A stretch of 64,000 nt of DNA from Tetradesmus obliquus (lineage: Eukaryota; Chlorophyta; Chlorophyceae; Sphaeropleales; Scenedesmaceae), in contig CP126198.1 in assembly GCA_030272155.1 (NCBI GenBank), positions 5,423,501 through 5,487,500 on the forward strand, read 5' to 3'. The position numbers were made by a program, and so were the translations under genes. Shown one piece after another: positions 1 through 64,000 of the stretch (positions are counted from its first letter, which is position 1; the number at the start of each line of letters is the position of its first letter). Below the pieces are notes generated by a model that had not been told where the DNA came from, did not search any database, and saw nothing but the letters and a program-made list of their open reading frames with translations.

Positions 1-245
1 CCTGTGGTCAGCCACCGCCTAAGGCATCCCAGTTCCATACATAAAAGCTTCCCTGTACCCTTTTCGTCTGCAAAACCACCACCCACCCACATATGATACA
101 GTGAACATTGTTTTGTATGCCCACTTGCTTGCATGCCCCTGCATGTGCTGTCTCTGCGCATAAGCACACACACCCGCACCTGGCAGCCAAAGGCTGGCAG
201 GCTGTCCTGTGGTCAGCCACTGCCCCAAGTGAAGGCTGTCGTGTT
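1..245 (-). repeat. Donor-side copies of exon 67
   Basis: Sequence at about 177-245 repeats the 3' end of exon 67 ([13 protein letters not shown] with its GT donor), and positions 1-24 are the start of another copy cut by the window edge. They lie downstream of the intact exon in transcript sense, about 180 bp apart. This is the typical donor-side arrangement. Confidence 0.8.
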
Positions 246-641
246 ATTTCCTTTGCCAAACCACACCACCCCCGCACAATATACTACATTGATTCATCAT
301 GATCCAACACAGCATCGCTTGCTTGAATGCCCTTACATGTCTTCTCTTTGCACAAGAATAGCGCACCTGGCAGCCAGAAGCTGGCAGGTTGTCCTGTTGT
401 CAGCCACTGCCTCAGGCACACCACCCGCCGTGCTAGGTCAGCCAGCCAGCTGGCAAGAGGCTTGGAGCTTGGGTAGGCTGCTGCCAGCCACGCGGGAGGC
501 ACCTGGTGGTTTGCGAGTGCATTCAGGCTGGCCTCTGCCTCTGCACTCAGCACCTGCAGCCCTGCAGTGACCGCCTGCAGCTCCTGCAGGCTGCCACGCA
601 CCACTGCCAGCAGCTGGTTGTACCTGCAGCAGCAATTGATT

Positions 642-699
<58 letters not shown>

Positions 700-794
700 T
701 GATCAGTCGCAGCGCAGCACTGACGGCCTGCTGCTCCTGCAGACTGCCACGCACCACCGCCAGCAGCTGGTTATACCTACAGCAGCAGTTGATT

Positions 795-867
<73 letters not shown>

Positions 868-3522
868 TCAGTCGCAGCCCAGCAGTGACCGCCTGCAGCT
901 CCTGCAGGCTGCCACGCACCACTGCCAGCAGCTGGTTGTACCTGCAGCAGCAATTGATTGCAGCAGCAGCAGCAGTTTGATTGCAACAGTCGACTTTAGA
1001 CCAATTGTGCATATGCAAAAGGCATCCTACAATGCCCCGACAGAGGTGCAGCTGCAGCGAACATGCTTCACCTGAGCAGTGGTGCCGCTGTCACCAGGCA
1101 AAAGGTAATACAGATCACACACATTGCATGGAGAAATTATGCGCCATCACATTGTCTCTGAATTTTGCTAGATCAGGCGATCATGCCTACCTGTCCATCT
1201 CCTGCAGCACCACCATGCCCAGAGGTCCCCCCTGCCCCATCAGGCAATATAATGAATCATGCGGCACATCCATTACATGATAGGGACAACCATAAAATGC
1301 ATAGCTCACCTGTCCATCTCCTGGAGCAGCACCATGCCCTGAGCACACCAAGCATATGACTCCCAGCAGGCAGCATAACAATCACAAAACCCAATCCTCC
1401 TCAGAACAAGCCATGAACGCATCGCTCACCTGTCCATCTCCTGCAGCAGCACCATGCCCAGCAAGTTCACCCTGCCATCCGGCAGTGCAGCAAATGGATC
1501 ATGCGGTCAGCACATGGAACAAGCACCCTCAGCTGAACCCATATTAGCTCACCTGTCCATCTCCTGCAGCAGCACCATGCCCTGAGCACACTAAGCATAT
1601 GACTCCCAGCAGGCAGCATAACAATCACACATCCAAAACATGCTCAGAACAAGCCATCAATGCATTGCCTACCTGTCCATCTCCTGCAGCAGCACCATGC
1701 CCAGGGGGTTCACCCTGCCCCCAGCAGGGAAACCACAGATCACATTGCAAATCCAGCACATAGGTCAAACCCCCTTAACTACACCCATTTTTGCCTACCT
1801 GTCCATCTCCTGAAGCACCATGCCCAGGGGGTTCACCCTGCCACCCGGCAGCGCAGACAACAGATCTTGCAGTCAACACACGGAACGATCAACATCAGCC
1901 TAACCCATAATAGCCCACCTGTCCATCTCCTGCAGCAGTACCACCCCCAAAGAGTTCACCCTGCCTCCCGGCAGGGACACTACCAACCACATTGCACATC
2001 CAACACATACCAAGCCACGTCAACCTAAACCCTTTTTTGCCTACCTGTCCATCTCCTGCAGCAGCACCATCCCCAGCGAGTTCACCCGGCCTCCCGGCAG
2101 CGCAGCAAACGGATCATGCAGCACCGACGAATCCTCCCGCCGCAGCGGCCCAGGCAGCTGCTCCAGCATCTCTGCAATACGCTGCGCCAGCACTGCCTCA
2201 GCAGAAGCAGCACCACCCGGCACTGCTGCTGCTGCTGCTGGCGCTGCTGCTGCACTTTTTGAGGCCATTGCACTTATCGGCCGCCGCGGCGACAGGCCCG
2301 CCGCAGCACTGCTGCTGCTGCTGCTGCTGCCGTCCCCGACTGACTCTGCTGTGATGCGAGGCTGCATTGCAAGCACATCATCCATGAAGCGCCGCGCCTC
2401 TTTCCTGCTGCATGCGATGCTGGCATTCGGGTGCAGCCCAAAGAGCCGCGGGTCGTCGTCTGTCAGCGGCAGGGCACGGATTTGGGACAGGCAGCTGGCC
2501 ACGTCATCGCCTGATGGACTGACAAGCAGCAAATCACCTGCAGCAGCACCAGCGGCAACAGCAGCAGCAGTAGCAGCAGCAGCGGGTCATCATCTGTCAG
2601 CGGCAGGGCACAAATCTGGGACAAGCAGCTGGCCACGTCATCACCTGATGGGCAGACACGTAGTAAGTCACCTGCAGCAGCAACAGCAGCAGCAGCAGCA
2701 GCAGCCAGTCATCGTCTGTCAGCGGCAGGGCTTGAATCTGCGACAGGCAGCAGGCTACGTTATCGCCTGATGGGCTGACGAGCAGCAAACCACCTGCAGC
2801 AGCAGCAGCAGCAGCAGCGGGTCATCATCTGTCAGCGGCAGGGCTTGAATCTGCGACAGGCAGCAGGCTACGTTATCGCCTGATGGGCTGACGAGCAGCA
2901 AACCACCTGCAGCAGCAGCAGCAGCAGCAGCAGCAGCGGGTCATCATCTGTCAGCGGCAGGGCACGAACATGGGACAGACAGCTGGCCACGTCATCGCCT
3001 GATGGGCTGACAAGCAGTAAATCGCCTGCAGCAGCATCAGCAGCAGCAGCAGCAGCAGCAGCCAAATGCCTTGCGAGATGGTGGTGTGGGATGGTGGCAT
3101 CCTATGCGTTGCAGCACAACTGTGCACGCCTGCTCTGTCGCACCCCCGCCTTCATTCATCACAAGCAAAGCGATGCATACCAGGAAGCAATGTTTCCATA
3201 TGTCAGTGCTCACCCTTGCTTGTCAGCTTGTGCTGCTCCCCGAGAACTGAAGGCTGCAGGTGCTGCTGCACAAACAGGCCCAGCAATGCCAAATCACTGC
3301 TGTCCCTGTAGCATCCTACATATTGCCTGACAACAAACCAGGCATTGCACTGACCCTTGCTTGTCAGCTTGTGCTGCTCGCCCAGCACTGACGGCTGCAG
3401 GTGCTGCTGCATTACCAGGCCCAGCACTTTCAGATCGTTGCTGTCCATCATACGGCCGCCATAGTTGATCTGGCCCACGATGTAACGCAATGCGTTCCAT
3501 GCTGATCCACCCATCGGCCCAA

Positions 3523-3555
<33 letters not shown>

Positions 3556-5034
3556 CAGGTGTGGCTTCCAGGTCGTTGCTGAGGTCCTGAACAATGCCTT
3601 GGATGTTTTGCAGCGCGCAGCTGAGGTCCGCGTGGGAGAACTCGTACGGGACGTTCCAGCCGAGCGCACCAAACTTGCGCCGCTCCTGCAGGCAGCAAGA
3701 TTTAAGAGGGTGCACCAGCATGGCGGTTTGTTGAGTCAGCAGTTTCGTAGCTGTTCTGCATAGTGCATCTGCTGCTGATCACCTTCGACAGACATGCACA
3801 TGGCATAGCAGCATAGCAGTGCATGCTGGCAACCCTACAGACGGCAGGTTTTGTTTACTTTGGGGCTTCCTTCCAGCCAGCCAGTGGCCACAAAGCATGG
3901 TTAGAACAAAGCCACAAAGACGAGAGTGGGGCAACACACAACTCAATGGCCCCTAACGCACCTGCAGCAGGCCGTGCAGCAGCGCCGTCACAAACACCAG
4001 CCGCTGCCACTGCTGCCCGCGCCCGCAGCTGTTGCAGGACGCCAGGCAGCCCGCAGGCAGGCTGGCATAGCTGCGCAGCAGTGTGGGCTTGAGCCCGCGT
4101 GGCGGCTCCAGTGCAACTCTCACACCTGTAAGCACAGCAGGACACGACAGTATACAACATGACATGTTACACAAAAACACCAGTTGCTCTCTTTGAGGCT
4201 GGCGTAGCTGCGCAGCAGCGTGGGCTTCAGGCCCCGGCGAGGCTCCAGGGCGACCCTCACACCTGTGCACAGCAGGGTATGACAGTTTGTGCATGACGCT
4301 TTATGTACTATAGGTGGGGTTAACCCGCGCCAGCATCAGTGCTGCAAAGCTCTGGTGCCCAGAACAGCACTGCAACAGCTGCACATGGCCAACTCATCAC
4401 CCCGCCACCACCACCCCACCTTTCTGCAGCACGGCGGCTGAAAAGTAGTCCACTGGTGCCGAGGTGAGCCACAGCCTGAAGCTGGGGTGCAGCTGCATCA
4501 GCTATTGAAGTATAGTCATCAGCTAAGCGCTGCGACAAGTGTACATAAGCCCTCGAACCCCTTCCCTAACCCACCTTTCTGCAGCACAGCAGCAGGGAAG
4601 TAGTCCACTGGTGCCGAAGTAAGCCACAGCCTGAAGCTGGGGTGCAGCTGCTGCTCGGTGTCAGGGGAGCGTCCCGCCTCCTCCAGGCGCTCCACCAGCT
4701 GGGCCAGCTGCGGCATCCATGACTTGGCCAGGTGGCAGTTCTGCGGGCAGACAAGGCCACAAGACATGATTTGTTATGGAGGTTGGTATGATTTGTTTCG
4801 AAGGTGGGGAGCGGCCCGCCTCCTCCAGGCGCTCCACCAGCTGGGTCAGCTGCGGCATCCACGCCTTGGCCAGGTGGCAGTTCTGCACGCAGCAAGGCCA
4901 CATGACATCATGATGGTTGTTGTTATTTTATACTACGAAGGTGCAGAGGTGCTGTTGAATCAACAGGCCATGCTAGCTGGCACGGCTGCGGCATCCATGA
5001 CTTGGCCAGGTGGCAGTTCCGCATACAGGCAGGG

Positions 5035-5082
<48 letters not shown>

Positions 5083-5086
5083 CATG

Positions 5087-5138
<52 letters not shown>

Positions 5139-6050
5139 CATGCAAACAGGCGGTCGGGCAGGCAGACAGGCAGGCAGTTCGGGCCCTGCCCCTAACCCAG
5201 TCTGACCACACTTGCCACAATGAAAAGCGCACCACAACAGCACTCCAAAATCCAGCAAACACATGTGCTTCTCAGCCATCAAATCGGGCAATGCCGCAGG
5301 CAGATTACCCACAAAAGCAAACATAAAGCACATCAAGTTGCCAGGATTGAGATACCTGCTTATTCTTCTGTGTTTGAAGGTTCTGGCCGTATCTGGCCCT
5401 GGCTTGTGGGATTGCCCCGTCTGGTCAGGAATCACCTGAGGTGGTTTGGGAGTGGCTGCCTTTCTAGGTACCGTCTCTTGCTAGCAAAACGTGTAATTGA
5501 TTGATTGATTGATTGATTGATTGAAGTTGCCAGGGCTGCAGCACGAACCTGTAGGCACACCCAGTCCCCGCTCTTCATGGCCATCGTCACCAGCACCTCA
5601 GCCACCACAGCACACACCCAGACAAGGCACAGCATAATCAAGCTTGAAGGTGCGGACCCAACCCTAACCAAATGTATTGAACCTGTTCAACCTAATCAAA
5701 CCCACGCGCACCTGCAGGCACACCCAGTCCCCGCTCTTCATGGCCATCGTCACCAGCGCCTCAGCCACCGGGCCCTGCCCCTGGCCTAAACTGACCACAC
5801 TCAGGCCCCGGCCCACCGCCCGGCCCTGCTCAGCCGCCGCAAACCGCGACAGCTCAGCGATCGCATCAGCCCCTTGAGCCAGCAAGAAGATGATTGGTGT
5901 GTAGGGGCTGCTGTCAAGGTAGATTTCGGAGAGGGAGGTGATGGGGGTGTCGGCAAAGGAGGGCCCAAGGTGTGCGGTGACGTGGCGGCGCAGTGCTGGC
6001 AGCAGCAGCTCCTCACGGCAGACCTGGCGGCAGCAGCAGCAGCAGCAGTG

Positions 6051-6081
<31 letters not shown>

Positions 6082-6455
6082 CAGCAGCAGTGGTGTGGCG
6101 GCAGCGGAAGCAGCAGGCGCAGATGCAGTCAGGTGGGAAAGCTGTGCAGATGCAATGCTCAGTGTGCGCTTGACCGTTGCGTAACGCAGCACACGTGTGT
6201 AGTGCACATGTGCTGAAGACGAAGCAGCAACTGCACCCTGCAGGTGCTGTTGGTCACAGCATTGTTGCGCTTGCAGACCACCAAGCGACAATGGAAAACA
6301 AATCACGCAGCAGAATGGCGGGCAGCTTATGTGCAGCAGTCTCACAAGTGGCCCACCTTGATGAGCAGCAGCTTCTGGAAAGGTGTCAGCTTGTTCTGCT
6401 GGCCCCTCCAGCTGCGCTGATGCACAAACTTTGCACCTGCTTGTTGCTGCTGCTG

Positions 6456-6487
<32 letters not shown>

Positions 6488-7350
6488 TGCGCCCCATGTC
6501 AGCAGCAAGGACGAGCCTGTCCAGCAAGCACATCACACCTGCACCCGCTGCTTCATCACTGCTGCTGCTGCTGCTGCTTGCCATGAAGTCAGAAAGGCTT
6601 CCCCGTAGCAGCAGCTGCTGCCAACCAGGGCTGTCACTCGGCGTCCTTGGCCTGCCTTCAGCAGCAGCACCACTGCTATTGCTGCTGCTGCTTCCAATAG
6701 CTTTACGCAGGCCAGTGAACGCTTCCGGCACTGCCCTCTCCAGTGCAGCGACCCCTGTCCACACCGCTGCTGTGCACCACGCAGGTTTCTGCAACTGCTC
6801 TAAAGCCTGACTGCCCTGCCTTCGGCCCTCAGCTGCTGAGCCTGCAGCAGCAGCCGTAGACTTCCCGCCAGCATCTACAGCAACCCCACCACCCGCAGCA
6901 CCGGCAGCAGCAGCAGCAGCAGCAGCAGCAGCGCCAGCTGCTGCAGCAGCCCTACTGCCTCGCAGCAAGAACTCCCACTCAGCATTACTAATCTCCCCCT
7001 TGTCCCGCTGCCCAGCTACTGCCACCATAAAAGTAAACACCAGCTTATGCACCTCAAAGAGCCCCCTGCACACCATACGGTGCATGTACGCCGTCATATA
7101 TGTTACTAACGCTTGCAGCCGCGCCTCAAGTGTAGGTGCAGTCGGCGCTGCAGCAATTGAGTGCTGATACATGCCTTTGAATGCGGCCAGGCTAGCTTGG
7201 TACATTGGATCCAGTGCTGCCAAGTCGGCCACAACAAACCAGAGGTGTGCAGCAACAGCTGGCGGCCCTCGGTACTCGTCTCGGGCCTGGCTGAGTTGAG
7301 CTTCTGTGAGCTCCGCCTCGCGCACGCGGCTCTGGATGATGCCTGCAGCC

Positions 7351-7381
<31 letters not shown>

Positions 7382-10300
7382 CAGCAGAGGTTGTGCATTT
7401 GCAGGAAAAAAGCCACATCAATTTCCACGCTCAGTCGGCAGCAGGTACACTGATGCCCAGCAAATGTACCTTGAGGGTCACCGTCAGCTGAAGCCGCATC
7501 GGCCGCTGCAGCCGCATCGGCCGCTGCAGCCGCAGCAGCAGCAGTCGCACCTGACGTCTGCTTGGCCGTGTTCAGTGTTGAGATGAGGCTCTCATCATCC
7601 AGCAGGTTGCCGCTGGCCTCGCGCAGCAGCCACAATATGCATGCCACTAAAACCTACAGCAAGTCCAGCAGCCACCAACTGCTGGACATGACTTCCCAGT
7701 CATGATACACAACATCAGTCCTGAGCAGTAAGCCACAAGGGCCGCACACCCACCTGACGTCTGCTTGGCCGTGTTCAGTGTTGATATCAGGCTCTCATCA
7801 TCCAGCAGGTTTCCGCTGGCCTCCAGCAGCAGCCGCAATGTGTGTGCAAAACTCTACAAAACGAGCAGCAGCCACCTAGCTGCTGCCGTGCCTTCCCAGT
7901 CAGCATACACAACATCAATCCTTAGCAACAATCCATCAGGGCCGCACACCCACCTGATGTCTGCTTGGCCGTGTTGAGTGTTGATATCAGGCTCTCATCG
8001 TCAAGCAGGTTGCCGCTGGCCTCGCGCAGCAGCCGCACTATTTGTGCAACAAAACAACTACAACATGTCTAGCAGCCACCTAGCTGCTGCCGCGCCTTGC
8101 CGGTCAGCACACACAGCATCAATGCAAAAGGGCAGCACACCCACCTGACGTCTGCTTAGCTGTGTTTAATGTAGAAATCAGGCTCTCATCGTCAAGCAGG
8201 TTTCCGCTGGCCTCTCGCAGCAGCCGCAATGTGTGTGCAACAAAACTCTACAAAACAAGCAGCAGCCTCCTAGCTGCTGCCGTGCCTTCCCTGTCAGCAT
8301 AAACAACATCAATTCTTAACATCAATCCATCAGGGCCGCACACCCACCTGATGTCTGCTTGGCCGTGTTCATTGTAGAAATCAGGCTCTCATCATCCAGC
8401 AGGTTGCCGCTGACTCCCCCCAGCAGCCGCAACGTGTATGCACCGAAACTCCACAAAACGAGCAGCAGCCACCTAGCTGCTGCCGTGCCTTCCCAGTCAG
8501 CATACACAACATCAATCCTTAGCAACAATCCATCAGGGCCGCACACCCACCTGATGTCTGCTTGGCCGTGTTGAGTGTTGATATCAGGCTCTCATCGTCA
8601 AGCAGGTTGCCGCTGGCCTCGCGCAGCAGCCGCACTATTTGTGCAACAAAACAACTACAACATGTCTAGCAGCCACCTAGCTGCTGCCGCGCCTTGCCGG
8701 TCAGCACACACAGCATCAATGCAAAAGGGCAGCACACCCACCTGACGTCTGCTTAGCTGTGTTTAATGTAGAAATCAGGCTCTCATCGTCAAGCAGGTTT
8801 CCGCTGGCCTCTCGCAGCAGCCGCAATGTGTGTGCAACAAAACTCTACAAAACAAGCAGCAGCCTCCTAGCTGCTGCCGTGCCTGCCCTGTCAGCATAAA
8901 CAACATCAATTCCTTAACATCAATCCATCAGGGCCGCACACCCACCTGATGTCTGCTTGGCCGTGTTCATTGTAGAAATCAGGCTCTCATCATCCAGCAG
9001 GTTGCCGCTGACTCCCCCCAGCAGCCGCAACGTGTATGCACCGAAACTCCACAAAACGAGCAGCAGCCACCTAGCTGCTGCCGTGCTTCACAGCCAGCAT
9101 CAACAGTGACAACAGCATCATTCCATAGCATCAATCCAAAAGGGCCCACCTGATGTCTGCTTGGCCGTGTTCAATGTAGAAATCAGGCTCTCATCGTCAA
9201 GCAGGTTGCCGCTGGCCTCACGAAGAAGCCGTAGGATCTTGCTCTCCAGGTCCCCAAGCTGCCGCGTGTCTGCAGCAATGCTGGTGATGAGGGCATCATG
9301 GGACTCCTCAAGTTCCGGCCGCTCTGCGCGGACCAGCTCAGCTAGCAGCTGCTCTTCTAGGCCCTGCGGTGGTTGGGTAAACAACACCAAACAGCAGCAG
9401 TTTCACAATGTACAAGCATTTCAGCATGACAAGGTCAGTGTGCACCAGCTCTGCGAGCAGTAGCTGTTGCAGGTCCTGCAGGTGGCAAGTAAGCTGCACA
9501 CAGCAGCAGTTGGTGGTGATGAGGGCATCATGGGACTCCTCAAGTTCCAGCCGCTCTGCGCGGACCAGCTCAGCTAGCAGCTGCTCCCCCAGGCCCTGCA
9601 GCGGTTTGGGAAAATCATGACACAGCAGCAGTTTCAAACTTCTCAGCCGGCAGATGCTGCTGCGGACCCGGCAGAGTAAAAGTTAAACAGCAGCAGTTGG
9701 TGGTGATGAGGGCTTCATGGGACTCCTCAAGCTCGGGGCGCTCTGCTCGGACAAGCTCAGCCAGCAGCTGCTCCTCCAGGCCCTGCGGCGGTTGGGCAGA
9801 CAAACAAGCACAGCAGCAATAGAACTGTTCTATCCAAGGCTTGGATGTTACAGCGGCTCATAAGGCCGGCAAGCACCAGCTCTGACAGCAGCAGCTGCTG
9901 CAGACCCTTCTGCGGCTGGCAAGTGAAACTGCACAAACTCACGGTAACACAGCGCAACAATCAGCATCTTTAACCGTGCGTCACTGTGAACTCCACGAGG
10001 TTGATGCAGATGTAGGCAATAGAATAAGGACAACCAACCTTCAAATACGACGCTGCCATGTCATTTGCTGCACCAGAACACGCACCTGGCGCGTCACTGT
10101 GAAGTCCACAAGGTTCACCCTTATGTAAGCCTCCGGCAGGTAGTGCGGGTTGGCCAGGCGGCACGCCATGTACAGCTTGAAGTTGGGGTCGTAGTCCACC
10201 AGACGCTCACCCAGCCGCACCACGCTGCGCCCGGCTGCGGTGAGGGGAAAGCGATGCAAGCAGGCGGCACAGACGCCAGCAAAATACCACACACTGAGCA

Positions 10301-10837
10301 AGTGTCTAGTGCATGCCGCAGGTGACACCTGATGATGCTCAAACTGCATTCCGCCGCTACCACAGCGTATGCAATAGGCCACACACAACAGACGTCAGCA
10401 ACTGCACATGTCGCAGAGCTGCGGTTGCCCACCTTGCTTCTCCACCTGGCGCAGCAGCAGTGCGTCCATGCCCGCAGGCAGGCTGCCATCAGCCATGCCC
10501 TCAATCAGCAGCGGCTGGCCCAGCTGCACTGCGCCTTCCACCTGCGGCAGCAAAAGTTACAGAGGCACGGGCAAAGCACAAGAGCCTGCTCAAGCCTATG
10601 CTTTGAACTCTGTAACTGGATCATGTCAGCGCCTAACGTTCTGCATCAGCACTCATCTGCTGATGCGCCTGATGCCCTGTAAGGTGGTGCCAACACCCAC
10701 AAGTGACTAACTACCCTCTCTCAAGATGCTTCCTGTCAACAATGCCCTTCCACGCACCTGGCGCAGCAGCCCAGGGTCTGACGCGCGCACCACAACCAGC
10801 CCAAGTGCACGCTCCTTGGCGCGCACCCAGCTGCACA

Positions 10838-10871
<34 letters not shown>

Positions 10872-13800
10872 GCAGCGGCGCATGAGTCAACTTGAGCAAC
10901 AAAAGCGCACAGCTGCAAGACCACTGCTGTCATTTCATGCAATTTTGCAGCAATGCGGTTGTCCTGCGGTACCCACCTGTAGGCCTGGTCCTGTGGGTCG
11001 ATCATGAGCGGCCAGAGCACACCACGTGTTGCAATGAGTGCATTCTCCACGCTCACAGCGTCACTAGGCAGGCCCTGGCAGCCCCACTCCAGCAGCTTGC
11101 ATTCTTTGCAAAGCATCTTAGCTACATGAGCAATGCTGCAGCCATCCCCTCGTATACAGTTAGTGGCAAGCAGAGCGCCCACCTGTAGGCTTGGTCTTGT
11201 GGGTCGATCATGAGCGGCCAGCGCACGCCGCGTGTTGCAATCAGTGCATTCTCCACGCTGACAGCATCATTAGGCAGGCCCTGGCAGCCCCATTCCAACA
11301 GCTTGCATCCTTTGCAGAGCGTTTACATCCAAACAAACAGTGCTGCAGCAACACATTTGTACACAGCTAGCAAGCAGAGCGCCCACCTGTAGGCCTGGTC
11401 CTGTGGGTCAATCATGAGCGGCCAGCGCACGCCCCGTGTGGCAATCAGTGCATTCTCCACGCTGACAGCATCATTGGGCAAGCCCTGGCAGCCCCACTCC
11501 AGCAGCTTGCATTCTTTGCAGAGCGCTTTAATATAAACAAACAGTGCTGCAGCAATACATTTGTACACAGCTACCAAGCGAAGCGCACACCTGTAGGCCT
11601 GATCTTGCGGATCAATCATGAGCGGCCAGCGCACGCCCCGCGTTGCAATAAGCGCATTCTCCACGCTCACAGCATCACTGGGCAGTCCCTGGCAGCCCCA
11701 TTCTAGCAGCTTGCATTCTTTGCAGAGCAATCATAGCTACACGAGCAATGCTGCGGAAATCCACTTTCAAATAGCTAGCAAGCACAGCACCCACCTGTAG
11801 GCCTGGTCCTGTGGGTCAATCATGAGCGGCCAGCGCACGCCGCGTGTTGCAATGAGTGCATTCTCCAAACCAACAGCATCACTGGGCAAGCCCTGGCAGC
11901 CCCACTCCGGCAGCTTGCATTCTTTGCAGAGCGTTTACATCCAAACAAACAGCACTGCAGTATGTATATGTATGTATTACACTTGTACACAGCTAGCAAG
12001 CAAAGCGCCCACCTGTAGGCCTGGTCCTGTGGGTCGATCATGAGCGGCCAGCGCACGCCGCGAGTTGCAATCAGCGCATTCTCCACACTGACAGCATCAC
12101 TGGGCAGGCCCTGGCAGCCCCACTCCAGCAGCTCAAGGGGGGTTGACAAAATGCCGGAAAGGCTGAAGGCGGGTGTGGTGACAGGGATAGCTAGCTCCTG
12201 GCAGCGGGCGTACCACTGCGCTACTAATGCAGCACGGCTGGGACCTGCAGGCAGTTTATTGCACGCGTAATTGAGAGGAGTGAGCCAATTCATCAGGAAG
12301 AGAGGATGCTGAAAAGGTTGAAGGAAGGAGAGTCACGGGGATGGACAGCTGCTGGCAGCGGGCATACCACTGCGCTACTAATGCAGCGCGGCTTGGCCCT
12401 GCATATGTGTGCATGCAACAAAGTAGTGAGAAGATCAAGACACTGCGTCAAAAAGAGCGATGCCGATATGTTGAAGCAGGGTGTGGTGACAGGGATGGAG
12501 AGTCCCTGACAGCTGGCGTACCACTGTGCCACGAAAAAGCACGGCTGGTGCCTGCGGGAGAGACAAATGCATGCATGCATGGAGCAAGGCGAGCGTGCGG
12601 CAGTCTCAGAAGAGGATGGCCAACCAACAAGCAGCCATGGTTGTGAGTTGTTTGACAATCAATATTTCATCATGATCGTGCCGCGCAGCGCGGGTTCCAT
12701 GAAAGCCTAGTCATTTGCTGATTAGATACAATGGAATTTGTGGCAGAAAACACGGTCACCAGGAAATGTGCCCAAGTAGTTGACCACTACTTTACCCATC
12801 AGCGCATCCCCAACAAGCACAGCCTGTTTCACCTTGCAGTCATTTGCTGATCAACACAATCCGTACCTGGTTGAAGACACACTCACCAGGGAATGCACCC
12901 AAGTAGTTGACCACTGCTGCAGCCATCAGAGCATCCCCCACTAGCAGCGCAAGCCTGCCGCCCAGCGCGTCAGCAGCAGCGCCCCAGCGCACCAGTTCGT
13001 CACCCAGCAGGCTGGTCAACTTGCCGGCCCTGCCCAAGCGCTTGCCACACAAGTCGGCCTGCACAGTAGGAGGTAACAGCAGGACAGATCAGCAGCAGTA
13101 CTGGCTAGTCAGCAGCAGCTCATCACCCAGCAGGCTGGTCAGCTTGCCGGCCCTGCCCAGGCGCTTGCCACACAAGTCGGCCTGTGGAGCAGCATAGTAC
13201 AGCAGAATAGAGCAGCGAGCAGCACTAAATAGTCAGCACCAGGTCATCCCCCAACAGGTTGGTCAACTTGCCGGCCCTGCCCAGGCGCTTGCCGCACAAG
13301 TCGACCTGTGCAGCACGACAATAACAACAAAACGGGGCAGCAAGCAGCACAGATTAGTCAGCACCAGCTGATCGCCAAGCAGGCTGGTCAGCTTGCCGGC
13401 CCTGCCCAGGCGTTTGCCGCATAAGTCAGCCTGCGTTTAATGATGGCAGCAGATAGAGCAGCAAGAATTAGCAGGCTGGTCACGCAGCAGGCTGGTCAGT
13501 CTGCCGGCCCTGCCCAGCCGCTTGCCACATAAGTCAGCCGGCACGTGTTTACAGCAGCACAGAGCAGAGCACACAGCAGTTAAGAAGCTCAGACGCATGA
13601 GAATCTTGCCCGCCCTGCCCAGGGGCTTGCCACACATGTCCGCCTGCACAGCATGACACAGCATGATTGGAGCAGAGCTCTCCAAGTGCTTTCAGCGGCA
13701 CACACAAGCAGTTCAATGCGCGGCATTTGGCGCAGTGCCGAGTCGGAGACGCTTGCTGCACAAGCCTGCATGACGGCATCAAGATGCGCATGATAGCATG

Positions 13801-13981
13801 GCAGGTTGTGTGGCATTGGTTTTATGCATGGCCAACGCACAGCCATACACGATTCTAAAAACAGCACACAACGTGTGTGTGCTGGCTGCTGCACATTGTT
13901 GTGCCCTCACCTGGAACTGCAGTGAGGCCAGCTCGCTCTGCGTGTCGGAAATGAAGTACAGTAAAGCTAACACTGTAAGTG

Positions 13982-14026
<45 letters not shown>

Positions 14027-17000
14027 GCTGCACACACCCACCTGGAACTGCAGCGATGCCAGCTCGCGCTGCGTATCCGCCAGCTGCTGCTGCAGCGCTG
14101 CCACCTTCTCCCGGATCGCCTTCAGCTGTGCCTGCTTCTCTGCTAGTATTGCATTGCTGGCATCCAGTGCAGCCTGTGCTGTGGCCAGGATCTGGCGCTT
14201 GGGTTCCACGATGCGGTAGACTGTGGCGTAGGTGTCCATGGCACGCACCCACAGACACATGCTCATGGCGGCCTTGGACTGCTTGCCGACCTGCAGATAC
14301 AAGAGTGCAACGGTTCAGCAGTGAGTTGCAGGTGAGGTTCAGCGCAGCGTGTTACGGCTGTGGCTCGCACCCACAGGCACATGCTCATGGCAGCCTTGGA
14401 CTGCTTGCCGACCTGTGGACAGCATGTACAAGCAGTACTTGTGCAGCAGAACGCATGCATTGCCTGTGCTGTACCCACAGGCACATGCTCATGGCGGCTT
14501 TGAACTGCTTGCCAACCAGCAACCAGACAGCATGTCATTATGCAGTAAGTTGCAGGATCTGGCGCTTGGGTTCAACAATGCGGTAGACTGTGGCGTAGGT
14601 GTCCATGGCTCGCACCCACAGGCACATGCTCATGGCAGCCTTGGACTGCTTGCCGACCTGCACACAAAATGTGCAAGCAGTACTTGTGCAGCAGAACGCG
14701 TGCATCGGCTGTGTGATGCACCCACAGGCACATGCTCATGGCGCCTTGGACCGCTTGCCGACCTGCAGCCAGACAGCATACCAGATGACGCAGAAGGTTG
14801 CAGGCAAAGAGCAACATCTGTCATTCCACTTGATGTGCAATGCACGCCAGCACTCAACAGGGTGGCTTCACACAGCCTAGAGATATTGATCACATGCTGC
14901 AGGCAACTATGAAGCCAAACCAAAACAGCCGTACCTGATGGCGTGTGAGGCGGGTTTAGCCACCACGACAGTAGTCATACAGGCTGCTGGATGCCTTGCA
15001 TATCATACATCTGATGCCGCAGCCTACTTGTTTCAAACCATGCCGCACCTGGTCCAGGGTGAAGGCCGGGTCAGCCACCACGCGCCTGATACGCTCCGTG
15101 ATGTTGTCATATGCACGCTGCTGGACATCATATTGTCCAACAAAAGGCCAACGTGCAGCTGGATTGCAAAGATTGTGCCGCACCTGGTCTGGCGTGAAGG
15201 CTGGGTCAGCCACCACGCGCCGCAGCTCGCGCCGGATGCGCTCCTTGATGTTGTCCTTGTCATAGCTGGACATCGCAATGTCCAACAAAAGGCCAATGTG
15301 CAGCTGGCTTGCAAAGATTGTGCCATACCTGGTCTGGCGTGAAGGCCGGGTCAGCCACCACGCGCCGCAGCTCCCGCCGGATGCGCTCCGTGATGTTGTC
15401 CTTGTCATAGCTGATCAGGCGGTCGATGAAAGTGGCATCACCCAGCACGCGCTTGGCGGAGTCCCAGTCCGTCTTCTCCTGCAGGGCATAAGTAGCAGCA
15501 CAGGTGCATCCAGATAAACGTTTGACCACAAGGCCAATGAAGGTGGCATCACCCAGCACGCGCTTGGCGGAGTCGCAGTCCGTCTTCTCCTGAAGTAGCA
15601 ACAGCAGCAGCAGCGCAGCCATAGGTCAACGGTCGTGTGTCCCACCCAGCCAGCCCATCTGCCCACCACACGGATGTTTGCACTCTTTCAGCACAACGTG
15701 AAGCACACATGCATAACAACGGGTCACTCAAACAATCATCAACTGCTGTACAGCTGCTGCTGCCATGCCTGCTGCTCCACAAAATCACGACTGCTATCCA
15801 TGCGCCCCACCTGCAGCAGGATGCACACTCCCTCCATGGTCAGCTGCACCAGTGCGGGCGGCTTGATGAAGGTCTTCATTTCAATGATGTCCGCCTTGTT
15901 GAGCGAGTCCAGCGCTGACACAGCAGCCTCTAGCGCAGGCAGCACCGCAGCCTGCAGCAGCAGCAGCAGCAGCAGCGGCAGCACAGGCAGCATTAAGCTT
16001 TGATGAAAGTCTTCATCTCAATGATGTCGGCCTTGTTGAGGGAGTCCAGCGCTGACACAGCAGCCCCCAGCGCAGGCAGCACGGCAGCCTGCAGCAGCAA
16101 CAGCGGCAGCACAGGCAGCATTGAGATTTGATGAAGGTCTTCATCTCAATGATGTCGGCCTCGTTGAGGGAGCCTGACACAGCAGCCTCCAGCGCAGGCA
16201 GCACCGCAGCCTGCAGCAACAATGGGAAGCAGCAATGCCCACATTTGAATGTCTGCTCTTTACGCTGCACACCAGGCAGCATACACGGTACTGACGAACA
16301 GCCAATTGTAATTGCACAGTCATGCATTTGTAATCTGTTGAAGCTCATTGCCCACACAAACATTAACCAATGCCTCTGCACGTACTGCAGCCAGCCAGCC
16401 CCACTCACCAGCTCTGCTGCGGCATCATCTTTGAGCGCCTGGCACTCCGCCGCCTTGGCCGCCACCTCAGCCTCCTCTGCACCAACAACGCCAGCCACAC
16501 GCTCAGCCTCCTCCTGCTCCGTGCGGACCTGCAGCAAAAACCAAGGCAGGCCGGCAGGCAGGCAGGGTGTTTGTTAGGATATTTATAACGGTGGCACCGG
16601 AGAAGCAGCCAATTGCTCAGCCTCCTCCTGCTCTTTGGAATGTTAGTCGCGGTGCAGGCAGGCAGGCAGACACCGGATCTCAATTAATCAAATGGCGGCC
16701 GCGACCTCAGCCTCCTCCGCGCCCACCACACCAGGCACGCGCTCAGCCTCCTCCTGCTCTGTGCGGACCTGCGGCAGGAATGTGTTTCCATCAGCAAGCA
16801 GAACACATGACAGAAATGCAGAGGGTGGCATTGCAATGCCAGCCATGCGCCTGCATCCTGCTGCTCAAAGCGCACCTGCCACAACACAAGAACACAGGCA
16901 GGCATGCACAGCCGATTGCTAGGGCATCTGTGGAGATGGCGTTATTCAGACAGCGTGTGCCATCTTCAGCATGTAGAAAGTGGCACTGCGAAAGGAGCAA

Positions 17001-17661
17001 TACACATAGCTGCTGCTCTGGGCAGAAAAGCAGCCACACACTTGCGGTTCAACATCCAACAGCCACGCACCTGCTTCAGCAGCGCTGAGGTGCTGGCTGT
17101 CTTTTCAACCAGCAGCGGCCGCAGCCCATTCAGCTGCGCCTGCATCGCGTCCAGCGCAGCGTTGGTCTCGCTCAGCTTTGCGATGCCGTCCAGCAGCCGC
17201 CGGCGGCTGCCGCCCAGCTCTGCCTTGGCGCTGCTGAGCAGAGTGAAGTACTGCTGCAGCAGGTCGAGGTACAGCTTGGGCGTGATGTAGCAGCTGCGGC
17301 AGCACATGACAGCATGAGAGTGAGCAGTTTGGTGAGTAGATATACGCCAACAAGCAAGAGGATGTGCATTTAATGCGCCATCAACAGCAATGAAACGGCC
17401 AGCAGCCCCACCTTCACTAAACACATTTACACATGTACACAAGGCTCGTTTCTAGGCCGGTTGCTCACCGCCTCTTGACCTCCTGGTACAGCTGCTCTGC
17501 TGCCGCCTCAATCGACTTGTGCACTTCCACGCACAGCTGCGCAATGCGCTGCACCAAACTCTGCTGCTGCTGCGTCCCAGCGCCAGCATCAACCGCACTA
17601 CTGCCCGCAGCAGCCACATCTGAGCCATCAGCTGCAGCTGGCTGCTTTGCAGTGGCCGGCC

Positions 17662-17693
<32 letters not shown>

Positions 17694-19532
17694 GGTGGCT
17701 GTGCTGCCAGCTGCATTGCCCCTGGTGACAGGCTGAGCTGCTCAAGGAACTTCACACCAACTCCTAAAAGGGCCTCAGGAGGCCAGGGGCTGAACCAGAT
17801 GATGGTGGTGCAGTTGACCAGTGAAGGGAACTGCCGGCACCTGCAGCACAGCAGCAAAGAGCAGGCACATTGAACAGGCTCAGTGCGTATCCTTGACTGG
17901 TGACAGGCTGAGCTGCTCGAGGAACTTCACACCAACCCCTAGAAGGGCCTCAGGAGGCCAGGGGCTGAACCAGATGATGGTGGTGCAGTTGACCAGCGAG
18001 GGGAATTGCCGGCACCTGCAGTACAATAGCAAGAAAAGAAAGCACATTGAACTGGCTGAAGCACATTAAATAGCCTGATAGAAGGGCCTCAGGAGGCCAG
18101 GGGCTGAACCAGATGATGGTGGTGCAGTTGATCAGTGATGGGAACTGCCGGCACCTGCAGTACAATAGCAAGAAAAGAAAGCACATTGAACTGGCTGAAG
18201 CACATTAAATAGCCTGATAGCAGCGCCTCAGGAGGCCAGGGGCTGAACCAGATGATGGTGGTGCAGTTGACCAGTGAAGGGAACTGCCGGCACCTGCAGT
18301 ACAATAGCAGGAAAAGAAAGCACATTGAACTGCCTGAAGCACATTAAATAGCCTGATAGCAGCGCCTCAGGAGGCCAGGGGCTGAACCAGATGATGGTGG
18401 TGCAGTTGACCAGTGAAGGGAACTGCCGGCACCTGCAGTACAATAGCAGGAAAAGAAAGCACATTGAACTGCCTGAAGCACATTAAATAGCCTGATAGCA
18501 GCACCTCAGGAGGCCAGGGGCTGAACCAGATGATGGTGGTGCAGTTGACCAGCGAGGGGAACTGCCGGCACCTGCAGTACAATAGCAGGAAAAGAAAGCA
18601 CACTGAACTGCCTGAAGCACATTGAATGACCTGATAGCAGCGCCTCAGGAGGCCAGGAGCCGAATAAAGAAATGGTTGTGCAGTTGACCAGTGAGGGGAA
18701 CTGCCGGCACTTGCAGTACACCAGCAAGAAAAAAAGCACATTGAACTGCCTGAAGCACATTGAAAAGCCTGATAGCAGCGCCTCAGGGGGCCAGGGGCTG
18801 ACCAGATGATGGTGTTGCAGTTGACCAGCGAGGGGAACTGCCGGCACCTGCGGCGCAAGGCAGCAAGGAGCAATTGCAAGCACCATGACTGACTTGGCGC
18901 ATGCACTTGACACTGTACATGATGTACAAGTACTGTGCTGTGATACAGCATGAGCGCTAAGTGATCGCAACACATGGTGCTCCTAGTCACCGCTGCCATG
19001 CACCTTTCAGAGATCAAACAAAGCAGCAGAAACACGCACCTGACCCTGAACTCCTCGCCCACCGGGCTGGTCGCAAACACCGCGTGCATGTGGTGGCGCG
19101 CCCGCCCTATGAAGGCCTTCCAATGCTGCCATGCAACACTGTAACTATGCATTGCTAAACACACAGTATCGCACCTGACTCTGAACGCCTCGCCCACCGG
19201 GCTGGTTGCAAACACCACGTGCATGTGGTGGCGCGCCCGGCCAATAAAGGCCTCCCAGGCAGCCCTGCGGCCCTCCCCCACATCCTGCTGCTGCGCCAGC
19301 CAGGGCCGGATTTGGTCCAGCAGCAGGGCCTGCTCCTCGCTGGTGAAGAGGCCTGAGAAACAGCAGCAGCAGCAGCAGCAGAAGCAACAGCAGCAGCAGC
19401 AATATATCAGAAACCCAGGTGTCCTTAGCAGCAAACATACTCAGCAGTGTGTGAGAGTGTGCTGCTGCGCCAGCCAGGGCCGCATCTGGTCCAGCAGCAG
19501 GGCCTGCTCCTCGCTGGTGAGGAGGCCTGAGA

Positions 19533-19569
<37 letters not shown>

Positions 19570-19642
19570 CGGCAGCATGTGTATGTCAGGGCGGGATCTG
19601 GTCCAGCAGCAGCGCCTGCTCCTCGCTCGTGAAGAGGCCTGC

Positions 19643-19699
<57 letters not shown>

Positions 19700-22381
19700 C
19701 GGCAACGTGTACATGTCAGAATGCAATTTTCAAGGGCAGTCTTCGTCAGCAGCACCAGCTCAACCCAGCTTGTCCTCAGAACGCACAGCTTCAGCTGCTC
19801 TTACAAGGCCACTAAATAGTTTCTGAACACTGCAAGATAGGCAGCTTTTCACCAAGGCACAGACTTCATGCGCAAGGGCAAACAAGACACAAGGCATCAG
19901 CTGGCGATAATCTCCCCTGTACATACAAAAGTAATACCTTCAAGCAATACCTAGGTCTGCAGCGACTCAAAGCATCGCTTACCGGTGATCTCCCCTGTGT
20001 TGAGCAGTCCGTTGATGTCGCCCAGCATTGCCTCATCCACGATGTGGCTGTCAGTGAGCAGCAGCACCACGTGGCGGCCCTCCACGCCAGACACCTGCAG
20101 CAGCACAAATGCAGAAGATGCGCGTATGCATATACTTTTGGTGGGTTCATGGTGTGGCTGCCAGCGAGCAGCAGCACCACGTGGCGGTTCTCCACGCCAG
20201 CCACCTGCAGCATATCAAAAGTGACAGATGTTCTTATTCAGATACTTTTGGTGGGTTCATGGTGTAGCTGTCAGTGAGCAACAGCACCACATGACGGCCC
20301 TGCACGCCAGCCACCTGCAGCAGACACAAATCTACACAAGTGTTTTCAGAGGTTAAGGGGTAACTTGAACCTGATTGCATGCGGGCATGTGGCAGCCCTC
20401 CACGCCAGCCACCTGCATCAGACACAGATGTACAGGAGTTTGTTCCAAGGGATAGCGGGTTGAGTTCAAGTGAACCTACTTGCGTGCATGCACATCAGCA
20501 CAAGGTGCGCAGGCTGCTCCGCTCCGAACAGAGAAACCATTGGATACTCGCATCGATGGCTGAGCTGTTGTCAAGCTATAGCTATTTGACAAATGACTGC
20601 CGGCGGCACCTGCTTAATGCATCAGAGGCTGCACATCAGGCAGCACCGCATGACATCTGCAGCACAATGCACGTCAGGGCGCCCACACTGCCACCCACCC
20701 TGTACAGTTGCTTCACATCCTCTCTGAAAGCAGCCAGCCCGTAGCCTTGCCGCACATTGGGCGAGGCCACATCACAGTCGGCCACCATTGCTGCAAAGCG
20801 CGCGAGGCTCTGCTTGCCGCTGCCGCCAACACCAACCAGCAGAGCGCTGCCCCTGCAAATGCACAAGGCGGCGGCACAAGCTTAAGTAGAGGCATCAAGT
20901 GATGATGGCGCCATCAACTGCATGCAAGGCTCTGCTTGCCACTGCCACCAACAACAACCAGCAGTGCGCTGCCCCTGCAAACACACAAGCAACAGCACAA
21001 GCTCAGTCAGAGGCATTAGGTGCCGTTGGCACCACCACTGCTGCAAAGCGCGCAAGGCTCTGCTTGCCACTGCCGCCAACACCAACCAGCAGAGCGCTGC
21101 CCCTGCAAACGCACAAAGCGGCAACAGAAGCTTAGGTGAAGGCCTTCATCAACAGCGTTGCTTGCCACTGCCGCCAACACCAACCAGCAGAGCACTGCCC
21201 CTGCAAACATACAAGGCGGCGGCACAGGCAGAAGCAGAGGCATAAAGTGCTGTTGACGCCGTCAACTGCATGCAAGACTGTGTTTGCCACTGCCAGCCAC
21301 GCCAAGCAGCAGAGCGCTGCCCCTGCAAACTCACACAAGGCGGCAACACAAGCTCTGATGAAGCCCTTGAGCGCTGCTGGCGCCATCAGCTGCATGCAAG
21401 GCTTTGCTTGCCGCTGCCACCCACGCCAACCAGCAGAGCGCTGCCCCTGCAAACGCACACAAGGCGGCAACGCCAGCTCTGATGAAGGCCTCGAGTGGCA
21501 TTGGCGTCATGCATTCATCAACAGTGCGGCTTGCCGCTGCTACCCACGTTAACCTGCGCTGACCTTGCAAACACACAGCAGCAACACAAGCGTGCTTTTA
21601 ACCTTTTCCAATACTTCTGCGACTGCCCATGCAGGCCCAGCTGTCAATCTTTGCACAGCTTCATAAGCTCACACTGTCATCATCTGTCAAGATATGATCA
21701 TCATGATCTTCTTCGATCACCACAAATCGCTGCTATAAACGCGCTGTTGAGCATACACTCACCTTGGGTGCCGCAAAACCCTCGCCAGCCGCACCACGTG
21801 CATCACAGCATCCCTGAAAAACACCAGATCCATTCTGCCACCTCCCACTCCTCCAACAGCGGCAGCAGCAGCGCCAGCGCCCTTGCGGCCGCCACTCGCC
21901 GCTGCCGCTGCCTCCGCCATGGCAGCACTGCCAGCTTTCCCTCGTGATGCATTGAACTCCTCAAGGTATCTCTCCATGAGCTGTGCAAGCTTTGGCATGC
22001 TTGGGAGCTGCTCATAGCAGCGCTCCCTCCTGGCTAGGCCCATCTTCAAAAAGTCCCCGAACAGCACGGCATCATCCCCTTCAAACAACGCATCAGAAAC
22101 TTGTCCATCACCAACTGCAGCTGGCCCTGCAGATGTAATTCGAGATCCCTGCAGGCCCCCTGCTGCAGCTGTTATGCTGCTGCCAGTTGCCGATGCACCC
22201 CGCCAGCCAAATTTGCTGCGGAGCAGCTGCTGCTGCAGCTCCTGCAGCCATTCCCTGTCCTGCTGGCACACCAGGCGGTCCCCAAATACCCGTTGCACCT
22301 CATGCAGCCATAGACGTGTGAGTGCTGCAGGCACGTTGCCGCCACACTGCGCTGGGCGGATGCTGAGGATGCCCTGTTGTG

Positions 22382-22414
<33 letters not shown>

Positions 22415-25400
22415 CCAGGAGCAGGCAGTGGTTTGGTGAGCAACAGTGCCCAGTTTCATGCACTGCTGTTCAAACAGTAGAGGCAGAACATCAGCTTCCT
22501 GGCATGTGGCATGTGGCAGTGTGCTTGGTGGTGGCTTTAACAGAGCTGCTGGTTGCAAACACGTGGCTGATTGTAGTTGTACCATACTGACTGCACCATG
22601 TGTGGCCTCCCAAAGCTGTATACAAAAGCCGTACATATCTTTGCACCCCCCACCTGCATGACTTTGACCACGTCCCTGAAATTGAATGTGTAGTGGCTGC
22701 GTGACGGCGTGGGCAGCAGCGCACCACTGGCAGCAGTGTACACCTCCACGCAGCTGTCCACCAGCGGCCGCAGCAGCCTGCTGCGCACATCTGCATATGG
22801 CAGAACAAGCAACCCGAAATGCCTCATTTCGGTGTCGGAACGAGGGCATGAACCAGCGGAGCCGGCTGATGGATGTGCACAGCTGGCCAGGGCCTTCACA
22901 TGCTAGTCTCAATATACAGCCCACACAGCTTGCTTGTATGACAAATACTGTCAGTATCTATGTCACCTGGTGTGAAGTAGACATCCAGGAAGCCGCCAAG
23001 CACTGCGCTGCAGATGCCGCTCATGGCCAGCTCGCTGGCTGCAGGCACCGCCAGCGCCAGCATGAGGCAGCTCAGGCGCTGACTCATCTCGTGCGTGCCA
23101 CCCAGCACTGCGCTGCTGATGCCGCTCACATACACAGCACACCAGGACAGTCTCATGCTACCTTCAACCTAAAATATAAACTGTCGCCTCACCTGGTGTG
23201 AAGTAGGCGTCCAGGAAGCCGCCCAGCACTGCGCTGCAAATGCCACTCATAGCCAATTCACTGGCTGCAGGCACAGCCAGGGCCAGCATGTGGCGGCTCA
23301 GGCGCTGACTCATCTCGTGCGTGCCACCCAGCACTGCGCTGCTGATGCCGCTCACATACACAGCACACCAGGACAGTCTCATGCTACCTTTAACCTAAAA
23401 TATAAACTGTCGCCTCACCTGGTGTGAAGTAGGCGTCCAGGAAGCCGCCCAGCACTGCGCTGCAAATGCCACTCATAGCCAATTCACTGGCTGCAGGCAC
23501 AGCCAGGGCCAGCATGTGGCGGCTCAGGCGCTGACTCATCTCATGGCGGCCGCCGCCTGCCGGCCCGCACGCGCCCACCACCACTGTGTCAATAACATTC
23601 TTCCAGGCCATTGACTTCCTGCAAAGCGGCAATGTATAAGTTTCCTTCAGCAGGGAGACATTGATCAGCTGCCAGCCAGTGAGGCGTTACACATTCAAAA
23701 CAATGCCACCACTGTGCATGCATGCCGCGGCAGCAGGTCAACTGCAGTTCTGCAGCACTATCGCCAAGCAATCGCAGCCATGCATAAGGCATTGCATCCA
23801 CCAGGGCACGCCCAACACACCTGTCATACAGCCCGAGTGGAGCTCTGCACAAACAAAAAATATACACTCTATGCATCTGCACACCATTGCATCCAAAGCA
23901 TCAACACAGAACGCACCTGTCGCACAGCCCGCCCCTGTCCAGCAGCAGCCGCAGCATCTCCAGCGGCGACTGCAGCAGCCCCCACACACAACCGCATGAA
24001 ATCATACACATCAGTGCACAACACCAGCGACCCTTGGCTCACCTTACAGCCAGCCCCTGTCCAGCAGTGATAGCACAAACCTCAGGAGACTCCTCCAGCA
24101 CCCCTTCATCTTCAAACCAGTCCTGACCTGAACAGCAGCACCTGCAATCACACGCAAAGCCCCTGACCGCCTGCTTACCTGTCGTACAGTCCGTCCCTGT
24201 CCAGCAGCAGCCTCAGCATCTCCAGGGCCAACTGCGGCAATCCTCACACGTAATGCAACAATACGCACCAGTACATACATGTCACGCACCTGTCGTACAG
24301 CCCGCCCCTGTCCAGCAGCAGGCGCAGCATCTCCAGCGGCGGCTGTGCTCCGTACTGCTGCCGCTCCGGCAGGTTCATGTCATCCACAAACAGCACCAGC
24401 TGGCGACCAGCAGGGGGACCCAACCTGCAGCAGTGGATGTGGAAGAAGACTGGTTCATTGGCTTGTTTGCAGACGGGCTGAAGTTTGTAGATGGGTTGAA
24501 AGTTGCAGGCTGGAAAGAAGTTGCAAGCAAACGCCGCAGCAGTTAGCAGAAGACGGTTGAACACAGTATTAAAAAGTGCAACTGCTTGTACTTAGAACCA
24601 AACAGAGACAAGTTGACAGGCACCTCGGCCTCACCTGCTGCCGCGTTTGACCAGATTTGACTCCAGCAGCTCCTGTGCCGCAGCGCTGCTGGTTTGCGCG
24701 CAGCAGTTGAGCACCGCATAGTCCAGCCTGCCGCCCCGCACAGTGTGCAGCGCATCCACACGCGCCTGCAGCAGCACAGTAAAGCAGCGGGCAAGCAGGA
24801 GCATACTTTTGCAACATGTTGTTGCTGCAAGCAGGAGTGCAAGAGAGATGGAACTACCCAGCGCTCCTGGAATCAGCAGCCCCTAAAAGGCAAACCAAAC
24901 ACGCAGGCAGCAGGCCTAATTGAACGCATTGACATGCTCAGGCCAGCTTGACAATTGCGCTCTGGCCCACACCTGTGCCCCCAACCAGCACTCACATCAA
25001 CCAGAAGAGCAGTGCTACTGGTTAGGGCAGCAGGCGCGTGCAGTACAGAAGGAAGCACCTCTGCTTTCTCACCTTGACAATTGCGCTTTTTCCCACGCCC
25101 GTGCCCCCAACCAGCAGCACCGGCTGCCCAGCAGCCATGCAGCCCTGCAGCAGGCTGCCGTAGCGGCAGCTGTCCACTGTGGGCACAAAGATGCTGTGAG
25201 GCGGCTGCGCCGGCTGGAACTTGAAGGATGGCACCAGCGCCTCCCAGAGGCAGAAGCAGGCAGAGGACCTGCGGCAGCAGCAGGAGTGATGTATGTGTTG
25301 GAGGGAATTGTGGGAGCCAGGATGCTGTGTGGCAGATGTGCTGGCTGGAACTTGAAGGAGGGCACCAGCGCCTCCCAGGGGGAGAAGCACGCAGAGGACC

Positions 25401-25604
25401 TGCAGCAGCAGCAGCAGCAGCAGCGGCGGGAGCAGCAGCAGCGGCGGGAGCAGCAGCAGCGGCGGCAGCAGCAGCAGCAGCAGCAGAGTAAGAGATTCGT
25501 ATTGGCGGGATTGTGGGCACAAAAATGCTGTGCGGTTGCTGGTCCGGCTGGAACTTGAAGGAGGGCACCAGCGCCTTCCAGGGGGAGAAGCACGCAGACG
25601 ACCT

Positions 25605-25643
<39 letters not shown>

Positions 25644-28600
25644 GCGGCGGCAGCAGCAGCAGCAGCAGCAGAGTAAGATATGCCGTATTGGTGGGGTTCC
25701 TGGGGGCCAGGATGCTGTGCAGTTGCTGCGCCGGCTGAACTTGAAGGAGGGCATTAGCGCCTCCCAGGGGAAGAAGCATGCAGACAATCTGCGGCAGCAG
25801 CAGCAGTAGCAGCAATGTGCGTGCCATGTTGATGGGAGCTTTAGACGGGACTCGCACCTCACCTGGCCATACAAGACACCATAGCCACCATATGCAAATG
25901 CCAGCCTTGGCACAAAAACACTTTGAATTATCAGCTCACCCATCAGCAGCAACGTCCAGGTAGAAGTCAAACACGCTCCTAGAGCCGGTTGGGTAGTTTG
26001 CGCAGCCGTCAAACTGAGCCCGCACTGCCTTGTCCCATCCATCCCAGCAGCTGCTGGCCAGGCAGCCGCCGATGCCCCAGACTGCTGCGTAGGCAAAGAG
26101 GTACTGCAGCAGCACCTGCTGGCGCTCGTGCAGGGCCGGGTCGAATAACGCGTGGGCCCTGCAATGCAGCAACGGCAAGCATGAAAGACAGCAGAGGTAC
26201 CGCTCACAGCTCAAGTGGAGTACGTCCAAATATGCCTTTACACAGCATTTCAGTAGATGAGACGGAGTCCAGAGTGTGCTGTGCAGGGTTACAGGGTGAG
26301 TCTTCACATTGGCCTGTGTGGCATCAGCTTCCGCTGGCAAACAAGTAACAGCAGCTGCCAGCACCCCAACCGCCCGGCCATGCATCCACTCACCTGAGCG
26401 CCTCAGCCTGCGTCTCAAACAGCACCGTTACTGCTGACAGCTGCACCACAGGCAGCCACGTCACAGCAAATGCCAGCACTGCAACTGCCCAGAAATGCCA
26501 TCCACTCACTTGAGCGCCTCAGCCTGCGTCTCAAACAGCACTGTCACTGCCGACAGCTGCGCCACAGGCACCACCGGCAGCAGCGTGCTGCCATGCGCAG
26601 CGACCCACTGCAGTAGCGGCTCGATGAACTTCTCAAATAGGCTCCATATGAAATCTTGCACACCCTGCAGCTCTTCAGGACATTGCAAGCTGGTGCTGGC
26701 TGTAGCTGTGTCGCTGCATGTGGCGGCTTTGCTGTGTGCGGATGTGCTGTTAAGTGCAGACTCAGAGCTGCACCCATTCACTGTCATCGTACTCTGCTGC
26801 TGCTCCGGCAGGCGGCTGGCTTCTGCTGCTGGCGGCTGCTGCGCAGCTGCATGCTGCCGTGCAAGGAAGCCGTTGAGCCAGGACTGCACGAAAGGCTTCC
26901 AGCCGACGACATCAGACGGCACATACACCACACCACACCTGCAGCAGGAAGCAATCGCACAACAGTCAAGGGCATGCTCTTGAGATATGTACAATGCCTA
27001 ACACGTTTGTCACAGCAAACTATAACCACCTCCCTGCTGCTGTCAGTGCGCGCCGCCAGCTGCAACTGCTACACTTCCTGAAAAGCGCAGAAGCTGTCCT
27101 CGATTTCTCCGTGTGCTGTCATGTATGCAGCACCAAGCGCTTGCAGCAGCTCGCCTGCTGACAGTAGCTGGTGATGCATGCTGCAGGTCCTCAACCTCAA
27201 ACAGCATGTGCAGCCGGCCTCCATTACCAAACATCACCGAGCGTGACCTGTACACCGAATGCTTGCAGCGCCTCACCTGCTGACAGTGGCTGGTGATGCA
27301 TACTGCAGGTCATCAACCTCAAACAGCATGTGCAGCCAGCCTCCATCTACCAAACATCACCGAGCGTGAACTGTACATCAAGCGCTTGCAGCAGCTCACC
27401 TGCTGACAGTGGCTGGTGATGCATACCGCAGTCCACAATCTCAAACAGCATGCGCAATAAGCCTCCGTCCACCAAACATCACCGAGCGTAAAGTGTACAC
27501 CGAACACTTGCAGCGCCTCACCTGCTGACAGTGGCTGGCGATGCATACAGAAGGTCTTCAACCTCAAACAGCATGCGCAGCCGGCCCTCATCAAGCTTGA
27601 TGCGCTCGCCATTTGGCAGGCACAGCATGCGGTTGTCATCAAGCACTGCACAGCAGATAGCAGCACACGGACAGACATACAACAAGCAGGCGTGACATAT
27701 GAGGATCTAGCCATCTGCAGATGGAGTGGCACAAGTGCTGCACAGGCACAGCATGCGGTTGTCATCCAGCACTGCGCAGCAGCGAGCAGCGCCACAAATG
27801 AATAGACCCATTGACATAGACGTGATACAAGCATGTTGAACCGGCACAAGTGCTGCACAGAACAGATGCAAACTGTGGGATGGGCTGATTGAGCTGCTTG
27901 TGTGGTTTATGCAGCAACATTGATGACAGCAACATGCAACCCCTTTTTTTGCAGCGTGCATGCTCTGCTGTGGGTCCATGCTCAACAGCTGCACAAGCAA
28001 GGGGACTGTACTGGAAGCAAACATGGCTGCTGGCAAATTGAACACAACCCACCTGTGTTCATGTTTTCGATCCAGACAGCGTCCACAGGGCCATCAAACA
28101 CCACCCAGTGCATATCTGGAAAGGCATCAGCCACAGCAGCCCTCACAAGGACCGAAGCCAGGCCATCTGACCAGTCATGCGTAACAGGGTTGTACGAGCC
28201 GTAAAGCTCCGAAAGGGTTATGCTTTTGGGGTTGAGCACGTGCGTGTGCACTTGGAACTGGTATGGAGTACTGGCCTGCTGTTGGGCGTCAGCATCAGGC
28301 AGCCCTTGCAGAGACTGGCGGGCTGCAAAGAAGCTGCCTTGCTGCTGCTGCTGCTGCTGATCGCGCCCCAGCATTGTTTGTGTGGACTGCAGGCAGCGGT
28401 AGCACGCCGTCTTGCCACCCCCTGCAAGATCAAGGCAAGCAATACAATACAATACATCTCAGGACTGAAACCTGCCTCAGGCACTAGCCAGCGAGCCGCT
28501 CCTCCGCTCATGAGGGTGATAATCATTGTAACCAGTCTTTTTTTCGTTGTTTGGGTGGTATTAACAACCCGCAAGCCTCATGGTCAGCCAGAGGCCTTCA

Positions 28601-30121
28601 TGCTTTGCTCCCTGCTGCCATTGCTGCCACACGTGCCCATCACCACATGCAGCATCACTCACAAATTGGTCCAACTGGGCCAGCAGGGAGGCAGGTGTGC
28701 AGGCAAAAGCGCAGGCAGCAGGCATGCACTGCCGAAACATGCACCACAGGCCTCAAAAAAAATCCCACAGCTGCTGCAGCTCCTCTGCTTGAGCCCTCAC
28801 CTGCCGGGCCAACCAGCATCACTCCAAAGCGCACCCCCAGGGTGTCATGCAGCTGCGCTGCCTTTGCCACAAAGGCTGGCCCCGGCTGCAGGCCCAGCTG
28901 CCCGCATGCACTGTGCAGCGCTGCAGTGAGCTGCTGCTGGTCTGGCTGCGTCAGCTGAGTATATGGGAAGAGGTCTGACAGAATAGCTTCGAACAAGATG
29001 ATATCCTGCAGGCGGCATATGGCAGACAGTTTGACAAGCACCCAAGCACTAGGACTATGGACGCCGCAGAGCCAGCCTTTGTTGCTGTCATGTCAAGTTG
29101 CCATGTAGATGGTGCTTCCGATGTGAGCACATCAAACTCATTACTCGGGAACAGATGTGCACGGGCAATTGCTTCTGCTCTTGCTGCAGCATTCCTTACC
29201 TCCGACAACAGCTTGGGCAGGTTTGCGTCCCTCATGGCTTGTATCAGCACAATCTCCTCAGCCACATTTGGGCTGCGGCGCTTCAGTGAGCCTGCCATGA
29301 CTAGCACCGCCTTCAGCGCACGCATGCCAAAGTCGTAGTGCTTCTGCAGTCATGCAGAGTGTGTGCACGCCATTTGCGCAGCCACAACGCGGCACAAGCA
29401 CAAATGTTGTCAGCCATTGTGGCATGCCAGGATCTTGCGCAGCGCCGAAGCATATGCAGACACAGGTGGAGCCAAGGTACAGCATATCAACAGCAAAGCC
29501 ACAGGGTTTGCACACTGCTTCGCACTTTGCAGCATTGGTTTAGCGCAGGCAATGCAGACACTGGCAAACACGACGTTGCCTCACCTGCTGCGACAGCTGC
29601 TCGCTGGCCAGCTTGTACAGGGTGACCATCTTTCCGGCCAGCCAGGGCGCTGCATCGAAGCCCTCATCACAAATGCCAGCAGCCAGGCATGCACATGGAC
29701 ACCAGCCTCACCTGCTGCGACAGCTGCTCGCTAGCCAGCTTGTACAGGGTGACCATCTTGCCGGCCAGCCGGGGTGCTGCATCAAAGTCCTCGCTACAAA
29801 TGCCAGCAGCCAGCCATGCACATGGATACCGGCCTCACCTGCTGTGACAGCTGCTCGCTGGCCAGCTTGCAGAGAGTGACCATCTTGCCGGCCAGCCAGG
29901 GTGCTGCATCAAAGTCCTCACTACAAATGCCAGCAGCCAGCCATGCACATGCACACCAGCCTCACCTGCTGCGACAGCTGCTCACTGGCCAGCTTGTACA
30001 GGGTGACCATCTTGCCGGCCAGCCAGGGCGCTGCATCAAAGCCCTCGGCAAACAGCATCACCTGCGCCACTAGTGCATATTCTGGCAGCACCATGGCAAC
30101 TGGCCGGAACAACACCTGCAG

Positions 30122-30164
<43 letters not shown>

Positions 30165-30776
30165 TAGTTTGATGCAGGCAAACAGCATCACCTGTGCCAC
30201 CAGTGCATAGTCTGGCACAACCACGGCGACAGGCCAGAACAGCACCTGCAGGGGAGCAGCAGCAGCAGCAGCAACAACAGCAGCAGCATCAACAGCAGGA
30301 GGGTTATTTGGCACAGGCAGAGCATTGAACTCAAGCGTAATGGTCACAAGCACACAGCAGAGACAGCCGCACCTTCAAGTCATCGGGCAGTTCTGTTCTA
30401 CCAGCATAGCCCACGTTCATGGTGATGAACACACCACAGGTGGGCAGCAACGCCATCCAAGTGTCAGCCCTCCATCCACATGTACTTCAACATCGCACAT
30501 GGTGGAGATGGTACCCAAATGCACCACCTCAAAACCCCAGTAAGGAGGGGTAGAGAGCTGTACAATTGGCGGGAGGTCTGGCTGACACAATGTCACCTAT
30601 TTGGCATAGGCCACCAGACAGCGGACCCTCACCTTCAAGTTATCGGGCAGCTCTGTTCTACCAGCATAGCCCGGGTTCATGGTGATGAACACACCACAGG
30701 TGGGCAGCAGCGCCATCTCCCGCCCCTCGAACAGGAATCGCTCCGCACTTGCACGCAGCGCAGCCTGGAAGCAGGG

Positions 30777-30841
<65 letters not shown>

Positions 30842-32134
30842 TTGTGAACGAGTGGCAACAGCAGTGCCATCTCGCGCCCTTCGAACAGGAAGCTCTCCGC
30901 ACCCGCACGCAGTGCAGCCTGGCAGCAGCAGCGGCAGCACCACCAGCAGCAGCAGCGCCATCTCCAACCCCAGCCAGCAAGGCATACAATGAATCATACG
31001 CTGAAAAGCATACAGCACACAGCTAAAGCGCGCACCTGTAGCGCCAGCAGCTGCTGCGCCACCACAGACAGCACCTCCAGCCCGATGCGGTTAAACTCAT
31101 CAAAGCAGGCCCAGGCGCCGCACTGCGCAAGAACTTGGCCATGAACTGAGGGCGGCAGCAGCGCAGCAGCAGCGTGAAGTTCCGGTGAGCCAGGACATGA
31201 TCAGCCCCCTGGATGCTTCCGTGCAGGCGGCACGCAGTGCAGCTGTACAATGAGCCAGTCCCATCACAGCAATTCCCAGACCAAGCAGCCTGCAAACAGC
31301 GACCGCAACTTGCATGTCGCTTCTGAATTTTGCTGGCACCAACACTTTGCTTTGCTGTGCAGCTGTGCAGGCATCACACAGCGCTGCCAGACCTAAAGAA
31401 TGAATTCAACGGCCTCACCTGTCAGCCGTCCTGCAGCAGCACTGCATGCAGCGCTCACCTTGTGGTCCTGGCCAGCCACAAGCAGCAAAGGCTGCCGTGA
31501 CTTCCACATTCAACCCTTCGCTGCAGATTTGGTGTGACAGGGGTTTAGAGGAGGTAACACACCCTTGCAGCGCTCACCTTGTGGTCCAGGCCCTCCCCGC
31601 AGTTGAAGACCATGCACTGCACGCCAAGCGCCTTGCCCAGGTCCTTCACTGTCTCCGTCTTGCCGGTGCCTGCAGGGACAGCAAGGAAAACAGTTGTTAT
31701 TTTCTGATTTTGAAACGTTCAACAGGTGCGCAACGGACGCCAAGCGCCTTGCTCAGGTCCTTCACCGTCTCAGTCTTGCCGGTGCCTGCAGGGACAGCAA
31801 GGCCAGCAAATTTTTTACTTTGTGGGATGTAGAGTGCTGCATCAGTAGTAGCTGCCCTGCAAGACCCCTCATGCATGCATCCTACACGCACACATTGTCA
31901 TTCGCAACAAGGGTTCACTGCCAAGAAAGGGACACAGCAGGTGATGCGCTGGACTATACTCTGCAATAGTGCAGAGGCCTGCAGCACAGAGAGCAGCACA
32001 CCTGCCGGCCCTGAAGGCGCCCCTCCCAGCTTCAGGTGCAGCGCGCCAGTGAGCGTGATGTAGCAGCGGTCGGTCATGGGTGTCACCACCAGGCGCGGCT
32101 GTGCACCCAGGTACTCATAGCCATAGTCAAACCT

Positions 32135-32173
<39 letters not shown>

Positions 32174-33840
32174 GAAGCAGCAGCGGCGGCAGCAGCAGCA
32201 GCAGCAGCAGTACAGGGCCACATTTAATGTGCCTGAAGCACCGCCTTTTGGCAAAAAATGAGTGTCTGTGTGTTTTCTGGCGGCTGCCAGCACCAGCGAC
32301 AGGCTTAGGTATCTCCCTGTGGGTGTGATATACCCAATTACATGACATGGTGCTCACCTTGCATTGACCTGCCGTGCCATGATGCTGTCAGTATCTGTGT
32401 CGTAGTCAAAGCGCAGCTGCATCTGCCAGGCAAAGTCGCTGACGCTGCAGACCCCAGAAGACAGCAGGGAGCCCACCACGTCACGATTGTGCACGTCGGT
32501 TGTGATCAGCGCAACAACGCTCTGCAGGCAGCACGAGCAGCCACAAACACAGCAGCGACTGTAGGTGACAGCATCCGAGGCTTGGTGTTATGTATTATTA
32601 CATTACAACATTACATTACATTACATTACATTGCATACATTACATTACAATGTTGAGCAGTGTCTGTGCTGATGGTCACAACTGCCATGCTTTTCAGATG
32701 CTTTGTATCGTGTAGGCTGCGCCCTGCCCACCTTGCGTTCCAAGCTGCTCAGGGGCCCTCTCACAAGCTCAGTCAGCTCCTCCAGCTGCAGCACGCAGCG
32801 CGCCTGCAGCTGCTGCAGCTGCTGCGCCGCTGACGCAGGCCCCGTCAGCAGCGCTGCCTCAACATCCTGTGAAGGTGTCAAACATTGCAAGGTTCACAAG
32901 AGCAGAACAAAGAGTGTAAGGGCACAGCAAAGGACGCAGCTGCTGCAGCTGCTGCACCGCTGACGCCGGCCCCGTCACCAGCGCTGCCTCCACATCCTGT
33001 GAAGGTCAGGGTGCCACACGTTGGAAGGTTGATAAGGTTTGCCAGAGCAGGACACAGAGCGGCAGGGCACAGCAAAGGACGCATGAACCAGCACACCACG
33101 ACATTGGGGCTGGCTCAGCTGTGCCATGTGCTTGCATTGGAGCGCCTCAATATAAACGACCACAAAAGCATCTGTGCAGCGCACCTGGCCCCAGTGGATG
33201 TTTGACACCAGCACTGCCAGCTGCGTAGGCTGCAGCAGCCTGGCTGCCCCAGCTGCGCCCTTTACGTGTAAAAAGTATGCAAGCACCCTCAAGCACAAAA
33301 GTGCCATTTGAAACGCACCTGGCCCCAGTGTATGTTTGACACCAGCACTGCCAGCTGTGCAGGCTGCGCCAGCACCCATCCAGGACTCCTGCTGCTGCTG
33401 TAGTCCCTCAGCGCCTTCTTTGCTGCTGCTTTCAGCGTGAGCCGCATGTTCGACTCCACACTGCTTAGCCAACTTTCTACAAGGCCACGCGCCTGGGACA
33501 GCACAAGGCAGGATGTAGTAACAATATGACAAGTTGTTCGCATATGTTTGATACACACTGATGACAGCAGCTATGGACCTGGTTGACGTGATCAGCACGC
33601 TGAAGCTTGATCAACAAGCATGCAGCATGCACTGCAGAAATTCTGCCTACATGTGGCATGCTGATTGAAGTGGACGGCAGCTGCAGCAGTCTCACCTTCA
33701 AGGTGCGGCCAAACATCACCCGCTCCCCTTCCACAGATAGCATCGCCAGGATGTCATTGGCAGCAGCGCCGCCAGCAGCACCGCCAGTACCACCGCTGCT
33801 GCTGGCAATGACGGCTGCAGCATCGCCTCCCGCAGGCCCC

Positions 33841-33876
<36 letters not shown>

Positions 33877-36055
33877 AACTCGAGGCGGTTGATGCCCTCG
33901 AAGCACTTTGCGAGGTGCGGCTGCACTGCCTGAGGCACCTTGGCTTGCCGCAGGATGTCCAGCAGCTCCTCATTGGACAGGAAGTAGAACCTGGAGTAAC
34001 AGAGCAGCATGAGGTGAATCAAAGGGGGTGTGGAGGTATGTGGTCGGCATTCAAGGTGAGCTCTGACCTGATGCAGTTCAAGTCAAGGTTGGACTGGCAC
34101 CCATACTGATGCTTGTGCCCAAGGCTCCTCCACAGGTGCTGGTACACATGGCTACTGGGAAACAGCATGCACGCAATCAAAATAAGTTCCGCTTGTAATC
34201 AATTTGTCCGCACCGTGGGAAGGCCACGCGCTTGGTCTCCAGGTAATCTTCCAGGCCCTTCTGTACCGCCTCCAGCGTCTGCCCACACACCAGCAGCGCC
34301 TCCAGCCAGCCAGGCGTGGTGCCGCACTGGGCAAACAAACATGAATACACAGGCAATGCGTGCGCGAGCAGGGCATAAGAAGCAGCTATGCATGGAGAGG
34401 TTGAGACATTCAGCAGGGGCGGTATCTGCCCACACACCAGCAGCGCCTCCAGCCAGCCAGGTGTGGTGCCGCACTGGGCAAACAAACATGAATACACAGG
34501 CAATGCGTGCGCGAGCAGGGCATAAGAAGCAGCTATGCATGGAGAGGTTGAGACAGTCAGCAGGGGCGGTATCTGCCCACACACCAGCAGCGCCTCCAGC
34601 CAGCCAGGTGTGGTGCCGCACTGGGCAAACAAACATGAATATGCAGGCAATGCGTGCGTGAGCAGGGCATAAGAAGCAGATATGCATGGAGAGGTTGAGA
34701 CAGTCAGCAGGGGCGGTATCTGCCCACACACCAGCAGCGCCTCTAGCTCCACTTGCGCAAACACCGCCTCTGCCGGCACCTGGCGCTGGATGTCTGGCGC
34801 AGGTTTTCAAACCTCACACATAATAACAACTTCAAGCATCACACGGTGACACAACGGCTAGCAGATTTTCCCTCTCTCCCTTAGCAACAGATAGAGGTAA
34901 CAAACACTATCGTACAAGTTGTGATTCGCACCTGCAGCGCTGCCGGCCTGTCATGTGTGCGCCGCATGATGTCCTTGTACGTCCTGTCCACCTGCGCAAA
35001 TGCTGCCGCCTCTGCAGGCACCTGGCGCTGGATGTCCGGCGCGTGCCACTTTCTGTTTGAAACTGCACACTCACAACAACCAGCAAACCTGCCCCTATCT
35101 CCCTTGCACCGGCTTCCAGCAAGCGATATCGTCAAACATAACTCACTTGCAGCGCTGCCGGCCTGTCGTGTGTGCGCCGCATGATGTCCTTGTAGGTGCG
35201 GTCCACCTGAGCAAACGCCGCTGCCTCAGCGGGCACCTGGCGCTGGATGTCTGGCGCGGCAAACACAGCCTCCAACACCTCACATCTTCAAACATCACAC
35301 GGTGAGACACCGGCTAATAAACCTGCCCCTATCCCCCCTGCACCGGCTTCAAGCAAGTGATATTGCTTCATGCAAACCAAACTCACTTGCAGTGCTGCCG
35401 GCCTGTCGTGTGTGCGCCGCATGATGTCCTTGTAGGTGCGGTCCACCTGTGCAAACGCCGCCGCCTCTGCAGGCACCTGGCGCTGGATGTCCGGCGCGGC
35501 AAAAACAGCCTCCAGGGCCAGCCAGCCCTTCTGCACCACCAGCCAGGCTTCCAGGGTTTGGGAGAACAGCTGCAGCTGCTTGTCCAGGCGGTCAACTTCA
35601 GACCTGTTTGAGTGTGTGATAAGAGAGATACAACAGGCGCAAACGGCGATTGAAGGTCAACATAGCAGACACAGAGGCATGACGGAGGTGTGCTTGGAGA
35701 GCAGCTGCAGCTGCTTGTCCAGGCAGTCTACTTCAGACCTGTTTTTGACAAAAGATGCAACAGCCACACATGCTGGAACTCATGTGGTTGCACACTGCGA
35801 TATGCGCAGGCAGAGAGGCAGGGCAGGTGAGAGTTGTGTGGCTGCGGGTACTGCTGTGCATTTGCATAACAAACTCAATCAAGATATCATGCACTGCTGT
35901 ATTTCACCATATTCCCTGCACAGATCATCACACACACTGCAACACATGCAGAGTATAGCCGTGCTGCTGGGTTGTGGCCTCACTTGATGCCCGCCACGTA
36001 GCGAGAGGCCTGGATCATGGCCATGGTGATCTTGCTGTCCTCAAGCACCTGCAGC

Positions 36056-36089
<34 letters not shown>

Positions 36090-36162
36090 GACGGCAGCAG
36101 CAGCAGTAGCAGTGGTGAGGCCTGGATCATGGCCATGGTGATCTTGCTGTCCTCAAGCACCT

Positions 36163-36204
<42 letters not shown>

Positions 36205-38749
36205 GGCAGCAGCAGCGACGGCAGCAGCAGCAGTAGCAGTGGCGAGGCCTGGATCATGGCCATGGTGATCTTGCTGTCCTCAAGCACCTGCAGCAAGCAG
36301 CAGCAGCAGCAGCAGCAGCGGGCAGCAGCCGCGACGGCAGCAGCAGCAGTAGCAGTGGCGAGGCCTGGATCATGGCCATGGTGATCTTGCTGTCCTCAAG
36401 CACCTGCAGCAAGCAGCAGCAGCAGCAGCGGTATACCACCGTGAGCCAACATGACCACCAACATGCCATCACGCCAGCAGCAATGTCATTTACAATCACA
36501 TGCTGCAGCTTGTATGCAATTGTGTGTGCAAGCAAGCATGCGACATAAGCATCTCACAGGCCCGCACCTGCATCACATCGTCCACCTCCCCCAGCACGAA
36601 TGGGCCCTGGGCTTCTGTTGCATAAATATGTGCGCAAGCAAGTGTGTGACATGAGAAGGCACACAGGCGCGCACCTGCATCACGTCGTCCACCTCTCCCA
36701 GGATGTACACCATGCTGCCACCCAACACGACTGCTAAAGCTGACGCATGCATGCAATTCAGCAAGTGACACATGAACAGCACAGGCGCGCACCAGCATCA
36801 CGCCGTCCACCTCGCCGAGGATGGGTGTGTGCAAGCAAGCGTGTGACATGAAAAAACCGAGGCGCGCACCTGCATCACATCATCCACCTCGCCCAGGATG
36901 TACACCTCCTTGAGGTCCTTGAAGCGCCGCACACTGAACTCCACAGCGCGCCACCTGCGCACAAAGTTTGAACAATGAACATTCAGCAAAACTTGCCAGC
37001 TAGAGGCGTCACTTAACAAGGCAACTGCCTCAATCATCTTGCAGGAAACCACTGCCAGTTGGCCTGTGCCATGCGCCGATGCTGTCTGCCCCCCAGGAGT
37101 GGCATTCACGTGTCTGCCACCTGGGCTTCTATTGAATCTACCACACGAGTCAAGTGTATCAGCCATTCAGCAGGGACCACTGCTGTGTGGGTGGCTGTAC
37201 CATCCACTGCTTCTGTCGAGTGCTCCCAGGCATGGCGCTCGCTTGTCTGCCACCTGGGCCAGTAGGTGCTGCCGCTGCCGCGCTGCTGCTGGCCGCTGTT
37301 GCTGCTGCTGCAGATCACTTTCGGTGCCCGCGCTCACTTGTCTGCCACCTGGGCCAGCAGCGCCTCCAGCGCAGCTTCCTGGGTGGCCTCGCCGCTGATC
37401 ACTGCCAGGCGCTCCTTGTGATCCAGCACCTGGATATACAAAGCAGTGTAACACAAATCATCACATGTTCAGCACGGATTTTGACACCAGGCACTAGCCC
37501 AGCCTGCAGGTACTCCGGTCTTGTAGTGCACATACAACCAGCAGGACCAGCGACAGCGCTACACACGCCCACACAGATACACACAAGCGGGTGTGTGCCT
37601 ACAGCAGACAACCACAAGTCGCGTGCGGCACCAAACATCATTGCCCGTGTGTTGTGCTCAACTGCTGCATTTGCAGCAACATTTATGTGCGCTCCCCACC
37701 TGCATGTCCAGCAGTGTCGTAATGCTGGTGGCCGCGCCAGGGCTGCGGTCCACCTGGCGCCCCAGCAGCTCCGCCACCGCAGTCCAGTGGCGCTCCCGCA
37801 GCTGCACATTGCGCAGGTGGGACACAGGCCCAAGTAGATCCTGCAATTTGCATCAGTCATGCTTAAAGCAGGCACTTCAGACGAGCAAAAAAGCAGGCAC
37901 ACGGGAGCGGCTGCACGTTGCCCAGGTGCGACACAGGCCCCAGCATGTCCTGCAGCAGCACAATAATCAAGCACTACAGCCAGGTCAACCAGCTAAGCGC
38001 AACTGTATTATGAGGGGATGGCAGGGCAAGCGGGAGCAGGCGCATAAGAGCAGCTGCAAAGGAAAGCGCAGCTCAGGGCCTGCTGCCAGCACCTGAGGCC
38101 GCCGGGCCAAGCTGTGCATGCTGCTTGATGGAACACACGGTCCACGTGGTTGCGGCAGCAGCGCCGCGCACACAAGCGTGACAAGTATGTAACAGCTTGA
38201 ATAAAGAAGTACAGGCATATCTGGCAGTAAAAGCTATGACTAGCCTTCTCATGCAAGTCATCAGCATGTCCCCGCACCTGCCACTGCGCCACGCTGTCCC
38301 TCAGCCGCGGCACCAAGCTGTTGGGCGGCAGGCCCCTCTCCAGCCGGTGCACCTGGCGGCTGACGCGCTCAACCTGCAAGTGTACAGGCAATGGAGCAGC
38401 ACAATGCAAAGTTATTGCAGGGTACAAAGGGTTGAGGAAGTTGACAGCACACAAGCAGCGCTTAGCCTGCAAGGCTGGCGCAAACTGTGTCCATAGCAGG
38501 AGCGGGATGCAGCGAGCTGCTGCCATGCAAGGCAAAGCAGAACACACTGGTGTATATATTTGTCCTTTTACACTGCTCGCTGCGAAGCAAAACAGGGCCC
38601 ACCTGCTCTGTCATGTCCACCACATCCAGCTCAAAGAAGGGCGCCTCCAGCCAGGCGCCTGTCGACGCGCCCCACTGCTGCTGCAGCGTCCACAGCAGGT
38701 GCTTCAGCTCCACGTCACCTGCAGCAGCAGCAGCAGCAGCAGCAGCAGC

Positions 38750-38782
<33 letters not shown>

Positions 38783-41700
38783 CAGCACTAGCAAGCGCAG
38801 TATACGTAAACGCTAAACAGGCGAGAGCATCCACATTGACGAAGAGCAGCTGATGCGTAGGCACTAGCCCTAGCAGCAGGACAACACAACGCAGCTAGCG
38901 CCTCAAGCTCGTCCAGCACCACAGCAGCTTACGTATAACATCCTGGTGAGGCCAACATTGGCAAAGTACAAGCAGTCATGCACTTGCAGCCAGCCAAAAA
39001 CCCAACAGCGAGCTCGTCCATCACCACAGCAGTGCCACCGCACTGCACCCATCCATTGGCCAACGCACAAAAAATAGGCGCGTGATAGAGGTGATACACT
39101 CGGCAAGCAAACCAAACCCACCAGCCAGTGCCTCCAGCTCGTCCATCACCAGAGCAGTGCCGCCGCACTGCACCGCCAGGCTGCTGAGGCGCGCTGCAGT
39201 GGCCTGGTGCGCCTGCACCTGGGCCACCAGCTCTGCAGTGGCGGCAATGACTGCCTGCAGGTCTGCAGGCAGAAACAAACACAGGCAGGGAGGCAGGCAG
39301 GTACAGCAGCAAAACAGCTTGCTTTACAATAGTGGTTAATAGCCTGCATTTAGGCTGAGCATGGTCCTGCACCTGGGCCACCAGCTCTGCAGTGACCGCC
39401 TGCAGGTCTGCAGGCAGAAACAAAGACACAGCCAGGCAGGAAGGCAGCAGAGCAGCAGAACAGCTTGCTTACACAGGTGAATGACAGCCCATTCAGTCTG
39501 TACATGATAACGCACACAGACTCTGTCTTGCACCTTGGGCGAGATACCTGCCACTGCGACACATCCGGCACCCACGCAGCGCGTCTTACTCAGAATCCTA
39601 CATGCACATGCTCTATTGAGGCAACTGGACAGCCGCTCGCTCACCTTTATCGGCTGCAGGAACATCTCCTGCTGCTCCACCAGCCGCAGCATTGAAGCCT
39701 GCATGCACATGCTCGCGCAAGGAACCAAAAGCAGGCCGCCTGCTCACCTTGTGTTGGCTGCAGAAACATCTCCTGCTGCTCCACCAGCTGCATTCAGGCT
39801 GTGCATGGTCCCAAGCACAGTGCTGTCTTGCATCCACATAAAGTTCAACCAGAATGACTGCAACTTATCCTGCATCCAAGCAGTGCGCCTCACTTGCACG
39901 CATGCATACTCATGTACACGTAAGGCACAAAGGCCACATGCTCACCTTGTGTTGGCTGCAGGAACATTTCCTGCTGCCCCACCAGCCGCAGCTTGGACAC
40001 CTCCTGCGCTAGCGCAGCAGTCTGCTGCTCCAGCTGCGCCAGGAAGGCCTGCAGGGCAGTGGCAGATGTTTGCAAAGGTATGTGCAATTGGAACATACGT
40101 GAAGCAATGCGCGGTGATGTGTGGCCGTGCATGGACAGCGCAGCAGTCTGCTGCTCCAGCTGCGCAAGGAAGGCCTGCAGGGCAGTGGCAGATGTTGGCA
40201 GATGTATGTGCAAATCAAACATGTGTGAACCAATGCGCGGTGATGCATGGCCGTGCATGGACAGCGCAGCAGTCTGCTGCTCCAGCTGCGCCAGGAAGGC
40301 CTGCAGGGCAGTGGCAGATGTTTGCAAAGGTATGTGCAATTGGAACATACGTGAAGCAATGCGCGGTGATGTGTGGCCGTGCATGGACAGCGCAGCAGTC
40401 TGCTGCTCCAGCTGCGCAAGGAAGGCCTGCAGGGCAGTGGCAGATGTTGGCAGATGTATGTGCAAATCAAACATGTGTGAACCAATGCGCGGTGATGCAT
40501 GGCCGTGCATGGACAGCGCAGCAGTCTGCTGCTCCAGCTGCGCCAGGAAGGCCTGCAGGGCAGTGGCAGATGTTTGCAAACATATGTGCAATTGGAACAT
40601 ACGTGAAGCAATGCGCGGTGATGTGTGGCCGTGCATGGACAGCGCAGCAGTCTGCTGCTCCAGCTGCACCAGGAAGGCCTGCAGGGCAGTGGCAGATGTT
40701 TGCAAAGGTATGTGCAAATCAAACATGTGTGAACCAATGCGCGGTGATGCATGGCCATGCATGGACAGCGCAGCAGTCTGCTGCTCCAGCTGCACCAGGA
40801 AGGCCTGCAGGGCAGTGGCAGATGTTTGCAAAGGCATGTGCAAATCAAACATGTGTGAACCAATGCGCGGTGATGCATGGCCGTGCATGGACAGCGCAGC
40901 AGTCTGCTGCTCCAGCTGCGCCAGGAAGGCCTGCAGGGCAGTGGCAGATGTTTGCAAAGGTATGTGCAATTGGAACATACGTGAAGCAATGCGCGGTGAT
41001 GTGTGGCCGTGCATGGACAGCGCAGCAGTCTGCTGCTCCAGCTGCGCAAGGAAGGCCTGCAGGGCAGTGGCAGATGTTGGCAGATGTATGTGCAAATCGA
41101 ACATGTGTGAACCAATGCGCGGTGATGCATGGCCGTGCATGGACAGCGCAGCAGTCTGCTGCTCCAGCTGCGCCAGGAAGGCCTGCAGGGCAGTGGCAGA
41201 TGTTTGCAAAGGTATGTGCAATTGGAACATACGTGAAGCAATGCGCGGTGATGTGTGGCCGTGCATGGACAGCGCAGCAGTCTGCTGCTCCAGCTGCACC
41301 AGGAAGGCCTGCAGGGCAGTGGCAGATGTTTGCAAAGGTATGTGCAAATCAAACATGTGTGAACCAATGCGCGGTGATGCATGGCCATGCATGGACAGCG
41401 CAGCAGTCTGCTGCTCCAGCTGCACCAGGAAGGCCTGCAGGGCAGTGCCAGATGTTTGCAAAGGTATGTGCAATTCAACATGCGTTAAGCAATGCACCGT
41501 GATGCATGGCCGTGCATGGACAGCGCAGAAGTCTGCTGCTCCAGCTGCGCAAGGAAGGCCTGCAGGGCAGTGGCAGATGTTTGCAAATGTGTGTGCAATT
41601 GAACATGCGTGAAGCAGTGCGTGGTGATGTGTGGCCGTGCATGGACAGCGCAGCAGTCTGCTGCTCCAGCTGCGCCAGGAAGGCCTGCAGGGCAGTGGCA

Positions 41701-43249
41701 GATGTTTGCAAAGGCATGTGCAAATCAAACATGTGTGAACCAATGCGCGGTGATGCATGGCCGTGCATGGACAGCGCAGCAGTCTGCTGCTCCAGCTGCG
41801 CCAGGAAGGCCTGCAGGGCAGTGGCAGATGTTTGCAAAGGTATGTGCAATTGGAACATACGTGAAGCAATGCGCGGTGATGTGTGGCCGTGCATGGACAG
41901 CGCAGCAGTCTGCTGCTCCAGCTGCGCAAGGAAGGCCTGCAGGGCAGTGGCAGATGTTGGCAGATGTATGTGCAAATCGAACATGTGTGAACCAATGCGC
42001 GGTGATGCATGGCCGTGCATGGACAGCGCAGCAGTCTGCTGCTCCAGCTGCGCCAGGAAGGCCTGCAGGGCAGTGGCAGATGTTTGCAAAGGTATGTGCA
42101 ATTGGAACATACGTGAAGCAATGCGCGGTGATGTGTGGCCGTGCATGGACAGCGCAGCAGTCTGCTGCTCCAGCTGCACCAGGAAGGCCTGCAGGGCAGT
42201 GGCAGATGTTTGCAAAGGTATGTGCAAATCAAACATGTGTGAACCAATGCGCGGTGATGCATGGCCATGCATGGACAGCGCAGCAGTCTGCTGCTCCAGC
42301 TGCACCAGGAAGGCCTGCAGGGCAGTGCCAGATGTTTGCAAAGGTATGTGCAATTCAACATGCGTTAAGCAATGCACCGTGATGCATGGCCGTGCATGGA
42401 CAGCGCAGAAGTCTGCTGCTCCAGCTGCGCAAGGAAGGCCTGCAGGGCAGTGGCAGATGTTTGCAAATGTGTGTGCAATTGAACATGCGTGAAGCAGTGC
42501 GTGGTGATGTGTGGCCGTGCATGGACAGCGCAGCAGTCTGCTGCTCCAGCTGCGCCAGGAAGGCCTGCAGGGCAGTGGCAGATGTTTGCAAAGGTATGTG
42601 CAATTGGAACATGTGTGAACCAATGCGCGGGAATGTGTGGCCGTGCATGGACAGCGCAGCAGTCTGCTGCTCCAGCTGCACCAGGAAGGCCTGCAGGGCA
42701 GCGGCAGATGTTTGCAAATGTATGTGCAAATCAAACATGTGTGAAGCAATGCGCAGTGATGCGTGGCCGTGCATGGACAGCGCAGCAGTCTGCTGCTCCA
42801 GCTGCGCAAGGAAGGCCTGCAGCAGCACAGCAGCCATCGCCAGTGGTGGTTTGCACGCGTCATAACAGCTGTAAGTTGTAGCAGCGCGTCAGCAGCAGGC
42901 TTGCATGCATGTACAGGTTCACGTGTTTGCAAGAAGTGTGAGCAGCTGGCGGCCCTACTTGTGCCTGTCGGTCTTTGGCAGCCTCTGCAGCCCAAGCAGC
43001 CCCCCGCAGCGCGCCGTAGTCCACGTCCATGCATCAACAGGATGCATATGTTGCAGCAATCGCAAATGTTACAGAACAGAATCCAGGAACCTACCTGTGC
43101 CTGGCGGTCCTTGGCAGCCTCTGCAGCCCAAGCAGCATCACGCAGCGCGCCGTAGTCCACGTCCATGCAGCGCGCAGCTGCCACCTCCTCCTCAGGGGCA
43201 GGAACGCCAAACTCTTCCAGCAGATCGTAGTGCGCAGAAACCTAAGGTT

Positions 43250-43280
<31 letters not shown>

Positions 43281-43373
43281 AACAAGCATCAGCAGAGACA
43301 GCCGCCACCTCTTCTTCAGGGGCAGGAATGCCAAACTCCTCAAGAAAATCGTAGTGTGCGGAGACCTGGGTGC

Positions 43374-43408
<35 letters not shown>

Positions 43409-43869
43409 GTAAGCAGCAGGAACAGGCACACAAACTCATCCTCTGGTGCACGCGTGCCAAACTCCTCCAGCAGGTCGTAATGCACAGAAACCTAAGGTTG
43501 CAGCAGCAGTACCAGCAGCAGCAGCAGCAGCCGCAGCAGCAGCGGAGCAAGCATCAGCAGGACAGGCACACCAACTCGTCCTTGGGCGCAAGAATGCCAA
43601 ACTCCTCCAGCAGGTCGTAGTGTGCAGAGACCTGAGGTGGCAACATCAGCAGATGTATCAGCATGGGGAGCAGCAGGAACAGCCGCAACAGATCCCCGAC
43701 AACCGCAACAGGTCCAACAGCATTTGCGGACACGTTGATATGATGGCATGCAGAAGCATGGGAGCAGCAGCAAAGCTGTCCGGCCAGTTGCTGACCACCA
43801 AGGTGACACAGAGCTGCGCTCACCGCATCAAACCCAGCATCCATAACGATTTATGGCATGCAGAAAACT

Positions 43870-43936
<67 letters not shown>

Positions 43937-46900
43937 CAGCAGTTCGACCAGCCGCTGCAATGCTGCTGGTGCAGGGCTGTACTCACCTTATCAAACTCAG
44001 CGTCCATTGCTGGCCGCTGCGCCTCCACCTCAGCAATGAGCGCTGCATGTGCCACAAACTCGTCTGCAGTGGAGGGCTGCTGGCTCAAGCGCTCCCTGCA
44101 GGCAACCGGACATCATGCAACAGTCACAACTAAGTTGCAGCTCGGTGATTGTTCTGTCGTTGCTTGCAGGACACCAGCAGACAGGAAGGCTGCTGGCTCA
44201 AGCGCTCCCTGCACGCGTCAGCATGCAGCAGCACTCAACAATCATATTCACTTGCAGCATTGTGGATGTTGGCCTGCATGCGGTGGAGGGCTGCTGGCTC
44301 AAGCGCTCCCTGCATGCAAGCGCCAGCATGCAGAAACCCACAACAATCATGATCAAGATGTGGCTTTATTGTTGTTTGCTTGCAGGAATAGTTCAGTCAA
44401 GCTGTCGCTTGCATGCAGCTAGTTGTTACTGCTTGCAGGAGAAGGACAGCCGACAACGGCAAACCCTGCAAGAAAAGTGGTAGGAGCTTGCAGGAGATAG
44501 CACCCTTGAACCTCTGCGCACTCCAAAGCTGAGCAGCCGCCGCCTCACCTGTAGCTGCGCACTCTGCTGATGAAGGTGTTGTAAGCAGAGACAGCCAGGC
44601 AGGGCAGCAGCTGGTGAAGCTCTGCCAAGCAGTGTTGGGGCGAGGGAGCCAGCGCTGCCACCAGTTGCCCCAGCTGCACCTCCAGCACACCAACAGACCT
44701 GCAACGCACAGTGAGGATGTTTAGGTTTGCAGTCCACTCTTGGACCTCCAAATAGCTTGCACACTGACCTTCTTTACGTGGGTGAACAATCAACTATGCC
44801 ACCAAGTGTTTCCCAGCCACAGCAAGTGCCAACCTCTGCCACAGGGTCAACATTCGCACATTTCCCAACTAGTTCGGCTCAAAGCACGTTTTGCATGCGC
44901 ATACTCACACAACGTGCGGGATGTTCCGCACATCCTCCACCTGCTGCTGATACGCCAGCAGCAGCCCCCTGAGCCCCTCCAGACCCAGCTGCCCTGCAGC
45001 AACTGCCGCCTCAACCGCCTGCCTGCTGAACTGGCGGTTGGCTACCGTCATCTCCCTGAAAGGCTCGAATCCTGCAACGTAGTGCTCCACTGCTGCCAGG
45101 GATTGCTGCAGGCTAGCTTCGAGTGCATGTGAGAGTGACTCGTAGTCTTCGCCGAGCATGATGGGCAGCAGGCCATCTGGGTTGTGGTGCTGCTGCACAT
45201 CAGGTGAAGACTCCATGAACGGCTGCAGCAGTTAGGAATTGTAATAAACACAGCAGCACAGCAAAACTAGGGTTTGTGCAGTGGATTGGTAGGAGTTGCA
45301 TGGTGTTGCGCGTATGCTGCAGGCTGCAGTTGCTCGTGGATGTGCATGCACATGCTGTGCACCTACGGCACATTGAGCATTGCTCGTGCTGTGCATGCAC
45401 GCGCATCAAGCAAGCAAACTTATGGCAGCAACAATACAGCTGATTGCTTGCAGGAACTCCACAAGCAGGACCAGCAGCAGCCATCACCTGCAGATGTAAA
45501 TGCTGCAGCAGGCGCGGCACAGCCCTTGCCATGCCTGCAATCCCCCGCAGCCACACTGCCAGCCCTTCTACAAACTCTGCAGCATGTGGCTGCAGCTGCA
45601 GCTGGCAGTGCTGGTGGTGCTGCTCCAGCAGCACCTCAAGCTGCAACACGCTGCTGCTGCTGCTGCCTGCGCTGTGGTGCGCATGAACCTGCATGGTCAC
45701 GGCGCGCAAAAGAGACCGTCAGCCATAAGATCCTCAGTTGTTGTTTGCTGCTGCAGGTAATGAGCATTGAGGCGCCCAGCTGCAACAGCTTCAGCATACA
45801 CTGCAAAGCGTTCACTGTCAACAAGCACAAACAATGCCCTCACCTCATGCCCTGCTGCTTGTTCAGTTACTGCTGCTGCTGTATGTGCTGCATGGCCTTG
45901 CAGGCACTGCAGCGCGTGCTGCAGCGAAGCCACGATCATGCTGTGCACGCAGTCAGCCACCATGTAATCCAGCAGCCTGATGAAGCCCAGCAACCGCCGC
46001 TTCTCTGTGCGTCGAGCAGCCTGCAGCAGCAGCAGCACAGCAGCAGCAGCAGCAGCATTTGTACAACCGGGGTGACTAAAGTGTGGAGCATGCGCGCTTT
46101 CCATGCTGCAGGAGATAACGCCACCAGCTGCAGCATCCCTGCAACATGCGGCTTCAGCTGCACATGAACTGCGTCTCATGCTGCTGCAATCAAGATTTCA
46201 GGTACACATGAGGCACCCCGAACTTATCAGAGCCAATCTGTCAACCGCACCTGCAGTGCGTACGAGTCACTCAGCATGTGGATCGGCTCCACAGCTGACA
46301 CTGCAGCTGCCGCTGCTGCTGCTGGCCCGCGCCGGAGGTGCAGCGCAGGCACAGCTGGCCTGCCTTCAGCCTCACTGGCAGCAGAAGACCGCCTGCAACG
46401 TGTGAGAAAGAAAGGAGTTTCACATGAGGGTCCTGGCACTATCTTAATTGGTGTGAGCCGCAATGCACGCAGCAGAGCAATGAGCCAAACAATGCAAGCA
46501 ACAGGGCAGCATAATCCTTGCTTCACATTGTCTTCTCACAGCAGAACCCGCTGCAGCAATTGCTACATCACGTACTGTTGACGTCCACATGCCAACAGTC
46601 AATCACAATTCACAGCACAGTCAGTGCACTGCTGCAAGGCATATGCCTGTTACCTGGCTGTCGCCGCCATGTCTGCTGCTGCTGTCGGCCCCCGCATCAG
46701 CTGCTGCTCCAGCGCAGCCAGCGCCGCTTCACATGCTGCCTTTGCTGCTGCCACAACTTGCGCTACAACCGCCAGCAGGTGCTTCTGCGCTGCTGCGAGG
46801 CATGCTGCGTGCTGCTGCTGGAACTCCTGCAGCGTTGTTGGCTGGCCGCTGGCAAGCAGGCTGAGCTGCTGACTTTCCACCTCAAGGCAGGCGCTCCTGC

Positions 46901-49351
46901 AAGCACAAATGATCCCCAAGCAAACAGATGTTTGCACACAAACTTGCAACAACTTGCTGTACTTGCTGACGCTTACAGCGGCTGCCATAACATGCTACCG
47001 CCGCCACAGCAGCGCACCACAGTGAGCATGCCCGCTGCAGCCGCTGCAGCTGCTTCAATGCCATGCATTGCTGGAACTGCTGCACAACCGAAGCCGCTGC
47101 TGTGTGCATGCTGTGCTGTGGCCCTCACCGCACAGTCAGCACTGCCTGCTGCAGCACGGGGTTCAGCCCAAACAGGTTTTTCTGTAGGTGCTCTGCGCTG
47201 CCGCTGGTCTTTGACCCCCTCACAGCTTTCCGCCAGATGCTGAGCGCCTTCCAGCGCCTGCAGCAGCACCACGATCAAGCACAGTTGCAGTTTTGACGAT
47301 GTCCAAGGACAAAAGTCAAAGACAGCCAAGCTATTGTCAACCGCCAGGCAGCAGGGCGCAGGTGTGCAGGTTTGCAGGACTAACAGCATGCAGGAACTGA
47401 AGCTGCACACAGCATACCCCATCATCAAACTGCCAAATTACATGAAGCCACAGAAATAACACAGTAGACCTGAAGTGCCTGAACAGCGGCAGCCGCATCA
47501 GCTGCTGGTGCAGCAGGAACTCGCGCTGGAACGCATCCAGGGTTAGGAACTCTGCCGGAGTTCCATCCGAGAAGTATGCAGTGACACCAGCAGGGCTCAG
47601 CGTGAAGTGCCGCGGCTGCTTGCAGGCGTCTGCATGGCTGCAGGGCTGCAGGTCAAAGGGGTTTAGCGGCACATGATCAGGCCACGCATGTTTCAAATAC
47701 ACAAACTCGTCGGCGTCTGGGTTGCTGCGCATGCTCTCCAGTAGTTGTAGCCATGCTGAGGTACGCTGCTTCACTTCCGGGTCCTCGTATTCATCACGCT
47801 GCGGCTGCTGCTGTTGCCTCCTTTGCTGCTGCTGCTGCTGCTGCTGTACCAGAGCTTGCTGTTGGCGCCGTACAGGCTGCTGCGGCAGCGCAGCACTGTC
47901 ACTGCGAGATGTCAGGCCAGAGAGAGGTCGCTGCTGCCGCCTCTCGGTATGCGGCGGCGATGCAGGTGCTGCTGTTGCTGATGGCTGCCGCTGTGCTGGA
48001 GGCGCCTGCCGCTCCCGTGCACGGATCTCTCTGCAAGTGAAAGCAACAGCAGAGTAAGCTGCAGTCGTAATGCTACTGTTGCTTGTGGTATCACATGCTG
48101 GAACCTAAAGCATCAACAGCCGTTGTGCAAGTGCAGCTGCTGGGTTGTGCGCTCATATGCAGGTGCGAGTTGCTGCGGCAACCGCCAACTGCAAGATCTG
48201 CACTCAGGTCGGTACGCGTACATCAAAGCTGCCGCTATGCTGCCTGTTCGTACCTTGGCTGAGATGTGTGCTGGAACAGAACAGGTTGCTGCTGCTGCTG
48301 CAGCTGCTGCTGCTGCTGCTGCAGCTGCTGCTGCTGCTGCTGGCTGCTAGTCGCGCTGCTGCCGGAGTACGGCCGCCGCTGCTGCTGCGGCGGCGGCTCG
48401 TGCTGCTGTCGCGCTGTTACTGCATCTGTGGACAGGCGCGCTGTTCTCAGTGCTCCAGGCAGCACGACCCCTGCAGGCCCCTGGGCACCAAGCGATGCCT
48501 GCAACAGCAGATACGAACAACAAATGCTGCCTGATCAAGGGACACTGGTGCTCTTGCCCTATACTAAAACATCACACGCTGTTTGCCAGCTGATTGCGCT
48601 TGAAGCCTAGTGGCGAAGCGCACATGTAATACATGTTGAAAAGTTGATCATAGCACGTAGTGTTGGCACTGTCAGGCCACTGTTGATACACAATCCAAGG
48701 CAACAGTCACTCACTGGCTGCAGGGTGGCCGACTTAGCAGTGCCGAGTGGCCGGGCAGCTGCATCAACGTCTCCTGTGCAGCCAGTAACGCGGCAGCCAA
48801 CAGTGGTGGAGCTGTGCATGTACTACTCTGCTGTTGTTGACGCTGCAGGGTACATGTCAGGCTGTTGCAAAGCCAAGCACCTGCAGAGGTTGCCTGGCTG
48901 CACACAGGGGCATCTGCTGACATCTACTGAACACGATAGTTGAAAAGAAACAAAGTAAACAGGATCATTGATGTGCTAGCCAGATATAGCCAAGGATGAG
49001 ATCACGAGATTGTTGAGCTGGCATGCAGGGCATGAATTGCTGCGACACACAGTTGTGTACCTGACAGCCTGCGTGCGAGTGCTGGCATGACCACTTTGAG
49101 CGCTCCAGGCGAGGCCGCTGCACCCACTGCAGCTGCTTTGGGTGTTGCAGCTGCTCCAGCCTGCCCTGGCACTGGCTTGGCGCCTGCATCCTGTTGCTGC
49201 TGTGGCAAGCAAACCCCAGTTGAGCCTGTCAGCAGCAAGCCAGCTAATCGAGTAGCAAAAATATAGACAGGAAATCAGCAGTCACCTGGCCACTCAAGTA
49301 CAGCCCTTTCTTGAGCAGGAGCGATTTTGGGCCATCATCTGCTGGTGGCAT
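1..49351 (-). CDS. Inner-arm axonemal dynein heavy chain (67 exons in window; 3' end off the left edge)
   Basis: This is an ATP-driven minus-end microtubule motor of the flagellar axoneme. I joined 67 exons by hand (listed in the domain entries). Donor and acceptor phases agree at every junction except the one entering exon 31. Diagnostic motifs in order: N-terminal [13 protein letters not shown], linker [16 protein letters not shown]1 [14 protein letters not shown] and [12 protein letters not shown]2 GPAGGGKT and [21 protein letters not shown]3 GGTGVGKS and [14 protein letters not shown]4 [10 protein letters not shown], stalk, AAA5 [15 protein letters not shown]6 SLGQGQGP and [11 protein letters not shown]-terminal LGWNVPYEF. 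About 4,500 residues are present, already longer than usual for single-headed inner-arm chains because of Ala, Ser and Gln runs. The short N-terminal region before the linker favours the single-headed inner-arm group (animal DNAH3/7/12 type), by recollection of the family rather than a tree. The final exons after the FWLPG motif lie beyond position 1. About 73 per cent of the gene is intron. Confidence 0.93.
367..4740 (-). CDS. Dynein heavy chain exons 63-67: C-terminal domain (incomplete)
   Basis: Exons: 4575-4740, 3962-4125, 3355-3685, 2045-2537, 367-623. Exon 63: [20 protein letters not shown] and [20 protein letters not shown]. Exon 64: [14 protein letters not shown] and [13 protein letters not shown]. 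Exon 65: [16 protein letters not shown] and INYGGRM, with a poly-Ser run at 3523-3552 in a normally conserved part. Exon 66: [18 protein letters not shown] and [10 protein letters not shown]. Exon 67: [38 protein letters not shown] and [13 protein letters not shown]. The donor at 366 shows that at least one more exon follows beyond position 1. Confidence 0.9.
624..975 (-). repeat. Acceptor-side copies of exon 67 with (CAG)n tracts
   Basis: Two copies of the 5' part of exon 67 ([15 protein letters not shown]...) at about 715-785 and 885-955, each upstream of the intact exon in transcript sense. They are separated by pure CAG tracts on the plus strand at 642-694 and 795-866 (CTG in the transcript), which abut the acceptor. 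Confidence 0.85.
1190..2044 (-). repeat. Seven donor-side copies of the exon 66 end, period 119-126 bp
   Basis: The block containing the MVLLQEMDR codons and the donor recurs with its start at 1191, 1310, 1430, 1553, 1673, 1799 and 1919, with the functional copy at 2045. Steps are 119, 120, 123, 120, 126, 120 and 126 bp. Every copy keeps a GT dinucleotide at the donor position. Confidence 0.88.
2560..3062 (-). repeat. Four acceptor-side copies of the exon 66 start with CAG tracts
   Basis: Copies of the [16 protein letters not shown]...ALPLTDDD coding block at about 2590-2675, 2705-2795, 2822-2912 and 2940-3035. Each is preceded in transcript sense by a CTG tract and CAG acceptor. They truncate after about 28 codons, where the real exon continues. 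Confidence 0.85.
3203..3310 (-). repeat. Donor-side copy of exon 65
   Basis: Second copy of the block encoding [18 protein letters not shown]. The copy has a better donor (GTGAGT) than the in-place exon (GTCAGT). If the downstream donor were used, about 140 extra bases would be retained. Confidence 0.75.
4185..4265 (-). repeat. Acceptor-side copy of exon 64
   Basis: Repeats VRVALEP...[13 protein letters not shown] with an intact acceptor, then diverges. A donor-side copy of exon 63 ([17 protein letters not shown]) lies next to it at about 4415-4500. Confidence 0.78.
4790..5026 (-). repeat. Acceptor-side copies of exon 63
   Basis: Two copies of the NCHLAK-WMPQ block at about 4795-4885 and 4990-5026. 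The second is interrupted by the tetranucleotide tract that follows. Confidence 0.78.
5027..5172. repeat. (GCAG)n tetranucleotide microsatellite
   Basis: About 35 units of GGCA/GCAG with a few CATG interruptions, starting inside a copy of the exon 63 acceptor region. The open frames across it (poly Cys-Leu-Pro-Ala on one strand) are artefacts of the 4-bp repeat. Confidence 0.95.
5496..5524. repeat. (ATTG)7 microsatellite
   Basis: Seven perfect units of ATTG in the intron between exons 62 and 63. A donor-side copy of exon 62 ([13 protein letters not shown]) follows at about 5545-5615. Confidence 0.93.
5712..7342 (-). CDS. Dynein heavy chain exons 61-62: AAA6
   Basis: Exons 6357-7342 (986 bp, the largest in the gene) and 5712-6023. 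Exon 61: [53 protein letters not shown] and [11 protein letters not shown]. Between these it holds long poly-Ala, poly-Ser and poly-Gln insertions (about 6430-6970) that have no counterpart in usual dyneins and probably form disordered surface loops. Exon 62: [21 protein letters not shown] and [12 protein letters not shown], the hallmark AAA6 motifs. Confidence 0.92.
7549..9149 (-). repeat. Eight donor-side copies of the exon 60 end with a 597-bp higher-order repeat
   Basis: The block encoding [20 protein letters not shown] plus donor and about 100 bp of intron recurs at 7549, 7752, 7952, 8143, 8346, 8549, 8740 and 8944, with the functional exon at 9148. Steps are 191-204 bp. The three units at 7952-8346 are repeated almost identically at 8549-8944 (offset 597-598 bp), so the array grew at least once by duplicating a trimer. 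Confidence 0.9.
9150..13058 (-). CDS. Dynein heavy chain exons 55-60: end of stalk, AAA5 and link to AAA6
   Basis: Exons: 12887-13058, 12013-12244, 10758-10830, 10433-10541, 10086-10234, 9150-9363. Exon 55: LLGDELVRW and NYLGAFPG. Exon 56: [15 protein letters not shown]. Exons 57-58: [12 protein letters not shown] and [10 protein letters not shown]. Exon 59: [20 protein letters not shown] and [20 protein letters not shown]. Exon 60: [20 protein letters not shown] and [20 protein letters not shown]. As in all dyneins, AAA5 has no usable Walker motifs. Phases 1,2,0,1,0,1 agree throughout. Confidence 0.92.
9380..9930 (-). repeat. Acceptor-side copies of exon 60
   Basis: Copies of [20 protein letters not shown] at about 9505-9600 and 9695-9790, with shorter, more diverged ones near 9440-9480 and 9870-9920. 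A donor-side copy of exon 59 follows at about 9970-10010. Confidence 0.8.
10970..12012 (-). repeat. Five donor-side copies of the exon 56 end, period about 205 bp
   Basis: The block [20 protein letters not shown] through [10 protein letters not shown] with donor recurs at 975, 1181, 1385, 1588 and 1793 (add 10000) beside the functional copy ending at 12013. Most reading frames are intact, so each copy could encode the AAA5 motif, but none has its own acceptor. Confidence 0.9.
12310..12575 (-). repeat. Acceptor-side copies of exon 56
   Basis: Two copies of [15 protein letters not shown] at about 12335-12405 and 12490-12560, each with an acceptor. A donor-side copy of exon 55 (block before LGAFPG) lies at 12745-12835. 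Confidence 0.78.
13095..13665 (-). repeat. Five acceptor-side copies of exon 55, period 105-125 bp
   Basis: The [18 protein letters not shown] block recurs with anchors at 13164, 13288, 13413, 13521 and 13626 (functional 13041). The copies are progressively more diverged away from the real exon. Confidence 0.86.
13905..14031 (-). repeat. Donor-side copy of exon 54 and a (CTG)n tract
   Basis: A copy of the exon 54 end (RELASLQFQ region) at 13908-13955, followed by a plus-strand CTG tract with one interruption at 13983-14031. Here the transcript carries CAG, opposite in sense to most other tracts in the gene. Confidence 0.78.
14042..17293 (-). CDS. Dynein heavy chain exons 50-54: stalk and microtubule-binding region
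   Basis: Exons: 17071-17293, 16409-16528, 15811-15951, 15329-15478, 14042-14290. Exon 50 starts [15 protein letters not shown] and runs into the first coiled-coil arm. Exon 51 is Glu/Ala-rich coil. Exon 52 reads [20 protein letters not shown], the conserved entry to the microtubule-binding domain, with MEGVCILLQ. Exon 53 reads [16 protein letters not shown] and [10 protein letters not shown]. Exon 54 has [25 protein letters not shown] and the returning coiled-coil arm. The microtubule contact domain is therefore complete and of ordinary length. Confidence 0.9.
14355..14770 (-). repeat. Four acceptor-side copies of exon 54
   Basis: Copies of [17 protein letters not shown] at about 14365-14415, 14475-14515, 14560-14660 and 14715-14765. 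The third is longer and includes the TYATVYR codons. Confidence 0.83.
15035..15320 (-). repeat. Donor-side copies of exon 53
   Basis: Copies of the [16 protein letters not shown] block at about 15045-15115 and 15180-15265. An acceptor-side copy of exon 53 ([17 protein letters not shown]) lies at 15537-15595 on the other side of the exon. Confidence 0.82.
15985..16225 (-). repeat. Two acceptor-side copies of exon 52
   Basis: Copies of [20 protein letters not shown] at about 15995-16090 and 16130-16215, each with a CAG-rich acceptor. The second lacks the ALD codons. Confidence 0.82.
16600..16772 (-). repeat. Acceptor-side copies of exon 51
   Basis: A clear copy of [20 protein letters not shown] at about 16700-16770 and a short one near 16610-16635. 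Confidence 0.72.
17469..20852 (-). CDS. Dynein heavy chain exons 46-49: AAA4
   Basis: Exons: 20699-20852, 19983-20094, 19175-19352, 17469-17840. Walker [11 protein letters not shown] is intact in exon 46, followed by [14 protein letters not shown]. Exon 47 has [14 protein letters not shown] and [10 protein letters not shown]. Exon 48 has [11 protein letters not shown] and [16 protein letters not shown]. Exon 49 has [16 protein letters not shown], where most dyneins have Asp instead of the second Ile before WF. It also has a long Ser/Ala insertion before [19 protein letters not shown]. Phases run 0,1,2,2. Confidence 0.9.
17925..18860 (-). repeat. Seven acceptor-side copies of exon 49, exact 139-bp period
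   Basis: The acceptor block (CTGCAG then [25 protein letters not shown]) recurs with anchors at 18011, 18150, 18289, 18428, 18567, 18706 and 18843, the functional copy being at 17836. Five consecutive steps are exactly 139 bp and the intronic part is nearly identical, so the array is young or homogenised. The copies stop after about 25 codons and then pass into intron without a donor. Confidence 0.92.
19050..19135 (-). repeat. Donor-side copy of exon 48
   Basis: A second copy of [20 protein letters not shown] with donor, downstream of the functional exon (19175-19352). Confidence 0.8.
19440..19700 (-). repeat. Acceptor-side copies of exon 48 with CAG tracts
   Basis: Copies of [18 protein letters not shown] at about 19465-19530 and 19590-19642, each with a transcript-sense CTG tract at the acceptor (plus-strand CAG at 19534-19570 and 19645-19698). 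Confidence 0.85.
20145..20425 (-). repeat. Acceptor-side copies of exon 47
   Basis: Copies of [15 protein letters not shown] at about 20150-20212 and 20262-20325, and a short one near 20390-20420. Confidence 0.8.
20920..21575 (-). repeat. Six acceptor-side copies of the AAA4 P-loop exon (exon 46)
   Basis: Copies of [14 protein letters not shown] with acceptor at anchors 20973, 21111, 21198, 21321, 21444 and 21563 (functional 20851). Several keep the full Walker A codons. The farthest copy is strongly decayed. Confidence 0.87.
21763..25268 (-). CDS. Dynein heavy chain exons 40-45: AAA3
   Basis: Exons: 25073-25268, 24635-24765, 24290-24424, 23419-23618, 22654-22790, 21763-22373. Exon 40 holds [19 protein letters not shown] and Walker A GGTGVGKS. 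Exon 42 holds Walker [13 protein letters not shown] with [20 protein letters not shown]. Exon 43 holds [18 protein letters not shown]. Exon 44 holds [16 protein letters not shown]. Exon 45 is long and contains a poorly conserved Ala/Gly-rich insertion before [20 protein letters not shown], which leads into AAA4. AAA3 is the regulatory nucleotide site of dyneins, and its key residues look intact. Confidence 0.9.
22960..23418 (-). repeat. Two donor-side copies of exon 43, exact 226-bp period
   Basis: The [20 protein letters not shown] block with donor occurs at 22965, 23191 and 23417 (functional). Both steps are exactly 226 bp, and about 100 bp of intron is nearly identical between copies. Confidence 0.88.
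23815..24240 (-). repeat. Donor-side copies of exon 42
   Basis: Copies of the [16 protein letters not shown] end at about 24177-24235, 24045-24075, 23918-23965 and 23818-23840, with increasing decay away from the functional exon at 24290. Confidence 0.78.
25300..25815 (-). repeat. Three acceptor-side copies of exon 40 with CAG tracts
   Basis: Copies of the [16 protein letters not shown] block at about 25320-25400, 25525-25605 and 25700-25795, each next to a plus-strand CAG/CGG-interrupted tract. Confidence 0.85.
25940..29005 (-). CDS. Dynein heavy chain exons 35-39: AAA2
   Basis: Exons: 28801-29005, 28053-28421, 27522-27645, 26510-26938, 25940-26158. Walker A GPAGGGKT is split by an intron after GPAG, as in AAA1. 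Exon 36 has a Gln-rich insertion between the P-loop helix and the conserved [13 protein letters not shown]. Then follow [47 protein letters not shown] and [10 protein letters not shown], in the family order. AAA2 binds nucleotide but normally does not hydrolyse it. Exon 38 carries an extra Ser/Thr/Ala-rich stretch (about 26680-26830) of the kind seen elsewhere in this protein. Confidence 0.9.
26390..26455 (-). repeat. Donor-side copy of exon 38
   Basis: A second copy of [15 protein letters not shown] with donor lies 116 bp downstream of the functional exon end. Confidence 0.75.
27140..27460 (-). repeat. Three donor-side copies of exon 37
   Basis: Copies of LFEVEDL-(Y/H)ASPATVSR with donor at anchors near 27146, 27275 and 27397 (functional 27517), about 120-129 bp apart. 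A short acceptor-side copy (LDDNRMLCL) lies at 27742-27780. Confidence 0.82.
29200..32132 (-). CDS. Dynein heavy chain exons 29-34: AAA1, the main ATPase site
   Basis: Exons: 32002-32132, 31578-31669, about 31036-31160, 30633-30764, 29966-30115, 29200-29343. FDYGYEYLG opens AAA1. Walker A GPAGTGKT is intact but split by the intron between GPAG and TGKT. Walker B is ACFDEFNRI in exon 31. The sensor region [15 protein letters not shown] is in exon 32, and [20 protein letters not shown] is in exon 33. [13 protein letters not shown] in exon 34 begins the AAA1-AAA2 link. All residues needed for ATP binding and hydrolysis at AAA1 are visible. The 5' boundary of exon 31 is the one junction I could not resolve: the phase entering LAQCGAW does not fit the nearest AG, so a small exon may be missing. 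Confidence 0.9.
29578..29962 (-). repeat. Three donor-side copies of exon 33, exact 127-bp period
   Basis: The block [20 protein letters not shown] with donor occurs at 29581, 29708, 29835 and 29962 (functional). All three steps are exactly 127 bp. An acceptor-side copy of exon 33 ([20 protein letters not shown]) lies at 30185-30250. Confidence 0.9.
30365..30440 (-). repeat. Donor-side copy of exon 32
   Basis: Copy of [20 protein letters not shown] with donor. On the other side an acceptor-side copy ([19 protein letters not shown]) lies at 30850-30925, and a (CAG)20 tract lies at 30781-30840. Confidence 0.8.
31440..31805 (-). repeat. Copies of the AAA1 P-loop exon on both sides of exon 30
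   Basis: A donor-side copy of the exon 30 end at about 31455-31475, and an acceptor-side copy carrying [19 protein letters not shown] at 31728-31795, on either side of the functional exon at 31578-31669. Confidence 0.78.
32358..34326 (-). CDS. Dynein heavy chain exons 24-28: linker C-terminal half
   Basis: Exons: 34214-34326, 33696-33990, 33319-33492, 32732-32866, 32358-32521. Exon 24 reads [19 protein letters not shown] followed by [11 protein letters not shown], and exon 25 continues [13 protein letters not shown]. These are two of the best conserved linker motifs. Exon 25 contains a poly-Ser run and a Gly/Ala-rich insertion (33750-33880) not expected in the family. Exon 26 has [12 protein letters not shown], and exon 28 has [12 protein letters not shown] and a [10 protein letters not shown] motif just before AAA1. 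Confidence 0.88.
32588..32650. repeat. (ATTAC)n microsatellite
   Basis: About ten ATTAC/CATTA units, some imperfect, in the intron between exons 27 and 28. Confidence 0.9.
32935..33245 (-). repeat. Acceptor-side copy of exon 27 and donor-side copy of exon 26
   Basis: The exon 27 start ([13 protein letters not shown]) recurs at about 32940-33000. The exon 26 end ([16 protein letters not shown]) recurs at 33185-33245. Both arrays sit in the same intron, growing from opposite ends. Confidence 0.75.
34420..34800 (-). repeat. Three acceptor-side copies of exon 24, exact 147-bp period, ending in a chimera
   Basis: The [10 protein letters not shown] block recurs at anchors 34428, 34575 and 34722 (functional 34281). 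All steps are exactly 147 bp. The farthest copy is fused to an exon 23 fragment ([12 protein letters not shown]), see findings. Confidence 0.88.
34925..35290 (-). repeat. Two donor-side copies of exon 23
   Basis: Copies of the [20 protein letters not shown]...DRPAALQ block at about 34932-35045 and 35158-35270 (functional 35387-35530), about 230 bp apart. An acceptor-side copy of exon 23 ([12 protein letters not shown]) lies at 35690-35745. Confidence 0.85.
35387..40048 (-). CDS. Dynein heavy chain exons 15-23: coiled region and start of the linker
   Basis: Exons: 39946-40048, 39122-39262, 38603-38718, 38278-38373, 37700-37840, 37338-37429, 36870-36954, 35984-36048, 35387-35603. Conserved markers: [15 protein letters not shown] (exon 18), [11 protein letters not shown] (exon 19), [11 protein letters not shown] (exon 21) running into [18 protein letters not shown] (exon 22), and [15 protein letters not shown] with [11 protein letters not shown] (exon 23). 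These are the usual order and spacing of the second dynein N-terminal domain, which becomes the force-generating linker. Exon 15 is the source of the 126-bp array that fills the intron before it. Confidence 0.85.
36050..36432 (-). repeat. Three acceptor-side copies of exon 22 with CAG tracts
   Basis: Copies of [15 protein letters not shown] at anchors 36154, 36281 and 36397 (functional 36042), each with a transcript-sense CTG tract abutting the acceptor. Confidence 0.87.
36565..36830 (-). repeat. Three donor-side copies of exon 21
   Basis: Copies of the [11 protein letters not shown] end with donor at about 36567-36600, 36673-36712 and 36789-36822. Two shorter donor-side copies of exon 20 (AQVADK) lie at 37107-37125 and 37240-37262, and an acceptor-side copy of exon 19 at 37905-37955. 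Confidence 0.8.
38890..39055 (-). repeat. Donor-side copies of exon 16
   Basis: Copies of the [11 protein letters not shown] block at about 39003-39050 and 38895-38935. An acceptor-side copy of exon 16 ([13 protein letters not shown]) lies at 39368-39425. Confidence 0.78.
39640..39800 (-). repeat. Donor-side copies of exon 15
   Basis: Copies of [11 protein letters not shown] with donor at about 39640-39690 and 39746-39792 (functional exon 39946-40048). Confidence 0.8.
40049..42838 (-). repeat. 126-bp array: about 22 acceptor-side copies of exon 15 with an 880-bp higher-order repeat
   Basis: The unit is the end of the intron, CTGCAG, the first 13 codons of exon 15 ([13 protein letters not shown]), then about 87 bp that differ between sub-types. 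Anchor positions run from 40131 to 42773 with steps of 126 bp except four of 125 bp. A seven-unit block at 40761-41640 recurs at 41641-42520 (offset exactly 880 bp at each unit checked). Because 126 is a multiple of three and the unit is stop-free in several frames, long open frames cross the array on both strands. I regard those as artefacts. Confidence 0.95.
42945..43640 (-). repeat. Copies of exon 14 on both sides
   Basis: A donor-side copy ([20 protein letters not shown]) at about 42955-43035. Three acceptor-side copies of [12 protein letters not shown] at about 43312-43378, 43440-43492 and 43580-43635, with plus-strand CAG tracts at 43255-43281, 43378-43407 and 43500-43552. Confidence 0.85.
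43095..46020 (-). CDS. Dynein heavy chain exons 9-14: tail
   Basis: Exons: 45844-46020, 45488-45688, 44909-45222, 44549-44698, 43987-44095, 43095-43241. They are mostly helical tail sequence that binds intermediate or light chains in other dyneins. Exon 9 carries [19 protein letters not shown]. Exon 12 carries [19 protein letters not shown], matching the family's conserved Lys/Leu-rich segment before the coiled region. Exon 14 begins [12 protein letters not shown]. All phases agree (0,0,2,2,0,0). Identity per residue is low, as usual in this region, so exon boundaries rest on splice signals and phase more than on motif matches. Confidence 0.75.
43770..44325 (-). repeat. Copies of exon 13 and a (CAG)22 tract
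   Basis: A donor-side copy of exon 13 (MDAGFDAV) at about 43820-43850, a pure CAG tract at 43869-43936, and two short acceptor-side copies (RERLSQQPS) at 44185-44220 and 44280-44318. This is the most upstream intron of the gene in which I see junction copies. Confidence 0.82.
46251..49351 (-). CDS. Dynein heavy chain exons 1-8: N-terminal extension and start of the tail
   Basis: Exons: 49286-49351, 49061-49199, 48715-48773, 48254-48498, 47470-48030, 47129-47257, 46654-46896, 46251-46392. The start ATG at 49351-49349 opens a 22-codon exon beginning [10 protein letters not shown]. It is chosen because the following exons join in phase, but an upstream start is not excluded. Exons 2-5 encode an Ala/Pro/Gln-rich, probably disordered extension with poly-Gln. 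Exon 5 then enters recognisable dynein sequence ([13 protein letters not shown], then a conserved LDAFQREF-type segment), and exon 6 continues with [17 protein letters not shown]. Introns here are short and I see no junction-copy arrays in them, unlike the rest of the gene. Confidence 0.8.
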
Positions 49352-50824
49352 GCTGCTATCCTGCAGAACTGCTTCTGTTTCGTTACATGTATAAAATCAA
49401 ATGACAGTTGCAACTTGATGATGTGCTGCTGATCATTACGACGTGTTCGTGTACGCATCACATGAACGTTCGAAACGATGTTGCAGTCAGGACCCTGCTT
49501 TCGATGCCACATATCCACTCTGTGCAACACTTCTATGATCAGATCAACTGCGTTTCACACGACGGCTGGAGCCCGGTAGCAGCAGTTGTCAGCAAGTCAA
49601 ACTTTGACATGTGGCAGTCGGCCAGGCTGTGACCAGCAGCTGACTTGGCACCGATAGTGCCGATCCTGACCTGTGTGGCTCATATTAGACCGCCACATTC
49701 AAGACAACGTTTCGACCTCCACTTTCAATGCCTTTCGCAGTGTTCAGTAATGTTAGCTGACTAGACAGCCTGCACTGCAGGTGTCTGCTACAGCAACAGG
49801 CCAAGGCTTAGCCATGAGGTCGCTGCTGTAATCCTTTTCGGCACATTCAACCCATTTGCAATGTTCAGCTGTGACCTCTTCTGACACTTTCTTGCCCACT
49901 GGCACAGCCCTACATCCGCAGAATGTACACCACACTGTGCCATGATGGCCGTGTGCATGTGGGACTCCCATTGTGGCCATGATGGCTACAAGCACAGCCA
50001 CGTATGTGTGCTTGAAACGAAGTTGCACGCCCCTTTGACCTTGGTTACTCTTCAAATCAAGAGAAGTCTCATCAAGCAGCCATCATGTGAGCTGCATGAT
50101 TGTTGAGCACTCACAAAGGGGATGTCAGGCCTGGCGTCATAAGCAGGTCTTGACGAACAGTCATGCTGACAACTGAGTATGGCAAGAGGAATATGTACTT
50201 GCTATCTGATGTCTGCTAGGATAAAGCTAGTGAATGAGGTGCCATACGACGCTGCAGCACAGGACAACCAGTGGGACAACAGGAGAGCCACAGTCACCAG
50301 CATCAGCCTGCACCACAGATCTTTGAGCTGAACTTCATTATATCGTTGAGCTGTAATTATACATATCGTTATCGCACACACGACATGCTGCCGGCTGGAC
50401 AAACACAGATGCAGCGGTCACCGCACAGTCGGTGAGAAATGCTACCGAGCCACCGGTTTTGACACGCCGTCTGCTGAAATGTTTTTTCTAACAGCTGAAT
50501 GTCTGGATGTTTGCTTGCAGTGGCCGGCAAGCAGGGCAGAATGCAGCAGTGCACCGTGGCACTGCCAGAATAGCACCAGGGCTCCACCACAAGGCAAGTT
50601 ATGCAGCCATGTATCCATTTGGTAATTGGTTGCTATAAGCAGAGTTAATCTTACATACGCAATGCTCGCACAGCACCTTGCTTCCTGCTGCAGGCCTGAT
50701 ACTGCTGTTCAACTGCTGCCGCGCCAGGCAACACACATCCCGGCATGCTGTCAGACACATTGGCTTGTCGCCTGCCTGACCTGGCAAGCCTCACTCAAGT
50801 CCCGCAATAGTACATTGTGTGCAG
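49352..50824. promoter_or_regulatory. Divergent intergenic region between dynein and solanesyltransferase
   Basis: About 1.5 kb between the dynein start (leftward) and the first confident exon of the solanesyltransferase (rightward). It must contain both promoters, both 5' UTRs and the unresolved transit-peptide exon. I see no convincing TATA box, no repeats and no conserved open frame. A minus-strand frame at 49753-50055 has ordinary composition but matches no family I recognise. Confidence 0.4.
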
Positions 50825-53397
50825 GTGCATCAACTGCAGCAGCGGCAGCACCAGCAGCACCTGTTCCTAGCGCCGCAGCAATGGCAGCAGCCTGGCCAGC
50901 AGCAGCATGTGCAGCCACAGCAACAGCAGCAGCAACGGCTCGTCGCCAGCCAAGCCTCCGCAAACTCAGCAGCATTTCCTGGGCCAGATGGATGGAGCGG
51001 CAACAGCAGCGAGCAGTCGAGCTTCTTCTCAGCCTTTTGGAGGTTCCTGCGGCCGCACACCATCAGGTGTGCAGGGCAGGGCACACCATCAGGCGCTATG
51101 CATGTCATCAGCAATGCCCCCTTAGCTGCAATTGTTGTTGGCAACAGTGTGCAAACATCAGCAGCAGTGCAAAGATTAGGATTCTCTTGTGTGTGCGTGC
51201 TGTTGCGTGGGCATGTCTGGCACTCAGACAGCAGCTGCTACCATCAGCATCAGCTCACGCATGCTCCTGCAAGCTGCAGCAGCACTGCCAATCTTTTGCC
51301 CATCACTGCACATGCAGCCCCCCAATACCCCACATTGCATGCACACACTACATTTGTATACATTCCATGTTAAAATCCTGAATTTGCAGGACACCATCTT
51401 GGGCACCACAGCAGTGGTCAGCAAGGTGCTGCTGACCAACAGCACTGCTGCCCATCATGGCACAAACAGCTTGCCCACACCTATAACGCTCCTGCACACA
51501 TTCAACCTATATTCCTGTGTTATTGCATTAATATATCAATTTGTTTGACCCGCAGGGGCACCATCCTGGGCACCACAGCAGTGGTCAGCAAGGTGCTGCT
51601 GACCAACAGCGCAGCCATTGATTGGGCGCTGCTGCCGCGCGCGCTTATGGGCCTGGCGGCGCTGCTGTGCGGCAACGGCTACATCGTGGGCATCAACCAG
51701 ATCTATGATGTGGACATCGACGCAGTGAACAAGCCCTTCCTGCCGGTGGCTGCGGGTGAGCCGGGTTTGCTTGCATCTGCCAGGCAGCCCACTCTGCATG
51801 TGTTGTATGTGTCCTTTTTGTTCTGGACATTGACGCAGTCAACAAGCCCTTCCTGCCGGTGGCTGCGGGTGAGCCGTCTTTGCTTGCATCTGCCAGTCAG
51901 CCCGCTCTGCATGTGTTTGATGCATCTGTTTTGTTGTGGACATTGACGCAGTCAACAAGCCCTTCCTGCCGGTGAGCTGAGCTGCGGGTGAGCCGGGTTC
52001 GCTTGAATCAGCCAGTCAGCCCACTCTGCATGTGTTCGATGTGTCTGTTTTTGTTGTGGACATTGACGCAGTAGACAAGCCCTTCCTGCCGGCGGCTGCG
52101 GGTGAGCCGTGTATGTGCTGGTAGTCTGCATGTGCTGGTCAGCACACTCTGTATGTCTTGTTATGTGTATCGTGACATTGACATCGACGCAGTCAGGTGT
52201 GCTGCTGTGCATGTGCTGTATGCATGCACCATGTGCTTACATGCGCCAGCCAGCACGCGCACACAGGTTTGTGTTTCCTCTTTCTGTGTTACGTATTATT
52301 GAACAAGCTTCTGCTGCCCTTGACCCGCCTCATGTGCAGGTGACCTGTCGCCAGCAACAGCCTGGCTGCTGGTGCTGGGCCTGGCAGCAGCTGGCCTGGC
52401 CATCGTGGCAGCAAACTTCGGGCCCCTCATCACACAGCTGTACGGCTTTGGGCTGCTGCTGGGCACTGTGTACAGCGTGCCGCCGCTACGCCTGAAGCGC
52501 TTTGCTGTGCCGGCCTTCATGATTATTGCCACTGTGCGCGGCTTCCTGCTGAATTTCGGCGTGTACTACGCCACGCGCGCGGCGCTGCAGCTGCCATTTG
52601 AATGGCACCCGTCCATCATGTGAGTCGTGTTTAGGGTTGGGGTTTGGGCAGCAGTGGCAGCACCGTTGGCAGCATTATATGCAGCAGCAGCAGCAGCAGC
52701 AGCACGCCTCTTGCCTGTGCGTCAGATGTTAGGCTTCTCAGGCAGACAGCTGTGGCAACAGCTGCAGCAGCGGCACAGCTGGAGCAGCTGCCACTATACA
52801 GCAGATGCTACGCAATTTGTGCACCCGCTCAAAATAATTCACAAACATTGAATGTGCCTGAAGACTGACACTCTTCTTGTGATTGCGCGGTGCTGCTTGG
52901 CCTGCTGCTGCTGCTGCCGCGCAGCTTCATCACGTGCTTTGTGACCATGTTTGCCACGGTCATCGCCATCACTAAGGACCTGCCAGACATTGAGGGAGAC
53001 AAGGCCAACAACATCGAGACCTTCGCCACGCGCATGGGCGTCAAGAACGTGTCGCTGCTGGGTGAGTCAATGCGCGCTGAAGGTGTATATGTGTCCTGCA
53101 CCCTGTTTCTGAGCGCGGCTGCGCAGCTGTGTGCGTGCAGCCGAGCAATAGGTTGACAAGGGCCTGGGCATATCGTATGGGGTATGGCATACCCTCGCCA
53201 GCGCGCAGGGCCGCACCACCTGCAGCAGCTGTGATTTAGCTGCACCTGTTAGCAATGGTATGGGCAGCTGCGTGTGTGTGGAGTGTTGAAGCATGGAGCC
53301 TGTACAGAGCATATCATCATGCGGGAGGTAAGGAGCTGTATTTGAAATGACGAATTCGTATGCGCCGTCTAGGACTACTGATTGCAAGCATGCTTAC

Positions 53398-53437
<40 letters not shown>

Positions 53438-53681
53438 GTTTCCTGCAGGCGTGGGCATGCTGCTGCTCAACTACGTGATGGCGGTGGGCTTCGCACTGAA
53501 GTTCAGCAGCCACTTCAACGTGCCTGTCATGATTGGGGCCCATGCGCTGGCAGCGGTGGTGCTGCTGCTGCGCAGCGCCAAGCTGGGCGCAGCGGGGTAC
53601 ACGCAGGCCGCCGTTAACAGCTTCTACCGCTGGATCTGGAACCTGTTCTATGCGGAGTACCTGCTGTTCCCGTTGTTCTGA
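50825..53681 (+). CDS. HST: Homogentisate solanesyltransferase (plastoquinone biosynthesis), N-terminal exon unresolved
   Basis: A UbiA-family membrane prenyltransferase of the plastid envelope. It joins solanesyl diphosphate to homogentisate with decarboxylation, giving the plastoquinone-9 precursor. Exons: 50825-51066, 51556-51755, 52340-52619, 52925-53061, 53449-53681 (stop TGA), all in phase, about 363 residues. Both prenyl-diphosphate motifs are present: [14 protein letters not shown] and [43 protein letters not shown] and [11 protein letters not shown] distinguish it from the tocopherol enzyme (homogentisate phytyltransferase). The first assigned exon encodes a Gln-rich stretch before [11 protein letters not shown]. 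An in-frame TAG just upstream shows that the start codon and transit peptide lie on an earlier exon, perhaps within 50600-50820, which I could not fix. Confidence 0.93.
51385..51462 (+). repeat. Acceptor-side copy of solanesyltransferase exon 2
   Basis: Repeats the [17 protein letters not shown] coding block with a TTTGCAG acceptor, 165 bp upstream of the functional exon. One base is missing right after the acceptor, so using this site would shift the frame. Confidence 0.85.
51810..52200 (+). repeat. Donor-side copies of solanesyltransferase exon 2, period 112-117 bp
   Basis: Copies of the block encoding [14 protein letters not shown] with a GTGAGC donor at about 51825-51875, 51938-51990 and 52055-52108, and a partial one at 52172-52200. 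Same architecture as in the dynein gene, but on the other strand and in an unrelated gene. Confidence 0.87.
53399..53438 (+). repeat. (CTG)n tract at the last 3' splice site of the solanesyltransferase gene
   Basis: About 12 CTG units in transcript sense end 11 bp before the acceptor at 53447-53448. A shorter CTG run also precedes the acceptor at 52923-52924. Confidence 0.92.
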
Positions 53682-55034
53682 GTGCTGTCAGCAGCGCTGT
53701 GATGTTTTGGAGTTGCGCTTCTGTTTGAACGGTGCAGGCAGCATGCACTAGCTGCCACAGCGGTTCCTGCTGCTGCTGCTGGTGGTGGTTCAGTGCTAAG
53801 GATGAGTGGACATGGCGTTGGTGATGTACATGTTGGCAGAAGCAAAGCATGAGGTGTTGGAGGGCCTGAGGCAGGCTGTACAGACGATTGCTGTCAAGAG
53901 CGACCAGGGAGTTGACAGAATGATTATGCGTGTGGAGACAGGTGTGATGCAGCACAGAACATGGCTGCCAATCTGGCTACCCTTCCCAGATCAGGCGGCT
54001 TGCCCATAAAGCAGCAATTCTACATCAGGCACTCGATGTGGCATGCCAGCCAGAATCAGCATCAGCTGCTGAGGCAGCGTGCTGCATTGATGGCGTGGCA
54101 CTTCAAGTTGTTGGTTGACAGCAACGTCGTCAGTTGCAAGGCACAGGGCGTTGCCGCCTGGAGACAGCAGCTGCCAGCAATTGCATCGCAGTGGTCTTAT
54201 GAATTGCAGGCATGGGTTGTGTGTGGCAGTGCACACCTGTTGCTCTTCCAGGTGGTGGTTGCACGCAAAACTTCAAAAGTGCCCAGATCCCCGTGCAAAT
54301 AGCCTGGCCTGCGCAGGCTGGGTTGACAAAGGGGTGCATACCGTGCTTGGTCTTCTTGGCACATGCTGAACTTATACGTCTCCACTGGCAAAGCATGGAG
54401 AAACCCAGTCAGATGCCAACATGAGTCACATAGGAGCATGCACATGCTGATGCGCTGATGGTTGTTCTGGTCCCGCCATCACCATGGGCAGGCTGCTGGT
54501 TGTTGTCAGGCTGAGCTGCAGTCCAGCACATATGACTGGAAGATGTGCTGAAGAGGCAGGCTCAGTGTTGCGGTAACGTACAAGTTCAGATGCCGTCTCT
54601 GTGCTACTGCTGCTGCTGCTGCTGCTTGCTGTGGGCGCTAACAGAAGGCGCGGACTAACAGTTGACGGGGTCTAGGCAGTACCACGCCAGCCAATGCGGC
54701 ACAATAGTGTCGTTCGCCACTGTTTTTCAATAGCCGTTCAGGCCGTAATTGAAGTTCGGACCCCCCAAAACTGTGTCGTTACTTGCTGGGACCATCCACC
54801 CACTTGTGTGCGCGAGGCCGTGTTTTCTGCTTGGAAACTGCTCATTTGCGTTGTGATCGCTATTTGCTCGGCTGCAGTAGCCGCAGCACCATACCAGTGC
54901 ATCGTTCGGTTTGTCCACTCGCTGCTGCCCAGTGCATGCCTCGGATGGCGCACGTCTGAGGCGTTTAACACAAGACATAACTTTTTTGGTTTTATCTACG
55001 TCAGCTAGGGCAGCAGCTGGGGCAGTCAAGCGCC
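53682..55034. other. Intergenic region: solanesyltransferase 3' end and promoter of the next gene
   Basis: No gene seen. I looked for the green-algal TGTAA polyadenylation signal after the stop at 53681 and did not find it, so the cleavage site is unplaced. A short CTG run lies at 54608-54629. Confidence 0.5.
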
Positions 55035-57315
55035 ATGCGGCCCTGCCTCGTGCTGCTGGCCGCTCTGGCCCTGGTGTTAGGCTCAGTTCAGAGCTACGAG
55101 TACGGTTATGAATATGGATATGATGGGCTGTATGGAGACGACGCAGTTTACGACTACCTAGACGACTATGGGTACTACAGTGATGATGGGGACCTTTACT
55201 ACGAGGTGAGCTCACAAGGCATCTGTGCAGGGATACAGGAACATGATTGGTGCATGTCATGACCAGGATCCAGGCAACAGCAGTCCATGTACGTCGTGCA
55301 GCTGCTAGCACAGCCTACTGCTTGCACAGCCTGAACAGCAGCAGGAGCAGCATCTGCGGAACATTTGCAGTCACAGCGGCTGGGGCATCCTCCAGGAAGC
55401 AGTGTCATGCTTTCAGCGGGTTTGTCACAGAAGCAGCAGCATGTAGGTTGCATGCTTTGCATGTGCTCGCAGCAGCTGGTGTTGGAGGGTCGACGCGGCG
55501 GCGGTGCACTGTGACAGCACCACTGCAGTGCTAGAAGAATAGCGAGCGCAGCAGCATGCCCACAGCAGAATACACATTGCAAGCAGCAGTAGGACGGCTG
55601 CGTCGCTGAAAAACATGGTGTTTTGGCAGCTGAGCAGCAGCATTACATCCATTGTGGCTGACAAGGACTGTGCGTCGTGTCTGCTGCCTCAGCCGCTGGC
55701 AGTGTTCCTGCAAGCACTTGCCCGCACCAGCCTGCAACCAGCAGCTGCTACCAGTCATAAACACCCAGTGCGCAGCTGGGATCACCGCAACTCGACCCGC
55801 AGATGCTGTTGCCTCCTTCGTCCCTCCTTTTCAACGAGCTGTAAACATTCGTGCACACCCCTCTGTCCTGCAAACCCCTCTGTCCTGCAGGAGTATGGCT
55901 ACTACTCGGGCGATGACCTGTGGGGCTATGATGACTACTATGACGAGTATTACGACTACTATGATGACGTGGACACAGTCAAGGACTGCACAGTCGATAA
56001 GGATGGCAAGGTCAAGCTGGCAAATGGCACAGGTGAGGCTCCTGCTCGACAGCAGCAGCAGCAGTTGCTGCCGAGGATATCTGGAGACAATTATTTGTGT
56101 CTAGCAGCTGCAGGCAATACAGCTTGCAGGAGCATGCTGCAGGGCTGTGGCAGTAGTTGAGAGGATGCGCGCAAGCTGTGACACGGTTTGTGAGAGACGC
56201 CTGCACAGCTCTCAGTAGCAGTAGCAGCAGTAGGCAGTTGTTGACTCGGCATACAAGCGTGACTCAGCGTGACTCAGCATGCGAGCGGCAACTAACAGCA
56301 AAGGCGACACACAAACAACAAACAGCAGCAGAGGCAGCAGCATACCCCATTGCAGCAGGGCATCTAAGCAGTAGCTCTGCCTTGGAGTGTTATGACATGC
56401 CAGCCTCCTGCTGATTCATTACGCTGCTGCAATTCGCACCAGCACTGCATTGATGCGTGTGTATCTTGTGCTCCTTACCATTTGCGCGTGGCGTAACCTC
56501 CACCTGTTCTGGGAATCCACCTTGCTCGACCCCAATGCTGCTCCTCAATCACTCACCACTCACTCACCACCACTCACAGCTCACGCACCATTCCAATCAC
56601 AGCTCATCCACCACTCACTTGCTTCTCATTTGTCTCCGTGGTACCTGCAGCGCCCTGCGACATCAAGATCGAGGGCGTGGACAAGCAGGCCGACCTGCTG
56701 CCCGGCGGCCTGGACGGCGTGTACAAGCTGTACAAGTGCAACGACGGCCGGCCAGCCTACAAGCGCGTGAAGAGCCCCGCAGGCCAGGACCGCGTGCTGT
56801 TCTACAGCAAGGACTTTGGAGATTGGGATGTGGCAAAGGGCACAGAGCCGAATGAGGACATCCTGATGTATGGAGGGGAGCTGGAGCACCACAGCGTGCC
56901 GCTGTTTGCCAAGAACTGGCACCTGGGTGCTGATCTGACGAAAGCCGGAGCGAAGCTAGCGGACGATCAGTACATGCCGATCAGCGCGACGCTCAAGTGC
57001 GCGGACGGCAAGGTGTACAAGCCGCCTGCGGTGAATTCGGCAGTGCAGAAGCAGGGCCCGATCCTGACGGATGAGGAGATTGAGGCGAAGTACAAGCTGG
57101 TGTATGATAGGTATGGCAGGCGGCCGGAGCCCAACCCCACTGTGAACTTCAGCTTTGTCATTATGTTAGTTATGGTGGGGCTGGCGATCGTGCTGGCGAT
57201 CCCGTACATGCTTGTGAAGCAGCGGGGTGAGAAGAAGGGCTACCAACCGGTGGCCACTAGCTTTGCACAGGTCATCCAGCAGAGCAAGAAGAAGCAGAGC
57301 GGGCATGTGCATTGA
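55035..57315 (+). CDS. Secreted single-pass membrane protein with a Tyr/Asp-rich lumenal segment (function unknown)
   Basis: Exons 55035-55205, 55891-56032 and 56651-57315 (TGA) join in phase into 325 residues. Residues 1-20 are a signal peptide (MRPCLVLLAALALVLGSVQS). Residues 21-85 contain 23 Tyr and 23 Asp/Glu in 65 positions. About 105-265 is a folded lumenal part with Cys at CDIKIEG, KCNDGRPAYKR and LKCADGK. A 23-residue membrane span beginning FSFVIMLVMV lies near 271-293. The 32-residue basic cytoplasmic tail has GYQPV, a possible Tyr-based sorting signal. The pattern GVYKL...NDGRPAYK...LFYS...GDWDV resembles a domain I recall in other algal and protist surface proteins (NGRPVYK-type), but I cannot name the family. 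Topology is type I by the positive-inside rule. No neighbour suggests a role. Confidence 0.88.
55857..55889 (+). repeat. 16-bp direct repeat at the exon 2 acceptor of the membrane-protein gene
   Basis: A perfect 16-bp sequence ending in CCTGCA occurs at 55857-55872 and again at 55874-55889, the second copy being the working acceptor. Confidence 0.9.
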
Positions 57316-58488
57316 CCTGGGTGCTGCTGCATGCGCTTGGTACATGTGCACGCGCGCTGGTTGCATGTGGTTGGTGCAACCGTTGATAGGTGTGGCAGCT
57401 GTCATCGGAGGAGCACTCCAGCCGCCATGCTCTGTGGAAAATAGTGTGCAGCTTGCATTTTGGTGGATGTGGTAGCTTTCCCGGCAGTTGGCTGGTCAAA
57501 GTTAGCCGCTGCCTGCAACTGCAGCAGGCGATGCGCACATGGTGGTTGAGGACCATGTTGTTGTGTCAACTGCAACCAGCAGCACTGGCTTTTTTTACCT
57601 GCTCTGCAAGCTGCCAGCTCGCAAGCATGGCTTGCCACCGCGCGCTGTTGCTGTAGCATCTACCAGTCTTTGCCGCGGGTGTTCTGATCGCTGTGCTTGT
57701 GGCAGTGCTACTCTCTGCAGACTTGCACGTTGTGTGTCTCTGCATGTGTCTCTGCATGCGGATTCGCTTTGGCACGATGCTGTTCGCTGGGCGCGGCAAG
57801 CAACTGTTGTAGATCGTGCCAGGCCATGTTGTTGATGTGTGGCATGGGCAGCTCACTTGCTTGCGGCTTAGAAGCCTGTGGATGTACACAGCTGATTGTG
57901 CGGCTGTGGTGGAAGTGGCCCTGCCAGCTTCTTCCATTGGCAGTGAGGGGCTGGTGATTAACCAGGCGAAGCGGCCTGCTGCTTTTGCTGCGCAGAGTAC
58001 GAGTGGTTTCTGCTTGAGGGCGAGTATGCGGCACCTGCGATGTCTTCAAAGTGTTCCTGCATGTGCGCTGCTGCTAGCAGGGGGCAGCTGCATGGCAGCG
58101 GCGCGACTGCCTGCCATGGTACACGTGTAGATGCATCTAGCACGGTGTGTTGCGTGTGGCCGAAGCCAATCAAGGTGCATGCTGACATCAGTGAGGTGGG
58201 TGCTGCCGCTGCTGTTGCAGTGCTGTTGCCACCTGTGTGCGACTCTCCTGCAAGCACTGTGGCAGCGAGTTTGTTGCTGCCGGGTTGGCGTTACATGTGC
58301 ATGGGAGCTGTATAAACGCAGTGTTGGCACTGGTAGAGTAGAGTGAGGCTTCTGGCATTGATGTTCTTCAGTGTGACCCAATAGGTGTGGCCTGCATTGA
58401 TTGCTATGGCTTGATGGGTAACATGATGCTTGATATCTAACTGCCAGGTGGTTGATTGGATTTTCCTTGCCAAATGCAAGTCTCGCCC

Positions 58489-58513
58489 GGGGTGGGGGGG
58501 GGGGGGGAGGGAG
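58489..58513 (+). repeat. Poly-G run (14 consecutive G) with flanking G tracts
   Basis: Positions 58494-58507 are all G, flanked by GGGG and GGG. It could form a G-quadruplex and is also a likely place for sequencing error. Confidence 0.9.
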
Positions 58514-60197
58514 CAGCTCACCGGACACAGCACAGCAAGCACCAACTGCATTGTATAAAATGACCCTGACTTGATTGGATGGTTACCATCTTGTGAACCC
58601 ACAACCCCAGCCGTGCCTTAGCCAGCAGCCAGCAGCGCATTATTTTGAGGAAGACACACCGCGCGGCTGGCATGCCATGCGCATCGGCAGTAGGGCACGG
58701 CTGATGCAAGCAACACTGCTGGCTGCTGCTGCTGCAAGCAAAACAGCTGCTGCTGCCAGCAACAAAGGAAACCGCGTGGCCCCGCAGCTGCGGTGTGTCA
58801 GCCGCTTTGCGTTATACATCAAGATAACATCAGCAATGTCAACACAGGCGCCTCAAACTCCTGCTGTAGCCATGCAGCCACTTGATGCCCTTTGCAGCAC
58901 AGCATCCACAAGTGATGTGCTCAAGGCTGCTGTGAGCCGTGCCCATGCAGCCATGGCAGTGACAAACAGCCAAACAACCGCCTGACTGCAAACATAAACA
59001 CTTGTGTGACGCTGCATCCATCTCAACCTGCAAGGACCCGGTCCACTGCCTGGAGCATGGTAACACTGTACTATTGAACCGATCATCGTTGTCATAAACA
59101 ACAGGCACTGCGGGCAAGTTCAGCCACGCTGCGCATGCTGAACAAGTGCTAGAACACCGGCTGTAGCCAACCGCACAAGGCTGACACTGCGCTATATGCA
59201 TGCTGACTGCTGCATTAGAGACATTAGTCTGGCAGCCAGGATGACAAGGAGTATAAACACTGCAGTGACAGCCGTTTCGGCTGCAGATGCCAGCAGCAGT
59301 GTATCCTCTCATCAGCTTGCAGCCAGTGAAAAAAGACCTGCCAAAGTGCTGCAATCGTTACGCTGGTGAGGCTGCCAAAAGCTAGCAGCAGGTTTGTCAA
59401 CCGCCTAGCTCCACACCTCAAACACACTGCACTGTACATTTGGCAGTACATGTGCATTTCTGCAAAGAATAACGCAGGAAGTGGCTCCTCCTGTAAAGAA
59501 CAATGCTGTTTTGGGGCTGCGTGCACAGCACAAGGCAAGTGCACAGCACAACAAGTGCACAACACAACGCACAGCAGTGTTTAATCGCGGCACAGCAGCA
59601 AAACTCACACGCCTGATACTACCTGGTACCAGCTGTGCAGATTCTGCACCAGCAAAATCCTTTTCCCTACTAAAGCATGCCTGCCCACAATGTCTATCAA
59701 TGCCGAGGAGTATGGCATGTTTTGAGCATGCCAGTCTGCCATAGCACGCTGGGAAATGTGCACTGGTAGACCTGTTATCCTTTCAAAAGGGAAGCAGCCA
59801 TGCAACATGGCCCGTTCAGCTGATGCAATTCCTGGCCCAAAGCATGGCGCAAGTGCATGCCCTTTGTCCATAAGTAACATCAACCCAGCACGTACAATCA
59901 GGGATGCAGCAATGCAGGCGCAGCAACTGTCCACTGCACCTCCACCCAAAGAGACTCTGCAAGACGGCGCCGTTCAAGGCACACTTGCTTCCAAGCACCT
60001 CCTGGTTCAAATTATCGCCATCGCCACACCGCAACGCCTTCTTAACCCAACCTAACTCACGCCATGACTCTGCCTGCCACATGTTGCCGGCCGTAGATGC
60101 AGAAAAACAACAATATGTGCTGTGTGTGCTGCTCTGTTATGCACACAGGTTTCGACCTTGTACGCAGATGTAACTTCTGCAGGCAGCCAACGGCCAC

Positions 60198-60328
60198 AGC
60201 AGACGCTGCCTGGTGCATTCATACTCCAAGACCTCAGCGCGTGCTACCCACACCAAAGGCAGACGCTGCCTGGCGCATTCGAATCTTTACTCCAAGACCT
60301 CAGCTCATGCTACCCGCACACCAAAAGA
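60198..60328 (+). repeat. Imperfect tandem duplication of about 60-70 bp
   Basis: A block beginning GCAGACGCTGCCTGG and ending in a CACACCAAAG-type sequence occurs twice in succession, the second copy carrying small insertions. Confidence 0.82.
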
Positions 60329-60410
60329 CCATGACCGCCTCGTTCTAAGCCATGATCCACTATAACATCTGGCTGTACCAGTAACGACCTATAACATAAG
60401 ATCATGGTCA

Positions 60411-60455
60411 CCATGCACATGTGACATCATGTTACTAACATGTCACATGGCATGG
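60411..60455. repeat. Inverted repeat: 16-17 bp arms, 12-nt loop
   Basis: Left arm 60411-60427 and right arm 60440-60455 pair with a single bulged base. The inner 10 bp (60418-60427 with 60440-60449) are a perfect inverted repeat. No T-run follows, and no gene is next to it. Confidence 0.85.
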
Positions 60456-61207
60456 TGCCGACGATCAGGTCAAACAGCCAACTACGAATGGCACATGCCG
60501 CACCATCGTCAACCACTGAGCAGTACTCATCCTACAGACCTGGTTTTAAGGTCTTAGCGGAATCAACTGCCAACATGTACGGAGCACTTCAACCCATAGC
60601 ACCAGCACAGTTTGTCTGCATGCGTGCGAACCCACCACCAAACACAAGAATGGTTGTAGCCGTATGCGTCTTCACGTGTAGCGCTGCCGCCCCATGCCGC
60701 AATGCATGTTTGCTAGCATTCAAGCTCTACAGCAGACACAGAACAGCCAGCAGACACACGCTCGAATCACACCTGGCCAAGGGCACACTGCTGCTGTGCC
60801 TCACTGCCACCCGCAGCAATTTACTCTGCTTTAATCAACTGTGTGTCACGCCGACAGCGTAACTCCCGCATCAAGCCACCCATCAGCTGTTGTGCCGTTC
60901 CCTGGGTCCCACGCTACCCGCTGACCCCCAGCAAGATGAGGCGACCATGCGGCCTAAGCACAGCATGCCGCTGAAACCTCATGCCGCTGAAACCTCATTT
61001 GCTGCTTACCCCCACGGGGACATCTCAAGACGCCATCCCTGAAATGCGCTGCTGCGCGATCCAACTTGCATGCATGCTGCAGCAGTTGGTAGTATCCCCT
61101 GCCTGTTGATCAGCAGCGGCTGAGCAGCAGGCAGGCAGCACCTGTGCAGTCCTGCCATACCGCTGTGTGACATGCTGCAGCCACACAGAGCTGCGCGGGC
61201 AGCTGCT

Positions 61208-61575
61208 TCAAGGGCGCCTCAGCCTGCCTGACTCTTTCTCTGTTGGCTTAGCAGCCCTTGACGTCTTGTCAAAAGCGCTGAGCGGACGCGAGCGATCGGA
61301 TGTTTCCCTGGCCATCTCGTTTCCAGCAGTAGTGGCACCTAGAATGACCATCAACTGGCCTGATTCGGCAGCCCTTGAGATGACAGCAGCAGTCTCCTGC
61401 CCTGATGCGATGACCTGAAATGAGTTGCTTTGGACCTGCTGCAGCTGGCGGCTGCTGCTGCTGCTGCTGGTGGTGGTGGTGGCTGTGAGGTCGGGCTCGT
61501 TTGCACCCAACAGCAGCTTGCGGGCTGCAGATGCCTCAGCAGCACGGCACAGCAGAGCACCTGCAGGATGTAGCA
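61208..61575 (-). CDS. Possible terminal exon of an unknown minus-strand gene
   Basis: An open frame follows a CTGCAG acceptor at about 61562 and ends in a stop at 61208. It reads GALLCRAAEASAARKLLLGA, a Thr/Ser linker, then FQVIASGQETAAVISRAAES and LMVILGATTAGNE. The last part faintly resembles the C-terminal half of a universal-stress-protein fold (small residue pattern around VILGAT), but the glycine-rich nucleotide motif is not there. Treat it as hypothetical. Confidence 0.28.
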
Positions 61576-63104
61576 AAGAGAAAGAAGCATTGTACGCAGA
61601 GTCAGAGAGCGGATCATGCGAGAATGTGCTGGTTGTGCTGCTGTGCGTGTTGATAATGTTTTAGGATGGTCCCAGCAGCACACTGTGGTGATGACACTTG
61701 CAGCAGGAGCAGGCGTGTTTGGCCAGCTGCAGCGTCTTGACAAACGTAGAGCGGAGGATATATTAAATGTATCAGCATTTGCGCGCTTCATCTGCTTCTC
61801 AGCTGGTGAGCGCTGCATGCATGTGCAGTGCACATGGGGCGCCAGCAGCAGCCCCACGAGCACTTCAGTGCAAGGTGCTGGTGCAGGTGCTTGTACACCG
61901 CCGTGTCACTACAATATGGCACTTCTATGACATCAAATGACATTGCGTGATAGAACGACCGGCGACTAGAAGCTGAAAGCTGCTACGCGGACCGGGAACT
62001 CACATGCCACTGCAACCACCAGGCGGCAGCTTGTCTTGCCGTGAGCCATTACTAAACCTTGTCGCAATACTAATATGATGTTTAAAGAAGATGACCAAGC
62101 TTACAGCACAAGGCAAACCCGGGTGCACGGGTCACTGGCCTGCTGCAGATCGCAGGATACAGGAAGGTGCCAAGATATATCAGCTGACAGATCTACGTTG
62201 CTGGTGTTGACGGATCACGCGTGGTAGCGGCTGCCTTTCCGGCGACGCGGGGTCACCTCAAGTGTTTTATCTAACCAGCTACCCGACCAGGTGTTTGCGT
62301 GCACGCATATGTAGTGACGTTCGCCGCTTGTTGATGATCTTTTTGAACTATTGAACGTTTTGTAGCGTACGAAGTCTAGTTTACGCGGCTGCAGCACAGC
62401 CAACCCCGCGGCACTGTCAAGGCCGCGACAGAAAAATGTCCGATGACAGTGGCAGAGAAAGACAAAACAATGCAGCAAGCAACGCATTGCAGTGTTCAGA
62501 GTTGTGGTTGTGTTCATGCAGCCCCTTGCAGCGATCCTTGCAGCACTGGGTTACTGCAAGGATGCGATCAACAGAGAAGGACAGACAATCCAACACCCAG
62601 ATTCCTGGCAAATGAAGGGCGGAGAGGCTCGGAACAACACACACTCCAGCATCCCAGGCCCAATGCATACCCACCAGCGGCAACCGTTGCCGTGAGGTGA
62701 CCTCACGCTGCTGTGAACCACCGTGGCATCAGAGTGAATTTCAAGTTGCCCTTGCACAACTTACAGGTGCCAGCAGCTGCCTCCGAAAAACACCACCACA
62801 CCATGACACAATGTAAAAAAGAGAGAAAACAACACGTGCAGCCCGCCTGCCGTGCTGAGCAGCAGTATGCCAACAATGGCGCAACACACCAGGGCGGACA
62901 CTTGCAGAGTGCACACTAGTACTGCACTGAACAACAGCAGCAGCAGCAGCAGCCGTAACCTGATATTTGCAGCTGAGGCATGCACTCTGGCAGCTGCTAA
63001 CCCCGCAACGCTTGTTGCCCAACAAGCACAGCACCAGCCAGCTGCTACTGGCGCACCAAATGCATGCTTGCTTGCTAACCTTTCATAGTTGCTGTGGGCG
63101 CAGC

Positions 63105-63410
63105 AGGCAGTGAGTACACAGGCATATGCGAGGGTGCTGCCACGTGCACCGACAGTGCTTTGCACATAATATGCCAAACGTCACCATCAACAGCAGCAGC
63201 ATGCACGCGCAGCCTTGATCATGTAAAGATGGACAGTCTAGCATGAAAGTTGCAAAGCTGCGCACCTCCTTGGCCAGTGCAGTGAGCACCCAGGCACCTG
63301 CTGGGGTGCTGGCACGTGCCGCAACAATGCTGTGCACACAACAGCAGCATGCAGCTGCAGGTGCCAGGGTGCTGCCACGTGCACCGACAATGTTTTGCAC
63401 ACAAAACTGT
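63105..63410 (-). repeat. Partial copies of the candidate exon at 63266-63329
   Basis: A sequence related to the exon start (ARGSTLA-type, with a GCACGTGG core) occurs at about 63115-63168 and 63358-63405, each followed by a TTTGCACA-type sequence. Confidence 0.6.
63266..63329 (-). CDS. Possible small exon of an unknown minus-strand gene
   Basis: Flanked by a TGCACAG acceptor and a GAG/GTGCGC donor, it encodes IVAARASTPAGAWVLTALAK. Support comes mainly from two flanking sequences that look like partial copies of it (63110-63170 and 63355-63405), the same junction-copy pattern as in the dynein gene. It could belong to the same gene as the fragment at 61208-61575. Confidence 0.3.
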
Positions 63411-64000
63411 CCATGTTAACTGTCAACAACAGCAGCATGCACAAACAGCCTCGCCATCTGCCTGCAGCCCTGATCATGTACATGCAAGCTGCAGACACCT
63501 TACACCGAGTGTCCCGCAACACAGCAGGTCAAATGTAGAACAGCGCCGCTGCTACAGCTGCTGCTGCTGCTGCTGCTGCTGTGGTCGAGCCTGTGTGACC
63601 CTTTGCGCATCAAGCACAGAGAGCTGAGAGTAGCAGCTGCGCCCCTTGCATCAACATAGCTGTACCAAAGCATACACCACGCCTTGAACCGCAACCTGCA
63701 TAGGGCCAGCAGCTGGCTGTAGTTTGGCCCTCGTCTGCAGCTGTGCAGGCATAGCGCAGCAAAAGCTAACGCATGAAGCAAATCGAGCACTTCGCTTGCA
63801 TTGCGTGCTGCTGCAGCCGTGCCTGACACACCATGCACAACACAGAGATGCACAGCCGTGCACAGAACTCTGCAAACTCCCTGTCAACAACACTGACAGG
63901 ACTGGCACGACACTGCAGAGCCCACAAAAATGTAGTGCAACAACTGTCCTCACCAGTAGCCATGCACAGCAGAACACCAGTCAGTGCTCAAGCCAAGCCA

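Follow-up and report, generated by a model that had tools for sequence, protein, structure and literature searches.

Tandem arrays of half exons with coding-like constraint in the introns of two linked dynein heavy chain genes of Tetradesmus obliquus

An axonemal dynein heavy chain gene in Tetradesmus obliquus displays introns that contain tandem copies of the gene's own exon-intron junctions. The locus raises the question of how half exons, each with a single splice site, come to be amplified within introns, and why copies that appear to be untranslated have changed as if they encoded protein. The gene (locus L009) is on the minus strand of the window, i.e. the whole 64,000-nucleotide stretch of DNA analyzed, and is assigned to the DNAH6 type on the basis of its best structure matches and a continuous open protein. 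The three best structure matches are to DNAH6, the query translation being partly intronic. With the protein P0002 of a relative as guide, spliced alignment gave a first model of 67 exons from window position 49351 to −1538. In the corrected model two tiny exons are exchanged for one real exon, which leaves 66 exons and 65 introns without a stop (Table 1). The gene passes both ends of the interval 1–44325 that was originally ascribed to it. Reference proteins for the spliced alignments and identity comparisons were chosen among the homology-search matches. The outermost splice sites are probably those used, and a model built on them gives an open protein, as anticipated. The annotated protein has a 466-residue stretch without a counterpart in the homology-guided model. 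This is a read-through of the intron 11 array, and the arrays thus mislead gene prediction.

Tandem copies that cross exactly one splice junction are present in 40 of the 65 introns of the corrected model, and 16 of the 40 hold both donor- and acceptor-side arrays. The preliminary description placed copies in nearly every intron from exon 13 to exon 67. Most introns do carry them, however from intron 13 onward the number is 36 of 53, and the first array is found earlier, at intron 9; segment self-comparison shows none in introns 1–8. Arrays were detected by self-comparison of every exon-intron-exon segment of the corrected model, which gave 56 one-junction arrays (30 acceptor, 26 donor), one intron-internal array and no exonic array. 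Independently of any gene model, TRF repeats with a period of at least 40 make up 35, 41, 28, 14 and 33% of successive 10-kb blocks over the first 50 kb of the window, and 2.7% of positions 49400–64000. With a period of at least 60 and the first model, TRF gives 22 arrays in the gene, 18 of them across one junction (12 acceptor, 6 donor). Three others were called internal and one is over the two doubtful exons; from their sequences, the latter and at least two of the three are judged to be junction copies also.

A stricter Smith-Waterman scan of the first model found 110 copies in 35 of 66 introns (the union was counted by hand from the listing). The 29 donor copies have GT in 27 cases and GC in two, and AG is kept in 77 of the 81 acceptor copies. 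On the corrected model there are 109 copies, 104 with a fully intact splice dinucleotide. The reversed-query control of the first-model scan gave no matches. The junction-crossing copies are thus real by TRF, self-comparison and Smith-Waterman alignment, and they number about 110 where some 150 had been estimated by eye. Their splice sites look intact and apparently are unused.

Table 1. Features of the DNAH6-type gene. Arrays in introns 10–56 are from TRF and the copy scan; those at exon 63 and the last exon are from TRF and self-comparison of the corrected model.
Feature	Window positions	Strand	Details
DNAH6-type gene	49351 to −1538	-	C-terminal end outside window; 66-exon model, CDS 12528 nt, no stop
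Exon 63, corrected model	2045..2537	-	takes the place of two tiny exons of first spliced alignment
Acceptor-side array	556..852	-	~153-bp unit; reaches 68 nt into last wholly in-window exon (first-model exon 65)
Donor-side array, exon 63 end	1296..2100	-	~120-bp unit
Acceptor-side array, exon 63 start	2444..3059	-	~113-bp unit
Donor-side array, intron 56	7548..9231	-	~203-bp unit, 8.3 copies; scan: 7 copies, GT kept in 7/7
Donor-side array, intron 52	10972..12133	-	~204-bp unit, 5.7 copies
Acceptor-side array, intron 50	12989..13433	-	~124-bp unit
Donor-side array, intron 49	15081..15413	-	~145-bp unit
Acceptor-side array, intron 47	15863..16222	-	~137-bp unit
Acceptor-side array, intron 45	17722..18851	-	~139-bp unit, 8.1 copies; scan: 7 copies, AG kept in 6
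TRF array, intron 44, off any exon	19427..19690	-	112-bp; scan: 2 exon 45-start copies in intron 44
Acceptor-side array, intron 43	20043..20322	-	~110-bp unit
Acceptor-side array, intron 42	20781..21497	-	~124-bp unit, 5.8 copies
Donor-side array, intron 40	22963..23542	-	226-bp unit, 96% match
Acceptor-side array, intron 36	25178..25671	-	~131-bp unit
Donor-side array, intron 34	27131..27586	-	~122-bp unit
Donor-side array, intron 30	29578..30046	-	127-bp unit, 3.7 copies
Acceptor-side array, intron 29	30047..30292	-	~130-bp unit
Acceptor-side array, intron 20	34278..34747	-	147-bp unit, 97% match
Acceptor-side array, intron 18	36005..36429	-	~116-bp unit
Acceptor-side array, intron 11	40011..42822	-	126-bp unit, 22.3 copies; scan: 21 copies, CAG/G (slash, exon start) kept in 21/21
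Acceptor-side array, intron 10	43131..43530	-	~124-bp unit, interspersed with CAG repeats

A second gene on the same contig (C8), DYNC2H1, is 150 kb away and has arrays in 20 of the 31 introns read. Duplicated segments are approximately 80–260 bp in both genes, with a pooled median unit length of 128.5 bp, and unit lengths modulo 3 are evenly spread (28/25/29). Self-comparison of the two genes gives 85 arrays, of which 82 cross one junction, two are internal and one is exonic. The arrays resemble intronic minisatellites in their head-to-tail units of tens to hundreds of bases (TRF and self-alignment), but they are not wholly non-coding, as 82 of the 85 overlap an exon end. Array-bearing introns of the DNAH6-type gene have a median length of 636 nt vs. 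230 nt in array-free introns, in agreement with growth by duplication, and introns with arrays reach at most about 3 kb. Whole-exon copies (at least 90% of the exon together with flanks of 10 nt at both ends, within 4 kb) are found for none of 66 exons in the DNAH6-type gene and none of 32 in DYNC2H1. Copies with one splice site only are therefore the rule, as proposed at the outset, and mutually exclusive or duplicated exons are rejected, since within 4 kb none of the 98 exons has a copy that is complete with its two splice sites.

The sampled parts of other dynein genes are nearly free of such copies. Parts of ten of them, sampled as 16 loci of 10 kb, have copies in 6 of 360 introns, as against 35 of 66 in the DNAH6-type gene (Fisher P = 7e-27); some of the sampled junctions may be off because the introns come from spliced alignment to references only 39–55% identical, and the model-free TRF cover of these loci, 0 to 6.9%, agrees with the intron count. 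The count leaves out L010, a part of DYNC2H1 later joined to L011 (copies in 4 of 12 introns), L022, which is the same as L021, and L001–L008. A 10-kb stretch between the two array-rich genes (L034) has no arrays. These results show two linked dynein heavy chain genes with introns enlarged by minisatellite-like tandem duplication, nearly always across one junction. That the arrays are an artefact of assembly is hardly credible: within arrays, the alignment of some copies has an identity of only about 70%, and two genes display the pattern in the same assembly where the sampled parts of ten similar genes are nearly clean.

Relaxed selection on the array-rich genes was set aside. DYNC2H1 appears to have changed moderately faster than its relatives, with an identity to Cymbomonas of 0.50 in T. 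obliquus vs. 0.57 in Chlamydomonas schloesseri (one control dynein has identities to Sphagnum of 0.60 vs. 0.61), yet both genes read open. For DNAH6, P0002 and T. obliquus are equally distant from outgroups, and thus nothing follows on the rate of this gene.

The position of the arrays is largely the expected outcome of random duplications of about 130 bp. Exons here are about 140 nt and introns about 200 nt, and in so compact a gene 62% of random segments of the observed unit lengths cross one junction and 16% are wholly intronic. A duplication process targeted to junctions, e.g. by transcription pausing or nucleosomes at exon edges, was favored at first because 82 of 85 arrays are at junctions. 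A looser set of arrays also points that way, with 23 at junctions and one internal (P = 0.03) and the junction closer to the unit middle than random (P = 0.006). However duplications confined to an intron become harder to recognize with age, as both of their copies drift, and the fair set of young arrays from both genes is not significant (12 junction vs. 0 internal, P = 0.07; KS test on where the junction falls in the unit, P = 0.39). For these reasons targeting was dropped and is considered improbable.

The half-exon copies are not neutral-looking. The set analyzed comprises scan copies with at least 8–9 aligned bases on each side of the junction; by flank length these number 144 to 146 and come from 59 or 60 arrays. 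Compared with the real exons, the exon halves of both genes display 353 synonymous differences, 170 amino-acid differences and one stop, whereas simulated neutral copies taken through the same pipeline (40 replicates) give 195, 292 and 13.2. When the intron parts of these copies serve as reference, with base and CpG matching and bootstrap over arrays, the ratios are 1.55 (1.18–1.91) for synonymous, 0.29 (0.22–0.38) for amino-acid and 0.07 (0–0.14) for stop differences; neutral copies beside a constrained exon are predicted to give 1, 0.5 and 0.5. New stops in the real frame number 1 vs. 27.6 expected, and in the two wrong frames 22 vs. 35.7 and 24 vs. 28.6. The 30 donor-side copies at a distance that is not a multiple of 3 have 84 synonymous and 34 amino-acid differences and no stop, although the stop count alone is weak here (3.0 expected). 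Divergence is thus mainly at synonymous sites, and real-frame stops are avoided at any distance. Where amino acids differ, the outgroup residue equals that of the real exon in 83 cases, that of the copy in 13 and neither in 48. No trend in identity to the real exon is seen along the arrays (mean Spearman with distance, −0.11; 18 arrays), and an ageing of copies outward from the real exon is rejected on this account. Taken together, the preliminary description was sound as to long introns, single-site copies and an open protein; its confinement of the pattern to one gene is not supported, and its view of the duplications as nearly neutral conflicts with the coding-like constraint on the copies.

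One reading of the constraint is that the copies are in use, inner donors and acceptors being spliced and translated to give isoforms or regulation. Exon halves are constrained in frame, the open reading of acceptor-side copies is longer in the correct phase (a median of 57 vs. 24.5 codons), and 141 of 146 copies in both genes keep their splice dinucleotides. However this retention is statistically no higher than that of codon positions 1–2 nearby (805 of 867; Fisher P = 0.11). Ranked by the number of offsets above it in copy-only retention, the donor site is 16th and the acceptor site 3rd, each among 79 offsets, and splice-site conservation as a sign of use is rejected. Within exon halves 16 of 20 indels shift the frame, unit lengths are spread evenly modulo 3, and the synonymous bias is as strong in the 30 donor-side copies that splicing could not place in frame. 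Use of the copies is thus very unlikely, and their translation, by read-through or inner splicing, is judged unlikely because of the distance-modulo-3 split. A different reading is that the non-coding copies often overwrite functional exon ends by conversion or array contraction, copies with stops or bad residues being purged in frame through fewer offspring. This agrees with the partial constraint (0.29 for amino-acid, 0.07 for stop differences), with amino-acid changes that are mostly on the copy (83 vs. 13) and with a bias independent of distance modulo 3. It is rather unlikely nonetheless, as it requires high conversion rates and a very large population size and leaves the synonymous excess unexplained; in a hand-worked lineage model, conversion that is not accompanied by purging seems not to produce the bias.

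The explanation preferred here, if tentatively, is random duplication that is tolerated and is followed by recombination between arrays and functional exons. Segments would duplicate more or less at random, and selection probably removes duplications inside exons and those that copy a whole exon. Duplications across one junction are likely tolerated because the first donor and the last acceptor stay in place, and because splicing probably does not take half an exon with its lone splice site as an exon. With less assurance, the copies may over much of their history not have been isolated junk. Recombination of the arrays with functional exon ends would be the simplest account, since the exon halves have diverged mainly at synonymous sites and avoid real-frame stops regardless of distance; the real exon and its copies may descend from diverged functional alleles joined by unequal exchange. 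The outgroup comparison is against this, as under exchange between functional alleles a less one-sided split than 83 to 13 would be expected. Some time as unconstrained copies is then needed, and this would lead one to expect about six stops (hand estimate) rather than one. The lack of an identity gradient and the array-free stretch L034 also count against the preferred explanation. The likeliest readings are that copies exchange sequence with functional exon ends between diverged alleles or that bad copies are purged through conversion. It is doubtful, though possible, that the half-exon copies form a conserved reservoir of exon ends in a mating-locus-linked region, exchanging with the functional exon, kept in frame by selection and never translated as such.

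The setting of the two genes bears on this. The two matches to the RB_B family (retinoblastoma/MAT3-type) found in the genome are both at 5.13 Mb on C8, and both array-rich genes are near them. MAT3 is a mating-locus gene in Volvox. Because of this proximity, reduced recombination or deep allele divergence near RB_B is a candidate cause for the condition of these two genes. Against a mating-locus link, the seven RWP-RK matches are on C4, C6 and C12, C15 and C3 have PDK-type matches, and C16 has a single weak match of AIG1/TOC34 type; GCV_H matches do lie on C8, though at a distance of 4.5 Mb. From these gene positions the link of the array-rich region to a mating locus appears weak.

Related duplications are known. 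One published single-event case shares with the arrays the tandem duplication of an intron end, acceptor and exon start. That event made a new intron and extra coding sequence, whereas the arrays here, which number in the tens and have up to 22 copies each, lengthen introns already present, donor-side arrays also occur, and the mRNA would gain no new exon. AGGT-type intron gain by tandem duplication was reportedly described by Gao and Lynch in 2009 and by Hellsten in 2011. It begins with an exonic tandem duplication (reviewed in PMC3443670) and, as in the arrays, duplication in or near exons yields extra splice sites; unlike that case, donor and acceptor copies are separate here. A new intron that starts at GT in one copy and ends at AG in the following copy would need homologous contexts, and donor context homologous to acceptor context is found in 0 of 65 introns of the DNAH6-type gene and 0 of 31 of DYNC2H1 (0/96); AGGT-type gain is thus rejected. 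The Y-linked kl-3 and kl-5 of Drosophila are axonemal dynein heavy chain genes. Their giant introns are likewise filled with tandem repeats, but these are simple satellites over megabases (PMC6508621), whereas the units here are fragments of exon edges from the gene itself, in introns of a few kilobases at most. Polyubiquitin genes have tandem arrays of dual-specific splice sites, and so also combine tandem repeats with splice sites; the repeats there code as units and are spliced in varying numbers (PMC10809524), whereas most units here cannot code whole because 54 of 82 unit lengths are not multiples of 3.

Ordinary junk copies should not change as if protein-coding, as these half-exon copies do. 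The puzzle is that untranslated half exons bear the marks of coding selection, and population sequences could settle why. The two genes also hold well over a hundred natural copies of splice sites with a local context like that of the real ones, which makes them a test of whether splice sites are chosen by exon definition in an alga.

Tetradesmus obliquus is a scenedesmacean green alga with a genome of 104.7 Mb in 17 contigs. A conserved dynein stretch of the window has the T. obliquus protein OEZ86_014676 as its best database match, and the minus-strand gene encodes a DNAH6-type axonemal dynein heavy chain. A first model of 67 exons was obtained by spliced alignment of a relative's protein (4040 residues). 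Comparison with the annotated protein shows that one exon replaces two tiny exons of this model; after correction the gene comprises 66 exons and 65 introns, with a stop-free coding sequence of 12528 nt. In the public model OEZ86_014676 array copies are treated as exons, among them 466 residues that come from the intron 11 array, and the model lacks some stretches present in the homology-guided model.

Positions of the features discussed (window coordinates unless a contig is named; C8 is CP126198.1)
Feature	Position	Strand	Basis
DNAH6-type gene	49351 to -1538	minus	spliced alignment (first model)
Exon replacing two tiny exons	2537-2045	minus	comparison with annotated protein
Introns 1-8 of DNAH6-type gene	49351-44549	minus	
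Example of a (GCA)n run	642-866		
113-bp tandem array, partly in an open reading frame with a UbiA-type prenyltransferase stretch	51709-52109	plus	tandem repeat
DYNC2H1, as far as read	C8 5.255-5.275 Mb		database match
RB_B (MAT3/retinoblastoma) matches	C8:5130655-5131224		
Dynein-bearing stretch L021	C1:5550001-5560000		
Dynein-bearing stretch L022	C1:5646211-5656210		

Tandem repeats with a TRF period of at least 40 occupy between 14 and 41% of every 10-kb block in window positions 1-50000 and 2.7% of positions 49400-64000. By TRF alone, 18 of 22 arrays in the DNAH6-type gene cross a junction (first model). Self-comparison of each exon-intron-exon segment gives 56 arrays that cross one junction, one internal array and none that is exonic, which bears out the preliminary description of half-exon junction copies. 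That description placed arrays in nearly all introns from exon 13 onward; 40 of the 65 introns have them, donor-side and acceptor-side arrays occurring together in 16, and they begin at intron 9. Median intron length is 636 nt with arrays versus 230 nt without. The number of copies by strict scan is 110 with the first model and 109 with the corrected model, fewer than the roughly 150 counted by eye, and the splice dinucleotide is kept in 104 of the 109; a reversed-query control on the first model gave no copies. None of the 66 exons has, within 4 kb, a copy comprising at least 90% of the exon plus both flanks, in agreement with the earlier statement that no copy examined carries both splice sites of its exon.

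Introns 1-8 have no junction arrays, which at the average rate has a chance of about 0.0005, in a test picked after the data were seen. Imperfect (GCA)n runs of up to about 220 bp are present in many introns and some exons of this gene.

Duplication across the junction had been taken as nearly neutral. The coding-like constraint on the copies conflicts with this view. Were the copies drifting freely, they should depart from the real exon, in amino acids and in stops, at half the rate found between their intron parts. Over 59 arrays of this gene and of a second array-rich gene, DYNC2H1, differences were compared with an intron-based expectation of matched base and CpG context; the ratio is 1.55 (1.18-1.91) for synonymous, 0.29 (0.22-0.38) for amino-acid and 0.07 (0-0.14) for stop differences. 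Copies differ from one another by 6.0, 5.8 and 16.3% at codon positions 1, 2 and 3, and the third position leads in 23 of 30 arrays. The real frame has 1 new stop against 27.6 expected; the other two frames have 22 against 35.7 and 24 against 28.6, and the intron parts 57 against 63.7. Gaps open at a rate of 0.0027 per nt in the exon parts but 0.0254 per nt in the intron parts, and 16 of 20 exon-part indels shift the frame. Under the same detection, simulated neutral copies show 195 synonymous and 292 amino-acid changes and 13.2 stops, with at least 4 stops in each of 40 replicates; the observed numbers are 353, 170 and 1. Without DNAH6 intron 11, the largest array, these are 347, 161 and 1, and weighting by array, to allow for the non-independence of copies in the same array, gives 140, 75 and 0.1.

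Read-through or use of an inner splice site would constrain a donor-side copy only at a distance that is a multiple of three. The 30 donor-side copies at other distances display 84 synonymous, 34 amino-acid and no stop differences, the same pattern as elsewhere (the stop count alone is weak, 0 versus 3.0 expected, P = 0.05). Since these out-of-frame copies are equally biased, read-through and inner-site use are judged unlikely as the source of constraint. The copies are not fully constrained either, because for amino-acid differences the outgroup protein sides with the real exon in 83 cases, with the copy in 13 and with neither in 48. The copies look as if they had been functional exon ends for a large part of their history, though not throughout, or had been purged where conversion could harm the exon. 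Both readings require exchange between array and exon, and neither is proved.

By self-comparison, 82 of 85 arrays of both genes cross a junction. In a simulation, segments as long as the observed units were placed at random on this gene's exons, with intron lengths taken from the paralogues; 62% cross exactly one junction, 16% fall within an intron, 15% within an exon and 6% over a whole exon. Duplications within exons or of whole exons would damage the protein. Young arrays of both genes (identity of 85% or more, close to two complete copies) comprise 12 that cross a junction and none that is internal, exonic or whole-exon (P = 0.07 for the internal class). Looser sets are more junction-centred (P = 0.03 and 0.006) but are biased, in that the constrained exon part keeps old junction duplications visible and old intron-only ones less so. 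Targeting of junctions by the duplication process is therefore not claimed, and was set aside.

The pattern is not restricted to the one gene first described. The second array-rich gene lies about 150 kb away and its best match is cytoplasmic dynein 2 heavy chain; among the 120 best of 3422 matches none exceeds 87% identity, so the alga's own protein does not appear there. Aligned to a Chlamydomonas schloesseri protein, DYNC2H1 has junction copies in 18 of 31 introns by strict scan, with GT present in 12 of 13 donor copies and AG in all 27 acceptor copies, and arrays in 20 of 31 by self-comparison. In ten other dynein genes, strictly scanned over 16 loci with median introns of 175-220 nt, 6 of 360 introns contain such copies. 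The minisatellite share is 0 to 8.5% in five stretches sampled elsewhere, 2.9% in another on the same contig and 5.5% in one adjoining the window, and a stretch between the two array-rich genes has none; the sample outside dynein loci and the window is only about 70 kb. What the unit of the 113-bp array repeats is coding sequence with a donor-like GTGAG after it, hence arrays of the same kind seem to occur outside dynein genes (the UbiA-type stretch has a Pfam UbiA E-value of 4e-7, below the curated cut-off). From the sparse arrays in other loci, the UbiA-type array and the two rich genes, the array-forming process seems to occur elsewhere at a low rate and to be concentrated in two linked dynein genes. 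L021 and L022 lie 96210 bp from each other and have exactly the same sequence, owing either to a very recent large duplication or to assembly duplication.

In the whole genome RB_B matches were found at one place only, about 125 kb from the read part of DYNC2H1. MAT3 is part of the Volvox mating locus (PMC6123790, PMC4856071). Their position near both array-rich genes hints, as a lead only, at a relation between this region and the mating locus of volvocine algae. For Volvox carteri the database has two DYNC2H1 proteins that share only 89% identity, which in our own reading would be the expectation for mating-locus gametologs, again as a lead. No dynein turned up in the passages searched of four papers on mating loci, and other mating-locus genes tried via Pfam families are elsewhere in the genome or far off on the contig.

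Duplication across an intron-exon boundary, as in the T. obliquus arrays, has been described, however there as a single event (PMC4974935), and introns of Drosophila kl-3 and kl-5 are filled with satellite (PMC6508621). Among the papers listed, at most 20 per search out of up to thousands and mostly open literature, no title or abstract opening describes a gene with such arrays along its whole length. The mean intron of T. obliquus, 462 nt, is the longest of five algae tabulated (PMC5966456), thus further array-rich genes may exist in this organism.
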